DNA of 64,000 bases, taken from positions 1 through 64,000 of the forward strand of contig NZ_JAJTWT010000018.1 of NCBI RefSeq assembly GCF_021353235.1, in the 5' to 3' direction. The first letter of the stretch is position 1; every line of letters starts with the position of its first letter. The notes below the pieces were generated by a model that was not told the DNA's origin, made no database searches, and worked only from the letters and a program-made list of their open reading frames with translations. Made by a program: the position numbers and the translations under genes. Shown one piece after another: positions 1 to 64,000 of the stretch. The DNA is from Pelomonas caseinilytica. Its GTDB lineage: Bacteria > Pseudomonadota > Gammaproteobacteria > Burkholderiales > Burkholderiaceae_C.

Positions 1-94
1 GGTCCCACTCCTTCCCATCCCGAACAGGACAGTGAAACGAGTCAGCGCCGATGATAGTGCGGATTCCCGTGTGAAAGTAGGTCATCGTCAGGCT
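1..94 (+). rRNA. rrf: 5S ribosomal RNA, 3' part (5' end outside window)
   Basis: The first ~94 bases match the body and 3' end of a betaproteobacterial 5S rRNA: the segment around CCCATCCCGAACAGGA, then GATGATAGTGCGGATTCCCG, then the 3' strand GTCATCGTCAGGC that closes helix I. Roughly the first 20 nucleotides are missing because the window starts inside the gene. It is presumably the end of an rrn operon lying upstream. The exact 3' end is uncertain by a few bases. Confidence 0.9.
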
Positions 95-107
95 ATTTAC
101 CCCAGCC

Positions 108-140
108 AACCCCCATCGTGTCCTGCACGGTGGGGGTTTT
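108..140 (+). terminator. Intrinsic terminator of the rRNA operon
   Basis: A 13-bp stem (108-120 with 126-138, one G-T pair) with a 5-nt loop is followed by a T run (TTTTGCTTTT). It lies 14 nt after the 5S gene and fits an rrn terminator. Confidence 0.9.
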
Positions 141-396
141 GCTTTTGCGGCCCGGGATGTCGAGGTGCCGAAAATCGGCAACGCCGGGTAAGGCTGGATT
201 GGACTTGGCTTGATAAACCATGCTGGGCCATTACCAGTCAAATCGCTCTTTGGCGTATTTGCAAGCGTTTCTCCCGAAACGAGGCCGCTGGACGGGTGCA
301 GGCGAATTCAGGCCATAACCGGCCCCGGCTTGCGGCCCGCTTGCACTCGGCGTAAGCCCCGCTGCGGGGCGCCGCAGCCGCCGCTAAGGTGGCGCC

Positions 397-1050
397 ATGA
401 TCGACGACCGCTTTCTGGCTGAAAACACCGCGCTGCAGCGTCCGCCGGTGCAGTTCTATTTCGACTTCTCCTCCCCCTACTCCTACATCGCCTCGGAGTG
501 GATCGAAGCCGTTGCGGCCCGTCATGGCCGACGCGTGCAGTGGCATGCCATCCTTCTCGGCGCTACCTTCCAGGCCGCCGAGCTGAAGTCGCCCATTTCC
601 CACCCCCTCAAGCGCGACTACATGCTGCGCGACTTCGAACGCTCGGCTCGTTTTGCCGGCCTGCCCTACCGGCAGCCGGGGACCTTCCCTATCCCGACGC
701 AGAACGCCGCACGCGTGTTCTGGTGGCTGCACGACCGGGACCCGGCGCGCGCCGTCGCCTGGGCCCATGCCGGCCTGCGCGCCTACTTCACACGCGGCGT
801 GGTGCTGAGCGATCCCGCCGCCCTCAAGCTGCTGCTTGTCGAGTCGGGCCTCGACGCCGATGCCGCGGAAGCCGCCTGGAACGACCCTGCCTGGAAGGCG
901 CGCCTGAAGAGCGAGAACGATGCCGCCATTGCCGCTGGCGTCTTCGGCGCGCCTTACTTCATCGTCGACGGCGAGCCCTTCTGGGGCAACGACCGGCAGG
1001 CCCAGATCGACGCCTGGCTCGCCAGCGGACCCTTCAAGGGCTTGACCTAG
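397..1050 (+). CDS. 2-hydroxychromene-2-carboxylate isomerase-like protein (DsbA/GST-kappa fold)
   Basis: This 217-residue soluble protein has the hallmarks of the HCCA isomerase / GST-kappa branch of the thioredoxin fold. It has an N-terminal FYFDFSSPYSYIAS strand-loop with Ser in place of the DsbA CXXC, a helical middle domain, and a C-terminal segment GVFGAPYFIVDGEPFWGNDR, the usual signature for substrate and glutathione contact. Family members isomerise 2-hydroxychromene-2-carboxylate in naphthalene breakdown, but many are generic glutathione-linked enzymes. No aromatic degradation genes are nearby, so the substrate is unknown. The ATG is preceded by AAGGTGG. It stands alone after the rrn terminator; the 250-bp upstream gap shows only a small GC hairpin at 357-371. 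Confidence 0.85.
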   Translation: MIDDRFLAENTALQRPPVQFYFDFSSPYSYIASEWIEAVAARHGRRVQWHAILLGATFQAAELKSPISHPLKRDYMLRDFERSARFAGLPYRQPGTFPIPTQNAARVFWWLHDRDPARAVAWAHAGLRAYFTRGVVLSDPAALKLLLVESGLDADAAEAAWNDPAWKARLKSENDAAIAAGVFGAPYFIVDGEPFWGNDRQAQIDAWLASGPFKGLT

Positions 1051-1088
1051 CTCAAGGCTTCACGCGCGCGTCATGACCGGTGGGCAGC

Positions 1089-1994
1089 ATGCCCACCATG
1101 CCGACGACGCAAGACCCACAAGCCGCGGGTGGAGCCGCCGACAAGCCCACGCTGTCGGTGCGCACCGTCTGGATCTCGGACCTGCACCTGGGCACGCCTG
1201 GCTGCCAGGCGAGAGCCCTGCTCGACTTCCTGCGCGACGTCGAGTGCGACACCCTCTACCTCGTCGGCGACATCATTGACGGCTGGCAGCTGCGCCGCTC
1301 CTGGTACTGGCCGCAGACCCACAACGACGTCGTCCAGAAGCTGCTGCGCAAGGCGCGCAAGGGCACGCGCGTCATCTTCATCCCCGGCAACCACGACGAG
1401 TTCGCGCGGAAGTACCTGGCGCACAACTTCGGCGGCGTCGACGTGGTGGAAGAGGCCATGCACGTCACCGCGGACGGCCGCAGGCTGTGGATCACCCACG
1501 GCGACCTCTACGACGGCGTCATCCAGTGCGCCCGCTGGCTCGCCATCGCCGGCGACCTCGCCTACGAGTTCACGCTCAAGGTCAACCGCTGGTTCAACCA
1601 CATCCGCGCCAAGTTCGGCCTGCCGTACTGGAGCCTGTCGCGCTACCTCAAGCACAAGGTCAAGCGCGCAGTCAGCTACATCAACGAGTTCGAGAATGCC
1701 GTCGCGCGGGAGGCGCGCAAGCGCGGCGCCCACGGCGTCGTCTGCGGCCACATCCACCACGCCGAGATCCGCGAGATTGAAGGCATCCTCTACTGCAACG
1801 ACGGCGACTGGGTCGAGAGCCTCACGGCCCTGGTCGAGCACCACGATGGCCGCCTGGAGATCCTCGACCGCGGCGACCAGGCGGCGCTTCCCGGCATGCT
1901 GCCAGCCGCGCGACCTGTGGCGCCCGCGGCCCTGCCCGTGCCCGTGCCCGTGGCGGCCGCCGCCAAGGCCGTCGCACCCGACACCGTCGCCTGA
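1089..1994 (+). CDS. plcP: PlcP-type metallophosphoesterase (calcineurin-like, COG2908), probable phospholipase C
   Basis: A 301-residue protein with the full metallophosphoesterase motif set: DLH (D31, H33), GDIID (D61), GNHDE (N101-H102-D103), HGD (137-139) and GHIHH (220-224). Generic annotation would be UDP-2,3-diacylglucosamine pyrophosphatase. Its length, the WYWPQTHNDVVQKLLRKAR segment and the CNDGDWVES tail instead match the PlcP family, which cleaves phospholipids to diacylglycerol in phosphate-starved rhizobia and marine bacteria. A glycosyltransferase in the same cluster supports this. The C-terminus is an Ala/Pro/Val-rich tail. GTG 1080 and ATG 1098 are alternative starts; 1089 has GGTGGG upstream. 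It converges on psd with 9 bp between stops. Function is inferred from family and context. Confidence 0.75.
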   Translation: MPTMPTTQDPQAAGGAADKPTLSVRTVWISDLHLGTPGCQARALLDFLRDVECDTLYLVGDIIDGWQLRRSWYWPQTHNDVVQKLLRKARKGTRVIFIPGNHDEFARKYLAHNFGGVDVVEEAMHVTADGRRLWITHGDLYDGVIQCARWLAIAGDLAYEFTLKVNRWFNHIRAKFGLPYWSLSRYLKHKVKRAVSYINEFENAVAREARKRGAHGVVCGHIHHAEIREIEGILYCNDGDWVESLTALVEHHDGRLEILDRGDQAALPGMLPAARPVAPAALPVPVPVAAAAKAVAPDTVA

Positions 1995-2003
1995 CGGCTC
2001 GGC

Positions 2004-2912
2004 TCAGCGCAGTTTCAACAGCGCCTGGCCCGCGCGCACCTGCACGCCCTGCGCGATGCCTTCGGCCAGTTCGAACCCCGGCGGTACGAACACGATGATG
2101 GTCGAGCCGTGCTCGAACCAGCCCATCTCCTGGCCTTTGACGTGCGGCGCCCTGCAGGGCATCTCGTTCGCGCCCCGGCGGCCCAGGTGCAGCAGCACGT
2201 CCAGGAAGTGCAGGCGGATGCTGGCGACGAGGATGGCGGCCACCGGCACCAGCGCAACCGGGTGACCGCTGGCCAGCCGCATGCGCACGACGGCGCGCTC
2301 GTTGCGGCAGAACAGCCTCTCCACGCGCGCGAGCGCCACCGGATTGACGTTCCAGGTGTCTCCGCTCAGGTAGGTGACGTGCTCCACCGTGCCGTCGGCC
2401 GGCGCATGGAAGCGGTGGTACATCGCCGAGGTCAGCCGCAGCGTCACATAACGCCCGCCCTCGAAGACGCTCGCGTCCTGCGTGGGGCCGAAGAGCTCCT
2501 CGGTCGAATATGGAAAGCCCTTGGCCTGGTAGACCTGGCCGCGCTCCACCACGCCCGTGGCCCCGACGATGCCGTCGCTCGGGCTGGCGAACACCTCGGG
2601 CCGCGCGTCGAACGGGCGGGCGCCGTCCTTGAGCTCGCGGGTGAAGCAGTCCTTCAGCGAACGGAAGCGCGTGTGCCTGGCCTCGCTCAGGTCCAGCGGC
2701 GTGAACATGCGCCAGATGCCGATCGACAGCCGCGTCAGCAGCGGGCTCTCGATGCGGGCGAAGCGCCCCATGAGGCGGGTCAGCGCGATGCGCGGCACCC
2801 GGTTGGTCAGCAGGAAGTTCAGGTCCTCCTGCGCCACCAGGCGCTTGAGCCAACCGGGGCCCGCCGTTGCGCTGCGGCCGTCCAGAGGCGGTGCTGCATG
2901 CCGTTCGTCCAT
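2004..2912 (-). CDS. psd: Phosphatidylserine decarboxylase
   Basis: A 302-residue pyruvoyl-dependent decarboxylase that converts phosphatidylserine to phosphatidylethanolamine at the inner membrane. The self-cleavage motif is present as HGST (Ser270; many relatives have LGST). The Asp of SPSDG (D113) and His residues of YHRFHAP (166, 169) complete the processing triad. Cleavage before Ser270 would leave a short alpha chain of about 33 residues, as usual. It is the last gene of a three-gene minus-strand operon, 13 bp after the aminotransferase. Burkholderiales usually carry a housekeeping psd near pssA, so this may be a second, specialised copy; that is inference. Confidence 0.9.
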   Translation of the reverse strand: MDERHAAPPLDGRSATAGPGWLKRLVAQEDLNFLLTNRVPRIALTRLMGRFARIESPLLTRLSIGIWRMFTPLDLSEARHTRFRSLKDCFTRELKDGARPFDARPEVFASPSDGIVGATGVVERGQVYQAKGFPYSTEELFGPTQDASVFEGGRYVTLRLTSAMYHRFHAPADGTVEHVTYLSGDTWNVNPVALARVERLFCRNERAVVRMRLASGHPVALVPVAAILVASIRLHFLDVLLHLGRRGANEMPCRAPHVKGQEMGWFEHGSTIIVFVPPGFELAEGIAQGVQVRAGQALLKLR

Positions 2913-2925
2913 CGGTAACCAGCCC

Positions 2926-4572
2926 TTAGAACTTGCGACTCAGCATTTCGCGGAACACGCTGCGGCGTATGGCCCGGGTGGTCAGCTCAGGCGCCGTCCA
3001 CCACCAGCCGTCGGCTCGCATCTCGTCGCAGGCCGCGACGAAGCGGTCCAGCACGTCCTCGAACTCGGCGTCGCCGTAGTTCAGGCTGAAGATCAGCCGG
3101 CCCGTGCCGACCCAGCTCAGCGCCAGGCCGTGCTTGCGCAGGTAGAACTGCAGCATCCAGTGGTAACGACCGGGCTGGGTGTAGAGCACCGTCCAGATGG
3201 TCGAGAGGTTGGCCACGCGCACCGGCACGCCGGCCTGTTGCAGCCTCGCGTTGAGCCGCTCGGCGCGGGCGTTCCAACGTGGCTCGAGGCCGTCGTACAA
3301 GGCCTTCACCTCGGGCCGGTCGAGCCGCTTCAGGAAGGCCGCCATCGCCGCGATCACGTAGGGGTGGGCGTTGAAGGTGCCGCGCGCAAAGCAGATGTCC
3401 GCCGGCCGGTCCTCGCGGTAGCGCGTCATCAGCGCGCGGCTGCCGCAGACCACGCCGACCGGCAGGCCGCCGCCCAGCGTCTTGCCGTAGGTGACCAGGT
3501 CGGCCTTCACGCCGAAGTACGCCTGCGCCCCGCCGGGCGCGAGCCGGAAGCCCACGAAGACCTCGTCGAAGATCAACACGATGCCTCGGGCCGTGCACAC
3601 CTCGCGCAGCCGCCTCAACCACGTCGTGTAGGCCTCGCGGTCGAAACCGGCGCGGCGGCTGCCGTCGACGAGGGCGGAATCGCCCGGGGCGTTCGCGTTG
3701 GGGTGCAGGGCCTGCAGCGGATTGACCAGCACGCAGGCGATGTCGCGGCGCGTGGCCAGCACCCGCAGCGAGCGCTCGGACATGTCCTGCAGCGTGAAGG
3801 TCTCCCGCGGCGGCAGCGGGTTGCCAGGCCCGGGTTGCACGTCCTCCCACCAGCCGTGGTAGGCCCCGGCGAAGCGCACCAGGCGCTTCCTGCGGGTGTG
3901 ATAACGCGCCAGCCGCACGGCCTGCATCACGGCCTCGGTGCCCGACATGTGGAAGCTCACCTCCTCCTGGCCGGAGATGGCCTTCAGGCGGGACAGCACC
4001 TCCAGCACGCAGGGGTGGTAGGCGCCCAGCACGGGGCCGAGGTCCCGCGCCGTCGCCACGGCCTCGTCGATGCACGCCTTGTAGGCGTCATAGCCCAGCA
4101 GGTTGACGCCGTAGGAGCCGGTGAGGTCGTAGAGGCGGTTGCCGTCCAGGTCCTCCACCTGCACGCCCTCGCTGGCCTGAAGAAAGGCCCCCATCTTCAG
4201 GTGCTCGCGCAACACGGGGCTGAACTGGAAGGGCACGCGGTAGCGTGCCGTGAAGCGCAGGTCGGGAATGGCCTCGCGCGCCGTGGCGGTCGCGGCCAGC
4301 GTCTTCGCGAAGCGCGTGTCGAACTCGGCGCCCAGGCGGCCCAGGGCCGCGCGGCGGGCTGCCGCCACGTTGGCCGGTGCGCCGTCGGCCGCGAAGAACT
4401 GCGTCTCGTCGTAGGCATAGCCCGGCACCCAGCGCGCCAGCCGCTTGGCCATGCGCGAGTGGCCGGCCAGGGAACGGTGCTTGGCCCGCGACAGCTCCAG
4501 GCGCCGTTTGGCCGCGGGCAGCAGGGCCAACACGCCCAGGGCCAACGCCGAGAGGGTCAATGTTTCGTCCAT
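2926..4572 (-). CDS. Class III PLP aminotransferase with hydrophobic N-terminal segment
   Basis: A 548-residue fold-type I, class III aminotransferase related to glutamate-1-semialdehyde aminomutase. It has the SGTEA phosphate-binding motif (210-214), the FDEV Asp that contacts the PLP ring nitrogen (D336) and the Schiff-base Lys in TYGKTLGGGLPVG (K364). It is ~110 residues longer than typical members: residues 5-20 are a hydrophobic stretch followed by a Lys/Arg-rich segment, which suggests membrane attachment. The start codon overlaps the upstream stop (TGATG) and psd follows after 13 bp, so the three genes are probably one transcript. An open frame continues upstream, but it is a shadow of the upstream gene. 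The substrate is unknown; I infer a lipid or lipid precursor. It is not a normal hemL. Confidence 0.8.
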   Translation of the reverse strand: MDETLTLSALALGVLALLPAAKRRLELSRAKHRSLAGHSRMAKRLARWVPGYAYDETQFFAADGAPANVAAARRAALGRLGAEFDTRFAKTLAATATAREAIPDLRFTARYRVPFQFSPVLREHLKMGAFLQASEGVQVEDLDGNRLYDLTGSYGVNLLGYDAYKACIDEAVATARDLGPVLGAYHPCVLEVLSRLKAISGQEEVSFHMSGTEAVMQAVRLARYHTRRKRLVRFAGAYHGWWEDVQPGPGNPLPPRETFTLQDMSERSLRVLATRRDIACVLVNPLQALHPNANAPGDSALVDGSRRAGFDREAYTTWLRRLREVCTARGIVLIFDEVFVGFRLAPGGAQAYFGVKADLVTYGKTLGGGLPVGVVCGSRALMTRYREDRPADICFARGTFNAHPYVIAAMAAFLKRLDRPEVKALYDGLEPRWNARAERLNARLQQAGVPVRVANLSTIWTVLYTQPGRYHWMLQFYLRKHGLALSWVGTGRLIFSLNYGDAEFEDVLDRFVAACDEMRADGWWWTAPELTTRAIRRSVFREMLSRKF

Positions 4573-5186
4573 CAATGCGCCTGCTGGCCGACGTGCTCCA
4601 TCGGGTCGATGAGCTGGCCGCGCAGCAGGTACAGCGGCGCCTTGCGGTACAGCATCACGTCGTGGAAAGGGTCGGTCAGGATCTTGGTCATCCAGGCCAG
4701 GCCCTGCATCGGGCCCTGCGTGACCCAGAGCTGGCCCACGCGGAAGAGCAGGCCGACGACGCCCAGGCAGAACCACGCCATGCCGACATCCTCGAGATAG
4801 CCCGTCAGGCCGACCGCCGGCTGGATCAGGCCGCCCAGGGACGGCGCCAGCCACAGCACGGCCGGCAGCGCCACCCAGACGGACATCAGCACGATCTTGC
4901 GGCGGATGTTGTAGCCCACCTTGATGGCTTCCTTGTAGTCGTCGGTGGCCTGGTTGATCTCGTCGTAGCCGCGGGGCTCGAAGAAGAAATGCCCGGCCTG
5001 CCGGGTCGTCATCGACACGCACCAGGCCAGCAGCGCGGCCCAGGCGGGGTTGACGAAGACCAGCGCGTAGGCAGCGAGGAAGCTCAGCGCGCTGACGAGG
5101 TGCAGGCTCTGGTTGATGCGGCTGTGGTGGTAGTAGCGGTGGTCGTCCCAGCGCTGGGTCTTCAGGGTTTGGAAGAACTCGTTCAC
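4572..5186 (-). CDS. Mpo1-like (DUF962-like) integral membrane protein
   Basis: A 204-residue membrane protein with about four hydrophobic segments. The pattern HHSRINQSLHLVSA, a hydrophobic hairpin, then RQAGHFFFEPRGYDEIN resembles the His/Asn motifs of the Mpo1-like family, which in yeast is an iron-dependent dioxygenase acting on 2-hydroxy fatty acids. The match is from memory of the motif and is moderate. The start is GTG at 5184-5186, preceded by AAGGACGG. It is the first gene of the operon with the aminotransferase and psd (1-bp stop/start overlap) and is divergent from the glycosyltransferase across a 126-bp gap. A role in lipid modification is inference. Confidence 0.6.
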   Translation of the reverse strand: MNEFFQTLKTQRWDDHRYYHHSRINQSLHLVSALSFLAAYALVFVNPAWAALLAWCVSMTTRQAGHFFFEPRGYDEINQATDDYKEAIKVGYNIRRKIVLMSVWVALPAVLWLAPSLGGLIQPAVGLTGYLEDVGMAWFCLGVVGLLFRVGQLWVTQGPMQGLAWMTKILTDPFHDVMLYRKAPLYLLRGQLIDPMEHVGQQAH

Positions 5187-5272
5187 GTCCCGTCCTTGCT
5201 CAGTGGGTGTCAGGCGGGGCGCATGGTGGAGGGCTTGCGTGAAATCGGCGTGACGACGCCACGCCTGCGCCG

Positions 5273-5290
5273 TTGTCATCGTGCTGTTGC
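5273..5290 (+). promoter_or_regulatory. Pho-box-like sequence
   Basis: TTGTCAT, four bases, then CTGTTGC, resembles the PhoB consensus of two CTGTCAT-like 7-mers separated by 4 bp (6/7 and 5/7 matches by eye). It sits in the divergent gap between the Mpo1-like gene and the glycosyltransferase, 22 bp before the latter's ATG. I see no clear -10 hexamer downstream, so confidence is low. Confidence 0.35.
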
Positions 5291-5312
5291 ACAGGCGGCT
5301 GACCATGACCGC

Positions 5313-6566
5313 ATGAAGACCGCCACCGCCACGGCTGCCGAGGCCGACGACATCCTGGTCGATGACCTGCCCGCGCCGCGCCACTCGCGCCGGCTCGCGG
5401 TGGTGACGGAGACCTATCCGCCCGAGGTCAACGGCGTCGCCATGTCGATGGCGCGCGTCATCGACGGGCTGAACCGCCGCAACCACGACGTGCAGCTGAT
5501 CCGGCCACGCCAGCCGTCCCGGCTGACGCCGCCGTCCAGCGGCAGGCCCGCCGTCGACGAGGTGCTGACCAAGGGCCTGGCCGTGCCGCTGTACCCCAAC
5601 CTGCGCATGGGCGTGCCGAGCAAGCGCAGCCTGGTCAAGCTGTGGTCGCTGCGGCGGCCGGACGTCGTGCACATCGCCACCGAAGGACCGCTGGGCTGGT
5701 CGGCCCTGCAGGCGGCCCAGCATCTCGCGCTGCCCGTCACGTCCGACTACCGCACCAACTTCCACGCCTACGGCCGCCACTACCGGCTCGGCCTGCTGGC
5801 CAAGCCCATCATGGGCTATCTGCGCAAGTTCCATAACCGTTGCGATGCCACCATGGTGCCCACCGAGGCCATGCGCGTGCAGCTCGTCGAGCGCGGCTTC
5901 GAGCGCCTGTCCGTGGTGGGCCGTGGCGTCGACGCCCAGCGCTTCGACCCCACCCGCCGCAGCGAGGCCATGCGCATGGCCTGGGGCGCCGGCGCCGACG
6001 ACCTCGTCCTCGGCTATGTCGGTCGCCTGGCGCCCGAGAAGAACCTCGGCGTCGTGCTCGCCGCCTTCGAGGCCGTGAAGGCCCTGCAGCCGCGCGCCCG
6101 CCTCGTCTTCGTCGGCGACGGCCCCATGCGCGCGGAGCTGGCCGCGCGGGCGCCTGACGCCGTGTTCGCCGGCCAGCGCAGCGGCGACGACCTCGCGGCC
6201 CATTACGCCGGGCTGGACCTCTTCCTCTTTCCCAGCCTCACCGAGACCTTCGGCAACGTCACCACCGAAGCCATGGCCAGCGGCTGCGCCGTCGTGGCCT
6301 TCGACAGCGCCGCGGCGGGCGAGCTGATCCGCAGCGGCGTCAACGGCTGGCTGGCCGGCGCCGGCCAGGAGGCCGATTTCATTGCCGCCACCCGCGCCGC
6401 GGCCCTGGACCCGTCGGCGCGCCGGGCGGTGGCCGAGGCCGCGCGCACGACGGCGCGCCGCCTCGACTGGAGCGACATCACGGCCCGCTTCGAGGCGGTG
6501 CTGGAAGGAGCGATCGCACGCGCCGAGCCGGTGATCGGGCTGCGCGGCCTGCAGCCCGTCGTCTGA
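5313..6566 (+). CDS. GT4-family glycosyltransferase, probable diacylglycerol glycosyltransferase (Agt/MgtA-like)
   Basis: A 417-residue GT-B retaining glycosyltransferase. The N-terminal Rossmann domain begins TETYPPEVNGVA (32-43). The C-terminal domain has GYVGRLAPEKN (234-244), a VFVGDGP nucleotide-sugar loop and the E-x7-E motif in ETFGNVTTE (E311, E319). GT4 members of this type add glucose, glucuronic acid or mannose to diacylglycerol. Standing near a PlcP-type phospholipase it is a good candidate to glycosylate the diacylglycerol PlcP releases. No signal peptide, so cytoplasmic and possibly membrane-peripheral. Start ATG 5313 is chosen because the upstream frame has no family similarity. 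It converges with lplT (15 bp between stops). Donor and acceptor are inferred. Confidence 0.75.
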   Translation: MKTATATAAEADDILVDDLPAPRHSRRLAVVTETYPPEVNGVAMSMARVIDGLNRRNHDVQLIRPRQPSRLTPPSSGRPAVDEVLTKGLAVPLYPNLRMGVPSKRSLVKLWSLRRPDVVHIATEGPLGWSALQAAQHLALPVTSDYRTNFHAYGRHYRLGLLAKPIMGYLRKFHNRCDATMVPTEAMRVQLVERGFERLSVVGRGVDAQRFDPTRRSEAMRMAWGAGADDLVLGYVGRLAPEKNLGVVLAAFEAVKALQPRARLVFVGDGPMRAELAARAPDAVFAGQRSGDDLAAHYAGLDLFLFPSLTETFGNVTTEAMASGCAVVAFDSAAAGELIRSGVNGWLAGAGQEADFIAATRAAALDPSARRAVAEAARTTARRLDWSDITARFEAVLEGAIARAEPVIGLRGLQPVV

Positions 6567-6581
6567 CGCCCGGACGCGCCG

Positions 6582-7886
6582 TCAGCGTCGCTGTCGCCGA
6601 TCGACTGCGATCAGCGCCAGGATGGCCACGGCCACCAGCGCGCCCAGGCCGCTGAGCGTCGCGGTGATGGGCACCCCGGCCGCCTCGCAGCCCGCGTAGG
6701 CCGCCAGCATCGCCAGCACGCTCAGGTTCTCGTTGAAGCCTTGCACCGCGATCGAGCGGCCCGCGCTCAGCAGGGCCGCACCGCGGTGCTGCAACAGGGC
6801 ATTCAAGGGCACGACCATGGCGCCGCCCACCGCGCCGACGACGGCGAGCACCACGGCCGCCAGGGCCACCTCGCTCACCTGGGCCACCACCGGCATCAGC
6901 AGGCCCAGCGCCACGCCGGCCCACAAGCCGTGGCGGGCCTGGTGCAGGGCCAGCCATCGCCCCGCCGCCGCGGCGCCGGCGATCACGCCCACGGCCACGG
7001 CAGCTTGCAGATAGGCCGCCTGGCTCAAGGGCAGGGCCAGGACCGTGCCGGCCCATCGCAGCACCGCGAACTGCAGCGTCGCCCCGACGCCCCAGAACAG
7101 CGTCGTCGCGGCGAGCGACAGGCCGCCCTCGCGATCGCGCCAGAGCAGGCGGTTGGCGGCGCGGAACTCGCGCAGCAGCGCCGCCGCGCCATGCGACTCG
7201 CTGCGCTGGCGGCAGCCGCTGTCGGGGATGCCGGCGTTGAGCGCGCTGGACAGGGCGTAGATCAGCAGCAGGGCCGCAAGCGAGCCGGTCAGCTTGTCGG
7301 CCGGCAGGTCCAGCCCGTCGCAGAAGTCCGCCAGCCCCGAGCCCAGCCAGGCCGGACTCACCAGCGCGCCGCCCAGCACCGCGCCCAGCAGCGCAGCCGA
7401 CACGACGCTGATCTCGATCCAGCCATTGGCCTTCACCAGCGCCTCGGGCGCGGCCAGCTCGGTGACGAGGCCGTATTTCGCCGGTGCGTAGGCCGCGGCG
7501 CCCAGACCCACGACCGCCAGCGCCGCCACGGGATGCAGGCCCCAGGCCAGCAGGGCGAGGCCCGCCATCTTGACGAGGTTCATCGCTGCCATCACGCGGC
7601 CCTTGGCGAAGGCGTCGGCCAGCGGCCCCACCCACGGCGCCAGCACCACATAGGCCGCCATGAAGCCGACCTTGAGCAGCGGTGCCCACCAGGGCGCGAA
7701 GCCCTGCTGAGCCAGCAGCGCGATGGCGACCACCAGCAAGGCGTTGTCCGCCAGCGCCGAGGCGAACTGCGCCCCGATGACCCGGCCGAAGCCGGCCGGC
7801 AGACGGGCGCGGCCGGCCAGCGCGACGGCGGGGAGGAGGTTGGGCGTGGCGGTGGGCACGGGCGCCGCACTGTGGGCGAACTGCAT
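6582..7886 (-). CDS. lplT: Lysophospholipid transporter LplT (MFS)
   Basis: A 434-residue major facilitator protein of LplT type. The first helices read FASALADNALLVVAIALLAQ, followed by WVGPLADAFAKGRVM and YAPAKYGLVTELA, matching the LplT signature seen next to aas in enterobacteria. LplT flips lysophospholipids across the inner membrane for reacylation. No acyltransferase partner is adjacent here; the neighbours are lipid enzymes on one side and a catalase on the other. The start at 7886 (MQFAHSAAP) is chosen over a longer open frame that runs antisense into katE. About 12 membrane helices. It is divergent from katE with 79 bp between start codons. Confidence 0.85.
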   Translation of the reverse strand: MQFAHSAAPVPTATPNLLPAVALAGRARLPAGFGRVIGAQFASALADNALLVVAIALLAQQGFAPWWAPLLKVGFMAAYVVLAPWVGPLADAFAKGRVMAAMNLVKMAGLALLAWGLHPVAALAVVGLGAAAYAPAKYGLVTELAAPEALVKANGWIEISVVSAALLGAVLGGALVSPAWLGSGLADFCDGLDLPADKLTGSLAALLLIYALSSALNAGIPDSGCRQRSESHGAAALLREFRAANRLLWRDREGGLSLAATTLFWGVGATLQFAVLRWAGTVLALPLSQAAYLQAAVAVGVIAGAAAAGRWLALHQARHGLWAGVALGLLMPVVAQVSEVALAAVVLAVVGAVGGAMVVPLNALLQHRGAALLSAGRSIAVQGFNENLSVLAMLAAYAGCEAAGVPITATLSGLGALVAVAILALIAVDRRQRR

Positions 7887-7965
7887 GAAATCCCGATGAA
7901 GCGCGGGCCGGGCATGCCGAATGCCGGTCCGTCGCCGTTGCCACTTCACCCGCACAGGACGCTCC

Positions 7966-10413
7966 ATGGCCAAGACTCCCACGACTCCGGCGGCAAAGAA
8001 GTCCGCCAAGACTTCCGCGCCGGCCAAGAAGGCGAGCGCCGCCAAGGCCGCGGCGCGCAACACGGACAGCGGCGCCTCGCGGCCCGAGCCTGCCCGCGAT
8101 GCTGACCTCGCAGCCCAGCGCATGGAAGACGTGCAGGCCACGGCTGCCGCCATGCCCTTCAATGCCACGAAGGCGGCCGAGCACGGCGCGGCCCAGGGCC
8201 TGGAGCCAGCGATCGGCCAGTTGGTGACGCCGCCGTCGCGGCTGGCGACGGGCAGCACGCTGTCCGAGTCGCAGGCCGGCGCCAAGGTCGGCACCCAGGC
8301 GCCCGAGGGGCGCAACGCGACCATCGCGCCGCTGGACCGCGTGCGCGTGGATTCGTCCGGCCAGCCGCTCACCACCAACCAGGGCGTTCGCATCGCCGAC
8401 AACCAGAACTCCCTCAAGGCCGGCACGCGCGGCCCGGTGTTGCTCGAGGACTTCGTCCTCCGCGACAAGATCACCCACTTCGACCATGAGCGCATCCCCG
8501 AGCGCATCGTCCACGCGCGAGGCTCCGCGGCCCACGGCTATTTCGAGAGCTATGAGGCGCTGGACGAGCTGACCATGGCCGCCCCCTTCAAGGCCGCGGG
8601 CAAGCGCACGCCGGTGTTCGTGCGCTTCTCGACCGTGGCGGGCGAACGCGGCAGCAAGGACACGGCCCGCGACGTGCGCGGCTTCGCGGTCAAGTTCTAC
8701 ACGGACGAGGGCAACTGGGACCTGGTCGGCAACAACATCCCGGTGTTCTTCATCCAGGACGCGATGAAGTTCCCCGACCTCGTGCACGCCGTCAAGCCCG
8801 AGCCCCACCACCAGATGCCGCAGGCGGCCAGCGCCCACGACACCTTCTGGGACTTCGTCTCGCTGATGCCCGAATCGACCCACATGCTGATGTGGGTCAT
8901 GAGCGACCGCGCCATCCCGCGCAGCTACGCGACGATGCAGGGCTTTGGCGTGCACAGCTACCGCATGGTCAACGCGCAGGGCGAGTCCGTCTTCGTCAAG
9001 TTCCACTGGAACCCGAAGTTCGGCACGCACTCGCTGACCTGGGACGAGGCCGTGAAGATCTCCGGCGCGGACCCCGACTACCACCGCCGGGACCTGTGGG
9101 AGCGCATCGAGTCCGGCGCCTTCCCCGAATACGAGCTGGGCGTCCAGGTGTTCACGGAGGAGGAGGCGGCGCGCTTCAGCTTCGACATCCTCGACGCCAC
9201 CAAGATCGTGCCGGAAGAGCTCGTGCCGGTGCGGCCCATCGGCCGCATGGTGCTCGACCGCAACCCCGACAACTTCTTCGCCGAGACCGAGCAGGTCGCC
9301 TTCTGCACGGCCAACATCATCCCGGGCCTGGACTTCTCCAACGATCCGCTGCTGGCCGGCCGCATCCATTCCTACGTCGACACGCAGATCTCGCGCCTGG
9401 GCGGCCCCAACTTCCACGAGATTCCCATCAACTCGCCCATCGCGCCGGTGCACAACAACCAGCGCGACGGCATGCACCGGCAGGCCATCCACCGCGGGCG
9501 CGTGGCCTATGAACCCAACTCACTGGCAGGGGGCTGCCCCTTCCAGGCCGGCGCGGCCGAGCAGGGCTTCACGTCCGTGGCGGCGCGGCTGCGGGCGCGG
9601 GAAGACCAGGCCAAGGTGCGTGCCAAGCCCGAGCTCTTCGCCGAGCACTACAACCAGGCGCGGCTGTTCTACGAGAGCCAGACGCCGGCCGAGCAGGCCC
9701 ACATCGCCGCGGCCTTCCGCTTCGAGCTCAGCAAGGTGACCGTGCCGGCCGTGCGCGAGCGCATGGTCGCCTCGTTGCGCAACGCCTCGCAGGAGCTGGC
9801 CACGCGGGTCGCCGCGGGGCTCAACATGCCGCTGCCCGAGCCCATGCCGCTGGCCATCGCGCGCGTGCCCAAGCCGGAGGTCAAGCGCTCTCTGGCGCTG
9901 TCGCTCATGGCCCGGCCCGGCGACGGCTCCGTCGCCGGCCGCAAGGTCGTGCTCCTCGCGGCGGACGGCGTGCTCGGCGAGCCGCTGATGGCCGTGCACC
10001 AGGCCCTGTTCGAGCAGGGCGCCGTGCCGCGCATCGCCGCGCCCCGCATCGGGCCTGTGCAGACGGCCGACGGCGTGGACCTGCAGGCCGACGTATCGCT
10101 GGAGAACGAGCCCGGCTTCCTGTTCGATGGCCTCGTCCTGCCCGATGGCGAGGCCGGTGTCGACATGCTGGGCCGCGACGGCCACGCCTTCGAATTCGTG
10201 CGTGACCAGTACCGGCACTGCAAGCCCATCCTGGCCCTCGGGGCGGGCGAAGGGCTGCTGCGGGCCGCGGGCGTCAGCGCCTCGCTGCCCTCGGGCGCGG
10301 CCGACCCGGGCATCGTCATCGACAAGGATGCCGACTCGGGCGTCGAGGCCTTCATCTCCGCGCTGGCCCGCCACCGCCACTTCGAGCGCGAGACCGACCC
10401 GCCCCGCGTGTAG
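7966..10413 (+). CDS. katE: Large-subunit (clade 2, HPII-type) catalase with Lys/Ala-rich N-terminal tail
   Basis: An 815-residue monofunctional haem catalase breaking down hydrogen peroxide. The catalytic His is in [14 protein letters not shown] (H183). The [11 protein letters not shown] segment (255-265) carries the catalytic Asn, and the haem-ligand Tyr is in RIHSYVDTQ (Y470), followed by [13 protein letters not shown]. The last ~170 residues form the extra flavodoxin-like domain of HPII enzymes ([16 protein letters not shown]). E. coli HPII is 753 residues; the excess is mainly an N-terminal tail of AKK/PAKKA repeats (residues 1-45), reminiscent of histone H1-like tails. The ATG has AGGAC upstream. 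The promoter is presumably in the 79-bp gap shared with lplT. Confidence 0.95.
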
Positions 10414-10451
10414 GAGAGGCTGGGGTGCGTGCCGTAGATGCCGGCGCCGCC

Positions 10452-12035
10452 CTAGCGCAGCTGCGCCTCGAACAGCAGGGCCAACTGGCTGGCGATGAGC
10501 AGCTCCTGCCGCGTCCAGGCGCGGGTGGCGTGGCCGTCCACCAGCCAGAGGGCGCCGGCCAGCCGGTCGCCAGCGTACAGCGGCACCTCGATGCGGGCCT
10601 CGGCCGAGCCCGCCAGGCCGGACAGCTCGGCATGGCAGGGGTGCAGGGCGGCGTCGGGCAGGGCCAGGGGCGCGCCATGGCGGCCCAGGAGGTCCAGATA
10701 ACGGGGATGTCGGCCGGCATCCAGGCCGCCCTCGCCGAGGCGCCAGTGCACCACCCGATCGAGGCCCAGGATGCGCGTGGCCGCCGCCTTCAGCTCGGCC
10801 AGCGCCTCTGACGGCGGCGCGCCGGCCAGCCGCTGCCGTTGGCCGCACAGGTGCAGCAGCAGCTCCTCGGGCGTCACGGGAGCGCCCGCGTCGTCGGCCG
10901 GCGGCGCCGCCAGCGTGGCGCGAGCCGGCAGGCTCAGCTTTTCAATTTCGGACTGCAGGGCCAGGTGTTGCCAGAGGTGCTCCAGCGCCCCGGCCGCATC
11001 GCCCTCGGCCTGCAGCAGTTGCGCCAGCTGCAGGTGGGCCTGGCGCGCCTGGGCCCGGGCCTGGATGCGCTGGGCCAGGGCCAGCGCATGGCGGGTGGAG
11101 CGCACGGCGGCAGCGTTGTCGCCACGGGCCAGGGCGATCTCGGTCCAGGTGCGGCTGGCAGCCGCCTCCAGCCAGGGGTAGCCCTGGCGGGCGGCGATGT
11201 CCAGGGCCAGCCGGCAGTCGGCCACTGCCCAGTCCATGCGCTGGCGGGCGAGGGCGGCCCGGGCCAGATGCCAGTGCGCCTCGGCCTCGAAGACGCGATG
11301 GGCGCCACGCCGCGCTGCCGCCAGCCCATGGCTGAAATGCCGCTCCGCCGCCGGCAGGTCGCCGGTCTCGAAGCTGCCGACGCCGATGTTGAGCGCCAGC
11401 TTGGCGGCCAGGTAGCTGTCGTCGATGCCGGCGATCTTGAGCTGCTCGCCGGCATCGCGCATCTGTCGCAGCCCGCGCGCCCAGTCGGCCTGCGCGTAAT
11501 GGATCTGGCCCAGGCCGATGCGTGCGGCCACGCCGGTCTGCCCATGGCCGCTGACCTCCGCGAGGTCGAGGGCGCGGGACCACTGCTCACTCGCGAGCTG
11601 GTACTCGCCTTGCTGGTAGGCGATGCGGCCCAAGGCCTCGCACACGCGCGCAGCCTGGATGGGGAAATGCCCGGCCACGGCCAGCGCGCCGCCCTGCTCC
11701 AGGGCCGGCAGCAGCTCCAGCGCCCGCCCGCGCGGTTCCAGCAGGCCGAAGCGTGCGTAAAGCGCATCCACCGCGGAAGCGGTGTCGCCCGCGGCGAAAG
11801 CCTGGGCGCTGAGGGCGTCCAGCAAGCGCTCCGCGAGGCCGGCATGGCGGCGCGCGACCCGGCCGATGCGTTCGAGCAGCTCGGCCAGGGCATCGCTGGC
11901 CGCGGGGTGAAGGGTAAACAAGGCGCTGTCGGGTTGGTTTCTGACTGGTATTCTTGTCCATTCCGGCGCTGCGCTGTCCTGCCTAGGGGACAGTCCGTAG
12001 CTCGCACCGGTGGCCGTGGACCAGTTTAAAACCAA
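10452..12035 (-). CDS. TPR-rich protein with C-terminal GAF-like domain, unknown role
   Basis: Up to 527 residues. Residues ~100-370 are a helical array of tetratricopeptide-like repeats (AYQQGEYQLASEQWSRALDLAE, then more repeats of similar length). The last ~150 residues resemble a weak GAF-type sensor domain ending ELLIASQLALLFEAQ. No DNA-binding, kinase or nucleotide cyclase motif is visible. The start is uncertain: the frame opens with TTG at 12035, inside a predicted operator, so a downstream start such as TTG near residue 40 is possible. It is divergent from the GlcNAc kinase operon and its 5' end touches the shared operator region, so co-regulation is plausible. Similar TPR-GAF proteins often accompany diguanylate cyclase modules, absent here. 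Confidence 0.6.
   Translation of the reverse strand: MVLNWSTATGASYGLSPRQDSAAPEWTRIPVRNQPDSALFTLHPAASDALAELLERIGRVARRHAGLAERLLDALSAQAFAAGDTASAVDALYARFGLLEPRGRALELLPALEQGGALAVAGHFPIQAARVCEALGRIAYQQGEYQLASEQWSRALDLAEVSGHGQTGVAARIGLGQIHYAQADWARGLRQMRDAGEQLKIAGIDDSYLAAKLALNIGVGSFETGDLPAAERHFSHGLAAARRGAHRVFEAEAHWHLARAALARQRMDWAVADCRLALDIAARQGYPWLEAAASRTWTEIALARGDNAAAVRSTRHALALAQRIQARAQARQAHLQLAQLLQAEGDAAGALEHLWQHLALQSEIEKLSLPARATLAAPPADDAGAPVTPEELLLHLCGQRQRLAGAPPSEALAELKAAATRILGLDRVVHWRLGEGGLDAGRHPRYLDLLGRHGAPLALPDAALHPCHAELSGLAGSAEARIEVPLYAGDRLAGALWLVDGHATRAWTRQELLIASQLALLFEAQLR
12019..12035 (-). promoter_or_regulatory. Predicted GntR operator, copy A
   Basis: On the minus strand this reads TTGGTTTTAAACTGGTC: two TGGT half-sites in direct repeat, 11 bp apart. 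It shares TGGT, A9, A11 and TGG with copies at 12052-12068, 25166-25182 and 25271-25287. It lies immediately upstream of the -35 hexamer of the kinase operon. Confidence 0.55.
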
Positions 12036-12064
12036 TTGACCACCTTGGGTTTTGGTATTAGAGT
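12036..12064 (+). promoter_or_regulatory. Predicted sigma70 promoter of the GlcNAc operon
   Basis: TTGACC (12036-12041), 17 bp, TAGAGT (12059-12064). The -10 lies inside operator copy B and the -35 abuts operator copy A, the geometry of repression by occlusion. The expected start of transcription (~12071) falls at the first candidate ATG (12072), so the transcript may be leaderless. Confidence 0.45.
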
Positions 12065-12068
12065 GGTA
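12052..12068 (+). promoter_or_regulatory. Predicted GntR operator, copy B
   Basis: TTGGTATTAGAGTGGTA, nearly identical to the copy before the TonB receptor (25271-25287, 15 of 17 bases). It covers the -10 hexamer of the kinase operon. Confidence 0.65.
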
Positions 12069-12071
12069 TCG

Positions 12072-12998
12072 ATGTTGCCGCCATCAGCCATGCCGCTCGT
12101 TCTCGACCCCTCCCTCGTGACCTCCCGCGACTCCGGGAGGGCCGTGCGCTGGTGGGTCGGGATCGATGGTGGCGGTACCAGCACTCGCGCGGTGGTCGCG
12201 GACGCCGCCGGGCGCGTGCTGGGGCGCGGTGAATCCGGAGCCTCTGCTCTCGGCCAGGGTGCAGAGCAGGCATGGCGGCACATCGCCGACGCCGTCGCCC
12301 GGGCTGGCGTGAGCGGTGTGGCGTTGGAGGACTGCGCCCTCGGCCTCGGCCTGTCCGGCACCGGCGTGCCGGCGCAGCTCGAGGCCTTCGTCGCGGCCGA
12401 TCCCGGCGTGGCGCGCTTCGGCCTGGTCACCGACGGCCTCGCCGCCCTGCTGGGCGCCCATGGCGGTCGGCCCGGGGCGCTGCTGATTTCCGGCACCGGT
12501 TCCGTGGCCGAGGCCCTGTTGCCGGATGGCAGCCGCCGCCTCGTCGGTGGCTGGGGCTGGCAGATCGGCGACGAAGGCAGCGGCGCCTGGCTCGGCCAGC
12601 AGGCCATGAAGCTCGCCCAGGCGGCCTACGACGACCGCGCGCCGGCCGGGCCGCTGGCGCAGGCGGTGTGGCGGGAGGTGGGCGCCACGCGCGAGGCCCT
12701 GCTGGCCTTTTGCGCCCGGGCCGGCCAGGCCGGCTACGCCAGCCTCGCGCCACTGGTGTTCGAGCACGAGGCCGCGGACGCCGCCGCCGCGAGCCTGCTC
12801 GATGCCGCCGCGCGCGCCTTGGAAGCCCTGGCCGTGGCCGTCCATCCCACCCTGCCGCTGGCCCTGGCCGGCAGCATCGCGCTGCGCCTGGGGCCCCGCT
12901 TCGGACCGGCCGTGCAGGCGCGGCGAATCGAGCCCCAGGGCGATGCCGCCGTCGGCGCCCTGCGGCTGATCCAACCACGAGAAAACCCAAACGCATGA
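12072..12998 (+). CDS. BadF/BadG-family sugar kinase, probable N-acetylglucosamine kinase
   Basis: A ~308-residue ASKHA-fold kinase. The phosphate-1 motif is GIDGGGTSTRAVVAD near the N-terminus, phosphate-2 is LISGTGSVAEA, and VGGWGWQIGDEGSGAWLG is the segment typical of N-acetylglucosamine kinases of the BadF/BadG/BcrA family (human NAGK-like). It would phosphorylate imported GlcNAc at C6 to feed NagA. It is the first gene of the operon; its stop overlaps the gntR start (ATGA). ATG 12072 is used, but ATG 12090 is also possible: neither has a clear ribosome binding site. No transmembrane segment; cytoplasmic. Substrate assignment rests on neighbours. Confidence 0.8.
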   Translation: MLPPSAMPLVLDPSLVTSRDSGRAVRWWVGIDGGGTSTRAVVADAAGRVLGRGESGASALGQGAEQAWRHIADAVARAGVSGVALEDCALGLGLSGTGVPAQLEAFVAADPGVARFGLVTDGLAALLGAHGGRPGALLISGTGSVAEALLPDGSRRLVGGWGWQIGDEGSGAWLGQQAMKLAQAAYDDRAPAGPLAQAVWREVGATREALLAFCARAGQAGYASLAPLVFEHEAADAAAASLLDAAARALEALAVAVHPTLPLALAGSIALRLGPRFGPAVQARRIEPQGDAAVGALRLIQPRENPNA

Positions 12999-13723
12999 GC
13001 GCTGTCTTCGACTTCAAGCCGGACCCGAATGCCGCGTCGCCGCTGTACATGCAGCTGGCGCAGAGCCTGGCCCAGGCCATCCGCGACGGCATCTTCCACA
13101 CCGACGAGGCGCTGCCCAGCGAGCGCGTGCTGGCCGAGCAGCTGGAGCTGTCGCGCGTGACGGCCCGCAAGGCCATCGACCGCCTCGTCGAGCAAGGCCT
13201 CATCATCCGCAAGCGCGGCTCGGGCAACTACATCGCCCCCAAGCTGGAGCAGCCGCTGACCCGCCTGACCAGCTTCTCCGAAGAGCTGCACCAGCGCGGC
13301 TTCGTGCCCAGTTCGCGCTGGCTGCTGCGCGGCTTCACGCCCGCGGCGCCGGACGAGCAGCTGTCCCTGGAGCTCAAGAGCGGCGAACGCGTGGCCCGGC
13401 TGGAGCGGCTGCGGCTGGCCGATGCCGTCGTCATGGCCTACGAGGTGTCGGTGCTGCCCCAGTCCGTGCTGCCCGACCCCCAGAAGGTCGAGGCCTCGCT
13501 CTACACCCACCTGGGCGAGCGGGCGCCGGTGCGCGCGCTGCAGCACATCCGCGCCCTCAATGCGGACGCCAAGCTCGCCGGGCTGCTGGAAGTGCCCCTG
13601 GGCGCCGCGGTCCTCTTCATCACCCGCGTGGGCTATCTGGCGTCTGGCCAGGCGGTCGAGCTGACCCACTCCTACTGCCGCAGCGACTACTACGACTTCG
13701 TCGCCGAAATGCGCAGGGATTGA
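12995..13723 (+). CDS. GntR/HutC-family transcriptional regulator of the GlcNAc regulon
   Basis: A 242-residue regulator. The N-terminal winged helix (PLYMQLAQSLAQAIRDGIF, LPSERVLAEQLELSRVTARKA, LIIRKRGSGNYIAP) is followed by a UTRA effector domain (from ~residue 90: LTSFSEELHQRGFVPSSRWL, ending THSYCRSDYYDFVAEM). HutC-type relatives such as NagR/YvoA, DasR and NagQ sense amino sugars or their phosphates and repress uptake and catabolic genes. It overlaps the kinase by 4 bp and nagA by 1 bp. The TGGT-repeat operators upstream of its own operon and of the TonB receptor are its likely targets. Confidence 0.88.
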   Translation: MSAVFDFKPDPNAASPLYMQLAQSLAQAIRDGIFHTDEALPSERVLAEQLELSRVTARKAIDRLVEQGLIIRKRGSGNYIAPKLEQPLTRLTSFSEELHQRGFVPSSRWLLRGFTPAAPDEQLSLELKSGERVARLERLRLADAVVMAYEVSVLPQSVLPDPQKVEASLYTHLGERAPVRALQHIRALNADAKLAGLLEVPLGAAVLFITRVGYLASGQAVELTHSYCRSDYYDFVAEMRRD

Positions 13724-14871
13724 TGGCGCCCTCCGGACACGCTCCAGTCACCCTCGAGGGCGACCTGGTCACACCGCAAGGCTGCCTGCAGGGCCGCCTC
13801 GAGATCGAGCATGGGCGCATCGTGGCGTTGGCGGGCGAGCCCATCGACCCCGCGCGTGCCGGCGAAGGCGGCCGGCCCATCCTGCTGCCGGGCTTCGTGG
13901 ACACCCACGTGCACGGTGGGGGTGGGCGGGACACCATGGAGGGCGGCGATGCCATCCAGGCCATCGCAAGGCGACACGCCCGGCACGGCACGACCGCCCT
14001 GCTCGCCACGACGATGACGGCGCCCGTCGAGCAGATCGAGCAGGCGCTGCGGGCCATCGGGCCGGTGTGCCGCGAACGCGGCACCCAGGCGGCGCGGGTC
14101 GTCGGCGTGCATCTCGAAGGGCCCTACATCAACCCCGACCGCCTCGGCGCCCAGCCGGCCCATGCGGCCCTGGCCACGCTCGGCGAAGTGCTGCGTCTGC
14201 ATGCCCTCGCGCCCATCAAGGTGCTGACCCTGGCACCCGAAGTGCCCGGCCACCTGGCCCTCATCGGTCCGCTGCGGGAGGCCGGCATCCGCGTGCAGGT
14301 CGGCCACAGCAATGGCAGCTACGACGACGGCGTGGCGGCCCTGCGGGCTGGCGCGGCCGGTTTCACCCACCTCTTCAACGCCATGAGCGCGCTGCACCAC
14401 CGCGAGCCCGGCATGGTGGGCGCGGCCCTGGCCCATGCGCAGCATGCCGAGCTCATCCCCGACCTGCTGCACGTGCATGCCGGCGCCATCCGCGCCGCGT
14501 TGCGCTGCATCCCGGGGCTGTTCTGCGTGACCGACTCGACCGCCGCGGCCGGCATGCCCGACGGTGAATACCGCCTGGGCGAGCACCGGGTGCAGAAGTG
14601 CCTGGGCGGCGTGCGCCTGCCCGACGGCACGCTGGCCGGCAGCGCCCTGACCATGGACCGGGCCCTGCGCAATCTCGTGCAGCGCCTGGGCCTGCCCCTG
14701 CACGAGGCCGCGCGCCGCGTGTCCACGGTGGCGGCGCAATACCTGGGCCTGGCAGACCGTGGGCGCCTCGCCCCGGGCGCCTGGGCCGACGTGGTGGTGA
14801 TGGACGCCGGGCTTCAGCTGCGGCGCGTGTTTGTGGAAGGTGAAGAGATCGATGTCGTCGCTGATGCTTGA
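13723..14871 (+). CDS. nagA: N-acetylglucosamine-6-phosphate deacetylase
   Basis: A 382-residue amidohydrolase that removes acetate from GlcNAc-6-P. The metal-binding HVHGGGG (H62, H64) follows LPGFVDT; further motifs are VVGVHLEGPYINP (metal Glu), QVGHSNG and THLFNAMSALHHREPG (metal and substrate His), and FCVTDSTAAAG with the catalytic Asp. The C-terminal small domain ends with LAPGAWADVVVMD. The length matches the family. Its ATG overlaps the gntR stop (TGATG) and it overlaps the next gene by 20 bp, so translation is probably coupled. It acts after the kinase and before NagB-II. Confidence 0.95.
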   Translation: MAPSGHAPVTLEGDLVTPQGCLQGRLEIEHGRIVALAGEPIDPARAGEGGRPILLPGFVDTHVHGGGGRDTMEGGDAIQAIARRHARHGTTALLATTMTAPVEQIEQALRAIGPVCRERGTQAARVVGVHLEGPYINPDRLGAQPAHAALATLGEVLRLHALAPIKVLTLAPEVPGHLALIGPLREAGIRVQVGHSNGSYDDGVAALRAGAAGFTHLFNAMSALHHREPGMVGAALAHAQHAELIPDLLHVHAGAIRAALRCIPGLFCVTDSTAAAGMPDGEYRLGEHRVQKCLGGVRLPDGTLAGSALTMDRALRNLVQRLGLPLHEAARRVSTVAAQYLGLADRGRLAPGAWADVVVMDAGLQLRRVFVEGEEIDVVADA

Positions 14872-15874
14872 GGAGGCGCTGAGCGCGCCGGACGCGGTGG
14901 CCCGCCAATTGGCGGCCGACCCGCTGAGTTACGCCCGCCTGGGCCAGGCCCTGCAGGAGAGGCCGCCGACGAGCGTGCTCACCATCGCGCGTGGCAGCTC
15001 CGACCACGCCGCCCACTACCTGGCCTACCTCGTCATGGCACGGCTGGGCCGTCTGGTCACGTCGCTGCCGATGTCGCTGATCACCCTCTACCAGAGCCGC
15101 ATCCACTGCGAGGGCCTGTTGTCCCTGGCCTTCTCTCAATCGGGGCAGAGCCCCGACCTGATCGAGCCGACGCGGTTTTTCCGCGAAGGCGGCGCCCGCA
15201 CCGTGGCCTTCGTCAACGCCAGCGGCTCGCCGCTGGCCGCCGCGGCCGAGCACGTGTTCGAGCTGCACGCCGGGCCCGAGAAGAGCGTGGCCGCCACCAA
15301 GAGCTACATCGCCCAGCTCGTGGCGGGGGCCCGCGTCGTGGCGGCCTGGCAGCGGGACGACGCGCTGCGGGCCGCGCTGAACGTGCTGCCGATGGCGCTC
15401 GAACAGGCGGCCAGGCTGGACTGGAGCGCCGCCCTGCCCGTGCTGCAGGGAGCGGACCGCCTCTTCGTGCTGGGTCGCGGCACGGGCCTGGCCGTGGCCA
15501 TGGAGGCGGCCCTCAAGCTCAAGGAGACCTGCGGCATCCAGGCCGAGGCCTTCTCGGGCGCCGAGGTCAAGCACGGCCCCATGGCGCTGGTGCGGGACGG
15601 CTATCCGCTGCTGGTGTTCGCGCCGCGCGGGCCGGCCCAGGCCGGGCTGCTCGCCATCGCCGAGGAGATGCGCTCGCGCGGCGGCCGCGTGCTGCTGGCC
15701 GCGCCCCTCGGGACGCCTGGCGTCGAGCTGCCGCTGGTGACCACCGGCAACGAGGACCTCGATCCCATCGCCCTGGTGCAGAGCTTCTATCCCATGGTCG
15801 AGGCCCTGGCCCGCGCCCGCGGCTTCGACCCGGACGTGCCGCCGAATCTCGCCAAGGTCACCAAAACCCATTGA
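14852..15874 (+). CDS. SIS-domain glucosamine-6-phosphate deaminase, NagB-II type
   Basis: A 340-residue protein with two SIS sugar-isomerase domains, like the C-terminal half of GlmS without its glutaminase domain. Visible are ARGSSDHAAHYLAYL, LAFSQSGQSPDLIEP, EKSVAATKSYIAQL, LGRGTGLAVAMEAALKLKE and AEAFSGAEVKHGPMALV. In proteobacterial nag operons this family (NagB-II) replaces the unrelated classical NagB and turns GlcN-6-P into fructose-6-P plus ammonia. Its start lies inside the end of nagA, and GGAAGGTGAAGAG lies upstream. Absence of the glutaminase domain and the operon context argue against amino-sugar synthesis. Confidence 0.88.
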   Translation: MSSLMLEEALSAPDAVARQLAADPLSYARLGQALQERPPTSVLTIARGSSDHAAHYLAYLVMARLGRLVTSLPMSLITLYQSRIHCEGLLSLAFSQSGQSPDLIEPTRFFREGGARTVAFVNASGSPLAAAAEHVFELHAGPEKSVAATKSYIAQLVAGARVVAAWQRDDALRAALNVLPMALEQAARLDWSAALPVLQGADRLFVLGRGTGLAVAMEAALKLKETCGIQAEAFSGAEVKHGPMALVRDGYPLLVFAPRGPAQAGLLAIAEEMRSRGGRVLLAAPLGTPGVELPLVTTGNEDLDPIALVQSFYPMVEALARARGFDPDVPPNLAKVTKTH

Positions 15875-15904
15875 GGCTGTCATGAGCACAATGAAACTTC
15901 GAGC

Positions 15905-16090
15905 CGAGCGCCGGGCCGCCACAAGCCGGCCCGCCATGGCGATGTGCTCGCGGCTGGATGCCGCGAGCATCGCCATCCCCTCGGGGGCTGAGGCTGGACA
16001 TGGCCAGGCCGGTGGCCTGGCCTTGCCTGCCGAAGGGGCGCGGCAGGAGCCGCGTCGCGGCCTGCAAGGCCGATCGATGTACTCATCGAG
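15905..16090. repeat. Chain of about six hairpins between nagB-II and the GH3 gene
   Basis: The 227-bp gap is almost wholly self-complementary. The clearest stem pairs 15936-15954 with 15960-15976 (17 bp with a 2-nt bulge, 5-nt loop). Others are 15913-15932 (6 bp), 16002-16010 with 16014-16022 (perfect 9 bp), 16026-16032 with 16041-16047 (7 bp), 16058-16062 with 16068-16072 (5 bp) and 16074-16079 with 16084-16089 (6 bp). No T run follows, so it is not a classic terminator. A short frame (15882-16109) shows no family features. It looks like a mosaic intergenic repeat or a structured mRNA spacer that could set the ratio of flanking genes. Confidence 0.6.
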
Positions 16091-16101
16091 CGAGGGGCAT
16101 C

Positions 16102-17568
16102 ATGTTTGAACCAGGCCGCCTCGTGATGGTCGACATTCCCGGCACGTCGCTGGACACCGAGACGGCCGCCTTCCTGCGCGAGCAGAAGATCCGCTCGGTC
16201 TGCCTGTTCCGCAAGAACCTCGGCACCGAGGAAGAGGTGAGGGCGCTGGTGCGCGACCTCGCCGCGGTGCTCGGCCCCGAGGCCTTGATCGGCATCGACC
16301 AGGAGGGCGGCGCCGTCGTGCGTGCCACCTTCCTGCCCCAGCCTCCCTCGGCCATGGCGCTCGGCGCTGGCGGCGATGCCGCTCGCGCCGAGGCGGTGGG
16401 CGCGGCGGTCGCTCGCGGCCTCAAGTCCCTGGGCATCAACTGGAACTTCGCGCCGGTGCTGGACGTCAACAACAACCCGGCCAACCCGGTCATCGGCGAG
16501 CGCAGCTTCTCGAACGACCCCATCGAGGTGACCCGGCTGGCCGGCGCGTGGATGCGCGGCTCCCTCGGCGAGGGCGTGGCCTGCTGCGTCAAGCACTTCC
16601 CCGGCCACGGCGACACCCACGTCGACTCCCACCATGCCCTGCCCACGGTGGACAAGTCGCGCGCCGAGCTCGACGCGCTGGAGCTCGTGCCCTTCAAGGC
16701 CCTGGCGGCCCAGGCGCCGGCCATGATGACGGCCCACATCGTCTATCCGCAGATCGACCCCGACCGACCCGCCACGCTGTCGCCGCAGCTGCTGCGCGGC
16801 ATCCTGCGCGACGACTGGGGCTACGACGGCGTCGTCATCACCGACGCGTTGATGATGAAGGCCGTGGCCGACCGCTTCGGCTACGCGCGCTCCGCCGTCA
16901 TGGCCATCGAGGCCGGCGCCGACATGGTGCTGGCCCAGGGTTCGAAAGCCGAGCAGCTCGTCGCCATCGACGCCCTGCGCGAAGCCTTCGCCGATGGCCG
17001 GCTGACCCGCGCCCAGGGCGAGGCGGCCGATGCGCGCCTGGACCGCCTGGCCGCCGCCTACCCGGCCCGTGCCGTGGACGATGGCGCGGCCCGCGCCGCC
17101 GACCATGCGCTGATGGCCGAGGCCTGGGCGGCGGGCCTCACGGCGCTGCGAGGCGCACGGCCGCCGGCCCTGGGCCAGCCCATCCGCGTCATCGTGCAGG
17201 GCGACGTGCCGACCGACATGGTGTCCGAAGCCGGCCCCACCGGCCGCCAGGCCGTGGCCCTGTTCGCCGCCTTCACGGACGCGCAGGTCCAGATGGTCGA
17301 CGACATCGCTCAGCTCGACTGGGCCAGCGTGCCGCGCGACGGCCGCCTCAACGTCCTGGTGTCCACGCGCCGGGCCCGTTATGGCCTCGCCGCCGCCGGC
17401 TGGCGGCCCGACCTCCACCTCGCGCTGTGGAACCCCTTCCAGGCCCTGGACGTGGCCGGCCCGACCGTGCTGACCTGGGGCTTCGCGCCGGGGGCACTGG
17501 CGGGGCTCAAGGCCTGGCTGGAGGGCCGCGCCGAGGCCGGCGGCCGCGCGCCGCAAGGGTTGCAGTGA
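16102..17568 (+). CDS. GH3 beta-N-acetylhexosaminidase (NagZ-like, two-domain)
   Basis: A 488-residue GH3 enzyme. The KHFPGHGDTHVDSHH motif (164-178) carries the Asp/His acid-base dyad typical of NagZ-type N-acetylglucosaminidases. The catalytic nucleophile is Asp248 in VVITDALMMK. It is ~140 residues longer than E. coli NagZ; the extra C-terminal part (from ~residue 350) is an alpha/beta domain as in two-domain GH3 enzymes. No signal peptide (MFEPGRLVMVDIPGTSL), so it acts in the cytoplasm, releasing GlcNAc from imported chito-oligosaccharides; a role on muropeptides is possible. The start follows GAGGGGCATC, after the hairpin gap. Its stop overlaps the MFS start (TGATG). Confidence 0.9.
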   Translation: MFEPGRLVMVDIPGTSLDTETAAFLREQKIRSVCLFRKNLGTEEEVRALVRDLAAVLGPEALIGIDQEGGAVVRATFLPQPPSAMALGAGGDAARAEAVGAAVARGLKSLGINWNFAPVLDVNNNPANPVIGERSFSNDPIEVTRLAGAWMRGSLGEGVACCVKHFPGHGDTHVDSHHALPTVDKSRAELDALELVPFKALAAQAPAMMTAHIVYPQIDPDRPATLSPQLLRGILRDDWGYDGVVITDALMMKAVADRFGYARSAVMAIEAGADMVLAQGSKAEQLVAIDALREAFADGRLTRAQGEAADARLDRLAAAYPARAVDDGAARAADHALMAEAWAAGLTALRGARPPALGQPIRVIVQGDVPTDMVSEAGPTGRQAVALFAAFTDAQVQMVDDIAQLDWASVPRDGRLNVLVSTRRARYGLAAAGWRPDLHLALWNPFQALDVAGPTVLTWGFAPGALAGLKAWLEGRAEAGGRAPQGLQ

Positions 17569-18842
17569 TGCAGGCCCGCACGCCGATGCGGTGGGTGCCG
17601 ACCCTGTACTTCGTGCAGGGCATGCAGTTCTTCGTCGTCATGCTCATCGCGGGCCTGATGTTCAAGAACCTGGGCGTGGCCAACGACCAGATCGCCCGCT
17701 GGACGGCCGTGCTCGGCCTGGCCTGGGCCATCAAGCCGCTGTGGAGCCCCTTCCTGGAGCTGGCCCGCAGCAAGAAGCTCATCGTCGTGGCGACGCAATA
17801 CGTGGGCGCCGCGGGCCTGGGCCTGATGGCCCTGGCCCTGCACCTGCCGCACTGGTTCGGCGCGGCCATCGTGGTGCTCTTCCTGATCGCCTACGCCTCG
17901 GCCACCCACGACATCGCCTGCGACGGCCTCTACATGGCCTCGCTGGACGACAAGCGCCAGGCGGCCTACGCCGGTTGGCAGGGCGCCTTCTTCAACGGCG
18001 CGCGCTTCTTCATCACCGGCGTGGTGCTCAAGCTGGCGGGCTACCTGGAGGGGCAGGTGGGCGTGTTCAACGCCTGGTCCGGCGTGTTCCTCATGCTGGC
18101 CGTGCTGGTGGCCGTGCTGGCGACCTACAACGCGCGCTTCCTGCCCGGCGCCTTGAGCGCCGCCCCGAGCGCCGGCACTGCGGCCGGCGTGGCGGCCATG
18201 CTCAGGGACGTCGTCGTCGACTTCTTCCGCAAGCCGGGCATCTGGCGCGCCGTGCTCTTCATCGTCATGTTCCGCTTCGCCGAAGGGCAGGTGCAGACCA
18301 TCGGGCCGCTCTTCCTGCTGGAGGCGCGCGACAAGGGCGGGCTGGGGCTCACGACCGGCCAGGTGGCCGATGTCTACGGCTGGGTGGGCACGGGCGCCTT
18401 CCTCGTGGGCTCGGTGCTCGGCGGCTGGGTGACGAGCCGGCTGAGCCTGCGGCGCGCGATGCCCCTGCTCGTCGTGGCCATGGGCGTGCCCAACGCCACC
18501 TTCTATTACCTGGCCGCGGCGCTGCCCCAGGACATGCTGCACATCGGCGTCGCCGTCGGCGTGGAGATGTTCGGCTACGGCTTCGGCTTCGTCGGCATGA
18601 TCCTCTACATCATGCAGGCCGTCGCGCCCGGCCGCTTCCAGACGGCCCACTATGCGCTCGGTTCGGGCGTCATGCAGCTGGGCTTCGTCTTCAGCAAGTC
18701 CATCAGCGGCGACGTCCAGCTCGCCATGGGCTACCGGCATTTCTTCGCCTGGACCATTGCCTGCGGGCTGCCGGCGCTGCTGCTGCTGTTGTGGGTGCCG
18801 ATGCCGCGGGCGCGCGGCGGCGCCGAGGCGGTGCCGGCATGA
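17568..18842 (+). CDS. MFS transporter, AmpG-like, predicted chito-oligosaccharide/GlcNAc permease
   Basis: A 424-residue protein with about 12 hydrophobic helices. The first loop has LGLAWAIKPLWSPFLE and the fourth helix region has ATHDIACDGLYMASLDDKRQAAYAGWQG, a pattern related to AmpG/PAT-type MFS proteins that carry GlcNAc-containing muropeptides. It lies between the GH3 hexosaminidase (1-bp overlap) and the secreted GH16 enzyme (4-bp overlap), so it is the likely inner-membrane step for sugars taken in by the TonB receptor. Substrate is inferred: no transporter signature distinguishes GlcNAc, chitobiose or anhydro-muropeptides. Confidence 0.75.
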   Translation: MQARTPMRWVPTLYFVQGMQFFVVMLIAGLMFKNLGVANDQIARWTAVLGLAWAIKPLWSPFLELARSKKLIVVATQYVGAAGLGLMALALHLPHWFGAAIVVLFLIAYASATHDIACDGLYMASLDDKRQAAYAGWQGAFFNGARFFITGVVLKLAGYLEGQVGVFNAWSGVFLMLAVLVAVLATYNARFLPGALSAAPSAGTAAGVAAMLRDVVVDFFRKPGIWRAVLFIVMFRFAEGQVQTIGPLFLLEARDKGGLGLTTGQVADVYGWVGTGAFLVGSVLGGWVTSRLSLRRAMPLLVVAMGVPNATFYYLAAALPQDMLHIGVAVGVEMFGYGFGFVGMILYIMQAVAPGRFQTAHYALGSGVMQLGFVFSKSISGDVQLAMGYRHFFAWTIACGLPALLLLLWVPMPRARGGAEAVPA

Positions 18843-19684
18843 AGCCGCTGCCGCTGCTGCTGGCGCTGGCCGCCCTGCCAGCCTGGGCAGGCGGCGAATT
18901 CTTCGACGACTTTTCGCAGAAGGACCTCGACGGCCTGCGCGCCGATGGCTGGGTGCTGCGCGAGGGCAGCGGCCACCCCGGCCTGCCGGGCGCGCGCTTC
19001 GCGCCGGGGCAGCTGTCATTGGAGGGCGGGCTGCTGAGCTTGCGGCTCAGCACTGACGGCCGGCCCGAGCACACCACGCTCGCCCAGCTCTGCGGGCCGC
19101 GCAAGTTCCTCGTCGGCACCACGGCAGCCCGCGTGCGGCTGCGCGACACGCCCGGCTCGCGCGATCCCGTCATCCAGAGCTTCTTCCTCGCCGGCCCGCT
19201 GCGACACGACTACGACCCCGATTTCAGCGAGGTCGACTTCGAATACCTGCCCCACGGCGGCTGGGGCGAGCCCGAGACGCGGCTGTACGGCGTCAGCTGG
19301 CACACGGTGCGGCTGGACCCTTGGGAGTCCTTCAACCAGGCGTCCATCGTGCAGGGATCCTTCGACGGCTGGCAGTTGCTGACGGTGCAGGTCGAGGCGA
19401 CGCGCACGCGCCACTATGTCAACGGCCGGCTGATCGGCGAGCACACGGGGCGCAACGTGCCGAGCCAGCCCATGGCCATCGCCTTCAACCACTGGCTCTC
19501 TGCCGGCGCCGCCGAGGGCGAGCCGCGCAGCCACGAATTCGAGGTCGACTGGGTGCTGCACGAGGCCGGCAGGACGCTCACGCCCGCCGCCATGCAAGCC
19601 CGCGCCGACCAACTGAAGCGTCAGGGCCGGGCCCGCGTCGACACCGTGCCCGATTCAGGGCTGACCAGTGAATGCAACTTGTGA
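18839..19684 (+). CDS. Secreted GH16-family glycoside hydrolase
   Basis: A 281-residue protein with a signal peptide (MKPLPLLLALAALPAWAGG) followed by a jelly-roll GH16 domain. The catalytic signature is FSEVDFEY with nucleophile Glu131, Asp133 and acid/base Glu135: the ExDxE spacing seen in the beta-bulge-free GH16 branch. The family cleaves or transfers beta-1,3/1,4-glucans and related polymers; fungal members link chitin to glucan. Its ATG overlaps the MFS stop (ATGA) and the GH18 gene starts 7 bp after its end, so the three are co-transcribed. Presence beside a chitinase suggests attack on mixed fungal cell wall polymer; the true substrate cannot be read from sequence. Confidence 0.8.
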   Translation: MKPLPLLLALAALPAWAGGEFFDDFSQKDLDGLRADGWVLREGSGHPGLPGARFAPGQLSLEGGLLSLRLSTDGRPEHTTLAQLCGPRKFLVGTTAARVRLRDTPGSRDPVIQSFFLAGPLRHDYDPDFSEVDFEYLPHGGWGEPETRLYGVSWHTVRLDPWESFNQASIVQGSFDGWQLLTVQVEATRTRHYVNGRLIGEHTGRNVPSQPMAIAFNHWLSAGAAEGEPRSHEFEVDWVLHEAGRTLTPAAMQARADQLKRQGRARVDTVPDSGLTSECNL

Positions 19685-19691
19685 GGCAGGG

Positions 19692-20915
19692 ATGAAGGCT
19701 AGCGAACACGGCCACGGAGGCACGGAGGCACAGAGGCAGCGAAAGCCCTTTCTCTCTGCGGCTTTGTGCCTCGGTGGCTTTGTTTTGTCTTTGTGGGCGG
19801 GGCCGAGCGAGGCCGAGGTGGCGCGCCCCGTCGTCGGCACCTACGTCCTGGCCGAGCGTGGCGTCGACGTCGTCGACCGATTGCCGCCGGGGCGGGTGAC
19901 CCATCTGCTCTATGCCTTCCTGCTGGTCTGCGGCGAAGGCCAGCGCGCGTCGGAGGCCGAGGCCTGCCGCGGCCAGCCGAACTTCGGCATTGCGCCGCAT
20001 CCCGACCAGGCGAGGTTCACCGCGGCCTTCGAGCGGCTGAAGGCGCGTGATCCGCAGGTGAAGGTGCTGGCCTCGGTGGGCGGCTGGGGCGGTTCGGACC
20101 CCTTCTTCCACCTGGCGGCCACGGCCGAGGGGCGGGCCGCCTTCGTGGGCGCCGCCATGCGCTGGCTGCGCGAGCACCCGGTCTTCGACGGCCTCGACAT
20201 CGACTGGGAGCACCCGGGCTCCAACGGCGCCGTCAACGGCGTGGCGCTGGGCAGCCCGGCGGATGCCGGCAACTACGTGCGGCTGATGCAGGACCTGCGT
20301 GCGGGGCTGGATGCGCTCGGCCGCGAGATGGCTCCGAATGGGGGCAGGCGCTATGCGCTGACCACGGCGATCGCGACCACGCGCGAGCAGCTCGCCCGCA
20401 TGGACATGGGCCGCGCGGCGGCGTCGCTGGACCTGGTGTTCATGATGACCTACGACTTCGCCGGGCCGTGGACGAAGCAGGCGGCCCACCACACGCCGCT
20501 GCGCAGCGCGCGCCCCGGCGAGGACGGCAGCCTCGAGGCGTCGGTGGCCAACCTGCTGCGAGACGGCGTGCCGGCGGACAAGCTCGTGGCCGGCGTGGCG
20601 ATGTACGCGCGCGGCTTCGACGGCGTGCAGGCCGACCGAAGCTATGCCCGCCCCTGGCCCAACGAGGACGGCTCGCTGGCCTTCAAGGACATCGGCGGCC
20701 TCGTCGGCATGAAGCCGCGGTTCGACAAGGCCACGCAATCCTGGGCGCTGGTCGGCGGCGGGCGCTTCGTGGGCTACGACGACCCGAGGGCGGTGCGCGC
20801 CAAGCTGGCCTTCGCCAGGCGCCAGGGCCTGGCCGGCGTCTTCGCCTGGGAGCTCAGCCAGGACAACGGCGAGATCCTGGACGCGATGAACGGCATTCGT
20901 CCGGCCGCGAGATGA
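19692..20915 (+). CDS. Secreted GH18 chitinase
   Basis: A 407-residue GH18 enzyme. The catalytic motif DGLDIDWE (166-173) is complete, with Glu173 as proton donor. Further GH18 markers are KVLASVGGWGGSDPF (SxGG motif), FMMTYDFAGPW and a C-terminal GVFAWELSQDNG (conserved Trp). A hydrophobic stretch at residues 20-37, with possible cleavage after SEA (41), serves as signal peptide. The DNA encoding residues 3-36 is an intergenic repeat (19700-19800), so the signal appears repeat-derived. No carbohydrate-binding module. RBS GAGGCAGGG precedes ATG 19692. Probably last-but-one gene of the operon. It would cut chitin outside the cell into oligomers for the TonB receptor. Confidence 0.92.
   Translation: MKASEHGHGGTEAQRQRKPFLSAALCLGGFVLSLWAGPSEAEVARPVVGTYVLAERGVDVVDRLPPGRVTHLLYAFLLVCGEGQRASEAEACRGQPNFGIAPHPDQARFTAAFERLKARDPQVKVLASVGGWGGSDPFFHLAATAEGRAAFVGAAMRWLREHPVFDGLDIDWEHPGSNGAVNGVALGSPADAGNYVRLMQDLRAGLDALGREMAPNGGRRYALTTAIATTREQLARMDMGRAAASLDLVFMMTYDFAGPWTKQAAHHTPLRSARPGEDGSLEASVANLLRDGVPADKLVAGVAMYARGFDGVQADRSYARPWPNEDGSLAFKDIGGLVGMKPRFDKATQSWALVGGGRFVGYDDPRAVRAKLAFARRQGLAGVFAWELSQDNGEILDAMNGIRPAAR
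19700..19800. repeat. Dispersed-type intergenic repeat (CACGGAGGCACAGAGG family) fused to chitinase start
   Basis: The segment consists of CACGGAGGCACGGAGGCACA, a short spacer, then a roughly complementary arm containing TTTGTGCCTCGGTGGCTTTG and TTTGTCTTTGTG. This is the typical look of the AC/AG-rich inverted repeats scattered between genes in many bacteria. Here it is in frame with the chitinase and encodes residues 3-36. Its base composition (T-rich lower arm) differs sharply from the surrounding high-GC DNA. Confidence 0.65.
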
Positions 20916-20979
20916 CGCCGGCCCCCGTGCCCGAGGTTTTGCGCGGCGCGCCCGCCCGGCGGTGTTGAAGGAGGATGGC

Positions 20980-22002
20980 ATGCAGGCGATGCGGGAATTG
21001 GCCGGCGTCACGTGCGAGCGCTTCGAGCGCGAGGTGCTGCCCGCTTACGAGCCGGTGGTGATGCGCGGCCTGGTGGCCGGCTGGCCCCTGGTCGCCCAGG
21101 GCCGTGCGGGCCTGGAGCCCTGCCTGCGCTACCTGATGGGCTTCGACCTCGGCCGGCCGGTGGATGCCCTGCTCGCGCGGCCCGACCCCTCGCGCGCCTT
21201 CGGCTTCGCGCCGGGCCTGGACGGCTTCAACTTCGCCCGCGACAAGCGCCCCTACGCGGCCCTGTTCGAACAGCTTTGGCGCTACAGCCACTTTCCCGAA
21301 CCGCCCAGTCTGGCGGCGCAGAGCGCGCTGGTGGCGGAGGCCCTGCCGGGCCTGGAACAGGCCAACGCCTGCCCGCTGCTGGACGCGACCGTCGCGCCGC
21401 GCATCTGGATCGGCAACCGCGCCACGGTGCCGGCGCATTTCGACGACTCCCACAACGTCGCCTGCGTGGCCGCCGGCCGGCGCCGCTTCACGCTGCTGCC
21501 GCCGCAGTGCGCGCCACGGCTCTACCTGGCCGCGCCCGACCATGCGCCCACCCCCGCGCCCATGTCGGTGGTGCCCGATCTGCTCCAGGCCGACCCGGCG
21601 CGCTTTCCCCTGCTGGCCGAGGCGCTGCCGCAGGCCCGCGTGGCCGAGCTGGAGCCGGGCGACGCGATCTACATCCCGCCGCTGTGGTTCCACCAGGTCG
21701 AGGCGCTGGCGCCCCACCTGAACGTGCTGATGAACTACTGGTGGCGGCCCGAGGCCGCATCGGGCCGGCGCGACGACCTGCATCTCGCCGCTCTGCGCCT
21801 GGCGATGCTGGCCCTGCGCCACCTGCCCGACGGCGAACGCGAGGGCTGGCGGGCCCTGTTCGACCACTACGTGTTCGGCGCGCGCGGCGAGGCGCTGGCG
21901 CATATCCCCGAGGGGCAGCGCCACCTGTTCGGCGAACTCGACGTGGAGCGGGACGCAGCCTTGCGCAAGGACATCGCCGCGCGGCTCGGCGCCGGCGGCT
22001 GA
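20980..22002 (+). CDS. Cupin-like (JmjC/cupin_8) domain protein of TonB-receptor loci
   Basis: A 340-residue protein with a JmjC-like double-stranded beta-helix. The iron-binding pair is in AHFDDSHNVACVAAGRRRF (H153, D155), followed by TLLPP. The second half has LEPGDAIYIPPLWFHQVEAL, giving the distal His, then NVLMNYWW. Members are predicted 2-oxoglutarate/Fe(II) hydroxylases and recur beside Caulobacter/Xanthomonas-type TonB receptors for plant and chitin sugars, but their substrate is not known. AAGGAGG sits 5 bp before ATG 20980. It follows the chitinase by 64 bp and converges on the TonB receptor across a terminator. It may modify the receptor or a locus enzyme; that is speculation. Confidence 0.8.
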   Translation: MQAMRELAGVTCERFEREVLPAYEPVVMRGLVAGWPLVAQGRAGLEPCLRYLMGFDLGRPVDALLARPDPSRAFGFAPGLDGFNFARDKRPYAALFEQLWRYSHFPEPPSLAAQSALVAEALPGLEQANACPLLDATVAPRIWIGNRATVPAHFDDSHNVACVAAGRRRFTLLPPQCAPRLYLAAPDHAPTPAPMSVVPDLLQADPARFPLLAEALPQARVAELEPGDAIYIPPLWFHQVEALAPHLNVLMNYWWRPEAASGRRDDLHLAALRLAMLALRHLPDGEREGWRALFDHYVFGARGEALAHIPEGQRHLFGELDVERDAALRKDIAARLGAGG

Positions 22003-22137
22003 GGCTCACCAGAGGTAAAGCTGCAGGGGCGAGGACCGACAGGTCCCCGTGCTGTTGGCCTGGATGTCAGGGCGTGTACGTCAGTGTCCAGACCGGCCGG
22101 CCGTTTTGGTTGGTCGAGGTTCCTCCTCAGGCAAACA

Positions 22138-22161
22138 AAGGAAGCGCCGCAGCGCTTCCTT
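22138..22161. terminator. Bidirectional terminator between cupin gene and TonB receptor
   Basis: Perfect 10-bp stem AAGGAAGCGC / GCGCTTCCTT with a 4-nt loop, located 50 bp past the receptor stop (minus strand) and 135 bp after the cupin gene. Flanking A/T-rich sequence on both sides (CAAACAAAGG and TTCAATTGATT) would support termination in either direction. Confidence 0.7.
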
Positions 22162-22211
22162 CAATTGATTGCCGAACCGCGCCAGGGCAGAGTGCCCGGC
22201 GGATTCATTGA

Positions 22212-25019
22212 TCAGAACTTCAGACGTGCGGTCAGGTAGAACTGACGGCCGTTGCGGTAGATGCCGCGCGGCTGGACCTCCGACGCGTAGTACTTCAGCT
22301 TCGGGTCGTTGAGGTTTTGCGCATCCAGGCTCAGCGCGAAGTTGCTGTTGAACTTGTAGCCGAGCGACGCGGACAGCACGCCGTTCCCCTTCTGGTAGTA
22401 GTCGGTGCCGCGGTCGGTGCCGATGAAGATGTCGTCGGTGTAGCTGTAGTTCACGCGCGCCGAGAACTGGTCGTTCTCGAAGAATCCGCCCAGGGTGAAG
22501 GAGTTCTTCACGTCACCGCGCAGCACGTGGCCATCGGCATCGTGGCCGTCGGCGTAGGTGTAGTTGGCGTTGACGCCGAAGTTGTTCGCGATCGGCGTCT
22601 CGAATGCGAACTCCAGGCCGGTGACGGCGGCCTTCTTGTTGGTCAGGCCCGTGATCGTGAATTGACGGTTGACCACCTGCTGGGTGGAGCCGCCGCCGGT
22701 GTTGCCGAGCAGGACCGGGTAGGTGGCGCTGAACGTGCCATTGGTGATGTAGCTGGCCATCTCCATGTGGAAGGCGCCCATGGACACGAAGGCGCGCGGG
22801 GCGAAGTACCACTCGATGTTGGCGTCGAAGTTGGTGGAGCGGATGGGCTTGAGGTCGGCATTCCCTGCCGTACCGCCGCCGCTGGCGTTGTTGTCCAGGA
22901 ACATGCCGGTCGTGTTCAGCGACGTGAAGGCGGACAGGGCCGTGTAGTCTGCGCGCGTGACCGTGCGGCTCAGGGCCAGTCGGCCGACCACGTTGCGGGT
23001 CACGTCGATGCGGACGCTGGCGCTCGGCAGCAGGTCGGTGTAGCTCCGGTCGGCCGTCGTGGCGGTGAAGTCGCCGAACGCGGACGACACATCCGGCTTC
23101 TCGCCCGGGAAACTGGGCCGGAAGGCGCCGGAAGACTGTTTGGTGTGCACGGCCCGCACGCCGATGTTGCCGCTCCAGCCGTCGCCCTCGAGATTGCCTT
23201 GCAGGTAGGCTGCCGTGGTCGTTTCCTTGACGCTGTATTCCCCACCGTCGAAAGGCGAACGGCGGGCGATGGGGTCGCGGTTGGTGACGCGGCTGTTGTA
23301 TTCGGCCAGCGCGTTGGCCGGGATGTAGGCGATGCCGGTCGGGAAGCCGCCGCCCAGGCCGCTGCCGAAGTTGCCGGGATAGGCTCCGCTGAATGCGGGC
23401 AGGGTGTAGGGAGAGTTCTGCGGGGCGTCGTTGCCATTGGCGTCGGCGCAGGCGCTCGGCAGGCTCCAGGTAAAGGGTGTCACGCGGTAAGGCGTGCCGC
23501 TCGCGCAGCCGGGGCCCTGGTTGAGCGTCGCATCCGTGTATCGCTTGTGCTCGGCGCCGCGCACGCCGAACTTCAGGCTCTTGAGAGCCCCCATGTCCAG
23601 GGTGTACTCGCCGTCGACCTGGGCCCAGGTCTCCTTGTCGTGCACGATGACGTGCTCCGTGCCGAAGATCCAGTCGAAGCCCTGGGTCGGCGTGGTGAAG
23701 CCGAAGGCCGGCGCCGTGTCATTGCCTTGAAGGGCATAGCTGGCCCGGGTGGTGGAAATGTGGGTCTCCACCACGTCTTGGGCGAGCGTCTGGCCCTTGC
23801 CCTTGGACGTGCCGGCGTTCGCGGAGAGCGTCAGCGCGTTGTTGACCTTCCAGGAGCCATCCAGGCTGAAGAAGTTGCTTTGCGCGGAGGCCTTGCGCGA
23901 GATCTGGTCGAAGTAGCCGGCCGTCGAGGGGGCCGCCCAGTTGAACGTCGCCTTGCTCAGCGTCTTCACGCCCTTGCTGTCGGTGACGATCTGGTAGTCC
24001 GAGATGGTGGAGCTGTTGATCAGGCCGGCACGCGGCGCAATCATGTAATTGCGGTTGTAGTTGTCCGCGTCCATCTTGGACGAGAAGCCGGTGAGCGTCA
24101 GGTCCACGTCCTGCGTCGGCTTGAATTCGGCGCGAATCAGGCCGCCCTTGCGTTCACGCTCCTGCGTGAAGTAGGCGGCGCCGATCAGGTCCGGGGTGTA
24201 GACGCCTTCCAGGTCGCCGTGAGCCTTGATCAGGTCGGCGGCGTTGTCCTTGGTGAGCTGATTGATGAAGCCCAGCGTTTCGACGCCGTCGCGGCGCAGG
24301 TGGCGCTTTTCGGAGAACGCCTGCACGAGCACGCCGAAGGTCTTGCTGTCGTCGCGCCAATTGAGCAGCGCGCTCAGTTGAGGGTCGGTCTTCTTCGGCA
24401 GGTTGGCATAGACGGCGCCCACGCCGGCTTCGAAAGTCAGCGCCTTGGAGAACTCCAGGGGCTTGCGGGTGATGATGTTGACCGAGCCGGCCGTGCCGCC
24501 TTCCACCAGCGACGCCTCCGCGCTCTTGCGCACCTCCACGCGGTTGACCAGCTCGGAAGGTAGCAGCGAGTAGCTGACGCTGCGGCCGACGCCGGCGCCG
24601 GTCTGGTCCAGCACGAACCAGTCGCCGTTGGCGATGCCGTGGCCGTCCAGCAGGGTCTGCGTCAGGCTCGGGTTGGTTCCGCGCAGCCCGACCCGGTCGC
24701 GCTCGTCGAAGCCACCGGAGCCTCCGGCGGGGCTGTTCAGGATGGTCACGCCAGGCACCCGCGCCAGGGAGTCGGCGACGTTCTTGTCGGGCATCTTGCC
24801 GATGTCTTCGGCCGAGATGACGTCGATGTGGGTGTCGGCATTGCGCTTGACGTTCAGGGACTTTTCCTGCGCAGCGCGGATGCCGGTCACCACGACCGTC
24901 TCCAGCTGTTGCTGCTGCGCCGGTGTCTGCTGGGTCTGCTGGGCAATGGCGGCACCGCTGGTGGCGCCAAGCAGGGCGATGAGAACCGCCTGCGAGATGG
25001 GGGTCTGCTTGACCTTCAT
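22212..25019 (-). CDS. TonB-dependent outer membrane receptor, predicted chito-oligosaccharide uptake
   Basis: A 935-residue receptor of the Xanthomonas/Caulobacter type. The signal peptide is followed by a Gln-rich linker, then a TonB-box-like ETVVVTG. The plug domain contains IDVISAEDIGKMPDKNVADSLARVPG, RGTNPSLTQTLLDGHG and VEGGTAGSVNIITRKPL. The C-terminal ~700 residues form the 22-strand barrel, ending in Phe (LTARLKF) as outer-membrane proteins do. Such receptors import chito-oligosaccharides in Caulobacter and Xanthomonas nag regulons. Start ATG 25019 has GAGGAAC upstream; a longer open frame lacks family similarity. Two GntR operator-like repeats lie 147-268 bp upstream, shared with the kinase operon. 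It needs TonB/ExbBD from elsewhere. Confidence 0.9.
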   Translation of the reverse strand: MKVKQTPISQAVLIALLGATSGAAIAQQTQQTPAQQQQLETVVVTGIRAAQEKSLNVKRNADTHIDVISAEDIGKMPDKNVADSLARVPGVTILNSPAGGSGGFDERDRVGLRGTNPSLTQTLLDGHGIANGDWFVLDQTGAGVGRSVSYSLLPSELVNRVEVRKSAEASLVEGGTAGSVNIITRKPLEFSKALTFEAGVGAVYANLPKKTDPQLSALLNWRDDSKTFGVLVQAFSEKRHLRRDGVETLGFINQLTKDNAADLIKAHGDLEGVYTPDLIGAAYFTQERERKGGLIRAEFKPTQDVDLTLTGFSSKMDADNYNRNYMIAPRAGLINSSTISDYQIVTDSKGVKTLSKATFNWAAPSTAGYFDQISRKASAQSNFFSLDGSWKVNNALTLSANAGTSKGKGQTLAQDVVETHISTTRASYALQGNDTAPAFGFTTPTQGFDWIFGTEHVIVHDKETWAQVDGEYTLDMGALKSLKFGVRGAEHKRYTDATLNQGPGCASGTPYRVTPFTWSLPSACADANGNDAPQNSPYTLPAFSGAYPGNFGSGLGGGFPTGIAYIPANALAEYNSRVTNRDPIARRSPFDGGEYSVKETTTAAYLQGNLEGDGWSGNIGVRAVHTKQSSGAFRPSFPGEKPDVSSAFGDFTATTADRSYTDLLPSASVRIDVTRNVVGRLALSRTVTRADYTALSAFTSLNTTGMFLDNNASGGGTAGNADLKPIRSTNFDANIEWYFAPRAFVSMGAFHMEMASYITNGTFSATYPVLLGNTGGGSTQQVVNRQFTITGLTNKKAAVTGLEFAFETPIANNFGVNANYTYADGHDADGHVLRGDVKNSFTLGGFFENDQFSARVNYSYTDDIFIGTDRGTDYYQKGNGVLSASLGYKFNSNFALSLDAQNLNDPKLKYYASEVQPRGIYRNGRQFYLTARLKF

Positions 25020-25165
25020 GGAATGTTCCTCGTTATGGCCGATGAAATCGTGGGCAGGCGGTGGCTGCTTTCGCTTCAGTTGCATACCACCTTCAGTCCG
25101 GTGCGCGGAGCGGAGCCTTCTCGGTGCTTCCGCGTCCAGTGCCATGCCACTTTAACGATTGATAA

Positions 25166-25182
25166 AGCCACTTTGCTACCAG
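25166..25182 (-). promoter_or_regulatory. Predicted GntR operator, copy D (weaker)
   Basis: Minus strand CTGGTAGCAAAGTGGCT: keeps TGGT, A9, A11 and TGG with the same 11-bp half-site spacing as the other copies. It lies 147 bp upstream of the receptor start. Confidence 0.45.
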
Positions 25183-25270
25183 TTTCGAACGAGGGGTTTC
25201 CCCAGTGTCCTCAGGGAGTGGCTCGGTTCGGGGCTTCCTCTTCTGTGGAGCTGACGTTTGCGGCCGTAAA

Positions 25271-25287
25271 TTGGTATTAGATTGGTT
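25271..25287 (+). promoter_or_regulatory. Predicted GntR operator, copy C
   Basis: TTGGTATTAGATTGGTT, 15 of 17 bases identical to copy B in front of the kinase-gntR-nagA operon 13 kb away. Unlike its flanks it is AT-rich. It lies 252 bp upstream of the TonB receptor. Confidence 0.65.
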
Positions 25288-25427
25288 TTGTGGCCTGTTG
25301 TGCCGTAGCGACGCCGGGGTTCTCGGGGTGTGTGCGGCGCGGCGGCGGGCGCTGGTGTCGCAGTGGTCGCTGCGGATGGCCGCATCGGCTGGGCGGCGAG
25401 TGGCCGGCCGAAAGTGCAGGGGCTCTG

Positions 25428-25455
25428 TTGCGCAGCGCAAGCCCTGTGCTATAGT
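25428..25455 (+). promoter_or_regulatory. Promoter of the tRNA-tuf-secE cluster
   Basis: TTGCGC (25428-25433), 16 bp, TATAGT (25450-25455), 15 bp before tRNA-Tyr. A GC-rich discriminator (TGCGGGC) follows the -10, as expected for a stringently controlled stable RNA promoter. Confidence 0.75.
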
Positions 25456-25470
25456 TGCGGGCTTGCCTCA

Positions 25471-25555
25471 GGAGGGGTGGCCGAGTGGTTAAAGGCAGCA
25501 GACTGTAAATCTGCCCGCATTGCGTACGCTGGTTCGAATCCAGCCTCCTCCACCA
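25471..25555 (+). tRNA. tRNA-Tyr (anticodon GTA)
   Basis: 85 nt including encoded CCA. Class II tRNA with a long variable arm; acceptor GGAGGGG pairs with CTCCTCC. The anticodon loop CTGTAAA gives GTA. T-loop GGTTCGAATCC is normal. Confidence 0.96.
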
Positions 25556-25605
25556 AGACCTGCAGCGTGCTGGGGTCGAGGAAGGGCAGTTGCAAGGCTC
25601 CCAGG

Positions 25606-25679
25606 GCGGGAGTAGTTCAATGGTAGAACCTTAGCCTTCCAAGCTAATGACACGGGTTCGATTCCCGTTTCCCGCTCCA
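25606..25679 (+). tRNA. tRNA-Gly (anticodon TCC)
   Basis: 74 nt with encoded CCA. Acceptor GCGGGAG pairs with TTCCCGC (one G-T), discriminator T. Anticodon TCC lies in CTTCCAA; T-arm GGGTTCGATTCCC. Confidence 0.96.
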
Positions 25680-25753
25680 CCGGCGAGCGGCTTGGTCGGC
25701 CAGCGTCGATACCGGTTTGCCAGCCAGTCCTCTGGCGTCAAACCCGTGCCGAT

Positions 25754-25828
<75 letters not shown>

Positions 25829-25877
25829 CACCTTTCTTTTTCTACTCGTCTCAACGGGTTCGCCTCAGGAGCGCAAG

Positions 25878-27068
<1,191 letters not shown>

Positions 27069-27082
27069 GTTGTAAAGGCCGC

Positions 27083-27158
27083 AGGGGCATAGCTCAATTG
27101 GCAGAGCGTCGGTCTCCAAAACCGAAGGTTGGGGGTTCGAGACCCTCTGCCCCTGCCA
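27083..27158 (+). tRNA. tRNA-Trp (anticodon CCA)
   Basis: 76 nt with encoded CCA. Acceptor AGGGGCA pairs with TGCCCCT, discriminator G. Anticodon CCA in CTCCAAA. Its placement just ahead of secE is typical of proteobacteria. Confidence 0.96.
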
Positions 27159-27202
27159 ACAGTCGCTGATCACGACGGTTGGTTTCCCGGCAACAAGGCA
27201 TC

Positions 27203-27229
27203 GGCCCGCGAGAGTGATCTCGGCGGGCC
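27203..27229 (+). terminator. Hairpin between tRNA-Trp and secE (attenuator or processing site)
   Basis: GGCCCGC-GAGA / TCTCGGCGGGCC form an 11-bp stem with one unpaired base and a 4-nt loop, followed by TTGCTGCTG, a poor T run. It lies 45 bp after the tRNA and 84 bp before secE. It more likely tunes read-through or marks RNA processing than stops all transcription. Confidence 0.45.
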
Positions 27230-27312
27230 TTGCTGCTGATGGCGACAGCCGCCGCAGCGTTTGAAAAAGCCGTCAAGGACGCAGGTCCGGCGCGGCACGT
27301 GAAAGACAAGAG

Positions 27313-27699
27313 ATGGCGAATCCCCCCCAAGTCGAGACCGTGACCAGCGGCGCCGACAAGGCCAAGCTGGCCGTCGCGGTGCTGTTGCTGATCGGCGCGC
27401 TGGCGGCCTATTACGGCCTGGCCAAGCAAGGCGCGTTGGCCCAGTGGGCCTCGCTGCTGGTGCTGCTGGCGGCCGGCGTGGCGGCTTTCTTCACCTCCGA
27501 GCACGGCAGGGCCCTCATCGCCTACGGCCGCGACTCGTCGCGCGAGGTCAAGAAGGTCGTCTGGCCGACTCGCAAGGAGGCCACCCAGATGACGGGTTAT
27601 GTGTTCGCCTTCGTCGTCGTGATGGCGCTCTTCCTGTGGCTGACCGACAAGACGCTGGAATGGGTCCTGTACGACCTGATCCTGGGCTGGAAGCGCTGA
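27313..27699 (+). CDS. secE: Preprotein translocase subunit SecE
   Basis: A 128-residue inner-membrane protein of the SecYEG translocon. Three hydrophobic helices are visible (residues ~16-34, 39-57 and ~95-115), the three-helix form found in proteobacteria. The conserved cytoplasmic motif YGRDSSREVKKVVWPTRKEA lies before the last helix and clamps SecY. It precedes nusG by 15 bp, the standard secE-nusG pair. Confidence 0.95.
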   Translation: MANPPQVETVTSGADKAKLAVAVLLLIGALAAYYGLAKQGALAQWASLLVLLAAGVAAFFTSEHGRALIAYGRDSSREVKKVVWPTRKEATQMTGYVFAFVVVMALFLWLTDKTLEWVLYDLILGWKR

Positions 27700-27714
27700 T
27701 CGCAAGGAATTTCG

Positions 27715-28290
27715 ATGTCTGAAGAACAAGTCGTCACGCCCGAGGCTTCGGCTGGCCTGCCCAAGCGCTGGTACGTCGTCCATGCCTATTCGGGCATGGA
27801 GAAGGCCGTCGAGCGCAATCTGCGCGAGCGCATCGATCGCGCCGGCATGCAGGACAAGTTCGGCCGCATCCTGGTGCCGACGGAAGAAGTCGTCGAGCTG
27901 AAGAACGGCAAGAAGGCCGTCACCGAGCGCCGTTTCTTCCCCGGCTATGTGCTGGTCGAAATGTTCATGGACGACGAGTCATGGCACCTGGTGAAGCACA
28001 CTTCCAAGGTGACGGGCTTCGTCGGCGGCGCCAAGAACCGTCCTGCTCCGATCTCGGAAGCCGAGGTCATGAAGATCGTCAACCAGATGCAGGAAGGCGT
28101 GGAAAAGCCTCGCCCGAAGGTCGAGTGGACGGTCGGCGAGATCGTCCGCGTGAAGGAAGGCCCCTTCACCGACTTCAACGGCTCGGTCGAGGAAGTCAAC
28201 TACGACAAGTCCAAGGTCCGGGTGTCCGTCACGATCTTTGGCCGTGCCACGCCAGTCGAGCTGGACTTCGCGCAGGTCGAGAAGGTTTGA
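27715..28290 (+). CDS. nusG: Transcription termination/antitermination factor NusG
   Basis: A 191-residue protein. The NGN domain begins [19 protein letters not shown] and contains [12 protein letters not shown]; the C-terminal KOW domain has [22 protein letters not shown]. NusG binds RNA polymerase, links it to the ribosome or Rho and takes part in rRNA antitermination. It is slightly longer than the E. coli protein (181) because of an acidic N-terminal tail. It follows secE closely. Confidence 0.97.
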
Positions 28291-28331
28291 CGAAGCAGCC
28301 GCTTCGTTAAACCCCGCAGCGGGGCCTAAGG
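28291..28331 (+). terminator. Paired GC hairpins after nusG
   Basis: CGAAGC-AGCC-GCTTCG and CCCCGC-AGCGGGG follow the nusG stop in tandem. There is no T run, so termination is uncertain. They begin the 214-bp leader of the L11-L1 operon, where L1-mediated translational control is expected, though I could not identify the L1 site. Confidence 0.35.
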
Positions 28332-28504
28332 CAAGGTTGGCGGCTAGAATGCTGGGTTCGGTCGGCGTCCCCTAAAACGTCGACCCGTGACCAGTCTGCA
28401 ACGAGAGGCGGACAAGAGGAGCAAAGGTAAGGGCCTGGCCCGAGTCCGATGCGTTAGCACTCAGGCGATCCCGCAGGCCGCGGGCTCGCTGGATTGGAGA
28501 AAAC

Positions 28505-28942
28505 ATGGCCAAGAAGATTGTCGGCTTCATCAAGCTGCAAATTCCGGCCGGCAAGGCAAATCCTTCGCCGCCGGTGGGTCCCGCGCTGGGTCAGCGTGGC
28601 CTGAACATCATGGAGTTCTGCAAGGCGTTCAACGCCCAGACGTCCGGCGCCGGCTTCGAGCCCGGCATGAAGCTGCCGGTGGTCATCACCGCCTTCGCCG
28701 ACAAGAGCTTCACCTTCGTGATCAAGTCGCCCCCGGCGACCGTGCTGATCAAGAAGGCCGCCAAGATCGAGAAGGGCTCGCAGCGTCCCCACCTGGACAA
28801 GGTCGGCAAGCTGACCCGCGCCCAGCTCGAAGAGATCGCCAAGATCAAGACCAAGGACCTGACGGCCGCCAACCTGGACGCCGCGGTCAAGACCATCGCC
28901 GGCTCCGCCCGCTCGATGGGCATCATCGTGGAGGGTGTCTGA
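28505..28942 (+). CDS. rplK: 50S ribosomal protein L11
   Basis: A 145-residue protein of the GTPase-associated centre that binds 23S rRNA near helices 43-44. It opens [20 protein letters not shown] with the proline-rich linker [11 protein letters not shown], and its C-terminal RNA-binding domain ends [11 protein letters not shown]. The length matches the family. It follows a 214-bp leader and is 1 bp from rplA, so the two are translated together. Confidence 0.97.
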
Positions 28943-28943
28943 C

Positions 28944-29654
28944 ATGGCCAAGCTCACCAAGAAGCAAAAGGCGCTGGCTGGCAAGGTCGAGTCGACCAAG
29001 CTCTACGCGCTGTCGGAAGCCCTGGATCTCGTCAAGAGCCTGGCGACCGCCAAGTTCGATGAGTCCATCGACGTCGCCGTGCAACTCGGCATCGATGCCA
29101 AGAAGTCGGACCAGGTCGTCCGTGGCGCTGTCGTGATGCCCAACGGCACCGGCAAGACCAAGCGCGTCGCCGTCTTCGCCCAGGGCGCCAAGGCTGAAGA
29201 AGCCAAGGCCGCCGGTGCCGACGTCGTCGGCATGGAAGACCTGGCCGAGCGCGTCAAGGCGGGCGACATGCCCTTCGACGTGGTCATCGCTTCCCCCGAC
29301 ACGATGCGTGTCGTCGGTACGCTGGGTCAGATCCTCGGCCCGCGCGGCCTGATGCCGAACCCCAAGGTCGGCACCGTGACCCCCGACGTCGCCACCGCCG
29401 TCAAGAACGCCAAGGCTGGCCAGGTCCAGTTCCGCGTCGACAAGGCCGGCATCATCCACGGCACCATCGGCCGTCGCTCGTTCGACACCGACAAGCTGGA
29501 AGGCAACCTGCGCGCGCTGATCGAGGCCCTGAACAAGGCCAAGCCGGCGTCCAGCAAGGGCATCTACCTGCGCAAGGTCGCCGTGTCCTCGACCATGGGT
29601 GTTGGCGCCCGCGTCGAAATCGCGTCGATCAACGCGCAATCCGCCGCGGCTTGA
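28944..29654 (+). CDS. rplA: 50S ribosomal protein L1
   Basis: A 236-residue L1 stalk protein. The start [16 protein letters not shown] is chosen at ATG 28944, 1 bp after the rplK stop, over an in-frame ATG 9 bp upstream that overlaps rplK. Landmarks are [40 protein letters not shown]-type sequence (here [13 protein letters not shown]) and a C-terminal [16 protein letters not shown]1 also represses its own operon by binding the mRNA. Confidence 0.97.
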
Positions 29655-29667
29655 ACGGCAGCCAGGC

Positions 29668-29900
29668 CGCAAGGCCTGGGGTACTGAATCTGCCCGGGGC
29701 GAGTCTGGCTCCGGACAACAAGATTGGTGGGGCGCCGACCGGGCAACCGGGCGGCGCGTCATCCAAGACCGCTGGTGGAGACCCCTTAAATCCTGGTGCA
29801 AGCCGGGAACCAGCGCAGATGGCGGTCCCGCTGAAGGGTTTTCTGCTCCGAGTGATCGGGGTGAGTTCCTGACAGATGGTCGCTGAATCCCTGGCGCTCC
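29668..29900 (+). ncRNA. Ribosomal protein L10 leader RNA (autoregulatory 5' leader of rplJL)
   Basis: The 286-bp gap ahead of rplJ carries the AAGACCGCTGGTG element typical of L10 leader RNAs, flanked by GC-rich pairing segments. In other bacteria the L10-L12 complex binds such a leader and blocks translation of rplJ. The boundaries are estimates; I did not fold the sequence. Confidence 0.6.
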
Positions 29901-29940
29901 AAGGCTGCAAGGCCTGAAGAGCAAATGTGAGGAGTAGACC

Positions 29941-30468
29941 TTGAGTCTCAATCGCAACGAGAAAGCAGCCGTCGTGACCGACGTGGCAGCGCAAGCCGCC
30001 AAGTCGCAAACGCTTGCGCTGGCCGAGTACCGTGGCCTCACCGTGGAAGCCTTGAACAAGCTGCGCGTCGACGCGCGGTCCAAGGGTGTCTATCTTCACG
30101 TGCTGAAGAACACCCTGGCCCGTCGCGCCGTCGCCGGCACCCCGTTCGAAGCTGCTGCGGAGAGCATGGTCGGCCCGCTGATCTACGGCTTTTCGGAAGA
30201 CGCTGTCGCTGCGGCCAAAGTCATCGCTGACTTCGCCAAGACCAACGACAAACTCGTCATCAAGGGCGGTGCCTACGGCGGCAAGGCTCTGGACGTCAAC
30301 GGCGTGAAGGCGCTGGCGGCTGTCCCGAGCAAGGAAGTGCTGCTGTCGCAAATCGCCGGCCTGCTCAAGTCGCCGGTGCAGCGCACCGCGGCCGTGCTGG
30401 CTGCCCTGGCCCAACAGCGTGGTGGTGGCGCCGAAGCCGCTCCCGCCGCTGAAGCAGCCGCGGCCTGA
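29941..30468 (+). CDS. rplJ: 50S ribosomal protein L10
   Basis: A 175-residue stalk base protein. It begins with TTG ([14 protein letters not shown] follows); no ATG lies nearby in frame and GAGGAG is correctly spaced upstream, so the rare start is supported. RNA-binding region: [18 protein letters not shown] and [13 protein letters not shown]. The C-terminal helix binds L7/L12 dimers and ends in an Ala-rich tail. A weak start fits a gene under leader-mediated translational control. Confidence 0.95.
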
Positions 30469-30519
30469 TCGACGAATCACGCGTTATTCGCAAACACACT
30501 CTGTATTTAGGAATTCATC

Positions 30520-30900
30520 ATGGCATTCGATAAAGACGCTTTCCTGACCGCCCTGGACAGCATGACCGTCCTGGAACTCAACGACCTGGTCAAGGCGATT
30601 GAAGAGAAGTTCGGCGTGTCCGCCGCTTCGATGGCCGCTCCGGCCGCCGGTGGCGCTGCTGGCGGCGCCGCTGCCGCCGCTGAAGAGAAGACCGAGTTCA
30701 ACGTCGTCCTGACCGACGCCGGCGCCAACAAGGTGTCCGTCATCAAGGCCGTCCGCGAAATCACCGGCCTGGGCCTGAAGGAAGCCAAGGACCTGGTCGA
30801 CGGCGCTCCGAAGCCCGTCAAGGAAGGCATTGCCAAGGCCGACGCCGAAGCCGCTCTGAAGAAGCTGGTCGACGCCGGCGCCAAGGCCGAACTCAAGTAA
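30520..30900 (+). CDS. rplL: 50S ribosomal protein L7/L12
   Basis: A 126-residue stalk protein. N-terminal dimer domain ([29 protein letters not shown]), an Ala/Gly-rich hinge, and the C-terminal factor-binding domain ([12 protein letters not shown], then [17 protein letters not shown]). It follows rplJ by 51 bp and is normally made in multiple copies per ribosome. The gene is acidic and in typical codon use for highly expressed genes. Confidence 0.98.
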
Positions 30901-31334
30901 TTCGATCGGCGCTCGGCTACTGCGCCGGCCGGTCTCGGGCCTTCGATGCTCACCGCACGTCAGTGCGGTTCCGCGTCTCAAGCCCGACCTCGACCGGCTC
31001 GCTACGCCGCTCGCCGACCGAATCTCGTGCTTCGGCCGAGGTTCAAGAAAGGGGTTGCCTCAGGGCTTCCCCTTTTTCGTCTTTGCGGGTTAATCCCCGT
31101 TGAGAACAGCTGAAAGCGTTGCGCAGCGTATGATGCGCAGTTCTTTCACGTGTTCTCTGATCCGACTGCAGAGAGCCAGTTTGGTCGGACTTTGGTGCAA
31201 TGCCAGAGTTGTCCGCCAGCGGTTGGTAGTGGCCAACCACCAAGCGAGGCAGCCGCCTGTTCTGGGCGGATGAGCCAGCCAGTCGCCGACGCGGTGCGTC
31301 CCACGGCCGGGGATGCACTCGATACGGAGTGTTT
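30901..31334. other. Long rplL-rpoB spacer
   Basis: A 434-bp gap with no credible gene. It holds several GC inverted repeats (for example CCGCAC-GTCA-GTGCGG near 30951), the terminator at 31048-31077, then ~250 bp leading to rpoB. A TATGAT near 31129 could be a -10, but no good -35 is spaced correctly. Confidence 0.6.
31048..31077 (+). terminator. Intrinsic terminator/attenuator between rplL and rpoB
   Basis: AAAGGGG (31048-31054) pairs with CCCCTTT (31069-31075) with inner GC pairs and a T run (CTTTTTCG). Partial termination here would lower rpoBC relative to L7/L12, as in the E. coli rplL-rpoB attenuator. Confidence 0.75.
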
Positions 31335-35456
<4,122 letters not shown>

Positions 35457-35467
35457 GGAGCAGATGC

Positions 35468-39685
<4,218 letters not shown>

Positions 39686-39707
39686 GCCGCGAGGGTCTGC
39701 CCTCCCG

Positions 39708-39741
39708 AAGCCGCCCCGGTTCAGGCCGCGGGCGGCTTTTT
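39708..39741 (+). terminator. Intrinsic terminator of rpoBC
   Basis: AAGCCGCCC (39708-39716) pairs with GGGCGGCTT (39730-39738), followed by TTTTT. It lies 22 bp after rpoC and abuts the stop of the convergent PIN gene. Confidence 0.85.
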
Positions 39742-40202
39742 CATTCCGGCGTCCAGAGTTCGGGCTTCTGAATGAGCAGGCCGCGCGGGCCCGCGCGTCG
39801 AGCCAGGGCCAGCAGCGCCTTGTCGCGGGACACCAGCCAGCGGGCGCCCAGGGCCAGAGCCAGGTCGATGAACTTCTGGTCGTCCGGGTCGCGGCAGACG
39901 AGGCGGGGCGAGGGCTCGGCGGCGGGAACGGCCTCGGCGTGCCGGTCGAAGTGGGCCTCGATGCGGGTAAGGTCGGGCCGATAGCGTGCCGCGACGCCTC
40001 GGCCCAGCACGTGGCGGATCTCGTCGCGCATGGCCGGCGCCACCAGCCAGCGCACGGTGCCTGAGGTCAGCGCAGTCGCCAGCCGCTGTACGCGCGGATC
40101 GTCGAAGACCAGCCAGTCCATGACGACCTGGGTATCGACCACGATGCCCGGCCGGAGTTCGGCAGCGGCCGGCAGGGCGGAGGAGGGCGGTCGCAGGTCC
40201 AT
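39741..40202 (-). CDS. PIN-domain protein, putative toxin-type ribonuclease (COG1569-like)
   Basis: A 153-residue PIN domain. Acidic metal-binding residues are visible: GIVVDTQVVMDWL (first Asp), RLVCRDPDDQKFIDLALALGA (central acidic cluster) and WLVSRDKALLALA (last Asp). Such nucleases are usually VapC-like toxins with an adjacent antitoxin, but no antitoxin gene is seen: it lies alone between the rpoC terminator and the rpsL promoter, on the opposite strand. ATG 40202 is used; GTG 40208 is also possible. A housekeeping or degenerate role is as likely as a toxin. Confidence 0.7.
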   Translation of the reverse strand: MDLRPPSSALPAAAELRPGIVVDTQVVMDWLVFDDPRVQRLATALTSGTVRWLVAPAMRDEIRHVLGRGVAARYRPDLTRIEAHFDRHAEAVPAAEPSPRLVCRDPDDQKFIDLALALGARWLVSRDKALLALARRAGPRGLLIQKPELWTPE

Positions 40203-40224
40203 CTGCACAGCTTAACCGCCGGCC

Positions 40225-40253
40225 TTGTGCCAAAAACCCCGACGGTCTACAAT
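40225..40253 (+). promoter_or_regulatory. Promoter of the str operon (rpsL-rpsG-fusA-tuf)
   Basis: TTGTGC (40225-40230), 17 bp, TACAAT (40248-40253): a good sigma70 match ~120 bp upstream of rpsL. Confidence 0.75.
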
Positions 40254-40373
40254 CGCCGGCTCTTCGCCTTTTGGGCGCGTTTTGCCATGGGCGCACGGAA
40301 GTGCCTCCACCCAGCTCGAACAGCGCCCCGGAGTTCCGAAGTTCACTGACTTCAAACGGGAACAAGTCGTTTT

Positions 40374-40748
40374 ATGCCAACCATCAATCAACTCGTGCGC
40401 CAAGGCCGTGAAGCCGAAGTCACGAAGTCCAAGTCGCCTGCGATGCAGAACTGCCCGCAGCGCCGCGGTGTCTGCACCCGCGTCTACACCACCACGCCGA
40501 AGAAGCCGAACTCCGCGCTGCGCAAGGTCGCCAAGGTGCGCCTGACCAACGGCTTCGAGGTCATCTCCTACATCGGCGGCGAAGGCCACAACCTGCAAGA
40601 GCACAGCGTCGTGCTGGTGCGCGGCGGCCGGGTGAAGGACCTGCCGGGTGTGCGCTACCACATCGTCCGTGGTTCGCTCGACCTGCAAGGCGTCAAGGAT
40701 CGCAAGCAGGCCCGTTCCAAGTACGGCGCCAAGCGTCCCAAGAAGTAA
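40374..40748 (+). CDS. rpsL: 30S ribosomal protein S12
   Basis: A 124-residue decoding-centre protein. The motif [19 protein letters not shown] carries the usual Lys associated with streptomycin sensitivity, and [19 protein letters not shown] holds the conserved Asp that is methylthiolated in many bacteria. It is first in the str operon, with a 157-bp spacer before rpsG that contains a GGCTGGCC/GGCCGACC-like hairpin. Confidence 0.98.
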
Positions 40749-40905
40749 ATCGTTTGTTCGGGCTGGCCGCTCAGGCCGACCCAACGTTGTTGCGGCTGCT
40801 GCCCAGGCAGTGAGCCGAGTAAGTGGACAGGCCCCAGAGGTCGGTGGTCGTCCAGCGGAGCCAGGCGAGACACGCCGCTCCAACTGAAGCAGAAGGAAGA
40901 ATCCC

Positions 40906-41376
40906 ATGCCACGTCGTCGCGAAGTACCCAAGCGCGAAATCCTGCCGGATCCCAAGTTCGGTTCCGTCGATCTGTCCAAGTTCATGAACGTCATCATGGA
41001 ATCGGGCAAGAAGGCCGTCGCCGAGCGCATCATCTACGGCGCCCTCGACCAGGTCGAGAAGAAGGCCGGCAAGGATCCGCTGGAAGTGTTCATGGTCGCC
41101 CTGAACAACGTGAAGCCCATGGTCGAAGTGAAGTCCCGCCGTGTCGGCGGTGCGAACTACCAAGTTCCCGTGGAAGTTCGTCCCGTCCGCCGGATGGCCC
41201 TCGCCATGCGCTGGTTGAAGGAATCGGCCCGCAAGCGCGGCGAGAAGTCGATGGCCCAGCGCCTGGCCAATGAGCTGCTGGAGGCCTCTGAAGGCCGCGG
41301 CGGCGCGATGAAGAAGCGTGACGAAGTCCACCGCATGGCCGAAGCCAACAAGGCCTTCTCGCACTTCCGCTTCTAA
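40906..41376 (+). CDS. rpsG: 30S ribosomal protein S7
   Basis: A 156-residue assembly protein of the 30S head. It begins [19 protein letters not shown] and contains [21 protein letters not shown] and [36 protein letters not shown] precedes the ATG. S7 autoregulates the str operon in E. coli through the rpsL-rpsG spacer; the long structured spacer here is compatible with that. Confidence 0.98.
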
Positions 41377-41445
41377 ATTCACTGTCTTTCAGCCGCCTCG
41401 GGTTTTTACCAACCCGCTGGCGGCTCCTGTCTTCTGGAGCAAACC

Positions 41446-43551
<2,106 letters not shown>

Positions 43552-43673
43552 TCGGCCGCTTCACCGAATCGTCTTCACGGCGGCCCACCCGCTTCGCCAG
43601 TCGGCGGGAATCACGGGCGCTGTGGAAACGCTAAACCAACAGACTGGCGGCATGCTCTTTTTGGAGATTTGAA

Positions 43674-44864
<1,191 letters not shown>

Positions 44865-44927
44865 TCACGCGTGACGTGCATCGGGCGGCCGCCGCCCGAT
44901 GCTCACCCCGCTCTTTAAGGAACCGTC

Positions 44928-45239
44928 ATGCAAAAGCAAAAGATCCGCATCCGCCTGAAGGCGTTCGATTACAAGCTGATCGACCAGTCGGCCCTCGAGA
45001 TCGTCGAGACCGCCAAGCGCACCGGCGCCATCGTCAAGGGGCCGGTGCCCCTGCCGACCCGCCTGGAGCGTTTCGACATCCTGCGCTCGCCGCACGTCAA
45101 CAAGACGAGCCGCGACCAGTTCGAGATCCGCACCCACCAGCGCCTGATGGACATCGTCGACCCGACCGACAAGACGGTCGACGCGCTGATGAAGCTCGAC
45201 CTGCCCGCCGGCGTCGACGTCGAGATCAAGCTGCAGTAA
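44928..45239 (+). CDS. rpsJ: 30S ribosomal protein S10
   Basis: A 103-residue protein ([42 protein letters not shown]). In addition to its 30S role it joins the NusB antitermination complex. It follows tuf by 63 bp and is cut off from rplC by a terminator and a new promoter, so here it is the tail of the str transcript rather than the head of the S10 operon. Confidence 0.98.
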
Positions 45240-45266
45240 CTTCGTGAGCCCGCGGGCTCGCGACAC

Positions 45267-45307
45267 CGAGGCCCCGTCCTGCCCATGCAGGCCGGGGCCT
45301 CGTCTTT
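45267..45307 (+). terminator. Intrinsic terminator after rpsJ
   Basis: CGAGGCCCCG (45267-45276) pairs perfectly with CGGGGCCTCG (45293-45302), with inner CCTGC/GCAGG pairs, followed by TCTTT. The short palindrome GAGCCCGCGGGCTC at 45246-45259 precedes it. Confidence 0.8.
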
Positions 45308-45327
45308 GGAGGGCTCCGGCATAACGC

Positions 45328-45357
45328 TTGCATTGGGGCTATCCCTCGAGCTATACT
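45328..45357 (+). promoter_or_regulatory. Promoter of rplC and the following ribosomal genes
   Basis: TTGCAT (45328-45333), 18 bp, TATACT (45352-45357). A ~140-nt leader then precedes rplC; in E. coli the S10 leader is the site of L4 control, so this leader may play that part. Confidence 0.7.
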
Positions 45358-45507
45358 CGCCAGCTTTCCCGGGTCGGCCATGCCTGCTCGGAATTCGCGC
45401 AGCGCCATCCAATCTGATTTGGTGGTGTTGCACAGTCAGCCCGGCCAATCGATGTCGGGTGTTCGCAATGGCTTTGATCGCGAGAGCGGTCGGGGCTGGA
45501 GAAAAAC

Positions 45508-46179
45508 ATGAGTCTGAGCAACCGTCTCGGTTTGCTGGGCCGCAAGGTGGGCATGATGCGCATCTTCACGGACGATGGCGATGCCATCCCCGTGACGGTG
45601 CTGGACGTGTCCAACAACCGCGTGACCCAGGTCAAGACCGAAGAGACCGACGGCTACAGCGCCATCCAGGTGGCGTTCGGTGCGCGCAAAGCTTCGCGCG
45701 TCACCAAGCCTGAAGCCGGCCACCTCGCCAAGGCGGGTGTCGAAGCCGGTGAAGTCCTCAAGGAATTCCGCGTCGCTGCTGACGTCGCCGCCCAGTACAA
45801 GGCTGGCGCGACCGTCCCGGTGACCCTGTTCGCCGCTGGCCAGCTGGTCGACGTGCAAGGCACGTCCATCGGCAAGGGCTTCGCAGGCACCATCAAGCGC
45901 CACAACTTCGGCTCGCAGCGCGCGTCGCACGGCAACAGCCGTTCGCACAACGTGCCGGGTTCGATCTCCATGGCGCAAGACCCGGGCCGCGTGTTCCCGG
46001 GCAAGAAGATGACCGGCCACATGGGCGACGAAACCGTCACGACCCAGAACCTCGACATCGTGCGCATTGACGAAGCTCGTCAACTGCTGCTGGTCCGTGG
46101 TGCGGTCCCGGGTTCCAAGAACGGCCACGTCGTCGTTCGCCCGGCCGTCAAGGTCAAGATCAAGAAGGGAGCCAACTGA
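45508..46179 (+). CDS. rplC: 50S ribosomal protein L3
   Basis: A 223-residue 23S-binding assembly initiator. It begins [20 protein letters not shown]; the central extension [13 protein letters not shown] and [20 protein letters not shown] reaches towards the peptidyl transferase centre and includes the Gln methylated by PrmB in relatives. Its stop overlaps the rplD start (TGATG). It is the first gene of the S10-type block here. Confidence 0.98.
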
Positions 46180-46799
46180 TGCAGCTCGAGCTCCTGAACG
46201 AGCAAGGTCAGGCCACCTCCAAGGTGGATGCGCCTGACACCGTCTTCGCTCGCGACTACAACGAAGCCCTGGTGCACCAGGTGGTCGTGGCCTTCCAGGC
46301 CAACGCCCGCCAAGGCACGCGCGCCCAGAAGGACCGCGAACAGGTCAAGCACTCGACCAAGAAGCCTTTCCGCCAGAAGGGCACCGGCCGCGCTCGCGCC
46401 GGTATGACCTCGTCGCCGCTGTGGCGCGGGGGCGGTCGCATCTTCCCGAACATGCCTGACGAGAACTTCTCGCACAAGCTGAACAAGAAGATGTACCGCG
46501 CCGGCATGGCTGCGATCCTGTCGCAGCTGGCCCGTGAAGGCCGCCTGGCCGTGGTGGACTCGATCTCGGTCGAAGCCCCCAAGACCAAGCTGCTGGCTGC
46601 CAAGTTCAAGGCCATGGGCCTGGACTCGGTGATGGTCATCGCCGACACCGTGGACGACAACCTCGCGCTGGCCTCGCGCAACCTGGCCAACGTGCTCGTC
46701 GTCGAGCCGCGCTACGCCGACCCCCTGTCCCTCGTCTTCTACAAGAAGGTGCTGGTGACCAAGGCTGCGGTCGAGCAACTCAAGGAGATGCTGGCATGA
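46179..46799 (+). CDS. rplD: 50S ribosomal protein L4
   Basis: A 206-residue protein lining the exit tunnel. The tunnel loop contains [20 protein letters not shown] and [11 protein letters not shown]; the body ends [17 protein letters not shown]4 also regulates the S10 operon in gammaproteobacteria. It starts inside the rplC stop codon and overlaps rplW by 4 bp, so the three are translationally coupled. Confidence 0.98.
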
Positions 46800-47110
46800 G
46801 CGCCCCCAAGTTTGCTGAAGGCCGCCTGGCCCAGGTGCTGCTCGCGCCCATCGTGTCCGAGAAGGCCACGCAAGTCGCCGACAAGCACAACCAGGTGCTG
46901 TTCAAGGTCCTGCGCGACGCCACCAAGCCTGAGATCAAGGCCGCCGTCGAACTGATGTTCAAGGTCGAGGTCGAGTCGGTGAGCGTGGTCAACGTGAAGG
47001 GCAAGACCAAGCGCTTCGGTGGCCGCGCCGGCCGCCGTGACCACGTCAAGAAGGCCTACGTGGCCCTGAAGGCGGGTCAAGAGCTCAATTTCTCCGGGGA
47101 GGCCGCGTAA
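46796..47110 (+). CDS. rplW: 50S ribosomal protein L23
   Basis: A 104-residue tunnel-exit protein that docks trigger factor and SRP. The chain has [24 protein letters not shown] and [19 protein letters not shown]. Its ATG overlaps the rplD stop and its own stop is directly followed by the rplB ATG. Confidence 0.97.
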
Positions 47111-47935
47111 ATGGCCATCGTCAAAGTCAAGCCTACCTCGCCCGGTCGCCGTGGCGTGGTCAAGGTGGTGCACAAGCACCTGCACAAGGGCGCGCCCGAG
47201 GCCTCGCTGCTGGAGCCCCAGAAGCAGAAGTCCGGCCGCAACAACAACGGCCACATCACGATGCGCCACAAGGGTGGTGGCCACAAGCACCACTACCGCG
47301 TCGTCGACTTCAAGCGCAACAAGGACGGCATCCCCGCGAAGGTCGAGACCATCGAGTACGACCCCAACCGCACCGCCCACATCGCGCTGGTCTGCTACGC
47401 CGATGGCGAGCGCCGCTACGTGATCGCCCCGCGCGGCCTGGAAGTGGGCGCCACCATCCTGAGCGGTGCCGAGGCGCCGATCAAGGCCGGCAACACGCTG
47501 CCTATCCGCAACATCCCGGTGGGCTCGACCATCCACTGCATCGAGCTGCTGCCCGGCAAGGGCGCCCAGATGATCCGTTCGGCCGGCGCCTCCGCCGTCC
47601 TGATGGCTCGCGAAGGCGTCTATGCCCAGGTGCGACTGCGCTCCGGCGAAGTCCGCCGCGTGCACATCGACTGCCGCGCCACCATCGGTGAAGTGAGCAA
47701 CGAAGAGCACAGCCTGCGTCAGTACGGCAAGGCCGGCGCGATCCGCTGGAAGGGCATCCGCCCGACCGTCCGCGGCGTCGCGATGAACCCGGTGGACCAC
47801 CCGCACGGTGGTGGCGAAGGCCGCACCGGCGAGGGCCAGGTCCCCGTCTCGCCCTGGAACACCATGACCAAGGGCTACCGCACTCGCAACAACAAGCGCA
47901 CGCAGACCTTCATCGTCTCGCGTCGCAAGAAGTAA
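47111..47935 (+). CDS. rplB: 50S ribosomal protein L2
   Basis: A 274-residue core protein near the peptidyl transferase centre. It contains [32 protein letters not shown] and the C-terminal [19 protein letters not shown] with the functionally important His. It abuts rplW with no spacer, and rpsS follows after 10 bp. Confidence 0.98.
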
Positions 47936-47945
47936 GGGCTAGGCC

Positions 47946-48224
47946 ATGACTCGTTCGCTGAAGAAGGGCCCGTTCGTTGACCACCACCTGCAGGCCAAGG
48001 TCGACAAGGCGGTTGCCAACAAGGACAAGAAGCCCATCAAGACCTGGTCGCGTCGTTCGACGATCCTGCCCGAGTTCATCGGTCTGACGATCGCCGTGCA
48101 CAACGGCAAGCAGCACGTGCCGGTCTATGTGTCCGACCAGATGGTCGGCCACAAGCTGGGTGAATTCGCACTGACCCGCACCTTCAAGGGCCACCCGGCC
48201 GACAAGAAGGCCGGGAAGAAGTAA
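47946..48224 (+). CDS. rpsS: 30S ribosomal protein S19
   Basis: A 92-residue 30S head protein contacting S13. It has [20 protein letters not shown], the conserved [20 protein letters not shown] and [17 protein letters not shown]. Normal length; it lies between rplB and rplV in conserved order. Confidence 0.97.
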
Positions 48225-48236
48225 GGACTAGAGACG

Positions 48237-48566
48237 ATGGAAACCAAAGCAATCGTCCGTGGCGTCCGCCTGTCGTGTGACAAGGGCCGCCTCGTGGCCG
48301 ACATGATCCGCGGCAAGAAGGTGGACCAGGCCCTCAACATCCTGACCTTCACCCAGAAGAAGGCGGCCCTCATCATCAAGAAGGCGCTGGAAAGCGCCAT
48401 CGCCAACGCCGAGCACAACGACGGCGCTGACATCGATGAGCTCAAGGTCACCTCGATCTACGTCGAGCAGGGTGCCACGCTGAAGCGCTTCTCGGCTCGC
48501 GCCAAGGGCCGCGGCAATCGCATCAGCAAGCCCACTTGCCACATCTTCGTGGCCGTCGGCAACTAA
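48237..48566 (+). CDS. rplV: 50S ribosomal protein L22
   Basis: A 109-residue exit-tunnel protein. It has [25 protein letters not shown]-type N-terminal sequence, the tunnel hairpin region [20 protein letters not shown] and the end THIFVAV-like CHIFVAVGN. It follows rpsS by 12 bp. Confidence 0.97.
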
Positions 48567-48581
48567 GGCGCAAGGAAGACT

Positions 48582-49442
48582 ATGGGACAGAAAATCCATC
48601 CGGTTGGCTTCCGCCTGCCTGTCACCCGCAACTGGGCTTCGCGCTGGTATGCGAACAACCAGAACTTCGCCACGATGCTGGCCGAAGATCTGCAGGTCCG
48701 CGATTACCTCAAGGGCAAGCTCAAGAACGCCGCCGTCTCGCGCATCCTGATCGAGCGCCCCGCCAAGAACGCCCGCATCACGATCTTCTCGGCTCGTCCG
48801 GGCGTCGTGATCGGCAAGAAGGGCGAGGACATCGAGGCGCTGAAGGCCGAGCTGACCAAGCGTCTGGGCGTGCCCGTCGCCGTCAACATCGAGGAAGTGC
48901 GCAAGCCCGAAGTCGATGCTCAGCTGATCGCCGACTCGATCACCCAGCAGCTTGAGAAGCGCATCATGTTCCGCCGCGCCATGAAGCGCGCGATGCAGAA
49001 CGCCATGCGCCTCGGTGCCCAGGGCATCAAGATCATGTCGGCTGGCCGCCTGAACGGCATCGAAATCGCTCGCACCGAGTGGTATCGCGAAGGTCGTGTG
49101 CCCCTGCACACCCTGAAGGCCGACATCGACTACGGCTTCTCCGAAGCCAAGACCACCTACGGCGTCATCGGCGTCAAGGTCTGGGTCTACCGCGGTGACC
49201 GCCTGGCCAACGGCGAGGCCCCCGTCATCAACACCCCCGCTGGCGCCGAAGACGATCGTCGCCCGCGCCGTAACGCCCGTCCGGGCGCTCCCGGTGGCCG
49301 TGGCCGTCCGGGTGGCGACCGCGGCCCGCGTGACGGAGCAGACCAGCCCGCTGCCGCCGCCCCCACGGGTGACGCAGCCAAGCCCGCCGGCAAGCGCGTG
49401 ATCCGCAAGGCTCCCGCCGCCGGTGAGGCCAAAGGAGAATAA
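48582..49442 (+). CDS. rpsC: 30S ribosomal protein S3 with extended C-terminal tail
   Basis: A 286-residue protein. It starts [20 protein letters not shown], has the KH-domain motif [17 protein letters not shown] and the conserved C-domain [20 protein letters not shown]. The E. coli protein is 233 residues; the extra ~55 residues form a disordered Arg/Gly/Pro/Ala-rich tail ([20 protein letters not shown] and onward). Similar tails occur in other Burkholderiales S3 proteins. The rplP gene follows after 2 bp. Confidence 0.97.
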
Positions 49443-49444
49443 GC

Positions 49445-49861
49445 ATGCTGCAACCCTCTCGTCGCAAGTACCGCAAGGAGCAGAAGGGCCGCAACACTGG
49501 CGTTGCGACCCGCGGCGCTGCGGTGTCTTTCGGTGATTTCGGCCTGAAGGCCACCGAGCGCGGCCGCCTGACGGCCCGCCAGATCGAGGCGGCTCGCCGC
49601 GCGATCTCGCGTCACATCAAGCGTGGCGGCCGGATCTTCATCCGCATCTTCCCGGACAAGCCCATCTCGCAAAAGCCCGCCGAAGTCCGCATGGGTAACG
49701 GCAAGGGCAACCCGGAGTACTACGTCGCTGAAATCCAGCCCGGCAAGGTGCTCTACGAGATCAACGGCGTGCCCGAGGAGCTGGCTCGCGAGGCGTTCAC
49801 GCTGGCCGCTGCCAAGCTGCCGCTGCGTTGCACCTTCGTGGCCCGCCAGGTCGGTACCTGA
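49445..49861 (+). CDS. rplP: 50S ribosomal protein L16
   Basis: A 138-residue protein near the A site. It begins [16 protein letters not shown] and contains [40 protein letters not shown] and the tail [13 protein letters not shown]. rpmC starts 11 bp later after AGGAAGGACACC. Confidence 0.97.
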
Positions 49862-49872
49862 GGAAGGACACC

Positions 49873-50073
49873 ATGAAAGCAACTGAACTCCGCGCCAAGG
49901 ACGTCGCTGCCCTCGAGAAGGAAGTGACCGACCTGCTGAAGGCCCACTTCGGCCTGCGCATGCAGAAGGCGACGCAACAGCTGACCAACCACAGCCAGCT
50001 GCGCAAGACCCGCCGCGACATCGCTCGTGCCAAGACCATCCTGGCACAGAAGAAGAAGGAGGCCACGAAATGA
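49873..50073 (+). CDS. rpmC: 50S ribosomal protein L29
   Basis: A 66-residue two-helix protein at the tunnel exit. It begins [20 protein letters not shown]; the second half reads [20 protein letters not shown]. The start ATG 49873 follows GGAAGGACACC; an open frame upstream overlaps rplP and is not used. Its end overlaps the rpsQ start by 4 bp (ATGA). Confidence 0.96.
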
Positions 50074-50339
50074 CTGAGGCCCAAGCCAAGAACACCCGCA
50101 CCCTGGTCGGTCGCGTGGTGAGCGACAAGCGCGCCAAGACGGTCACCGTCCTGGTCGAGCGTCGCGCCAAGCACGAGCTCTACGGCAAGATCGTGGCCCG
50201 CTCCCGCAAGTACCACGCCCACGACGAAAAGGGCGAGTACAAGATGGGCGACGTGGTCGAGATCAGCGAAGGTCGTCCGATCTCCAAGACCAAGAGCTGG
50301 GTTGTGACGCGTCTGGTCGAAAAGGCCCAGATCGTCTAA
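50070..50339 (+). CDS. rpsQ: 30S ribosomal protein S17
   Basis: An 89-residue OB-fold protein. It has [40 protein letters not shown] and [16 protein letters not shown]. It overlaps rpmC and ends the S10-type block: an intrinsic terminator follows 26 bp later, before the peroxiredoxin gene. Confidence 0.97.
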
Positions 50340-50365
50340 GACCTTCGGTCGCAGGACCGACGACG

Positions 50366-50401
50366 AAGCCGGCGCGCTGGGAAACTGGCGCTCCGGCTTT
50401 T
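50366..50401 (+). terminator. Intrinsic terminator after rpsQ
   Basis: AAGCCGG-CGC pairs with GCG-CCGGCTT across a ~14-nt loop, followed by TTTCTC. It separates the rplC-rpsQ block from the peroxiredoxin gene. Confidence 0.7.
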
Positions 50402-50426
50402 CTCATTTCCTTCCCTGGAGCAACAC

Positions 50427-50939
50427 ATGATCAAAGTGGGCGACAAGCTGCCGGCCGGCAGCCTGCAGGAATTCATCGAGGTCGAGGGCGAGGGCTGCTC
50501 GCTCGGCCCCAACAGCTTCGACATCAGCCAGGCCACGGCCGGCAAGACCATCGCGATCTTCGCCCTCCCGGGCGCATTCACACCGACCTGCTCGGTCCAG
50601 CACGTGCCTGGCTACGTGGCCAAGGCAGACGAACTCAAGGCAGCCGGCGTGGATGAGATCTGGTGCGTGTCGGTCAACGACGCCTTCGTAATGGGCGCCT
50701 GGGGGCGCGACCAGAAGACGGCCGGCAAGGTGCGCATGATGGCCGACGGCAGCGCCGCCTTCACGAACGCCGTGGGGCTGGCCCTGGATCTGACCGCCCG
50801 GGGCATGGGGGTGCGCTCGCAGCGCTATTCCATGCTGGTCAAGGATGGCATCGTCAAGACGCTGAACGTCGAGGCGCCTGGCAAGTTCGAGGTCAGCGGT
50901 GCCGACACCCTGCTGGCCCAGGTCCGCGCCGCCGCCTGA
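50427..50939 (+). CDS. Peroxiredoxin (Prx5/redoxin type)
   Basis: A 170-residue thiol peroxidase. The peroxidatic Cys is in ALPGAFTPTCSVQHVPGY (PxxxTxxC motif), and the Prx5-type segment EIWCVSVNDAFVMGAWGRD follows with a second Cys. The end reads YSMLVKDGIVKTLNVE. It has no fused glutaredoxin domain, so it probably takes electrons from a separate glutaredoxin or thioredoxin. CCTGGAGCAACAC precedes the ATG. It sits alone between the S10-type and spc-type ribosomal blocks, with a terminator before it and a strong promoter after it. Confidence 0.93.
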   Translation: MIKVGDKLPAGSLQEFIEVEGEGCSLGPNSFDISQATAGKTIAIFALPGAFTPTCSVQHVPGYVAKADELKAAGVDEIWCVSVNDAFVMGAWGRDQKTAGKVRMMADGSAAFTNAVGLALDLTARGMGVRSQRYSMLVKDGIVKTLNVEAPGKFEVSGADTLLAQVRAAA

Positions 50940-51007
50940 ACTGACGAGCCTCGCCGGCCGTCCCGGCTCAGCCGCCGGCGGCCCGGCAAAATCTTCTGCG
51001 CCAGGCA

Positions 51008-51037
51008 TTGACGCCCCCAGGGTTCTCACTGCATAAT
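51008..51037 (+). promoter_or_regulatory. Promoter of the spc-type block (rplN onward)
   Basis: TTGACG (51008-51013), 18 bp, CATAAT (51032-51037), followed by a ~165-nt leader to rplN. Good sigma70 match; its presence implies that the spc block is transcribed apart from the S10 block here. Confidence 0.75.
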
Positions 51038-51203
51038 GCGCAGCTTCGCCGAAAGCTAGGCACATGAGCCCATGTGCTGCGGCCTCGGATTCGCCCTCAA
51101 CCGTCGGGCGGCAAGCGGTGCAATGCCGCGAGCTGTCTGACTTACGGGCCCAAGACTGACCGACTCGCACCCTGGTGCATTTCGGGACAAGTTGGGGACA
51201 GAC

Positions 51204-51572
51204 ATGATTCAAATGCAATCGCGGCTTGACGTCGCGGACAACACTGGCGCGAAGTCCGTCATGTGCATCAAGGTGCTGGGCGGCTCCAAGCGCCGCTATG
51301 CGCACATTGGCGACATCATCAAGGTCAGCATCAAGGAAGCTGCCCCGCGTGGTCGCGTGAAGAAGGGCGAGGTCTACAGCGCCGTGGTGGTTCGCACCGC
51401 CAAGGGCGTGCGCCGCCAGGACGGCTCGCTCGTCAAGTTCGACGGCAATGCCGCCGTGCTGCTCAACGCCAAGCTGGAGCCCATCGGCACCCGCATCTTC
51501 GGCCCGGTCACGCGCGAGCTGCGCACCGAGCGCTTCATGAAGATCGTGTCGCTGGCGCCCGAGGTGCTCTGA
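51204..51572 (+). CDS. rplN: 50S ribosomal protein L14
   Basis: A 122-residue protein at the subunit interface. It begins [20 protein letters not shown] and contains [20 protein letters not shown] and [19 protein letters not shown]. The start is the ATG at 51204; an in-frame GTG 12 bp upstream gives no family sequence. It is the first gene of the spc-type operon. Confidence 0.97.
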
Positions 51573-51595
51573 GCCCCCACTGTCTGAGGTAAGCC

Positions 51596-51910
51596 ATGAA
51601 CAAGATCCGTACCGGCGACCAGGTCATCGTCCTGACCGGCCGCGACAAGGGCAAGCGCGGCACCGTGACCGCGCGCACTGATGTCGACCACGTCGTGGTC
51701 GAAGGCATCAATGTCGTGAAGAAGCACGTCAAGCCCAACCCCCTGAAGGGCACCACCGGCGGCGTCGTCGACAAGACCATGCCCATCCATCAATCCAACG
51801 TGGCGATCTTCAACGCCGCCTCCGGCAAGGCCGATCGCGTGGGCGTCAAGCTCGTCGACGGCAAGCGGGTGCGCGTCTTCAAGTCGACCGGCGAAGAGAT
51901 CAAGGCTTAA
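51596..51910 (+). CDS. rplX: 50S ribosomal protein L24
   Basis: A 104-residue KOW-domain protein that starts 50S assembly. The KOW motif is [20 protein letters not shown], followed by [15 protein letters not shown] and the C-terminal KSTGEEIKA. It lies 23 bp after rplN and 10 bp before rplE. Confidence 0.97.
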
Positions 51911-51920
51911 GAGGTCCGAC

Positions 51921-52460
51921 ATGGCTCGTCTGCAAACGCACTATCGCGAAAAAATCGTGCCCGGCCTGGTCGAGAAGTTCGGCTACAAGTCGGTCATGGA
52001 GGTGCCCCGCATCACCAAGATCACGCTCAACATGGGCGTGAGCGAGGCGGTCGCCGACAAGAAGGTCATGGACCACGCCGTGGGCGACCTGACCAAGATC
52101 GCCGGCCAGAAGCCCGTGGTCACCAAGTCCAAGAAGGCCATCGCCGGCTTCAAGATCCGCGACGGCGTGCCCATCGGTGCGATGGTCACCCTGCGCGGCG
52201 TCCAGATGTACGAATTCCTGGACCGCTTCGTGACGATCGCGCTGCCGCGCGTTCGCGACTTCCGTGGTATCTCCGGCCGTTCCTTCGACGGTCGCGGCAA
52301 CTACAACATCGGCGTCAAAGAGCAAATCATCTTCCCCGAGATCGAGTACGACAAGGTGGATGCTCTGCGTGGTCTGAACATCAGCATCACGACGACTGCC
52401 AAGACGGACGACGAATGCAAGGCCCTGCTGGCCGCGTTCAAGTTCCCGTTCAAGAACTGA
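51921..52460 (+). CDS. rplE: 50S ribosomal protein L5
   Basis: A 179-residue 5S rRNA-binding protein. It has [61 protein letters not shown]-type sequence and the end [18 protein letters not shown]. It follows the conserved rplX-rplE-rpsN order. Confidence 0.97.
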
Positions 52461-52468
52461 GGTGACCC

Positions 52469-52774
52469 GTGGCAAAACTCTCGATCAAACAACGTGAGCT
52501 GAAGCGCGAAGCGCTGGTCGCCAAGTTCGCCAAGAAGTACGCCGAACTCAAGGCCATCATCGACGACAGCAAGAAGTCCGAGGAAGAGCGCTACGCCGCC
52601 CGCCTCGAGCTGCAGAAGCTGCCCCGCAACGCCTATCCCAGCCGCCTGCGCAACCGCTGCGAGCTGACGGGTCGTCCGCGCGGCACCTTCCGCAAGTTCG
52701 GCCTGGCCCGCAACAAGATCCGTGAACTGGCCTTCAAGGGCGACATCCCCGGTGTCGTCAAGGCCAGCTGGTAA
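52469..52774 (+). CDS. rpsN: 30S ribosomal protein S14 (zinc-independent)
   Basis: A 101-residue S14 of the long type without CxxC zinc pairs. It starts with GTG ([19 protein letters not shown]) and ends with [20 protein letters not shown], then [20 protein letters not shown] lies before the start. Placed 8 bp after rplE. Confidence 0.97.
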
Positions 52775-52795
52775 TCGGCCGACAGGAGTACACAA

Positions 52796-53191
52796 ATGAG
52801 CATGAGTGATCCCATCGCCGATATGCTGACCCGCATTCGCAACGCCCAGAGCGTTGAGAAGTCCAGCGTCGCGATGCCCTCGTCCAAGCTGAAGATCGCG
52901 ATCGCCAAGGTCCTGAAGGACGAAGGCTACATCGACGACTTCGCCATCCGCGGCGACGCCGCCCGCCCCGAGCTCGAGATCTCGCTGAAGTACTACGCCG
53001 GCCGTCCGGTGATCGAGCGCATCGAGCGAGTGAGCCGCCCCGGCCTGCGCATCTACAAGGGCCGCCACGACATTCCTCAGGTCATGAACGGCCTGGGCGT
53101 GGCAATCGTGACGACCCCGCAAGGCGTCATGACGGACCGTAAGGCCCGCGCTGCCGGTATCGGCGGCGAGGTGCTCTGCTACGTCGCCTAA
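52796..53191 (+). CDS. rpsH: 30S ribosomal protein S8
   Basis: A 131-residue 16S-binding protein. It begins [20 protein letters not shown] and includes [19 protein letters not shown] and [20 protein letters not shown]. In E. coli S8 represses the spc operon at the rplE leader region. The preceding sequence ACAGGAGTACACAA is a good ribosome binding site. Confidence 0.97.
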
Positions 53192-53208
53192 GCGAAGGAG
53201 TAGGAACA

Positions 53209-53742
53209 ATGTCCCGCGTTGGAAAAATGCCGGTCACCCTCCCGCAAGGCGTGGATGTGACCATCGGCGCTGAGTCCATCAGCGTCAAGGGCTCGCTTGG
53301 CACGCTGGTGCGTCCGGCGAACAAGCTCGTCACCGTCAAGAACGAAGCCGGCAAGCTGAGCTTCGTGCCCGTCAACGAGTCGGCCGAGGCCGATGCGATG
53401 AGCGGCACCATGCGCGCCCTGGTGGCCAACATGGTCAACGGTGTCAGCAAGGGTTTCGAGCGCAAGCTCAACCTGGTCGGCGTGGGTTTCCGCGCCCAGG
53501 CACAGGGCCAGAAGCTCAACCTGCAGATCGGCTTCTCCCACCCTGTGGTGAAGGACATGCCGGTCGGCATCAAGGTCGAATGCCCGACCCAGACGGAAAT
53601 CGTCATCAAGGGCGCTGACCGCCAGGTTGTCGGCCAGGTCGCCGCCGAGGTGCGTGCCTTCCGTCCGCCCGAGCCCTACAAGGGCAAGGGCATCCGTTAC
53701 TCGGACGAGAAGGTCTCCCTCAAAGAGACCAAGAAGAAGTAA
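53209..53742 (+). CDS. rplF: 50S ribosomal protein L6
   Basis: A 177-residue protein near the factor-binding site. It has [20 protein letters not shown], the middle [20 protein letters not shown] and the signature [20 protein letters not shown]. It ends in LKETKKK. rplR follows after 11 bp with AAGGAGC. Confidence 0.97.
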
Positions 53743-53753
53743 GGAGCAGCGCC

Positions 53754-54110
53754 ATGATGACCAAGAAAGAACAACGCCTGCGTCGTTCGCGCCAGACCCG
53801 CGCCCGCATCGCCATCCAGCGTGTGGCCCGTCTGACGGTGTTCCGCTCCAACCTGCACATCTACGCCCAGGTCGTGTCGGAAGACGGCGGCAAGGTGCTG
53901 GCCGCCGCTTCGACGGCCGAGAAGGAAGTGCGCGAGCAACTGGGCAATGGCGGCAACGTCGCCGCGGCTGCCCTGATCGGCAAGCGCATCGCCGAGAAGG
54001 CCAAGGCTGCCGGCGTCGAGAAGGTCGCCTTCGACCGCTCGGGCTTCGCCTACCACGGCCGTGTCAAGGCCCTGGCCGAAGCGGCCCGCGAGGCCGGTCT
54101 GCAGTTCTGA
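53754..54110 (+). CDS. rplR: 50S ribosomal protein L18
   Basis: A 118-residue 5S rRNA-binding protein. It begins [20 protein letters not shown] and has [20 protein letters not shown] and [20 protein letters not shown]. Two adjacent ATGs (53754, 53757) are possible; the second fits the usual start slightly better. Confidence 0.97.
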
Positions 54111-54126
54111 CGCATAGGAATACGAA

Positions 54127-54648
54127 ATGGCAAAGTTTCAACCCCGCGGCGCCCAGACTGAAGGCAACGACGACGGCCTGAAGGAAAAGATGATCGCGGT
54201 CAACCGCGTCACCAAGGTGGTCAAGGGCGGCCGTACGCTGTCCTTCGCCGCTCTGACGGTGGTCGGCGACGGCGATGGCCGCATCGGCATGGGCAAGGGC
54301 AAGGCCAAGGAAGTGCCGGTCGCGGTGCAGAAGGCCATGGAAGCGGCGCGCCGCAACATGGTCAAGGTCCAGCTCAAGAACGGCACCGTCCACCACAACG
54401 TGATCGGCGAGCACGGCGCTTCGCGCGTCATGCTGGCTCCGGCTCCCGTCGGTACCGGCGTCATCGCCGGCGGCCCGATGCGCGCCGTCTTCGAAGTGAT
54501 GGGCGTGACCGACATCGTGTCCAAGAGCCACGGTTCGACCAACCCGTACAACATGGTCCGCGCCACGCTGGACGCCCTCAAGCGTTCCACCACCGCTGCG
54601 GAAGTCGCTGCCAAGCGCGGCAAGACGGTTGAAGAAATCTTCAACTGA
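54127..54648 (+). CDS. rpsE: 30S ribosomal protein S5
   Basis: A 173-residue protein of the 30S entry site. It has [40 protein letters not shown], the loop [20 protein letters not shown] and [18 protein letters not shown]. Normal length; rpmD follows after 20 bp. Confidence 0.97.
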
Positions 54649-54668
54649 TCGCCCAAGCGGAGCACAAG

Positions 54669-54851
54669 ATGTCTGACAAGAAAACCGTGACGGTCAAGCT
54701 GGTGCGCAGCCCCATCGGCTGCCGCGCCTCGCACCGCGCCACCGTGGTCGGCCTGGGTCTGCGCAAGCTCAACAGCCAAAGCACCCTCGAAGACACGCCC
54801 GCCGTGCGCGGCATGATCAACAAGATCGCCTATCTGGTGCAGGTGCTGTAA
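54669..54851 (+). CDS. rpmD: 50S ribosomal protein L30
   Basis: A 60-residue protein ([50 protein letters not shown]) with the compact alpha/beta fold. It sits between rpsE and rplO in the usual spc order. Confidence 0.96.
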
Positions 54852-54879
54852 GGCGCCGTCGCACACCGAGGACAAGACG

Positions 54880-55311
54880 ATGGAACTCAACACGATCAAG
54901 CCCGCTGAGGGCGCCAAGCATGCCAAGCGCCGTGTCGGCCGTGGCATCGGCTCGGGCCTGGGCAAGACCGCGGGTCGCGGCCACAAGGGCCAGAAGTCCC
55001 GCGCCGGCGGTTACCACAAGGTCGGTTTCGAAGGCGGTCAGATGCCGCTGCAACGCCGCCTGCCCAAGCGCGGCTTCAAGTCGACCACGCTGAAGTACAA
55101 CGCCGAGATCACGCTGTCGGACCTGCAAGGTCTGGCTGGCGACGAGATCGACGTCTCGACGCTCAAGGCCGTCGGCCTGGTGCCGCAGCTGGCCAAGTCG
55201 GTCAAGGTCATCCTGTCCGGCAAGATCGAACGCAAGGTCGCGCTCAAGGGCGTGAACGCCACGAAGGGCGCCAAGGCGGCCATCGAGGCGGCGGGCGGCT
55301 CGGTCGCCTAA
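54880..55311 (+). CDS. rplO: 50S ribosomal protein L15
   Basis: A 143-residue late assembly protein. It begins [20 protein letters not shown] and has [19 protein letters not shown] and [31 protein letters not shown] precedes the ATG. secY follows after 23 bp. Confidence 0.97.
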
Positions 55312-55334
55312 CCAGCGCAAGGAACTGACCCAGC

Positions 55335-56645
55335 GTGGCTACCAACGCGAATCAACTGGCCAAGAGCGGCAAGTTCGGCGACCTGCGTCGCCGGCTCGTC
55401 TTCCTGCTGCTGGCTCTGGTCGTCTACCGGATCGGGGCGCACATCCCCGTTCCCGGCATCGACCCGAACCAGCTCGCCCAGTTCTTCAAGGGCCAGGCCG
55501 GTGGCATCCTGAGCCTGTTCAACATGTTCTCGGGCGGGGCGCTGTCGCGCTTCACCGTGTTCGCGCTGGGCATCACGCCCTACATCTCGGCCTCCATCGT
55601 CATCCAGCTGATGACTTACGTCGTCCCGACGCTGGAGCAGCTGAAGAAGGAAGGCGAAGCCGGCCGCCGCAAGATCACGCAGTACACCCGCTACGGCACG
55701 CTGGGCCTGGCTCTCTTCCAGAGCCTGTCCATCGCGCTGGCTCTCGAAGGCTCGGCGGGCCTCGTGATCAGCCCGGGTTTCGGCTTCCGCGTCACGACGG
55801 TGTCCAGCCTCGTGGCCGGCACGATGTTCCTGATGTGGCTGGGTGAGCAGATCACCGAGCGCGGCCTGGGCAACGGCATCTCCATCCTGATCTTCGGCGG
55901 CATCGCCGCGGGTCTGCCTGGAGCGATCGGCGGCCTGTTCGAGCTGGTGCGTACCGGTGCGATGGGCTACGGCTCCGCCATCTTCATCATCCTGGTGGTG
56001 ATCGGCGTGACCTACGGCGTCGTCTTCGTCGAGCGTGGCCAGCGCAAGATCCTGGTGAACTACGCCAAGCGCCAGGTCGGCAACAAGGTGTACGGCGGCC
56101 AGTCCTCCCACCTGCCGCTGAAGTTGAACATGTCGGGCGTGATCCCGCCGATCTTCGCGTCGTCCATCATCCTGCTGCCGACCACGGTGGTGAGCTGGTT
56201 CGCGACGGGCGACGGCCTGCGCTGGCTCAAGGACCTGGCGGACATGGTCCGCCCGGGCCAGCCGATCTACGTGCTGCTGTATTCGGCTGCCATCGTGTTC
56301 TTCTGCTTCTTCTACACGGCCCTCGTGTTCAACAGCCGCGAGACCGCCGACAACCTGAAGAAGAGCGGGGCGTTCATCCCGGGCATCCGCCCGGGTGAGC
56401 AGACGGCCAAGCACATCGACAAGATCCTGTCCCGCCTCACGCTGGCCGGCGCGATCTACGTCACGCTGGTCTGCCTGCTGCCCGAGTTCCTGACGCTGAA
56501 GTACAACGTGCCGTTCTACTTCGGTGGCACCTCCCTGCTGATCATCGTCGTCGTGACGATGGACTTCTGGGCCCAGGTGCAGAGCTACATCATGAGCCAG
56601 CAGTACGAATCACTGCTGAAAAAGGCCAGCTTCAAGCCCAACTGA
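55335..56645 (+). CDS. secY: Preprotein translocase subunit SecY
   Basis: A 436-residue channel subunit of SecYEG with ten hydrophobic helices. It starts with GTG ([20 protein letters not shown]). The helix 2 region is [20 protein letters not shown]; cytoplasmic loop 4-5 has [13 protein letters not shown]; loop C5 contains [19 protein letters not shown] and the C-terminal loop has [37 protein letters not shown] precedes the start. It ends the spc block before infA and rpmJ. Confidence 0.97.
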
Positions 56646-56702
56646 GGCAGCGAGCTGACCGTTAGATAAGGTTTTTATTCAACCTACACCTCAACGTACG
56701 GC

Positions 56703-56921
56703 ATGGCGAAAGACGACGTCATTCAAATGCAGGGTGAGATTCTCGAGAACCTCCCCAACGCTACGTTCCGTGTGAAGTTGGAGAACGGGCATGTCGTTCT
56801 CGGTCATATCTCCGGCAAGATGCGGATGCACTACATCCGCATCCTCCCCGGCGACAAAGTGACCGTCGAACTGACGCCTTACGATTTGAGTCGTGCTCGC
56901 ATCGTGTTCCGGGCGAAGTGA
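56703..56921 (+). CDS. infA: Translation initiation factor IF-1
   Basis: A 72-residue S1-like OB-fold factor ([55 protein letters not shown]) that binds the 30S A site. Betaproteobacteria often have a second infA elsewhere; this is the ribosomal-operon copy. The 57-bp spacer after secY has no terminator. Confidence 0.95.
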
Positions 56922-56980
56922 GCGATTTGTATCCCCGGGAACGCGACTAGAGCGTAGAAGAGTAGGCCAAGGAGCAGACC

Positions 56981-57094
56981 ATGAAAGTTTCGGCATCCGT
57001 GAAGCAGATGTGCCGCAATTGCAAGATCATCCGCCGCAAGGGCGTGGTGCGTGTGATCTGCACCGACCCGCGTCACAAGCAGCGCCAGGGCTGA
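56981..57094 (+). CDS. rpmJ: 50S ribosomal protein L36
   Basis: A 37-residue zinc-binding protein, short enough to be missed by length cut-offs. It reads [20 protein letters not shown] and continues to a TGA at 57092-57094. The zinc ligands are the CxxC pair, a later Cys (VICTDP) and His (RHKQRQG). CAAGGAGCAGACC precedes the ATG. It lies between infA and rpsM as usual. Confidence 0.96.
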
Positions 57095-57128
57095 CCAGCC
57101 GCGCGCACGACAGGACTAGAGGACAACC

Positions 57129-57494
57129 ATGGCACGTATTGCTGGTATCAACATTCCGCCGCAAAAGCACACCGAGATCGGTCTGACCTCGATCTACGGC
57201 ATTGGCCGTACGACCGCTCAGAAGATCTGCACGACCTGCGGCATCCCGTTCGACAAGAAGGTCAAGGACCTGACCGACGCCGATCTCGAGAAGATCCGTG
57301 ACGAGGTCAACAAGCTGACCATCGAGGGTGATCTGCGTCGTGAGCAGTCCATCAACATCAAGCGTCTGATGGACCTCGGCTGCTACCGCGGCTTCCGTCA
57401 CCGCCGCGGCCTGCCGATGCGCGGTCAGCGCACCCGCACGAATGCCCGCACCCGCAAGGGTCCGCGCAAGTCGGCTGCGACTGGCAAGAAGTAA
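57129..57494 (+). CDS. rpsM: 30S ribosomal protein S13
   Basis: A 121-residue head protein contacting the P-site tRNA and L5. It has [40 protein letters not shown] and the tail [20 protein letters not shown]. It starts the alpha-type block, after AGGACAACC. Confidence 0.97.
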
Positions 57495-57520
57495 GCTGCC
57501 CGAACTGAAAGAAGGTCAAT

Positions 57521-57925
57521 ATGGCAAAGGCTCCCAACAATTCGGCGGCTCAACGCGTTCGCAAGAAGGTCCGCAAGAACGTTGCTGACGGCATCGCGCA
57601 CGTCCACGCCTCGTTCAACAACACCATCATCACCATCACCGACCGTCAAGGCGGCGCCCTGTCGTGGGCTTCGTCGGGCGGCCAGGGCTTCAAGGGCTCG
57701 CGCAAGTCGACCCCCTTCGCAGCCCAGGTGGCGGCAGAAGTGGCCGGCCGTGCCGCGCAAGAGCAGGGCATCAAGAACCTCGACGTCAAGATCAAGGGCC
57801 CGGGCCCCGGTCGCGAGTCCTCGGTGCGCGCCTTGGCTGCCCTCGGCATCCGCATCAACTCCATCTCCGACGTGACGCCGGTGCCGCACAACGGCTGCCG
57901 TCCCCAGAAGCGTCGTCGCATCTAA
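57521..57925 (+). CDS. rpsK: 30S ribosomal protein S11
   Basis: A 134-residue platform protein. It has [40 protein letters not shown] and the end [19 protein letters not shown]. It follows rpsM by 26 bp; a 223-bp spacer with a promoter then precedes rpsD. Confidence 0.97.
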
Positions 57926-57948
57926 GCCCCGGCAACGCCAGAGGGATA

Positions 57949-57976
57949 TTGCACGAGCGGATGACGGTGCGATAAT
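57949..57976 (+). promoter_or_regulatory. Promoter upstream of rpsD-rpoA
   Basis: TTGCAC (57949-57954), 16 bp, GATAAT (57971-57976), followed by a ~165-nt leader rich in hairpins (GGGCAC-GCAA-GTGCC nested in GCCGGC). The leader may allow control by S4. Confidence 0.7.
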
Positions 57977-58148
57977 CGCGCGTTTTCCCCGGAGCCGGCG
58001 GGCACGCAAGTGCCGCGCCGGCTTCACCGTTGAGGTGAACCAATCAGGTCGCACCTCGTAAGCCCACCGTCCAAGCCCACAACAACATCGGCTGGACTCG
58101 CGCCAGGCCCAGCGGCCTCCGGCGTCAGATTGATCAAGGACACGCAAA

Positions 58149-58772
58149 GTGGCACGTTATCTCGGCCCCAAGGCCAAACTCTCCCGCCGTGAAGGCACCG
58201 ACCTCTACCTGAAGAGCGCCCGCCGCGCCATCAGCGACAAGGCCAAGTTCGACAGCAAGCCCGGCCAGCACGGCCGCACCTCGGGCCAACGCACCAGCGA
58301 CTTCGGCCTGCAGCTGCGCGAAAAGCAGAAGGTCAAGCGCATGTACGGCGTGCTCGAGCGCCAGTTCCGCCGCTACTTCGCCGAAGCCGAGCGCCGCAAG
58401 GGCTCGACCGGCGTGAACCTGCTGCAGCTGCTGGAATCGCGCCTGGACAACGTCGTCTACCGCATGGGCTTCGGCTCCACCCGCGCGGAAGCCCGCCAGC
58501 TCGTGTCGCACAAGGGCATCACGGTCAACGGCGAAGTCGTGAACATCGCGTCCTACCTCGTCAAGGCCGGTGACACCGTCGCCGTGCGCGAGAAGGCCAA
58601 GAAGCAGCTGCGCGTCACCGAGTCGTTCAAGCTGGCCGATTCCATCGGCCTGCCGGCCTGGGTCAGCGTCGACGGCAGCAAGCTCGAAGGCGTGTTCAAG
58701 AAGGCCCCGGACCGCGACGAGTTCGGCGCCGAGATCAACGAATCGCTGATCGTCGAGTTGTACTCGCGTTAA
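58149..58772 (+). CDS. rpsD: 30S ribosomal protein S4
   Basis: A 207-residue 16S-binding assembly protein that autoregulates the alpha operon in E. coli. It starts with GTG ([20 protein letters not shown]). The S4 RNA-binding domain reads [40 protein letters not shown]. The N-terminus lacks the Cys-rich zinc form. AAGGACACGCAAA precedes the start. Confidence 0.97.
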
Positions 58773-58782
58773 TGATTTCCCC

Positions 58783-58818
58783 CGCCGACCGGGCCCGCTT
58801 GGGGCTCGGTCGGCGTTT
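58783..58818 (+). terminator. Hairpin between rpsD and rpoA (possible attenuator)
   Basis: CGCCGACCG (58783-58791) pairs perfectly with CGGTCGGCG (58807-58815), followed by TTTCCTC. The T run is weak, so partial read-through into rpoA is expected. Confidence 0.5.
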
Positions 58819-58912
58819 CCTCGTCCGGGCGTCCAAGCCCCTCGAAGGCTCTGCCCGGCTGGTCCTCAGCCTTATCGGTGTAACGAACCGAGGGTATTGA
58901 AAGAAAGACCTC

Positions 58913-59902
58913 ATGCAAACCAACTTGCTCAAACCCAAGTCCATCAACGTGGAGCCCCTGGGCGGCCATCGCGCCAAGGTCACCCTGGAGCCGTTCGAAC
59001 GCGGCTACGGTCACACCCTGGGCAACGCCCTGCGCCGTGTGCTGCTCTCGTCGATGGTGGGTTATGCGCCGACGGAAGTGACGATCGCCGGCGTGCTGCA
59101 CGAGTACTCGGCCATCGACGGCGTGCAAGAGGACGTGGTTCACATCATGCTGAACCTCAAGGGCGTCGTCTTCCGCCTGCACAACCGCGAGGAAGTCACG
59201 CTGGTCCTGCGCAAGGAAGGTGAAGGCCCCGTCACCGCGGCCGACATCCAGACCCCGCACGACGTCGAGATCATCAACCCCGAGCACGTCATCGCCCACC
59301 TGTCGCAAGGCGGCAAGCTGGACATGCAGATCAAGGTCGAGAAGGGCCGCGGCTACGTGCCGGGCACGATGCGCCGCTTCGGCGACGAGCCGACCAAGAG
59401 CATCGGCCGCATCGTGCTGGACGCTTCGTTCAGCCCGGTCAAGCGCGTCAGCTACGCCGTCGAGAACGCCCGCGTCGAGCAGCGTACCGACCTGGACAAG
59501 CTCGTGATGGAGATCGAGACCAACGGCGCCATCTCGCCCGAGGAAGCCATCCGCGCCTCCGCCAAGATCCTGGTGGAACAGCTCGCCGTGTTCGCCCAGC
59601 TGCAGGGCACCGACCTGGTCGACGCCTTCGACCAGCCGGCCCAGCGCTCCAGCAGCTTCGACCCCATCCTGCTGCGCCCGGTCGACGAGCTCGAGCTCAC
59701 CGTCCGTTCGGCCAACTGCCTCAAGGCCGAGAACATCTACTACATCGGCGACCTCATCCAGCGCACCGAGACCGAGTTGCTCAAGACCCCCAACCTGGGT
59801 CGCAAGTCGCTCAACGAGATCAAGGAAGTCCTGGCTTCCCGCGGCCTCACCCTCGGCGCCCGCCTCGAGAACTGGCCCCCGCAGGGCCTGGACAAGCGCT
59901 GA
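58913..59902 (+). CDS. rpoA: RNA polymerase alpha subunit
   Basis: A 329-residue subunit. The N-terminal dimer domain contains [20 protein letters not shown] and the C-terminal DNA- and activator-binding domain starts [20 protein letters not shown], then [20 protein letters not shown]. Residues linking the two are a short flexible segment. It lies 140 bp after rpsD and 103 bp before rplQ. Confidence 0.99.
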
Positions 59903-60005
59903 TCAGTCTTTGAAGAAATGGGTGGCGCGTTGACAAACGCCACCCGGTGCACCCGCCAGTACCTGATCCGGCTGGCGGCATTAACGAAGTGAAAGGAAAA
60001 GCACC

Positions 60006-60395
60006 ATGCGTCACCGTAACGGCCTCCGCAAGCTCAACCGCACCAGCGCCCACCGCGCTGCGATGCTGCGCAACATGGCGGTTTCGCTGCTCCAGCACGA
60101 AGCCATCAAGACCACGGTCCCCAAGGCCAAGGAACTGCGCAAAGTCGTCGAGCCCCTGATCACCCTTGCCAAGGAACCCACGCTGGCCAACCGCCGCCTG
60201 GCTTTCGACCGCCTGCGTGACCGCGACATTGTCAGCAAGCTCTTCAACGAGCTGGGCCCGCGCTTCAAGACCCGTCCGGGCGGCTACACCCGCATCCTGA
60301 AGATGGGCTTCCGCGTCGGCGACAACGCGCCCATGGCCTACGTCGAGCTGGTCGACCGCCCCGAAGGCGAGACCGCCGGCGAAGCCGCCGAATAA
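60006..60395 (+). CDS. rplQ: 50S ribosomal protein L17
   Basis: A 129-residue tunnel-exit protein. It has [40 protein letters not shown] and the end [20 protein letters not shown] with a short acidic tail. AAAGGAAAAGCACC precedes the ATG. Last gene of the ribosomal region, followed by a strong terminator. Confidence 0.97.
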
Positions 60396-60416
60396 GCCGC
60401 TGGTCCTCCAGCCCGC

Positions 60417-60443
60417 AAAGCCCGCCTCGCGCGGGCTTTTTTT
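60417..60443 (+). terminator. Intrinsic terminator of the ribosomal region
   Basis: AAAGCCCGC (60417-60425) pairs with GCGGGCTTT (60431-60439), 5-nt loop, followed by TTTT. It lies 22 bp after rplQ. Confidence 0.9.
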
Positions 60444-60577
60444 CGTCCGGCGTTCGCAGGTGAGGCGGCGTCGGCCGGGGCCTACGCTCCTGGGCAACCC
60501 CGCCTGACCCCGCCCCCCCGGACGGCGGCGCACAGTGGAGCGAGGCCGATCGCCGGCCGAACGCGAAGGAGCCCCTC

Positions 60578-60766
60578 ATGCAGAAGTCCCACTACCGCGC
60601 CAAGACCACCCGCTCGGGCGGCCCGGTGCAGCACACCGCCAGCGAGTTCGCCACCGAGCGGGCGACCCAGGCCCATACCGTGAGCAAACAGGCGCCCGCG
60701 CCGGCCCGCCGTGACGACGGCACCGCCCGCGAAGCGCCCCAGACGCCGCCTCAGCACAAGATCTGA
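60578..60766 (+). CDS. Small hydrophilic protein of unknown function
   Basis: A 62-residue frame starting MQKSHYRAKTTRSGGPVQHT, rich in Arg, Thr, Ala, Gln and Pro, probably disordered, with no Cys and no membrane segment. GCGAAGGAGCCCCTC gives a good ribosome binding site 7 bp before the ATG, which is the main support for it being translated. I do not recognise a family. It sits alone between the rplQ terminator and the two-partner secretion genes on the same strand. Confidence 0.45.
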   Translation: MQKSHYRAKTTRSGGPVQHTASEFATERATQAHTVSKQAPAPARRDDGTAREAPQTPPQHKI

Positions 60767-60936
60767 ACGCCGGCCGGCATCCCCTCATTTGCGGAGCCGG
60801 CCGGAACTCAAACGCCACTGTCGATACTCAGCGAGGGTGCGGCCGCCAGGTCCTGGCGGGGCGTCACCCGGACGAAAGGCTATGTGGGGCGGCCTGATCC
60901 TGTGCGGTCCGCTTCCCGTCCCCCGTCCGGACCCGA

Positions 60937-62661
60937 ATGCCGCCCGTCGCCCGTCAACCTCGCCTGCCCCTGCACAGCTGGCCCGTCCTCTGGGCTGCGC
61001 TGGTGTTCAGTGCCTCGGCCGGTGCCGCCGGCACGACGCCGCCGGTGGTGCCCACGCCGGCCGAACTGGCCAAGCCCCCGGAGCCGGCCCGCGACGCCCA
61101 GGCCCTGCCCGAACGCCCGCCCGCCGCGCGCGAACTCGGCAAGCCCGAAGACGAACTCAAGATCACCGTCGAGGCCTACACCCTGCCCGACGACGCCCCG
61201 GCCGCCCTCCGCGAAGCCCTGCCCCGGCTGACCGCCGCCTTCGTCGGCCCCGACCGCGGCTTCGAGGACCTCGTCAACGCCGCCAACGAGGTGACCCGCT
61301 TCCTGCAGCGCGACCTCGGCTACTACCTCGGCTACGCCTACATCCCCGAACAGGCCTTCGACGGCAAGACCGTGCGCATCGCCGTGCTGGAGGGGCGGCT
61401 CGATCGCGTCGTGCTGAACTGGAGCGAGGGCCTGCCGGTGAAGCGCGAAGTCGTGGAAGCCTACCTGCAGCGCCTCAAGCCCGGGGACGTGCTGACCGTC
61501 GAGGCCGTCGAGCGCACCGTCTTCCTCATCAACGACCTGCGCGGCATCGTGACCCGCGCCGAGGTCAAGGCCGGCTCCAGGCCCGGTACGGCCATCCTCG
61601 AATTCACGCCGCGCGCGGAAGCGCGCTACAGCGGCAGCGTCGACGGCGACTTCAACGGCTCCAAGGTCATCGGCAGCGCCCGCCTCGGCGCCCAGGCCAT
61701 CGTCTCCAGCCCCCTCGGCCGCGGCGACGGCCTGTCGGGCTCCGTGCTCAGCTCCAGCACCGGCGGCCTGCTCTTCGCCCTGCTCGGCTACACCAGCCCC
61801 ATCGGGGCCGACGGCTTCAAGGCCGGGGCCTCGTTCTCGGCCGTGCGCTACCAGCTCGACACCAAGGAATTTCCCCTCGACCTGCACGGCACCGGCACCA
61901 CCGTCAACCTCTTCGGGCTCTACCCGTGGGTGCGCTCGCGCAACCTCAACCTCTTCGTGCTGGGCGCGGTCGACGCCAAGAGCTACGTCGACAAGGTCGC
62001 CTCCCTGGCCACGCGCAAGCGGGTCGATGACGTCAACGTCGGCGTCAGCGGCGACTTCCGCGACAGCCTGCTCACCGGCAGCGTCAACACCTTCGAGCTC
62101 AACCTCGCCCAGGGCCGGCTCAGCTACCCCAGGGGCGCGCCCAGCGGCGGCGACGACGCAGCGCGCTTCCACAAGCTCAGCTTCACCGCCGCACGGCTGC
62201 AGAACCTGCTCAGCAACCGGCTGCTGGCCTATCTCAACGTGCGCGGGCAGTGGGCGCTGTCCAACCTCGACTCCACCGAGCAGTTCCGTGCGGGCGGCCC
62301 CAACGGCGTGCGCGCTTTCGCCCCCGGCGAGGGCACCGGCGACAGCGGCGCCGTTGCCAGCCTCGAGCTGCGTTGGCTGCCGCCGGCCAGCCTCTTCGGG
62401 CAATGGGCCAACGAGCTGGTGCTCGCGGCCTTCTACGACGCCGCCTTCGTGCAATTCCGCCACGACGCCAGCCTCGTCCAGCGCGAGCCCGACTACGTCA
62501 ACCACACCCGGCTGGGCGGCGCCGGCCTCTCCCTCGTCTGGGCGCGGGCCAACCGCTATTCCTTCCGCATGAGCCTGGCCACGCCCACCGAGGGCGGTGG
62601 CAGCGGCGGCACGCAGCCTCGCAAGCTGCGCGCCTATGCCCAGGGCTCGTGGAACTTCTGA
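60937..62661 (+). CDS. Two-partner secretion outer membrane transporter (TpsB; FhaC/ShlB/HecB family)
   Basis: A 574-residue outer membrane protein. An N-terminal signal peptide (SWPVLWAALVFSASAGAAG) is followed by a Pro-rich linker, two POTRA-like domains (~residues 70-220; AYIPEQAFDGKTVRIAVLEG, VLTVEAVERTVFLINDLRG) and a 16-strand barrel. The loop motif GGPNGVRAFAPGEG matches the conserved VRGY/F motif needed for activity. The chain ends in Phe (QGSWNF). It folds and exports the exoprotein encoded 7 bp downstream. An alternative upstream start exists in frame, but this one opens with a plausible n-region. Confidence 0.92.
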   Translation: MPPVARQPRLPLHSWPVLWAALVFSASAGAAGTTPPVVPTPAELAKPPEPARDAQALPERPPAARELGKPEDELKITVEAYTLPDDAPAALREALPRLTAAFVGPDRGFEDLVNAANEVTRFLQRDLGYYLGYAYIPEQAFDGKTVRIAVLEGRLDRVVLNWSEGLPVKREVVEAYLQRLKPGDVLTVEAVERTVFLINDLRGIVTRAEVKAGSRPGTAILEFTPRAEARYSGSVDGDFNGSKVIGSARLGAQAIVSSPLGRGDGLSGSVLSSSTGGLLFALLGYTSPIGADGFKAGASFSAVRYQLDTKEFPLDLHGTGTTVNLFGLYPWVRSRNLNLFVLGAVDAKSYVDKVASLATRKRVDDVNVGVSGDFRDSLLTGSVNTFELNLAQGRLSYPRGAPSGGDDAARFHKLSFTAARLQNLLSNRLLAYLNVRGQWALSNLDSTEQFRAGGPNGVRAFAPGEGTGDSGAVASLELRWLPPASLFGQWANELVLAAFYDAAFVQFRHDASLVQREPDYVNHTRLGGAGLSLVWARANRYSFRMSLATPTEGGGSGGTQPRKLRAYAQGSWNF

Positions 62662-62668
62662 GGCCGAC

Positions 62669-64000
62669 ATGCGCGCATCGCCCCGCCGTTCCCGACTGCA
62701 GCCCCTCGGCCTGGCGCTGTGCCTGGCCCTGGCCTACCCCGCGGCCCAGGCCCTGCCCCAGGGGGCGCAGGTCGTCCAGGGGCGGGCAACGGTGTCGACG
62801 CCCCAGCCCGGCCAGGGCCTCATCCAGCAGTCCACCGACAAGGCCGTCATCAACTGGCAGGGCTTCTCCATCGGCGCCAACGAGTCCCTGCGCATCGAGC
62901 AGCCCGGCGTCAATTCGGTGCTGCTCAACCGCGTCGTCGGTGGCGACCCCTCCCTCATCCTCGGCCGCATGCAGTCCAACGGCCTGGTCTTCCTGCTCAA
63001 CCCGCGCGGCATCGTCTTCGGTCGCGGCTCGCAGGTGGATGTCGGCGGCCTCGTCGCCTCCACGCTGGACCTCTCCGACAGCGCCTTCCTGGCGGGCGAC
63101 TACCGCTTCACCGCCGGCCCGGGCGCAGGCGGCCTGCAGGCCGACGGCAGCATCACCGCGCCCGGCGGCACCGTCGCCCTGCTCGCGCCGCGGCTCGACG
63201 TCGGCGGCAGCATCCAGGCCCGCCGCGTGGGCCTGGCCGCCGCCAGCGCCGCCAGCGTCGACATCGAGGGCGACGGCCTCGTCCTCTTCCAGCTCCGCAA
63301 CGACGACGAGCGCGACGTGGCGCTCAAGTTCAGCGGACGCATCCTTGCCGAAGGCGGCAGTGCCGAGCTGCGCGCCCAGGCCCGCGGCGGCGTTGCCGGC
63401 CAAGTGCTCAACATGGACGGCGTCGTGCAGGCACGTGGCCTGCGCCAGCAGGGCGGCCGCATCGTCATCGACGGCGGCACCGCCGGCGACACCCTGGTCG
63501 GCGGCCGCCTCGACGCCAGCGGCGAGACCGGCGGCGGCATCACCGTCCTCGGCCGCCAGGTCGCCCTGCTCGACACCGCCCGGCTCGACGCCTCCGGCGC
63601 CCTCGGCGGCGGCAGCCTCCAGGTGGGCGGCGGCTTCCAGGGCCAGGGCACCGACCACAACGCCCAGCGCACCTGGATCGCCGCTGGCGCCCGCCTGAAC
63701 GCCGATGCCACAGGCCAGGGCGACGGTGGCCGCGTCGCCGTCTGGGCCGACCAGCGCACCGACATGCTGGGCCAGATCTCCGCCCGCGGCGGCGCCCTCG
63801 GCGGCAACGGCGGCCAGGTCGAGACCTCGGGCAAGCTGCAGCTCAACATGCCCACCGGCCAGGTCGACGTCGGCGCTTCGCTCGGCCGCGCCGGCCAGTG
63901 GCTGCTCGATCCCAACGACCTCGTCATCTCCAACGCCAGCTCGCAGCAGGTGCCGGGCACGGCGCCCTTCGTCACGACCGCCGACGGGGCCGTCCTCAAC
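62669..64000 (+). CDS. Filamentous haemagglutinin-like exoprotein (TpsA), N-terminal part, runs off the window
   Basis: At least 444 residues with no stop before the window end. A signal peptide (LGLALCLALAYPAAQA) precedes the TPS secretion domain: GQGLIQQSTDKAVINWQGFS, NSVLLNRVVGGDPSLILGRM and the hallmark NPRGIVFG. Gly-rich beta-helix repeats follow (GGRIVIDGGTAGDTLVGGRL, ASGALGGGSLQVGGG). The segment GQWLLDPNDLVIS near the end is a common marker of filamentous haemagglutinin family adhesins. The ATG is 7 bp after tpsB. Adhesin, haemolysin or contact-dependent inhibition function cannot be decided without the C-terminus. Confidence 0.9.
   Translation, partial: MRASPRRSRLQPLGLALCLALAYPAAQALPQGAQVVQGRATVSTPQPGQGLIQQSTDKAVINWQGFSIGANESLRIEQPGVNSVLLNRVVGGDPSLILGRMQSNGLVFLLNPRGIVFGRGSQVDVGGLVASTLDLSDSAFLAGDYRFTAGPGAGGLQADGSITAPGGTVALLAPRLDVGGSIQARRVGLAAASAASVDIEGDGLVLFQLRNDDERDVALKFSGRILAEGGSAELRAQARGGVAGQVLNMDGVVQARGLRQQGGRIVIDGGTAGDTLVGGRLDASGETGGGITVLGRQVALLDTARLDASGALGGGSLQVGGGFQGQGTDHNAQRTWIAAGARLNADATGQGDGGRVAVWADQRTDMLGQISARGGALGGNGGQVETSGKLQLNMPTGQVDVGASLGRAGQWLLDPNDLVISNASSQQVPGTAPFVTTADGAVLN

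Follow-up and report, generated by a model that had tools for sequence, protein, structure and literature searches.

Regulons of NagQ in Proteobacteria were reportedly described by Yang et al. in 2006. In the available parts of two later studies of such regulons (Suvorova et al. 2015, PMC4494728; Leyn et al. 2016, PMC5343134), NagQ is a GntR-family N-acetylglucosamine regulator with direct repeats of TGGTATT, and the first of these sets it aside as an exception. The operators of NagR are given as (imperfect) palindromes with half-sites six bases apart in the part of PMC4333415 available, and for NanR of Escherichia coli the available part of PMC8012715 has one domain of the dimer reading a repeat in an asymmetric pose. 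Within what was accessible of the literature on NagQ, NagR and NanR, we found no answer to how a GntR/HutC dimer binds direct repeats.

The window analysed here, a 64,000-nucleotide stretch of Pelomonas caseinilytica DNA, carries a chitin and N-acetylglucosamine (GlcNAc) cluster in the order nagK-gntR-nagA-nagB, which links the regulator gene to nagA and nagB. All but the last of the genes described lie on the plus strand. The first, nagK (12090..12998), encodes a BadF/BcrA-type N-acetylglucosamine kinase (Pfam PF01869 above cut-off, NCBIfam NF046058 below that model's cut-off) whose ATG at 12090 is conserved in most of the genus rows listed. The next encodes P0001 (12995..13723), a GntR/HutC regulator, probably of NagQ type, with an N-terminal GntR winged helix-turn-helix (PF00392, 61.8 bits) and a C-terminal UTRA domain (PF07702, 113.7 bits), both above cut-off. 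Then follow nagA (13720..14871), a GlcNAc-6-phosphate deacetylase (TIGR00221 above cut-off), and nagB-II (14831..15874), a SIS-domain GlcN-6-phosphate deaminase that scores 267 bits against NF046059, below its cut-off of 430; of 80 regulator loci, tblastn located nagA in 77 and nagB in 78. Downstream are genes for a GH3 beta-N-acetylhexosaminidase (15958..17568; NF003740 above cut-off), an MFS transporter of approximate start (17600..18842; PF07690 at residues 353-715 of the frame 16548-18839), a GH18 chitinase-like protein (19668..20915; PF00704) and a Cupin_8/JmjC-like protein (20962..22002; PF13621); the frame 17591-19681 has no family match. The TonB-dependent receptor of the cluster lies on the minus strand (22212..25019; TIGR01782 above cut-off), its start placed by signal peptide and orthologues.

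A first-pass annotation had described four copies of a 17-base motif here, and reading the sequence confirmed each of them: A (TTGGTTTTAAACTGGTC, 12019-12035, minus), B (TTGGTATTAGAGTGGTA, 12052-12068, plus), C (TTGGTATTAGATTGGTT, 25271-25287, plus) and D, here D1 (CTGGTAGCAAAGTGGCT, 25166-25182, minus), with B and C identical at 15 of 17 positions as it had said. In the window TGGTNNNANANTGG occurs four times (A, B, C and D) against 0.18 expected, a count reached in 0 of 100 shuffles. The strict motif, with up to two mismatches, matches only B and C in the whole genome (5,980,893 bases; control 0). The repeated 17-base motif is real, and a GntR-type repressor (NagQ) of chitin-sugar uptake and breakdown genes very probably uses it as operator. 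Looser patterns did not exceed their reversed controls: in the genome itself one gave 8 matches against 20, and a second gave 4 against 6, the four being B, C, O3 (described below) and one site that precedes the matched coding region of a GntR paralogue by 102 bp; summed over 20 genomes of the genus, a looser pattern gave 96 against 102. The evidence for the weaker copies therefore rests on position and conservation. Candidate further targets from these loose scans were dropped for the same reason, and we claim no new ones.

At nagK, the motif overlaps the promoter. A consensus scan of 11900-12150 returned a single promoter-like pair, a -35 box TTGACC (12036..12041, plus) and a -10 box TAGAGT (12059..12064, plus), and TTGAC precedes the -10 box by 17 or 18 bp in 65 of 67 relatives' loci. 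The -10 box lies inside B, the main predicted operator, at motif positions 8-13, and the predicted operator A abuts the -35 box. Regulator homology gave 80 loci, 67 of which have B, and the motif is present in 18 of the 20 genomes of the genus, this one included (control 0), with no strict match in the other two; of 54 distinct nagK promoters, 40 have GG in each half of A. According to the first-pass annotation the copies shared TGGT, A9, A11 and TGG with half-sites 11 bp apart. The direct repeat holds, but A at position 9 occurs in 54/54 B sites versus 21/54 A sites (and in 3/17 C sites and 2/33 distant sites), and by this distribution it is a base of the nagK -10 box and not of the predicted operator. 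Farther out lies O3 (TTGGTTTCTGACTGGTA, 11934..11950, plus), a distal operator-like direct repeat that precedes B by 118 bp. Among 67 relatives, 33 have such a site with a score of 10-11 of 11 at 91-159 bp upstream of B (reversed control 0/67); 16 of these 33 belong to a near-identical genus group, and a TTGGTTTC-type copy lies near B in 17 of the 20 genus genomes. With its distance from B varying over that range, a place for O3 in a phased loop was rejected, and we do not claim looping for it.

Translation of the receptor most likely starts at 25019, so that D1 precedes the start codon by about 147 bp and C by about 250 bp. D1, a predicted operator over the expected -35 region, keeps TGGTA and CAAAGTGG invariant in an alignment of 17 of 17 orthologues, and with its flank (up to two mismatches, 20 genus genomes) all 27 of its 27 matches stand before identified receptors. 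Two further predicted operators follow on the minus strand: D2 (GTGGCATGGCACTGGAC, 25134..25150), over the -10 end and +1, has GG at both half-sites in 24/24 receptor promoters examined, and the degenerate D3 (CCGGACTGAAGGTGGTA, 25085..25101), in the leader, has GG and GTGGT at 11-bp spacing without variation across the 17 aligned sequences. The consensus scan found no promoter-like pair here and no convincing -35 box; a putative -10 box, TAAAGT (25149..25154, minus), is conserved in relatives, with TANAGT or TACATT at that position in 24/24 promoter rows. C, the distal inverted predicted operator, retains TGGT-N5-ATTGG in 17/17 orthologues and lies upstream of D1 by 94-95 or 104-110 bp in 23 of 24 receptor promoters, a spacing that suggests cooperation on the same face of the DNA. 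A phase test gave 0 of 20,000 under a uniform null that ignores the kinship of the 23 promoters, and we claim no probability from it. The proposal that pairs of sites mark both the kinase-gntR-nagA promoter and the receptor control region is supported, and the sites are conserved in relatives.

How many of these sites act as operators is a separate matter. Possibly, though we think it doubtful, only B and C (perhaps D) do so, with A, O3, D2 and D3 being conserved promoter or leader elements of other function. The D1/D2 block is conserved beyond its half-sites, as expected of a core promoter, the GG pair of A is missing from 14 of 54 promoters, 34 of 67 relatives have an O3 score under 10 of 11, and most aligned rows of D3 read CGG instead of TGG. 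Against this, half-sites at 11 bp recur in all four, and the frequency of high-scoring O3 sites stands against none in its control.

The spacing itself was examined in 29 distant loci chosen by regulator homology. Direct pairs of TGGTA number 34 at 11 bp versus 0.37 per other spacing, head-to-head pairs number two or fewer at any spacing to 45 bp, and the reversed half-site ATGGT gave no 11-bp pair among the spacings listed. With the shorter half-site TGGT the peak is weaker: 11 bp leads in the distant set with 39 (next, 33 at 3 bp) and ranks third in the family set. The 11-bp repeat, with at most one mismatch of 11, is found in 23 of the 29 loci versus 2 in the control; at two mismatches the scan is useless (27/29 versus 23/29). 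Distant sites carry TGGTATT in both halves, and positions 18-19, which were unused for selection, repeat its TT in 30 and 27 of 33 sites. Among 200 genomes of the family, the motif (up to one mismatch) occurs in 41 and its reversed control in 21. Sinorhizobium meliloti and two Ruegeria have the operon order nagK-gntR-nagB-nagA, and in S. meliloti and one of those two Ruegeria nagK is preceded by full 11/11 direct repeats; Ruegeria sp. B32 has only two-mismatch sites, no more than its control, and a more distant homologue in Asticcacaulis has no site in 8.7 kb. Six alphaproteobacterial plasmid loci (of 34 records matched) include three with that order and four with a site at up to one mismatch. 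The pair spacings and the presence of the repeat in the distant loci support a tie between the 11-bp direct repeat and P0001-type regulators even in distant Proteobacteria.

This association bears on whether another regulator reads the motif, in place of the local one or together with it. A paralogous GntR (G000:C12:670640-671344), 41% identical to P0001, is encoded beside a second TonB receptor, and the direct repeat before it, TTGGTTCGCAATTGGTA, makes cross-talk possible; yet the repeat accompanies P0001 relatives in most distant loci, and B sits in the promoter of P0001's own operon, and we regard this explanation as improbable. Less probable still is that the motif is a degenerate DasR/NagR-type palindrome (GT-N4-AC) in which the direct repeat arose by chance. 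Many B sites do contain GTATTAGAC, which approaches GT...AC but with five instead of four intervening bases. However, position 12 varies (C in 30 and G in 24 B sites, T in the C sites listed), TGGT-N4-ACCA occurs in just 3 of the 29 distant loci at one site each, and the TT of TGGTATT recurs where a direct repeat places it. We rejected the palindrome on the pair-spacing test and the TGGT-N4-ACCA search. A resemblance that AT-rich promoters of a GC-rich genome share by chance might draw on the -10 box within B and on loose scans at control level, but is contradicted by the conservation, spacing and linkage tests and has a negligible probability.

There is good support for the claim that one operator at two promoters defines a chitin/GlcNAc regulon under the HutC/GntR repressor encoded next to it, and we consider it highly likely that the sites are operators of the regulator at 12995-13723, a NagQ-type repressor of GlcNAc and chitin use. 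The sites, their spacing and conservation and their overlap with the nagK promoter boxes are seen in the sequence; binding, the direction of control, the effector, looping and the receptor promoter itself we infer as follows. Each predicted operator is a TGGTATT direct repeat with an 11-bp period, which places its two GG steps on almost one side of the helix. B covers the -10 box of nagK, with A against the -35 box. The core promoter of the receptor gene would lie between D1 and D2, and C, some ten helical turns farther upstream (some nine in a few relatives), would probably cooperate through a loop. Without amino sugar, the repressor would block RNA polymerase at both promoters by covering -10 and -35; imported sugar would be converted by NagK and NagA, and the resulting GlcN-6-P or GlcNAc-6-P would bind the UTRA domain and release the repressor. 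More tentatively, a HutC repressor with an unchanged recognition domain might read head-to-tail arrays rather than palindromes, each TGGTATT docking one dimer asymmetrically, with units in one helical phase (0, 11, 32 and 43 bp at the receptor promoter) on one DNA face across the polymerase site; C, the inverted pair nine or ten turns upstream, would close a loop.

The closest solved structures to P0001 are NagR/YvoA (2e-33) and DasR (6e-26). With NagR (YvoA) of Bacillus subtilis and DasR of Streptomyces it shares the GG half-site and a mostly conserved GlcN(Ac)-6-P pocket. The base-contact residues Arg38, Arg48 and Gly69 of NagR are Arg44, Arg54 and Gly75 in P0001, and the effector-pocket residues mostly match those of NagR, except for Tyr228 to Cys, Thr90 to Ser and Ala224 to Thr. 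The first-pass annotation had suggested a possible distinct HutC-type binding mode; as the base-reading residues are the same, the difference lies in the arrangement of half-sites, which are palindromic and six bases apart for NagR, as far as its published description was available, and direct repeats at 11 bp here. The locus offers a clean test case for how a GntR/HutC dimer might bind direct repeats when its relative NagR uses these three residues on palindromes.

NanR, in the available part of PMC8012715, shares tandem GGTATA repeats and a role in amino-sugar catabolism, but belongs to the FadR subfamily, has another C-terminal domain and places its dimers about half a turn apart, whereas the repeat here spans a full turn; some loci, L182 and L185 among them, have triple 11-bp repeats, which are compatible with a NanR-type multi-dimer array, and no more. 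Also among the closest known systems are the NagQ regulons. None of the 25 NCBIfam matches listed is named NagQ, and all 25 fall below cut-off. The GntR/HutC family, GlcNAc catabolism and a direct or tandem TGGTATT operator are common to both, and the available NagQ descriptions include chitin genes in some genomes and alpha- and betaproteobacteria. The direct repeat does differ from NagR/DasR palindromes, as the first-pass annotation said, but is not new, since TGGTATT repeats are the published NagQ motif. Those descriptions, in the parts available, give no per-promoter architecture; beyond them lie the -10 box inside B, A against -35, the spaced C-D pair, the extra sites O3, D2 and D3 and a TonB receptor target in Roseateles/Pelomonas. 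Outer-membrane chitin-sugar uptake and GlcNAc breakdown would stand under one repressor in a group of environmental Burkholderiales, and to a direct-repeat operator already in print this locus adds detail, namely the layout of sites around two promoters.

Four copies of a 17-bp direct repeat, with TGGT half-sites 11 bp apart, were found at the coordinates and on the strands proposed by the first-pass annotation when the sequence was read directly: A (12019-12035, reverse) and B (12052-12068, forward) at the nagK promoter, and C (25271-25287, forward) and D1 (25166-25182, reverse) at the control region of the TonB-dependent receptor. The window contains TGGTNNNANANTGG four times where 0.18 occurrences are expected, and none of 100 shuffles reached that number. 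Across all 40 contigs of the genome (5.98 Mb), the strict motif with up to two mismatches matched only at B and C, and its control nowhere. Looser patterns gave no excess in raw counts, either in the own genome (8 matches against 20 for the control and, with a second pattern, 4 against 6) or summed across 20 genomes of the genus (96 against 102). Because raw counts stand at control level, the weaker sites are credible on account of their position: the four matches of the second own-genome scan are B, C, a third site at the nagK promoter (O3, 11934-11950, forward) and TTGGTTCGCAATTGGTA, which precedes the matched coding region of a paralogous GntR gene by 102 bp, and all 22 exact matches in the 20-genome scan fall at the cluster's B (18) or C (4) place. 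Several congeners also share two one-mismatch matches, TTGGTGACGTACTGGTA and TTGGTGGCCGAGTGGTA (each in slightly differing forms), at places away from the cluster (for example, G002:C1:632287 and G001:C56:21973); these are possibly conserved coding sequence.

The repeat accompanies the window's NagQ-type regulator, P0001 (12995-13723, forward), well beyond this genome. Among 80 loci collected purely by regulator homology, 67 have a B-type site preceding the regulator gene by 700-1300 bp; the other 13 are truncated at contig ends, carry a variant site (the Rhizobacter-type loci L066, L067 and L069), or yielded none with our search expression. The strict motif matched in 18 of 20 genus genomes, the own included, and the control in none. 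A family sample of 200 genomes is weak evidence, since at up to one mismatch the motif appeared in 41 and the reversed control in 21. Across the phylum, regulator relatives at E 1e-45 or better occur in 61 of 398 genomes (own included), from which we took the 29 best-matching places with loci, own genome excluded (45-62% identical and all from other families). There, direct TGGTA pairs number 34 at 11 bp and 5 at 22 bp, and the remaining spacings, up to 45 bp, average 0.37; the loci being partly related, these counts are not independent events. Head-to-head pairs reach at most 2, and no 11-bp pair was listed for the reversed half-site ATGGT. Shortening the half-site to TGGT weakens the peak (39 pairs at 11 bp versus 33 at 3 bp), and in a 63-locus family set 11 bp ranks only third. 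A site with at most one mismatch over 11 operator positions is present in 23 of the 29 loci (control, 2). Positions 18 and 19, unused in selection, are T in 30/33 and 27/33 distinct distant sites, so the second half also reads TGGTATT. Of 34 matched plasmid records with a homologue, six regions were read, and four carry a site at up to one mismatch. Sinorhizobium meliloti pSymB and two Ruegeria share the order nagK-gntR-SIS(nagB)-nagA, and in Ruegeria TM1040 and S. meliloti nagK is preceded by complete repeats. Ruegeria B32 has AAGGTA-type variants at a count no higher than the control, and no site was found at an Asticcacaulis locus, where TonB receptors are visible and nag genes are not.

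Regulator relatives with 95-98% identity belong to Roseateles/Pelomonas (Burkholderiales), with a few MAGs labelled otherwise. The cluster runs nagK, gntR, nagA, nagB-II, GH3 hexosaminidase, MFS transporter, GH18 chitinase and cupin protein, with the receptor convergent; the names nagK and nagB-II rest on domain and context because their profile-model matches score under curated cut-offs. The paralogous GntR protein is 41% identical to P0001, and its gene lies directly ahead of a second TonB receptor (46%) at G000:C12:670521-672561 (about 7522-9562 of fetched locus L191). In L066, L067 and L069 a similar regulator-receptor pair, divergently arranged, follows the nag cluster.

At the nagK promoter, operator and promoter overlap. 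Positions 8-13 of B read TAGAGT, with TTGACC 17 bp upstream, the sole promoter-like pair that a promoter scan found in 11900-12150; among the 67 relatives, TTGAC stands at 17 bp in 35, at 18 bp in 30 and is absent from 2. Removing those two loci and duplicates left 54 distinct promoters, in which position 9, unconstrained in the search, is A in 54/54 B sites but in only 21/54 A, 3/17 C and 2/33 distant sites. A9, previously counted as a shared operator base, thus belongs to the -10 box, outside the operator. A11, claimed alongside it, is operator in part (A in 48/54 A, 17/17 C and 16/33 distant sites); the B tally at positions 2-4, 11 and 13-17 was set by the search expression and is uninformative on conservation. 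Site A stops where the -35 starts and has GG in both halves in 40/54. O3 scores 10-11 of 11 in 33/67 relatives, 16 of them from a near-identical genus group, with the reversed control at 0/67. A divergent gene for a TPR-containing protein (10455-11921, reverse) starts close to O3 in the genus. In 34/54 promoters (relatives of 12052-12092) the first ATG lies 8-10 nt past the -10 box, and nagK mRNA there would be leaderless or almost so; the window's own nagK probably starts further downstream, at 12090.

Upstream of 17 aligned receptor orthologues (N-terminal regions 80-100% identical), the C core TGGT-N5-ATTGG is invariant amid unconserved flanks, D1 keeps TGGTA and CAAAGTGG in all 17, and D3 (25085-25101, reverse), in the leader, retains GG and GTGGT at 11 bp. 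From 30 D1 loci, four with three mismatches were excluded and 24 of the remaining 26 fit the D1 expression; D2 (25134-25150, reverse), 32 bases beyond D1 and overlapping a TANAGT/TACATT box, has GG in both halves in 24/24. Across the 20 genus genomes, D1 with its flank gave 40 matches at up to three mismatches (control, 18). Of these, 27 have two or fewer and all precede identified receptors (two receptors in several genomes); the other 13, with three, lie elsewhere. The best reverse-oriented C site lies upstream of D1 by 94-95 bp (3 rows) or 104-110 bp (20 rows) in 23/24, one row lacking a good site; forward-oriented controls reached at most 6/12, and the distance in L230 is ambiguous, a second overlapping site lying 11 bp off (seen in L192). 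Such narrow spacing amid poorly conserved sequence, in promoters that are related, fits two putative operators on the same helix face. Beyond C lie tRNA-Tyr, tRNA-Gly and tRNA-Thr genes (25471-25828, forward), shortly past which the contigs of several congeners stop.

The sequence establishes the sites, their spacing and conservation, and the overlap at nagK; judged from it, the regulator is most likely a repressor obstructing RNA polymerase. Bound to B it would cover the -10 and bound to A adjoin the -35; on D1, D2 and perhaps D3 it would span the putative receptor promoter, with C a distant helper that may act by looping. GlcN-6-P or GlcNAc-6-P would free it from DNA. How it might sit on a direct repeat has two candidate answers. 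One is two dimers one turn apart in asymmetric poses, as for NanR, whose dimers are described as taking such poses on tandem GGTATA in the part of PMC8012715 available to us. Triple TGGTAT-type repeats at 11-bp steps in distant loci (L182 and L185) somewhat favour this arrangement, and such arrays point to one repeat on its own as the unit bound; another occurs at G145:C6:95834-95861, and L175 has one with a degenerate unit. A single dimer across the direct repeat, its two domains head-to-tail, is the other candidate.

Among solved structures, P0001 comes closest to NagR/YvoA (E 2e-33) and DasR (E 6e-26). Arg44, Arg54 and Gly75 of P0001 are equivalent to Arg38, Arg48 and Gly69, the base-reading residues of NagR in the accessible part of PMC4333415. 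Of the effector-pocket residues named there, the P0001-NagR alignment shows Ser88, Phe89, Arg133, Arg135, Glu145, Ser165, Tyr167, Ile209, Arg211, Glu222 and Ser226 to be identical, whereas Thr90, Ile166, Ala224 and Tyr228 are replaced by Ser, Leu, Thr and Cys. These matches predict that P0001 reads the same half-site as NagR and probably responds to the same effector. We did not find the promoter architecture given here in the openly accessible passages and search listings that the literature search covered. The excerpts available to us describe NagQ as an exception among HutC regulators, with direct TGGTATT repeats (PMC4494728, citing Yang et al. 2006), and as having a tandem-repeat motif, a range covering alpha-, beta- and some gammaproteobacteria, and regulons that include chitin genes (PMC5343134), so this kind of motif and this kind of regulon were already known. 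A distinct binding mode, as first proposed for the window, would lie in the layout of half-sites, which is unlike that of NagR; the base-reading residues and predicted half-site are as in NagR, and the direct-repeat motif is of the published NagQ kind.
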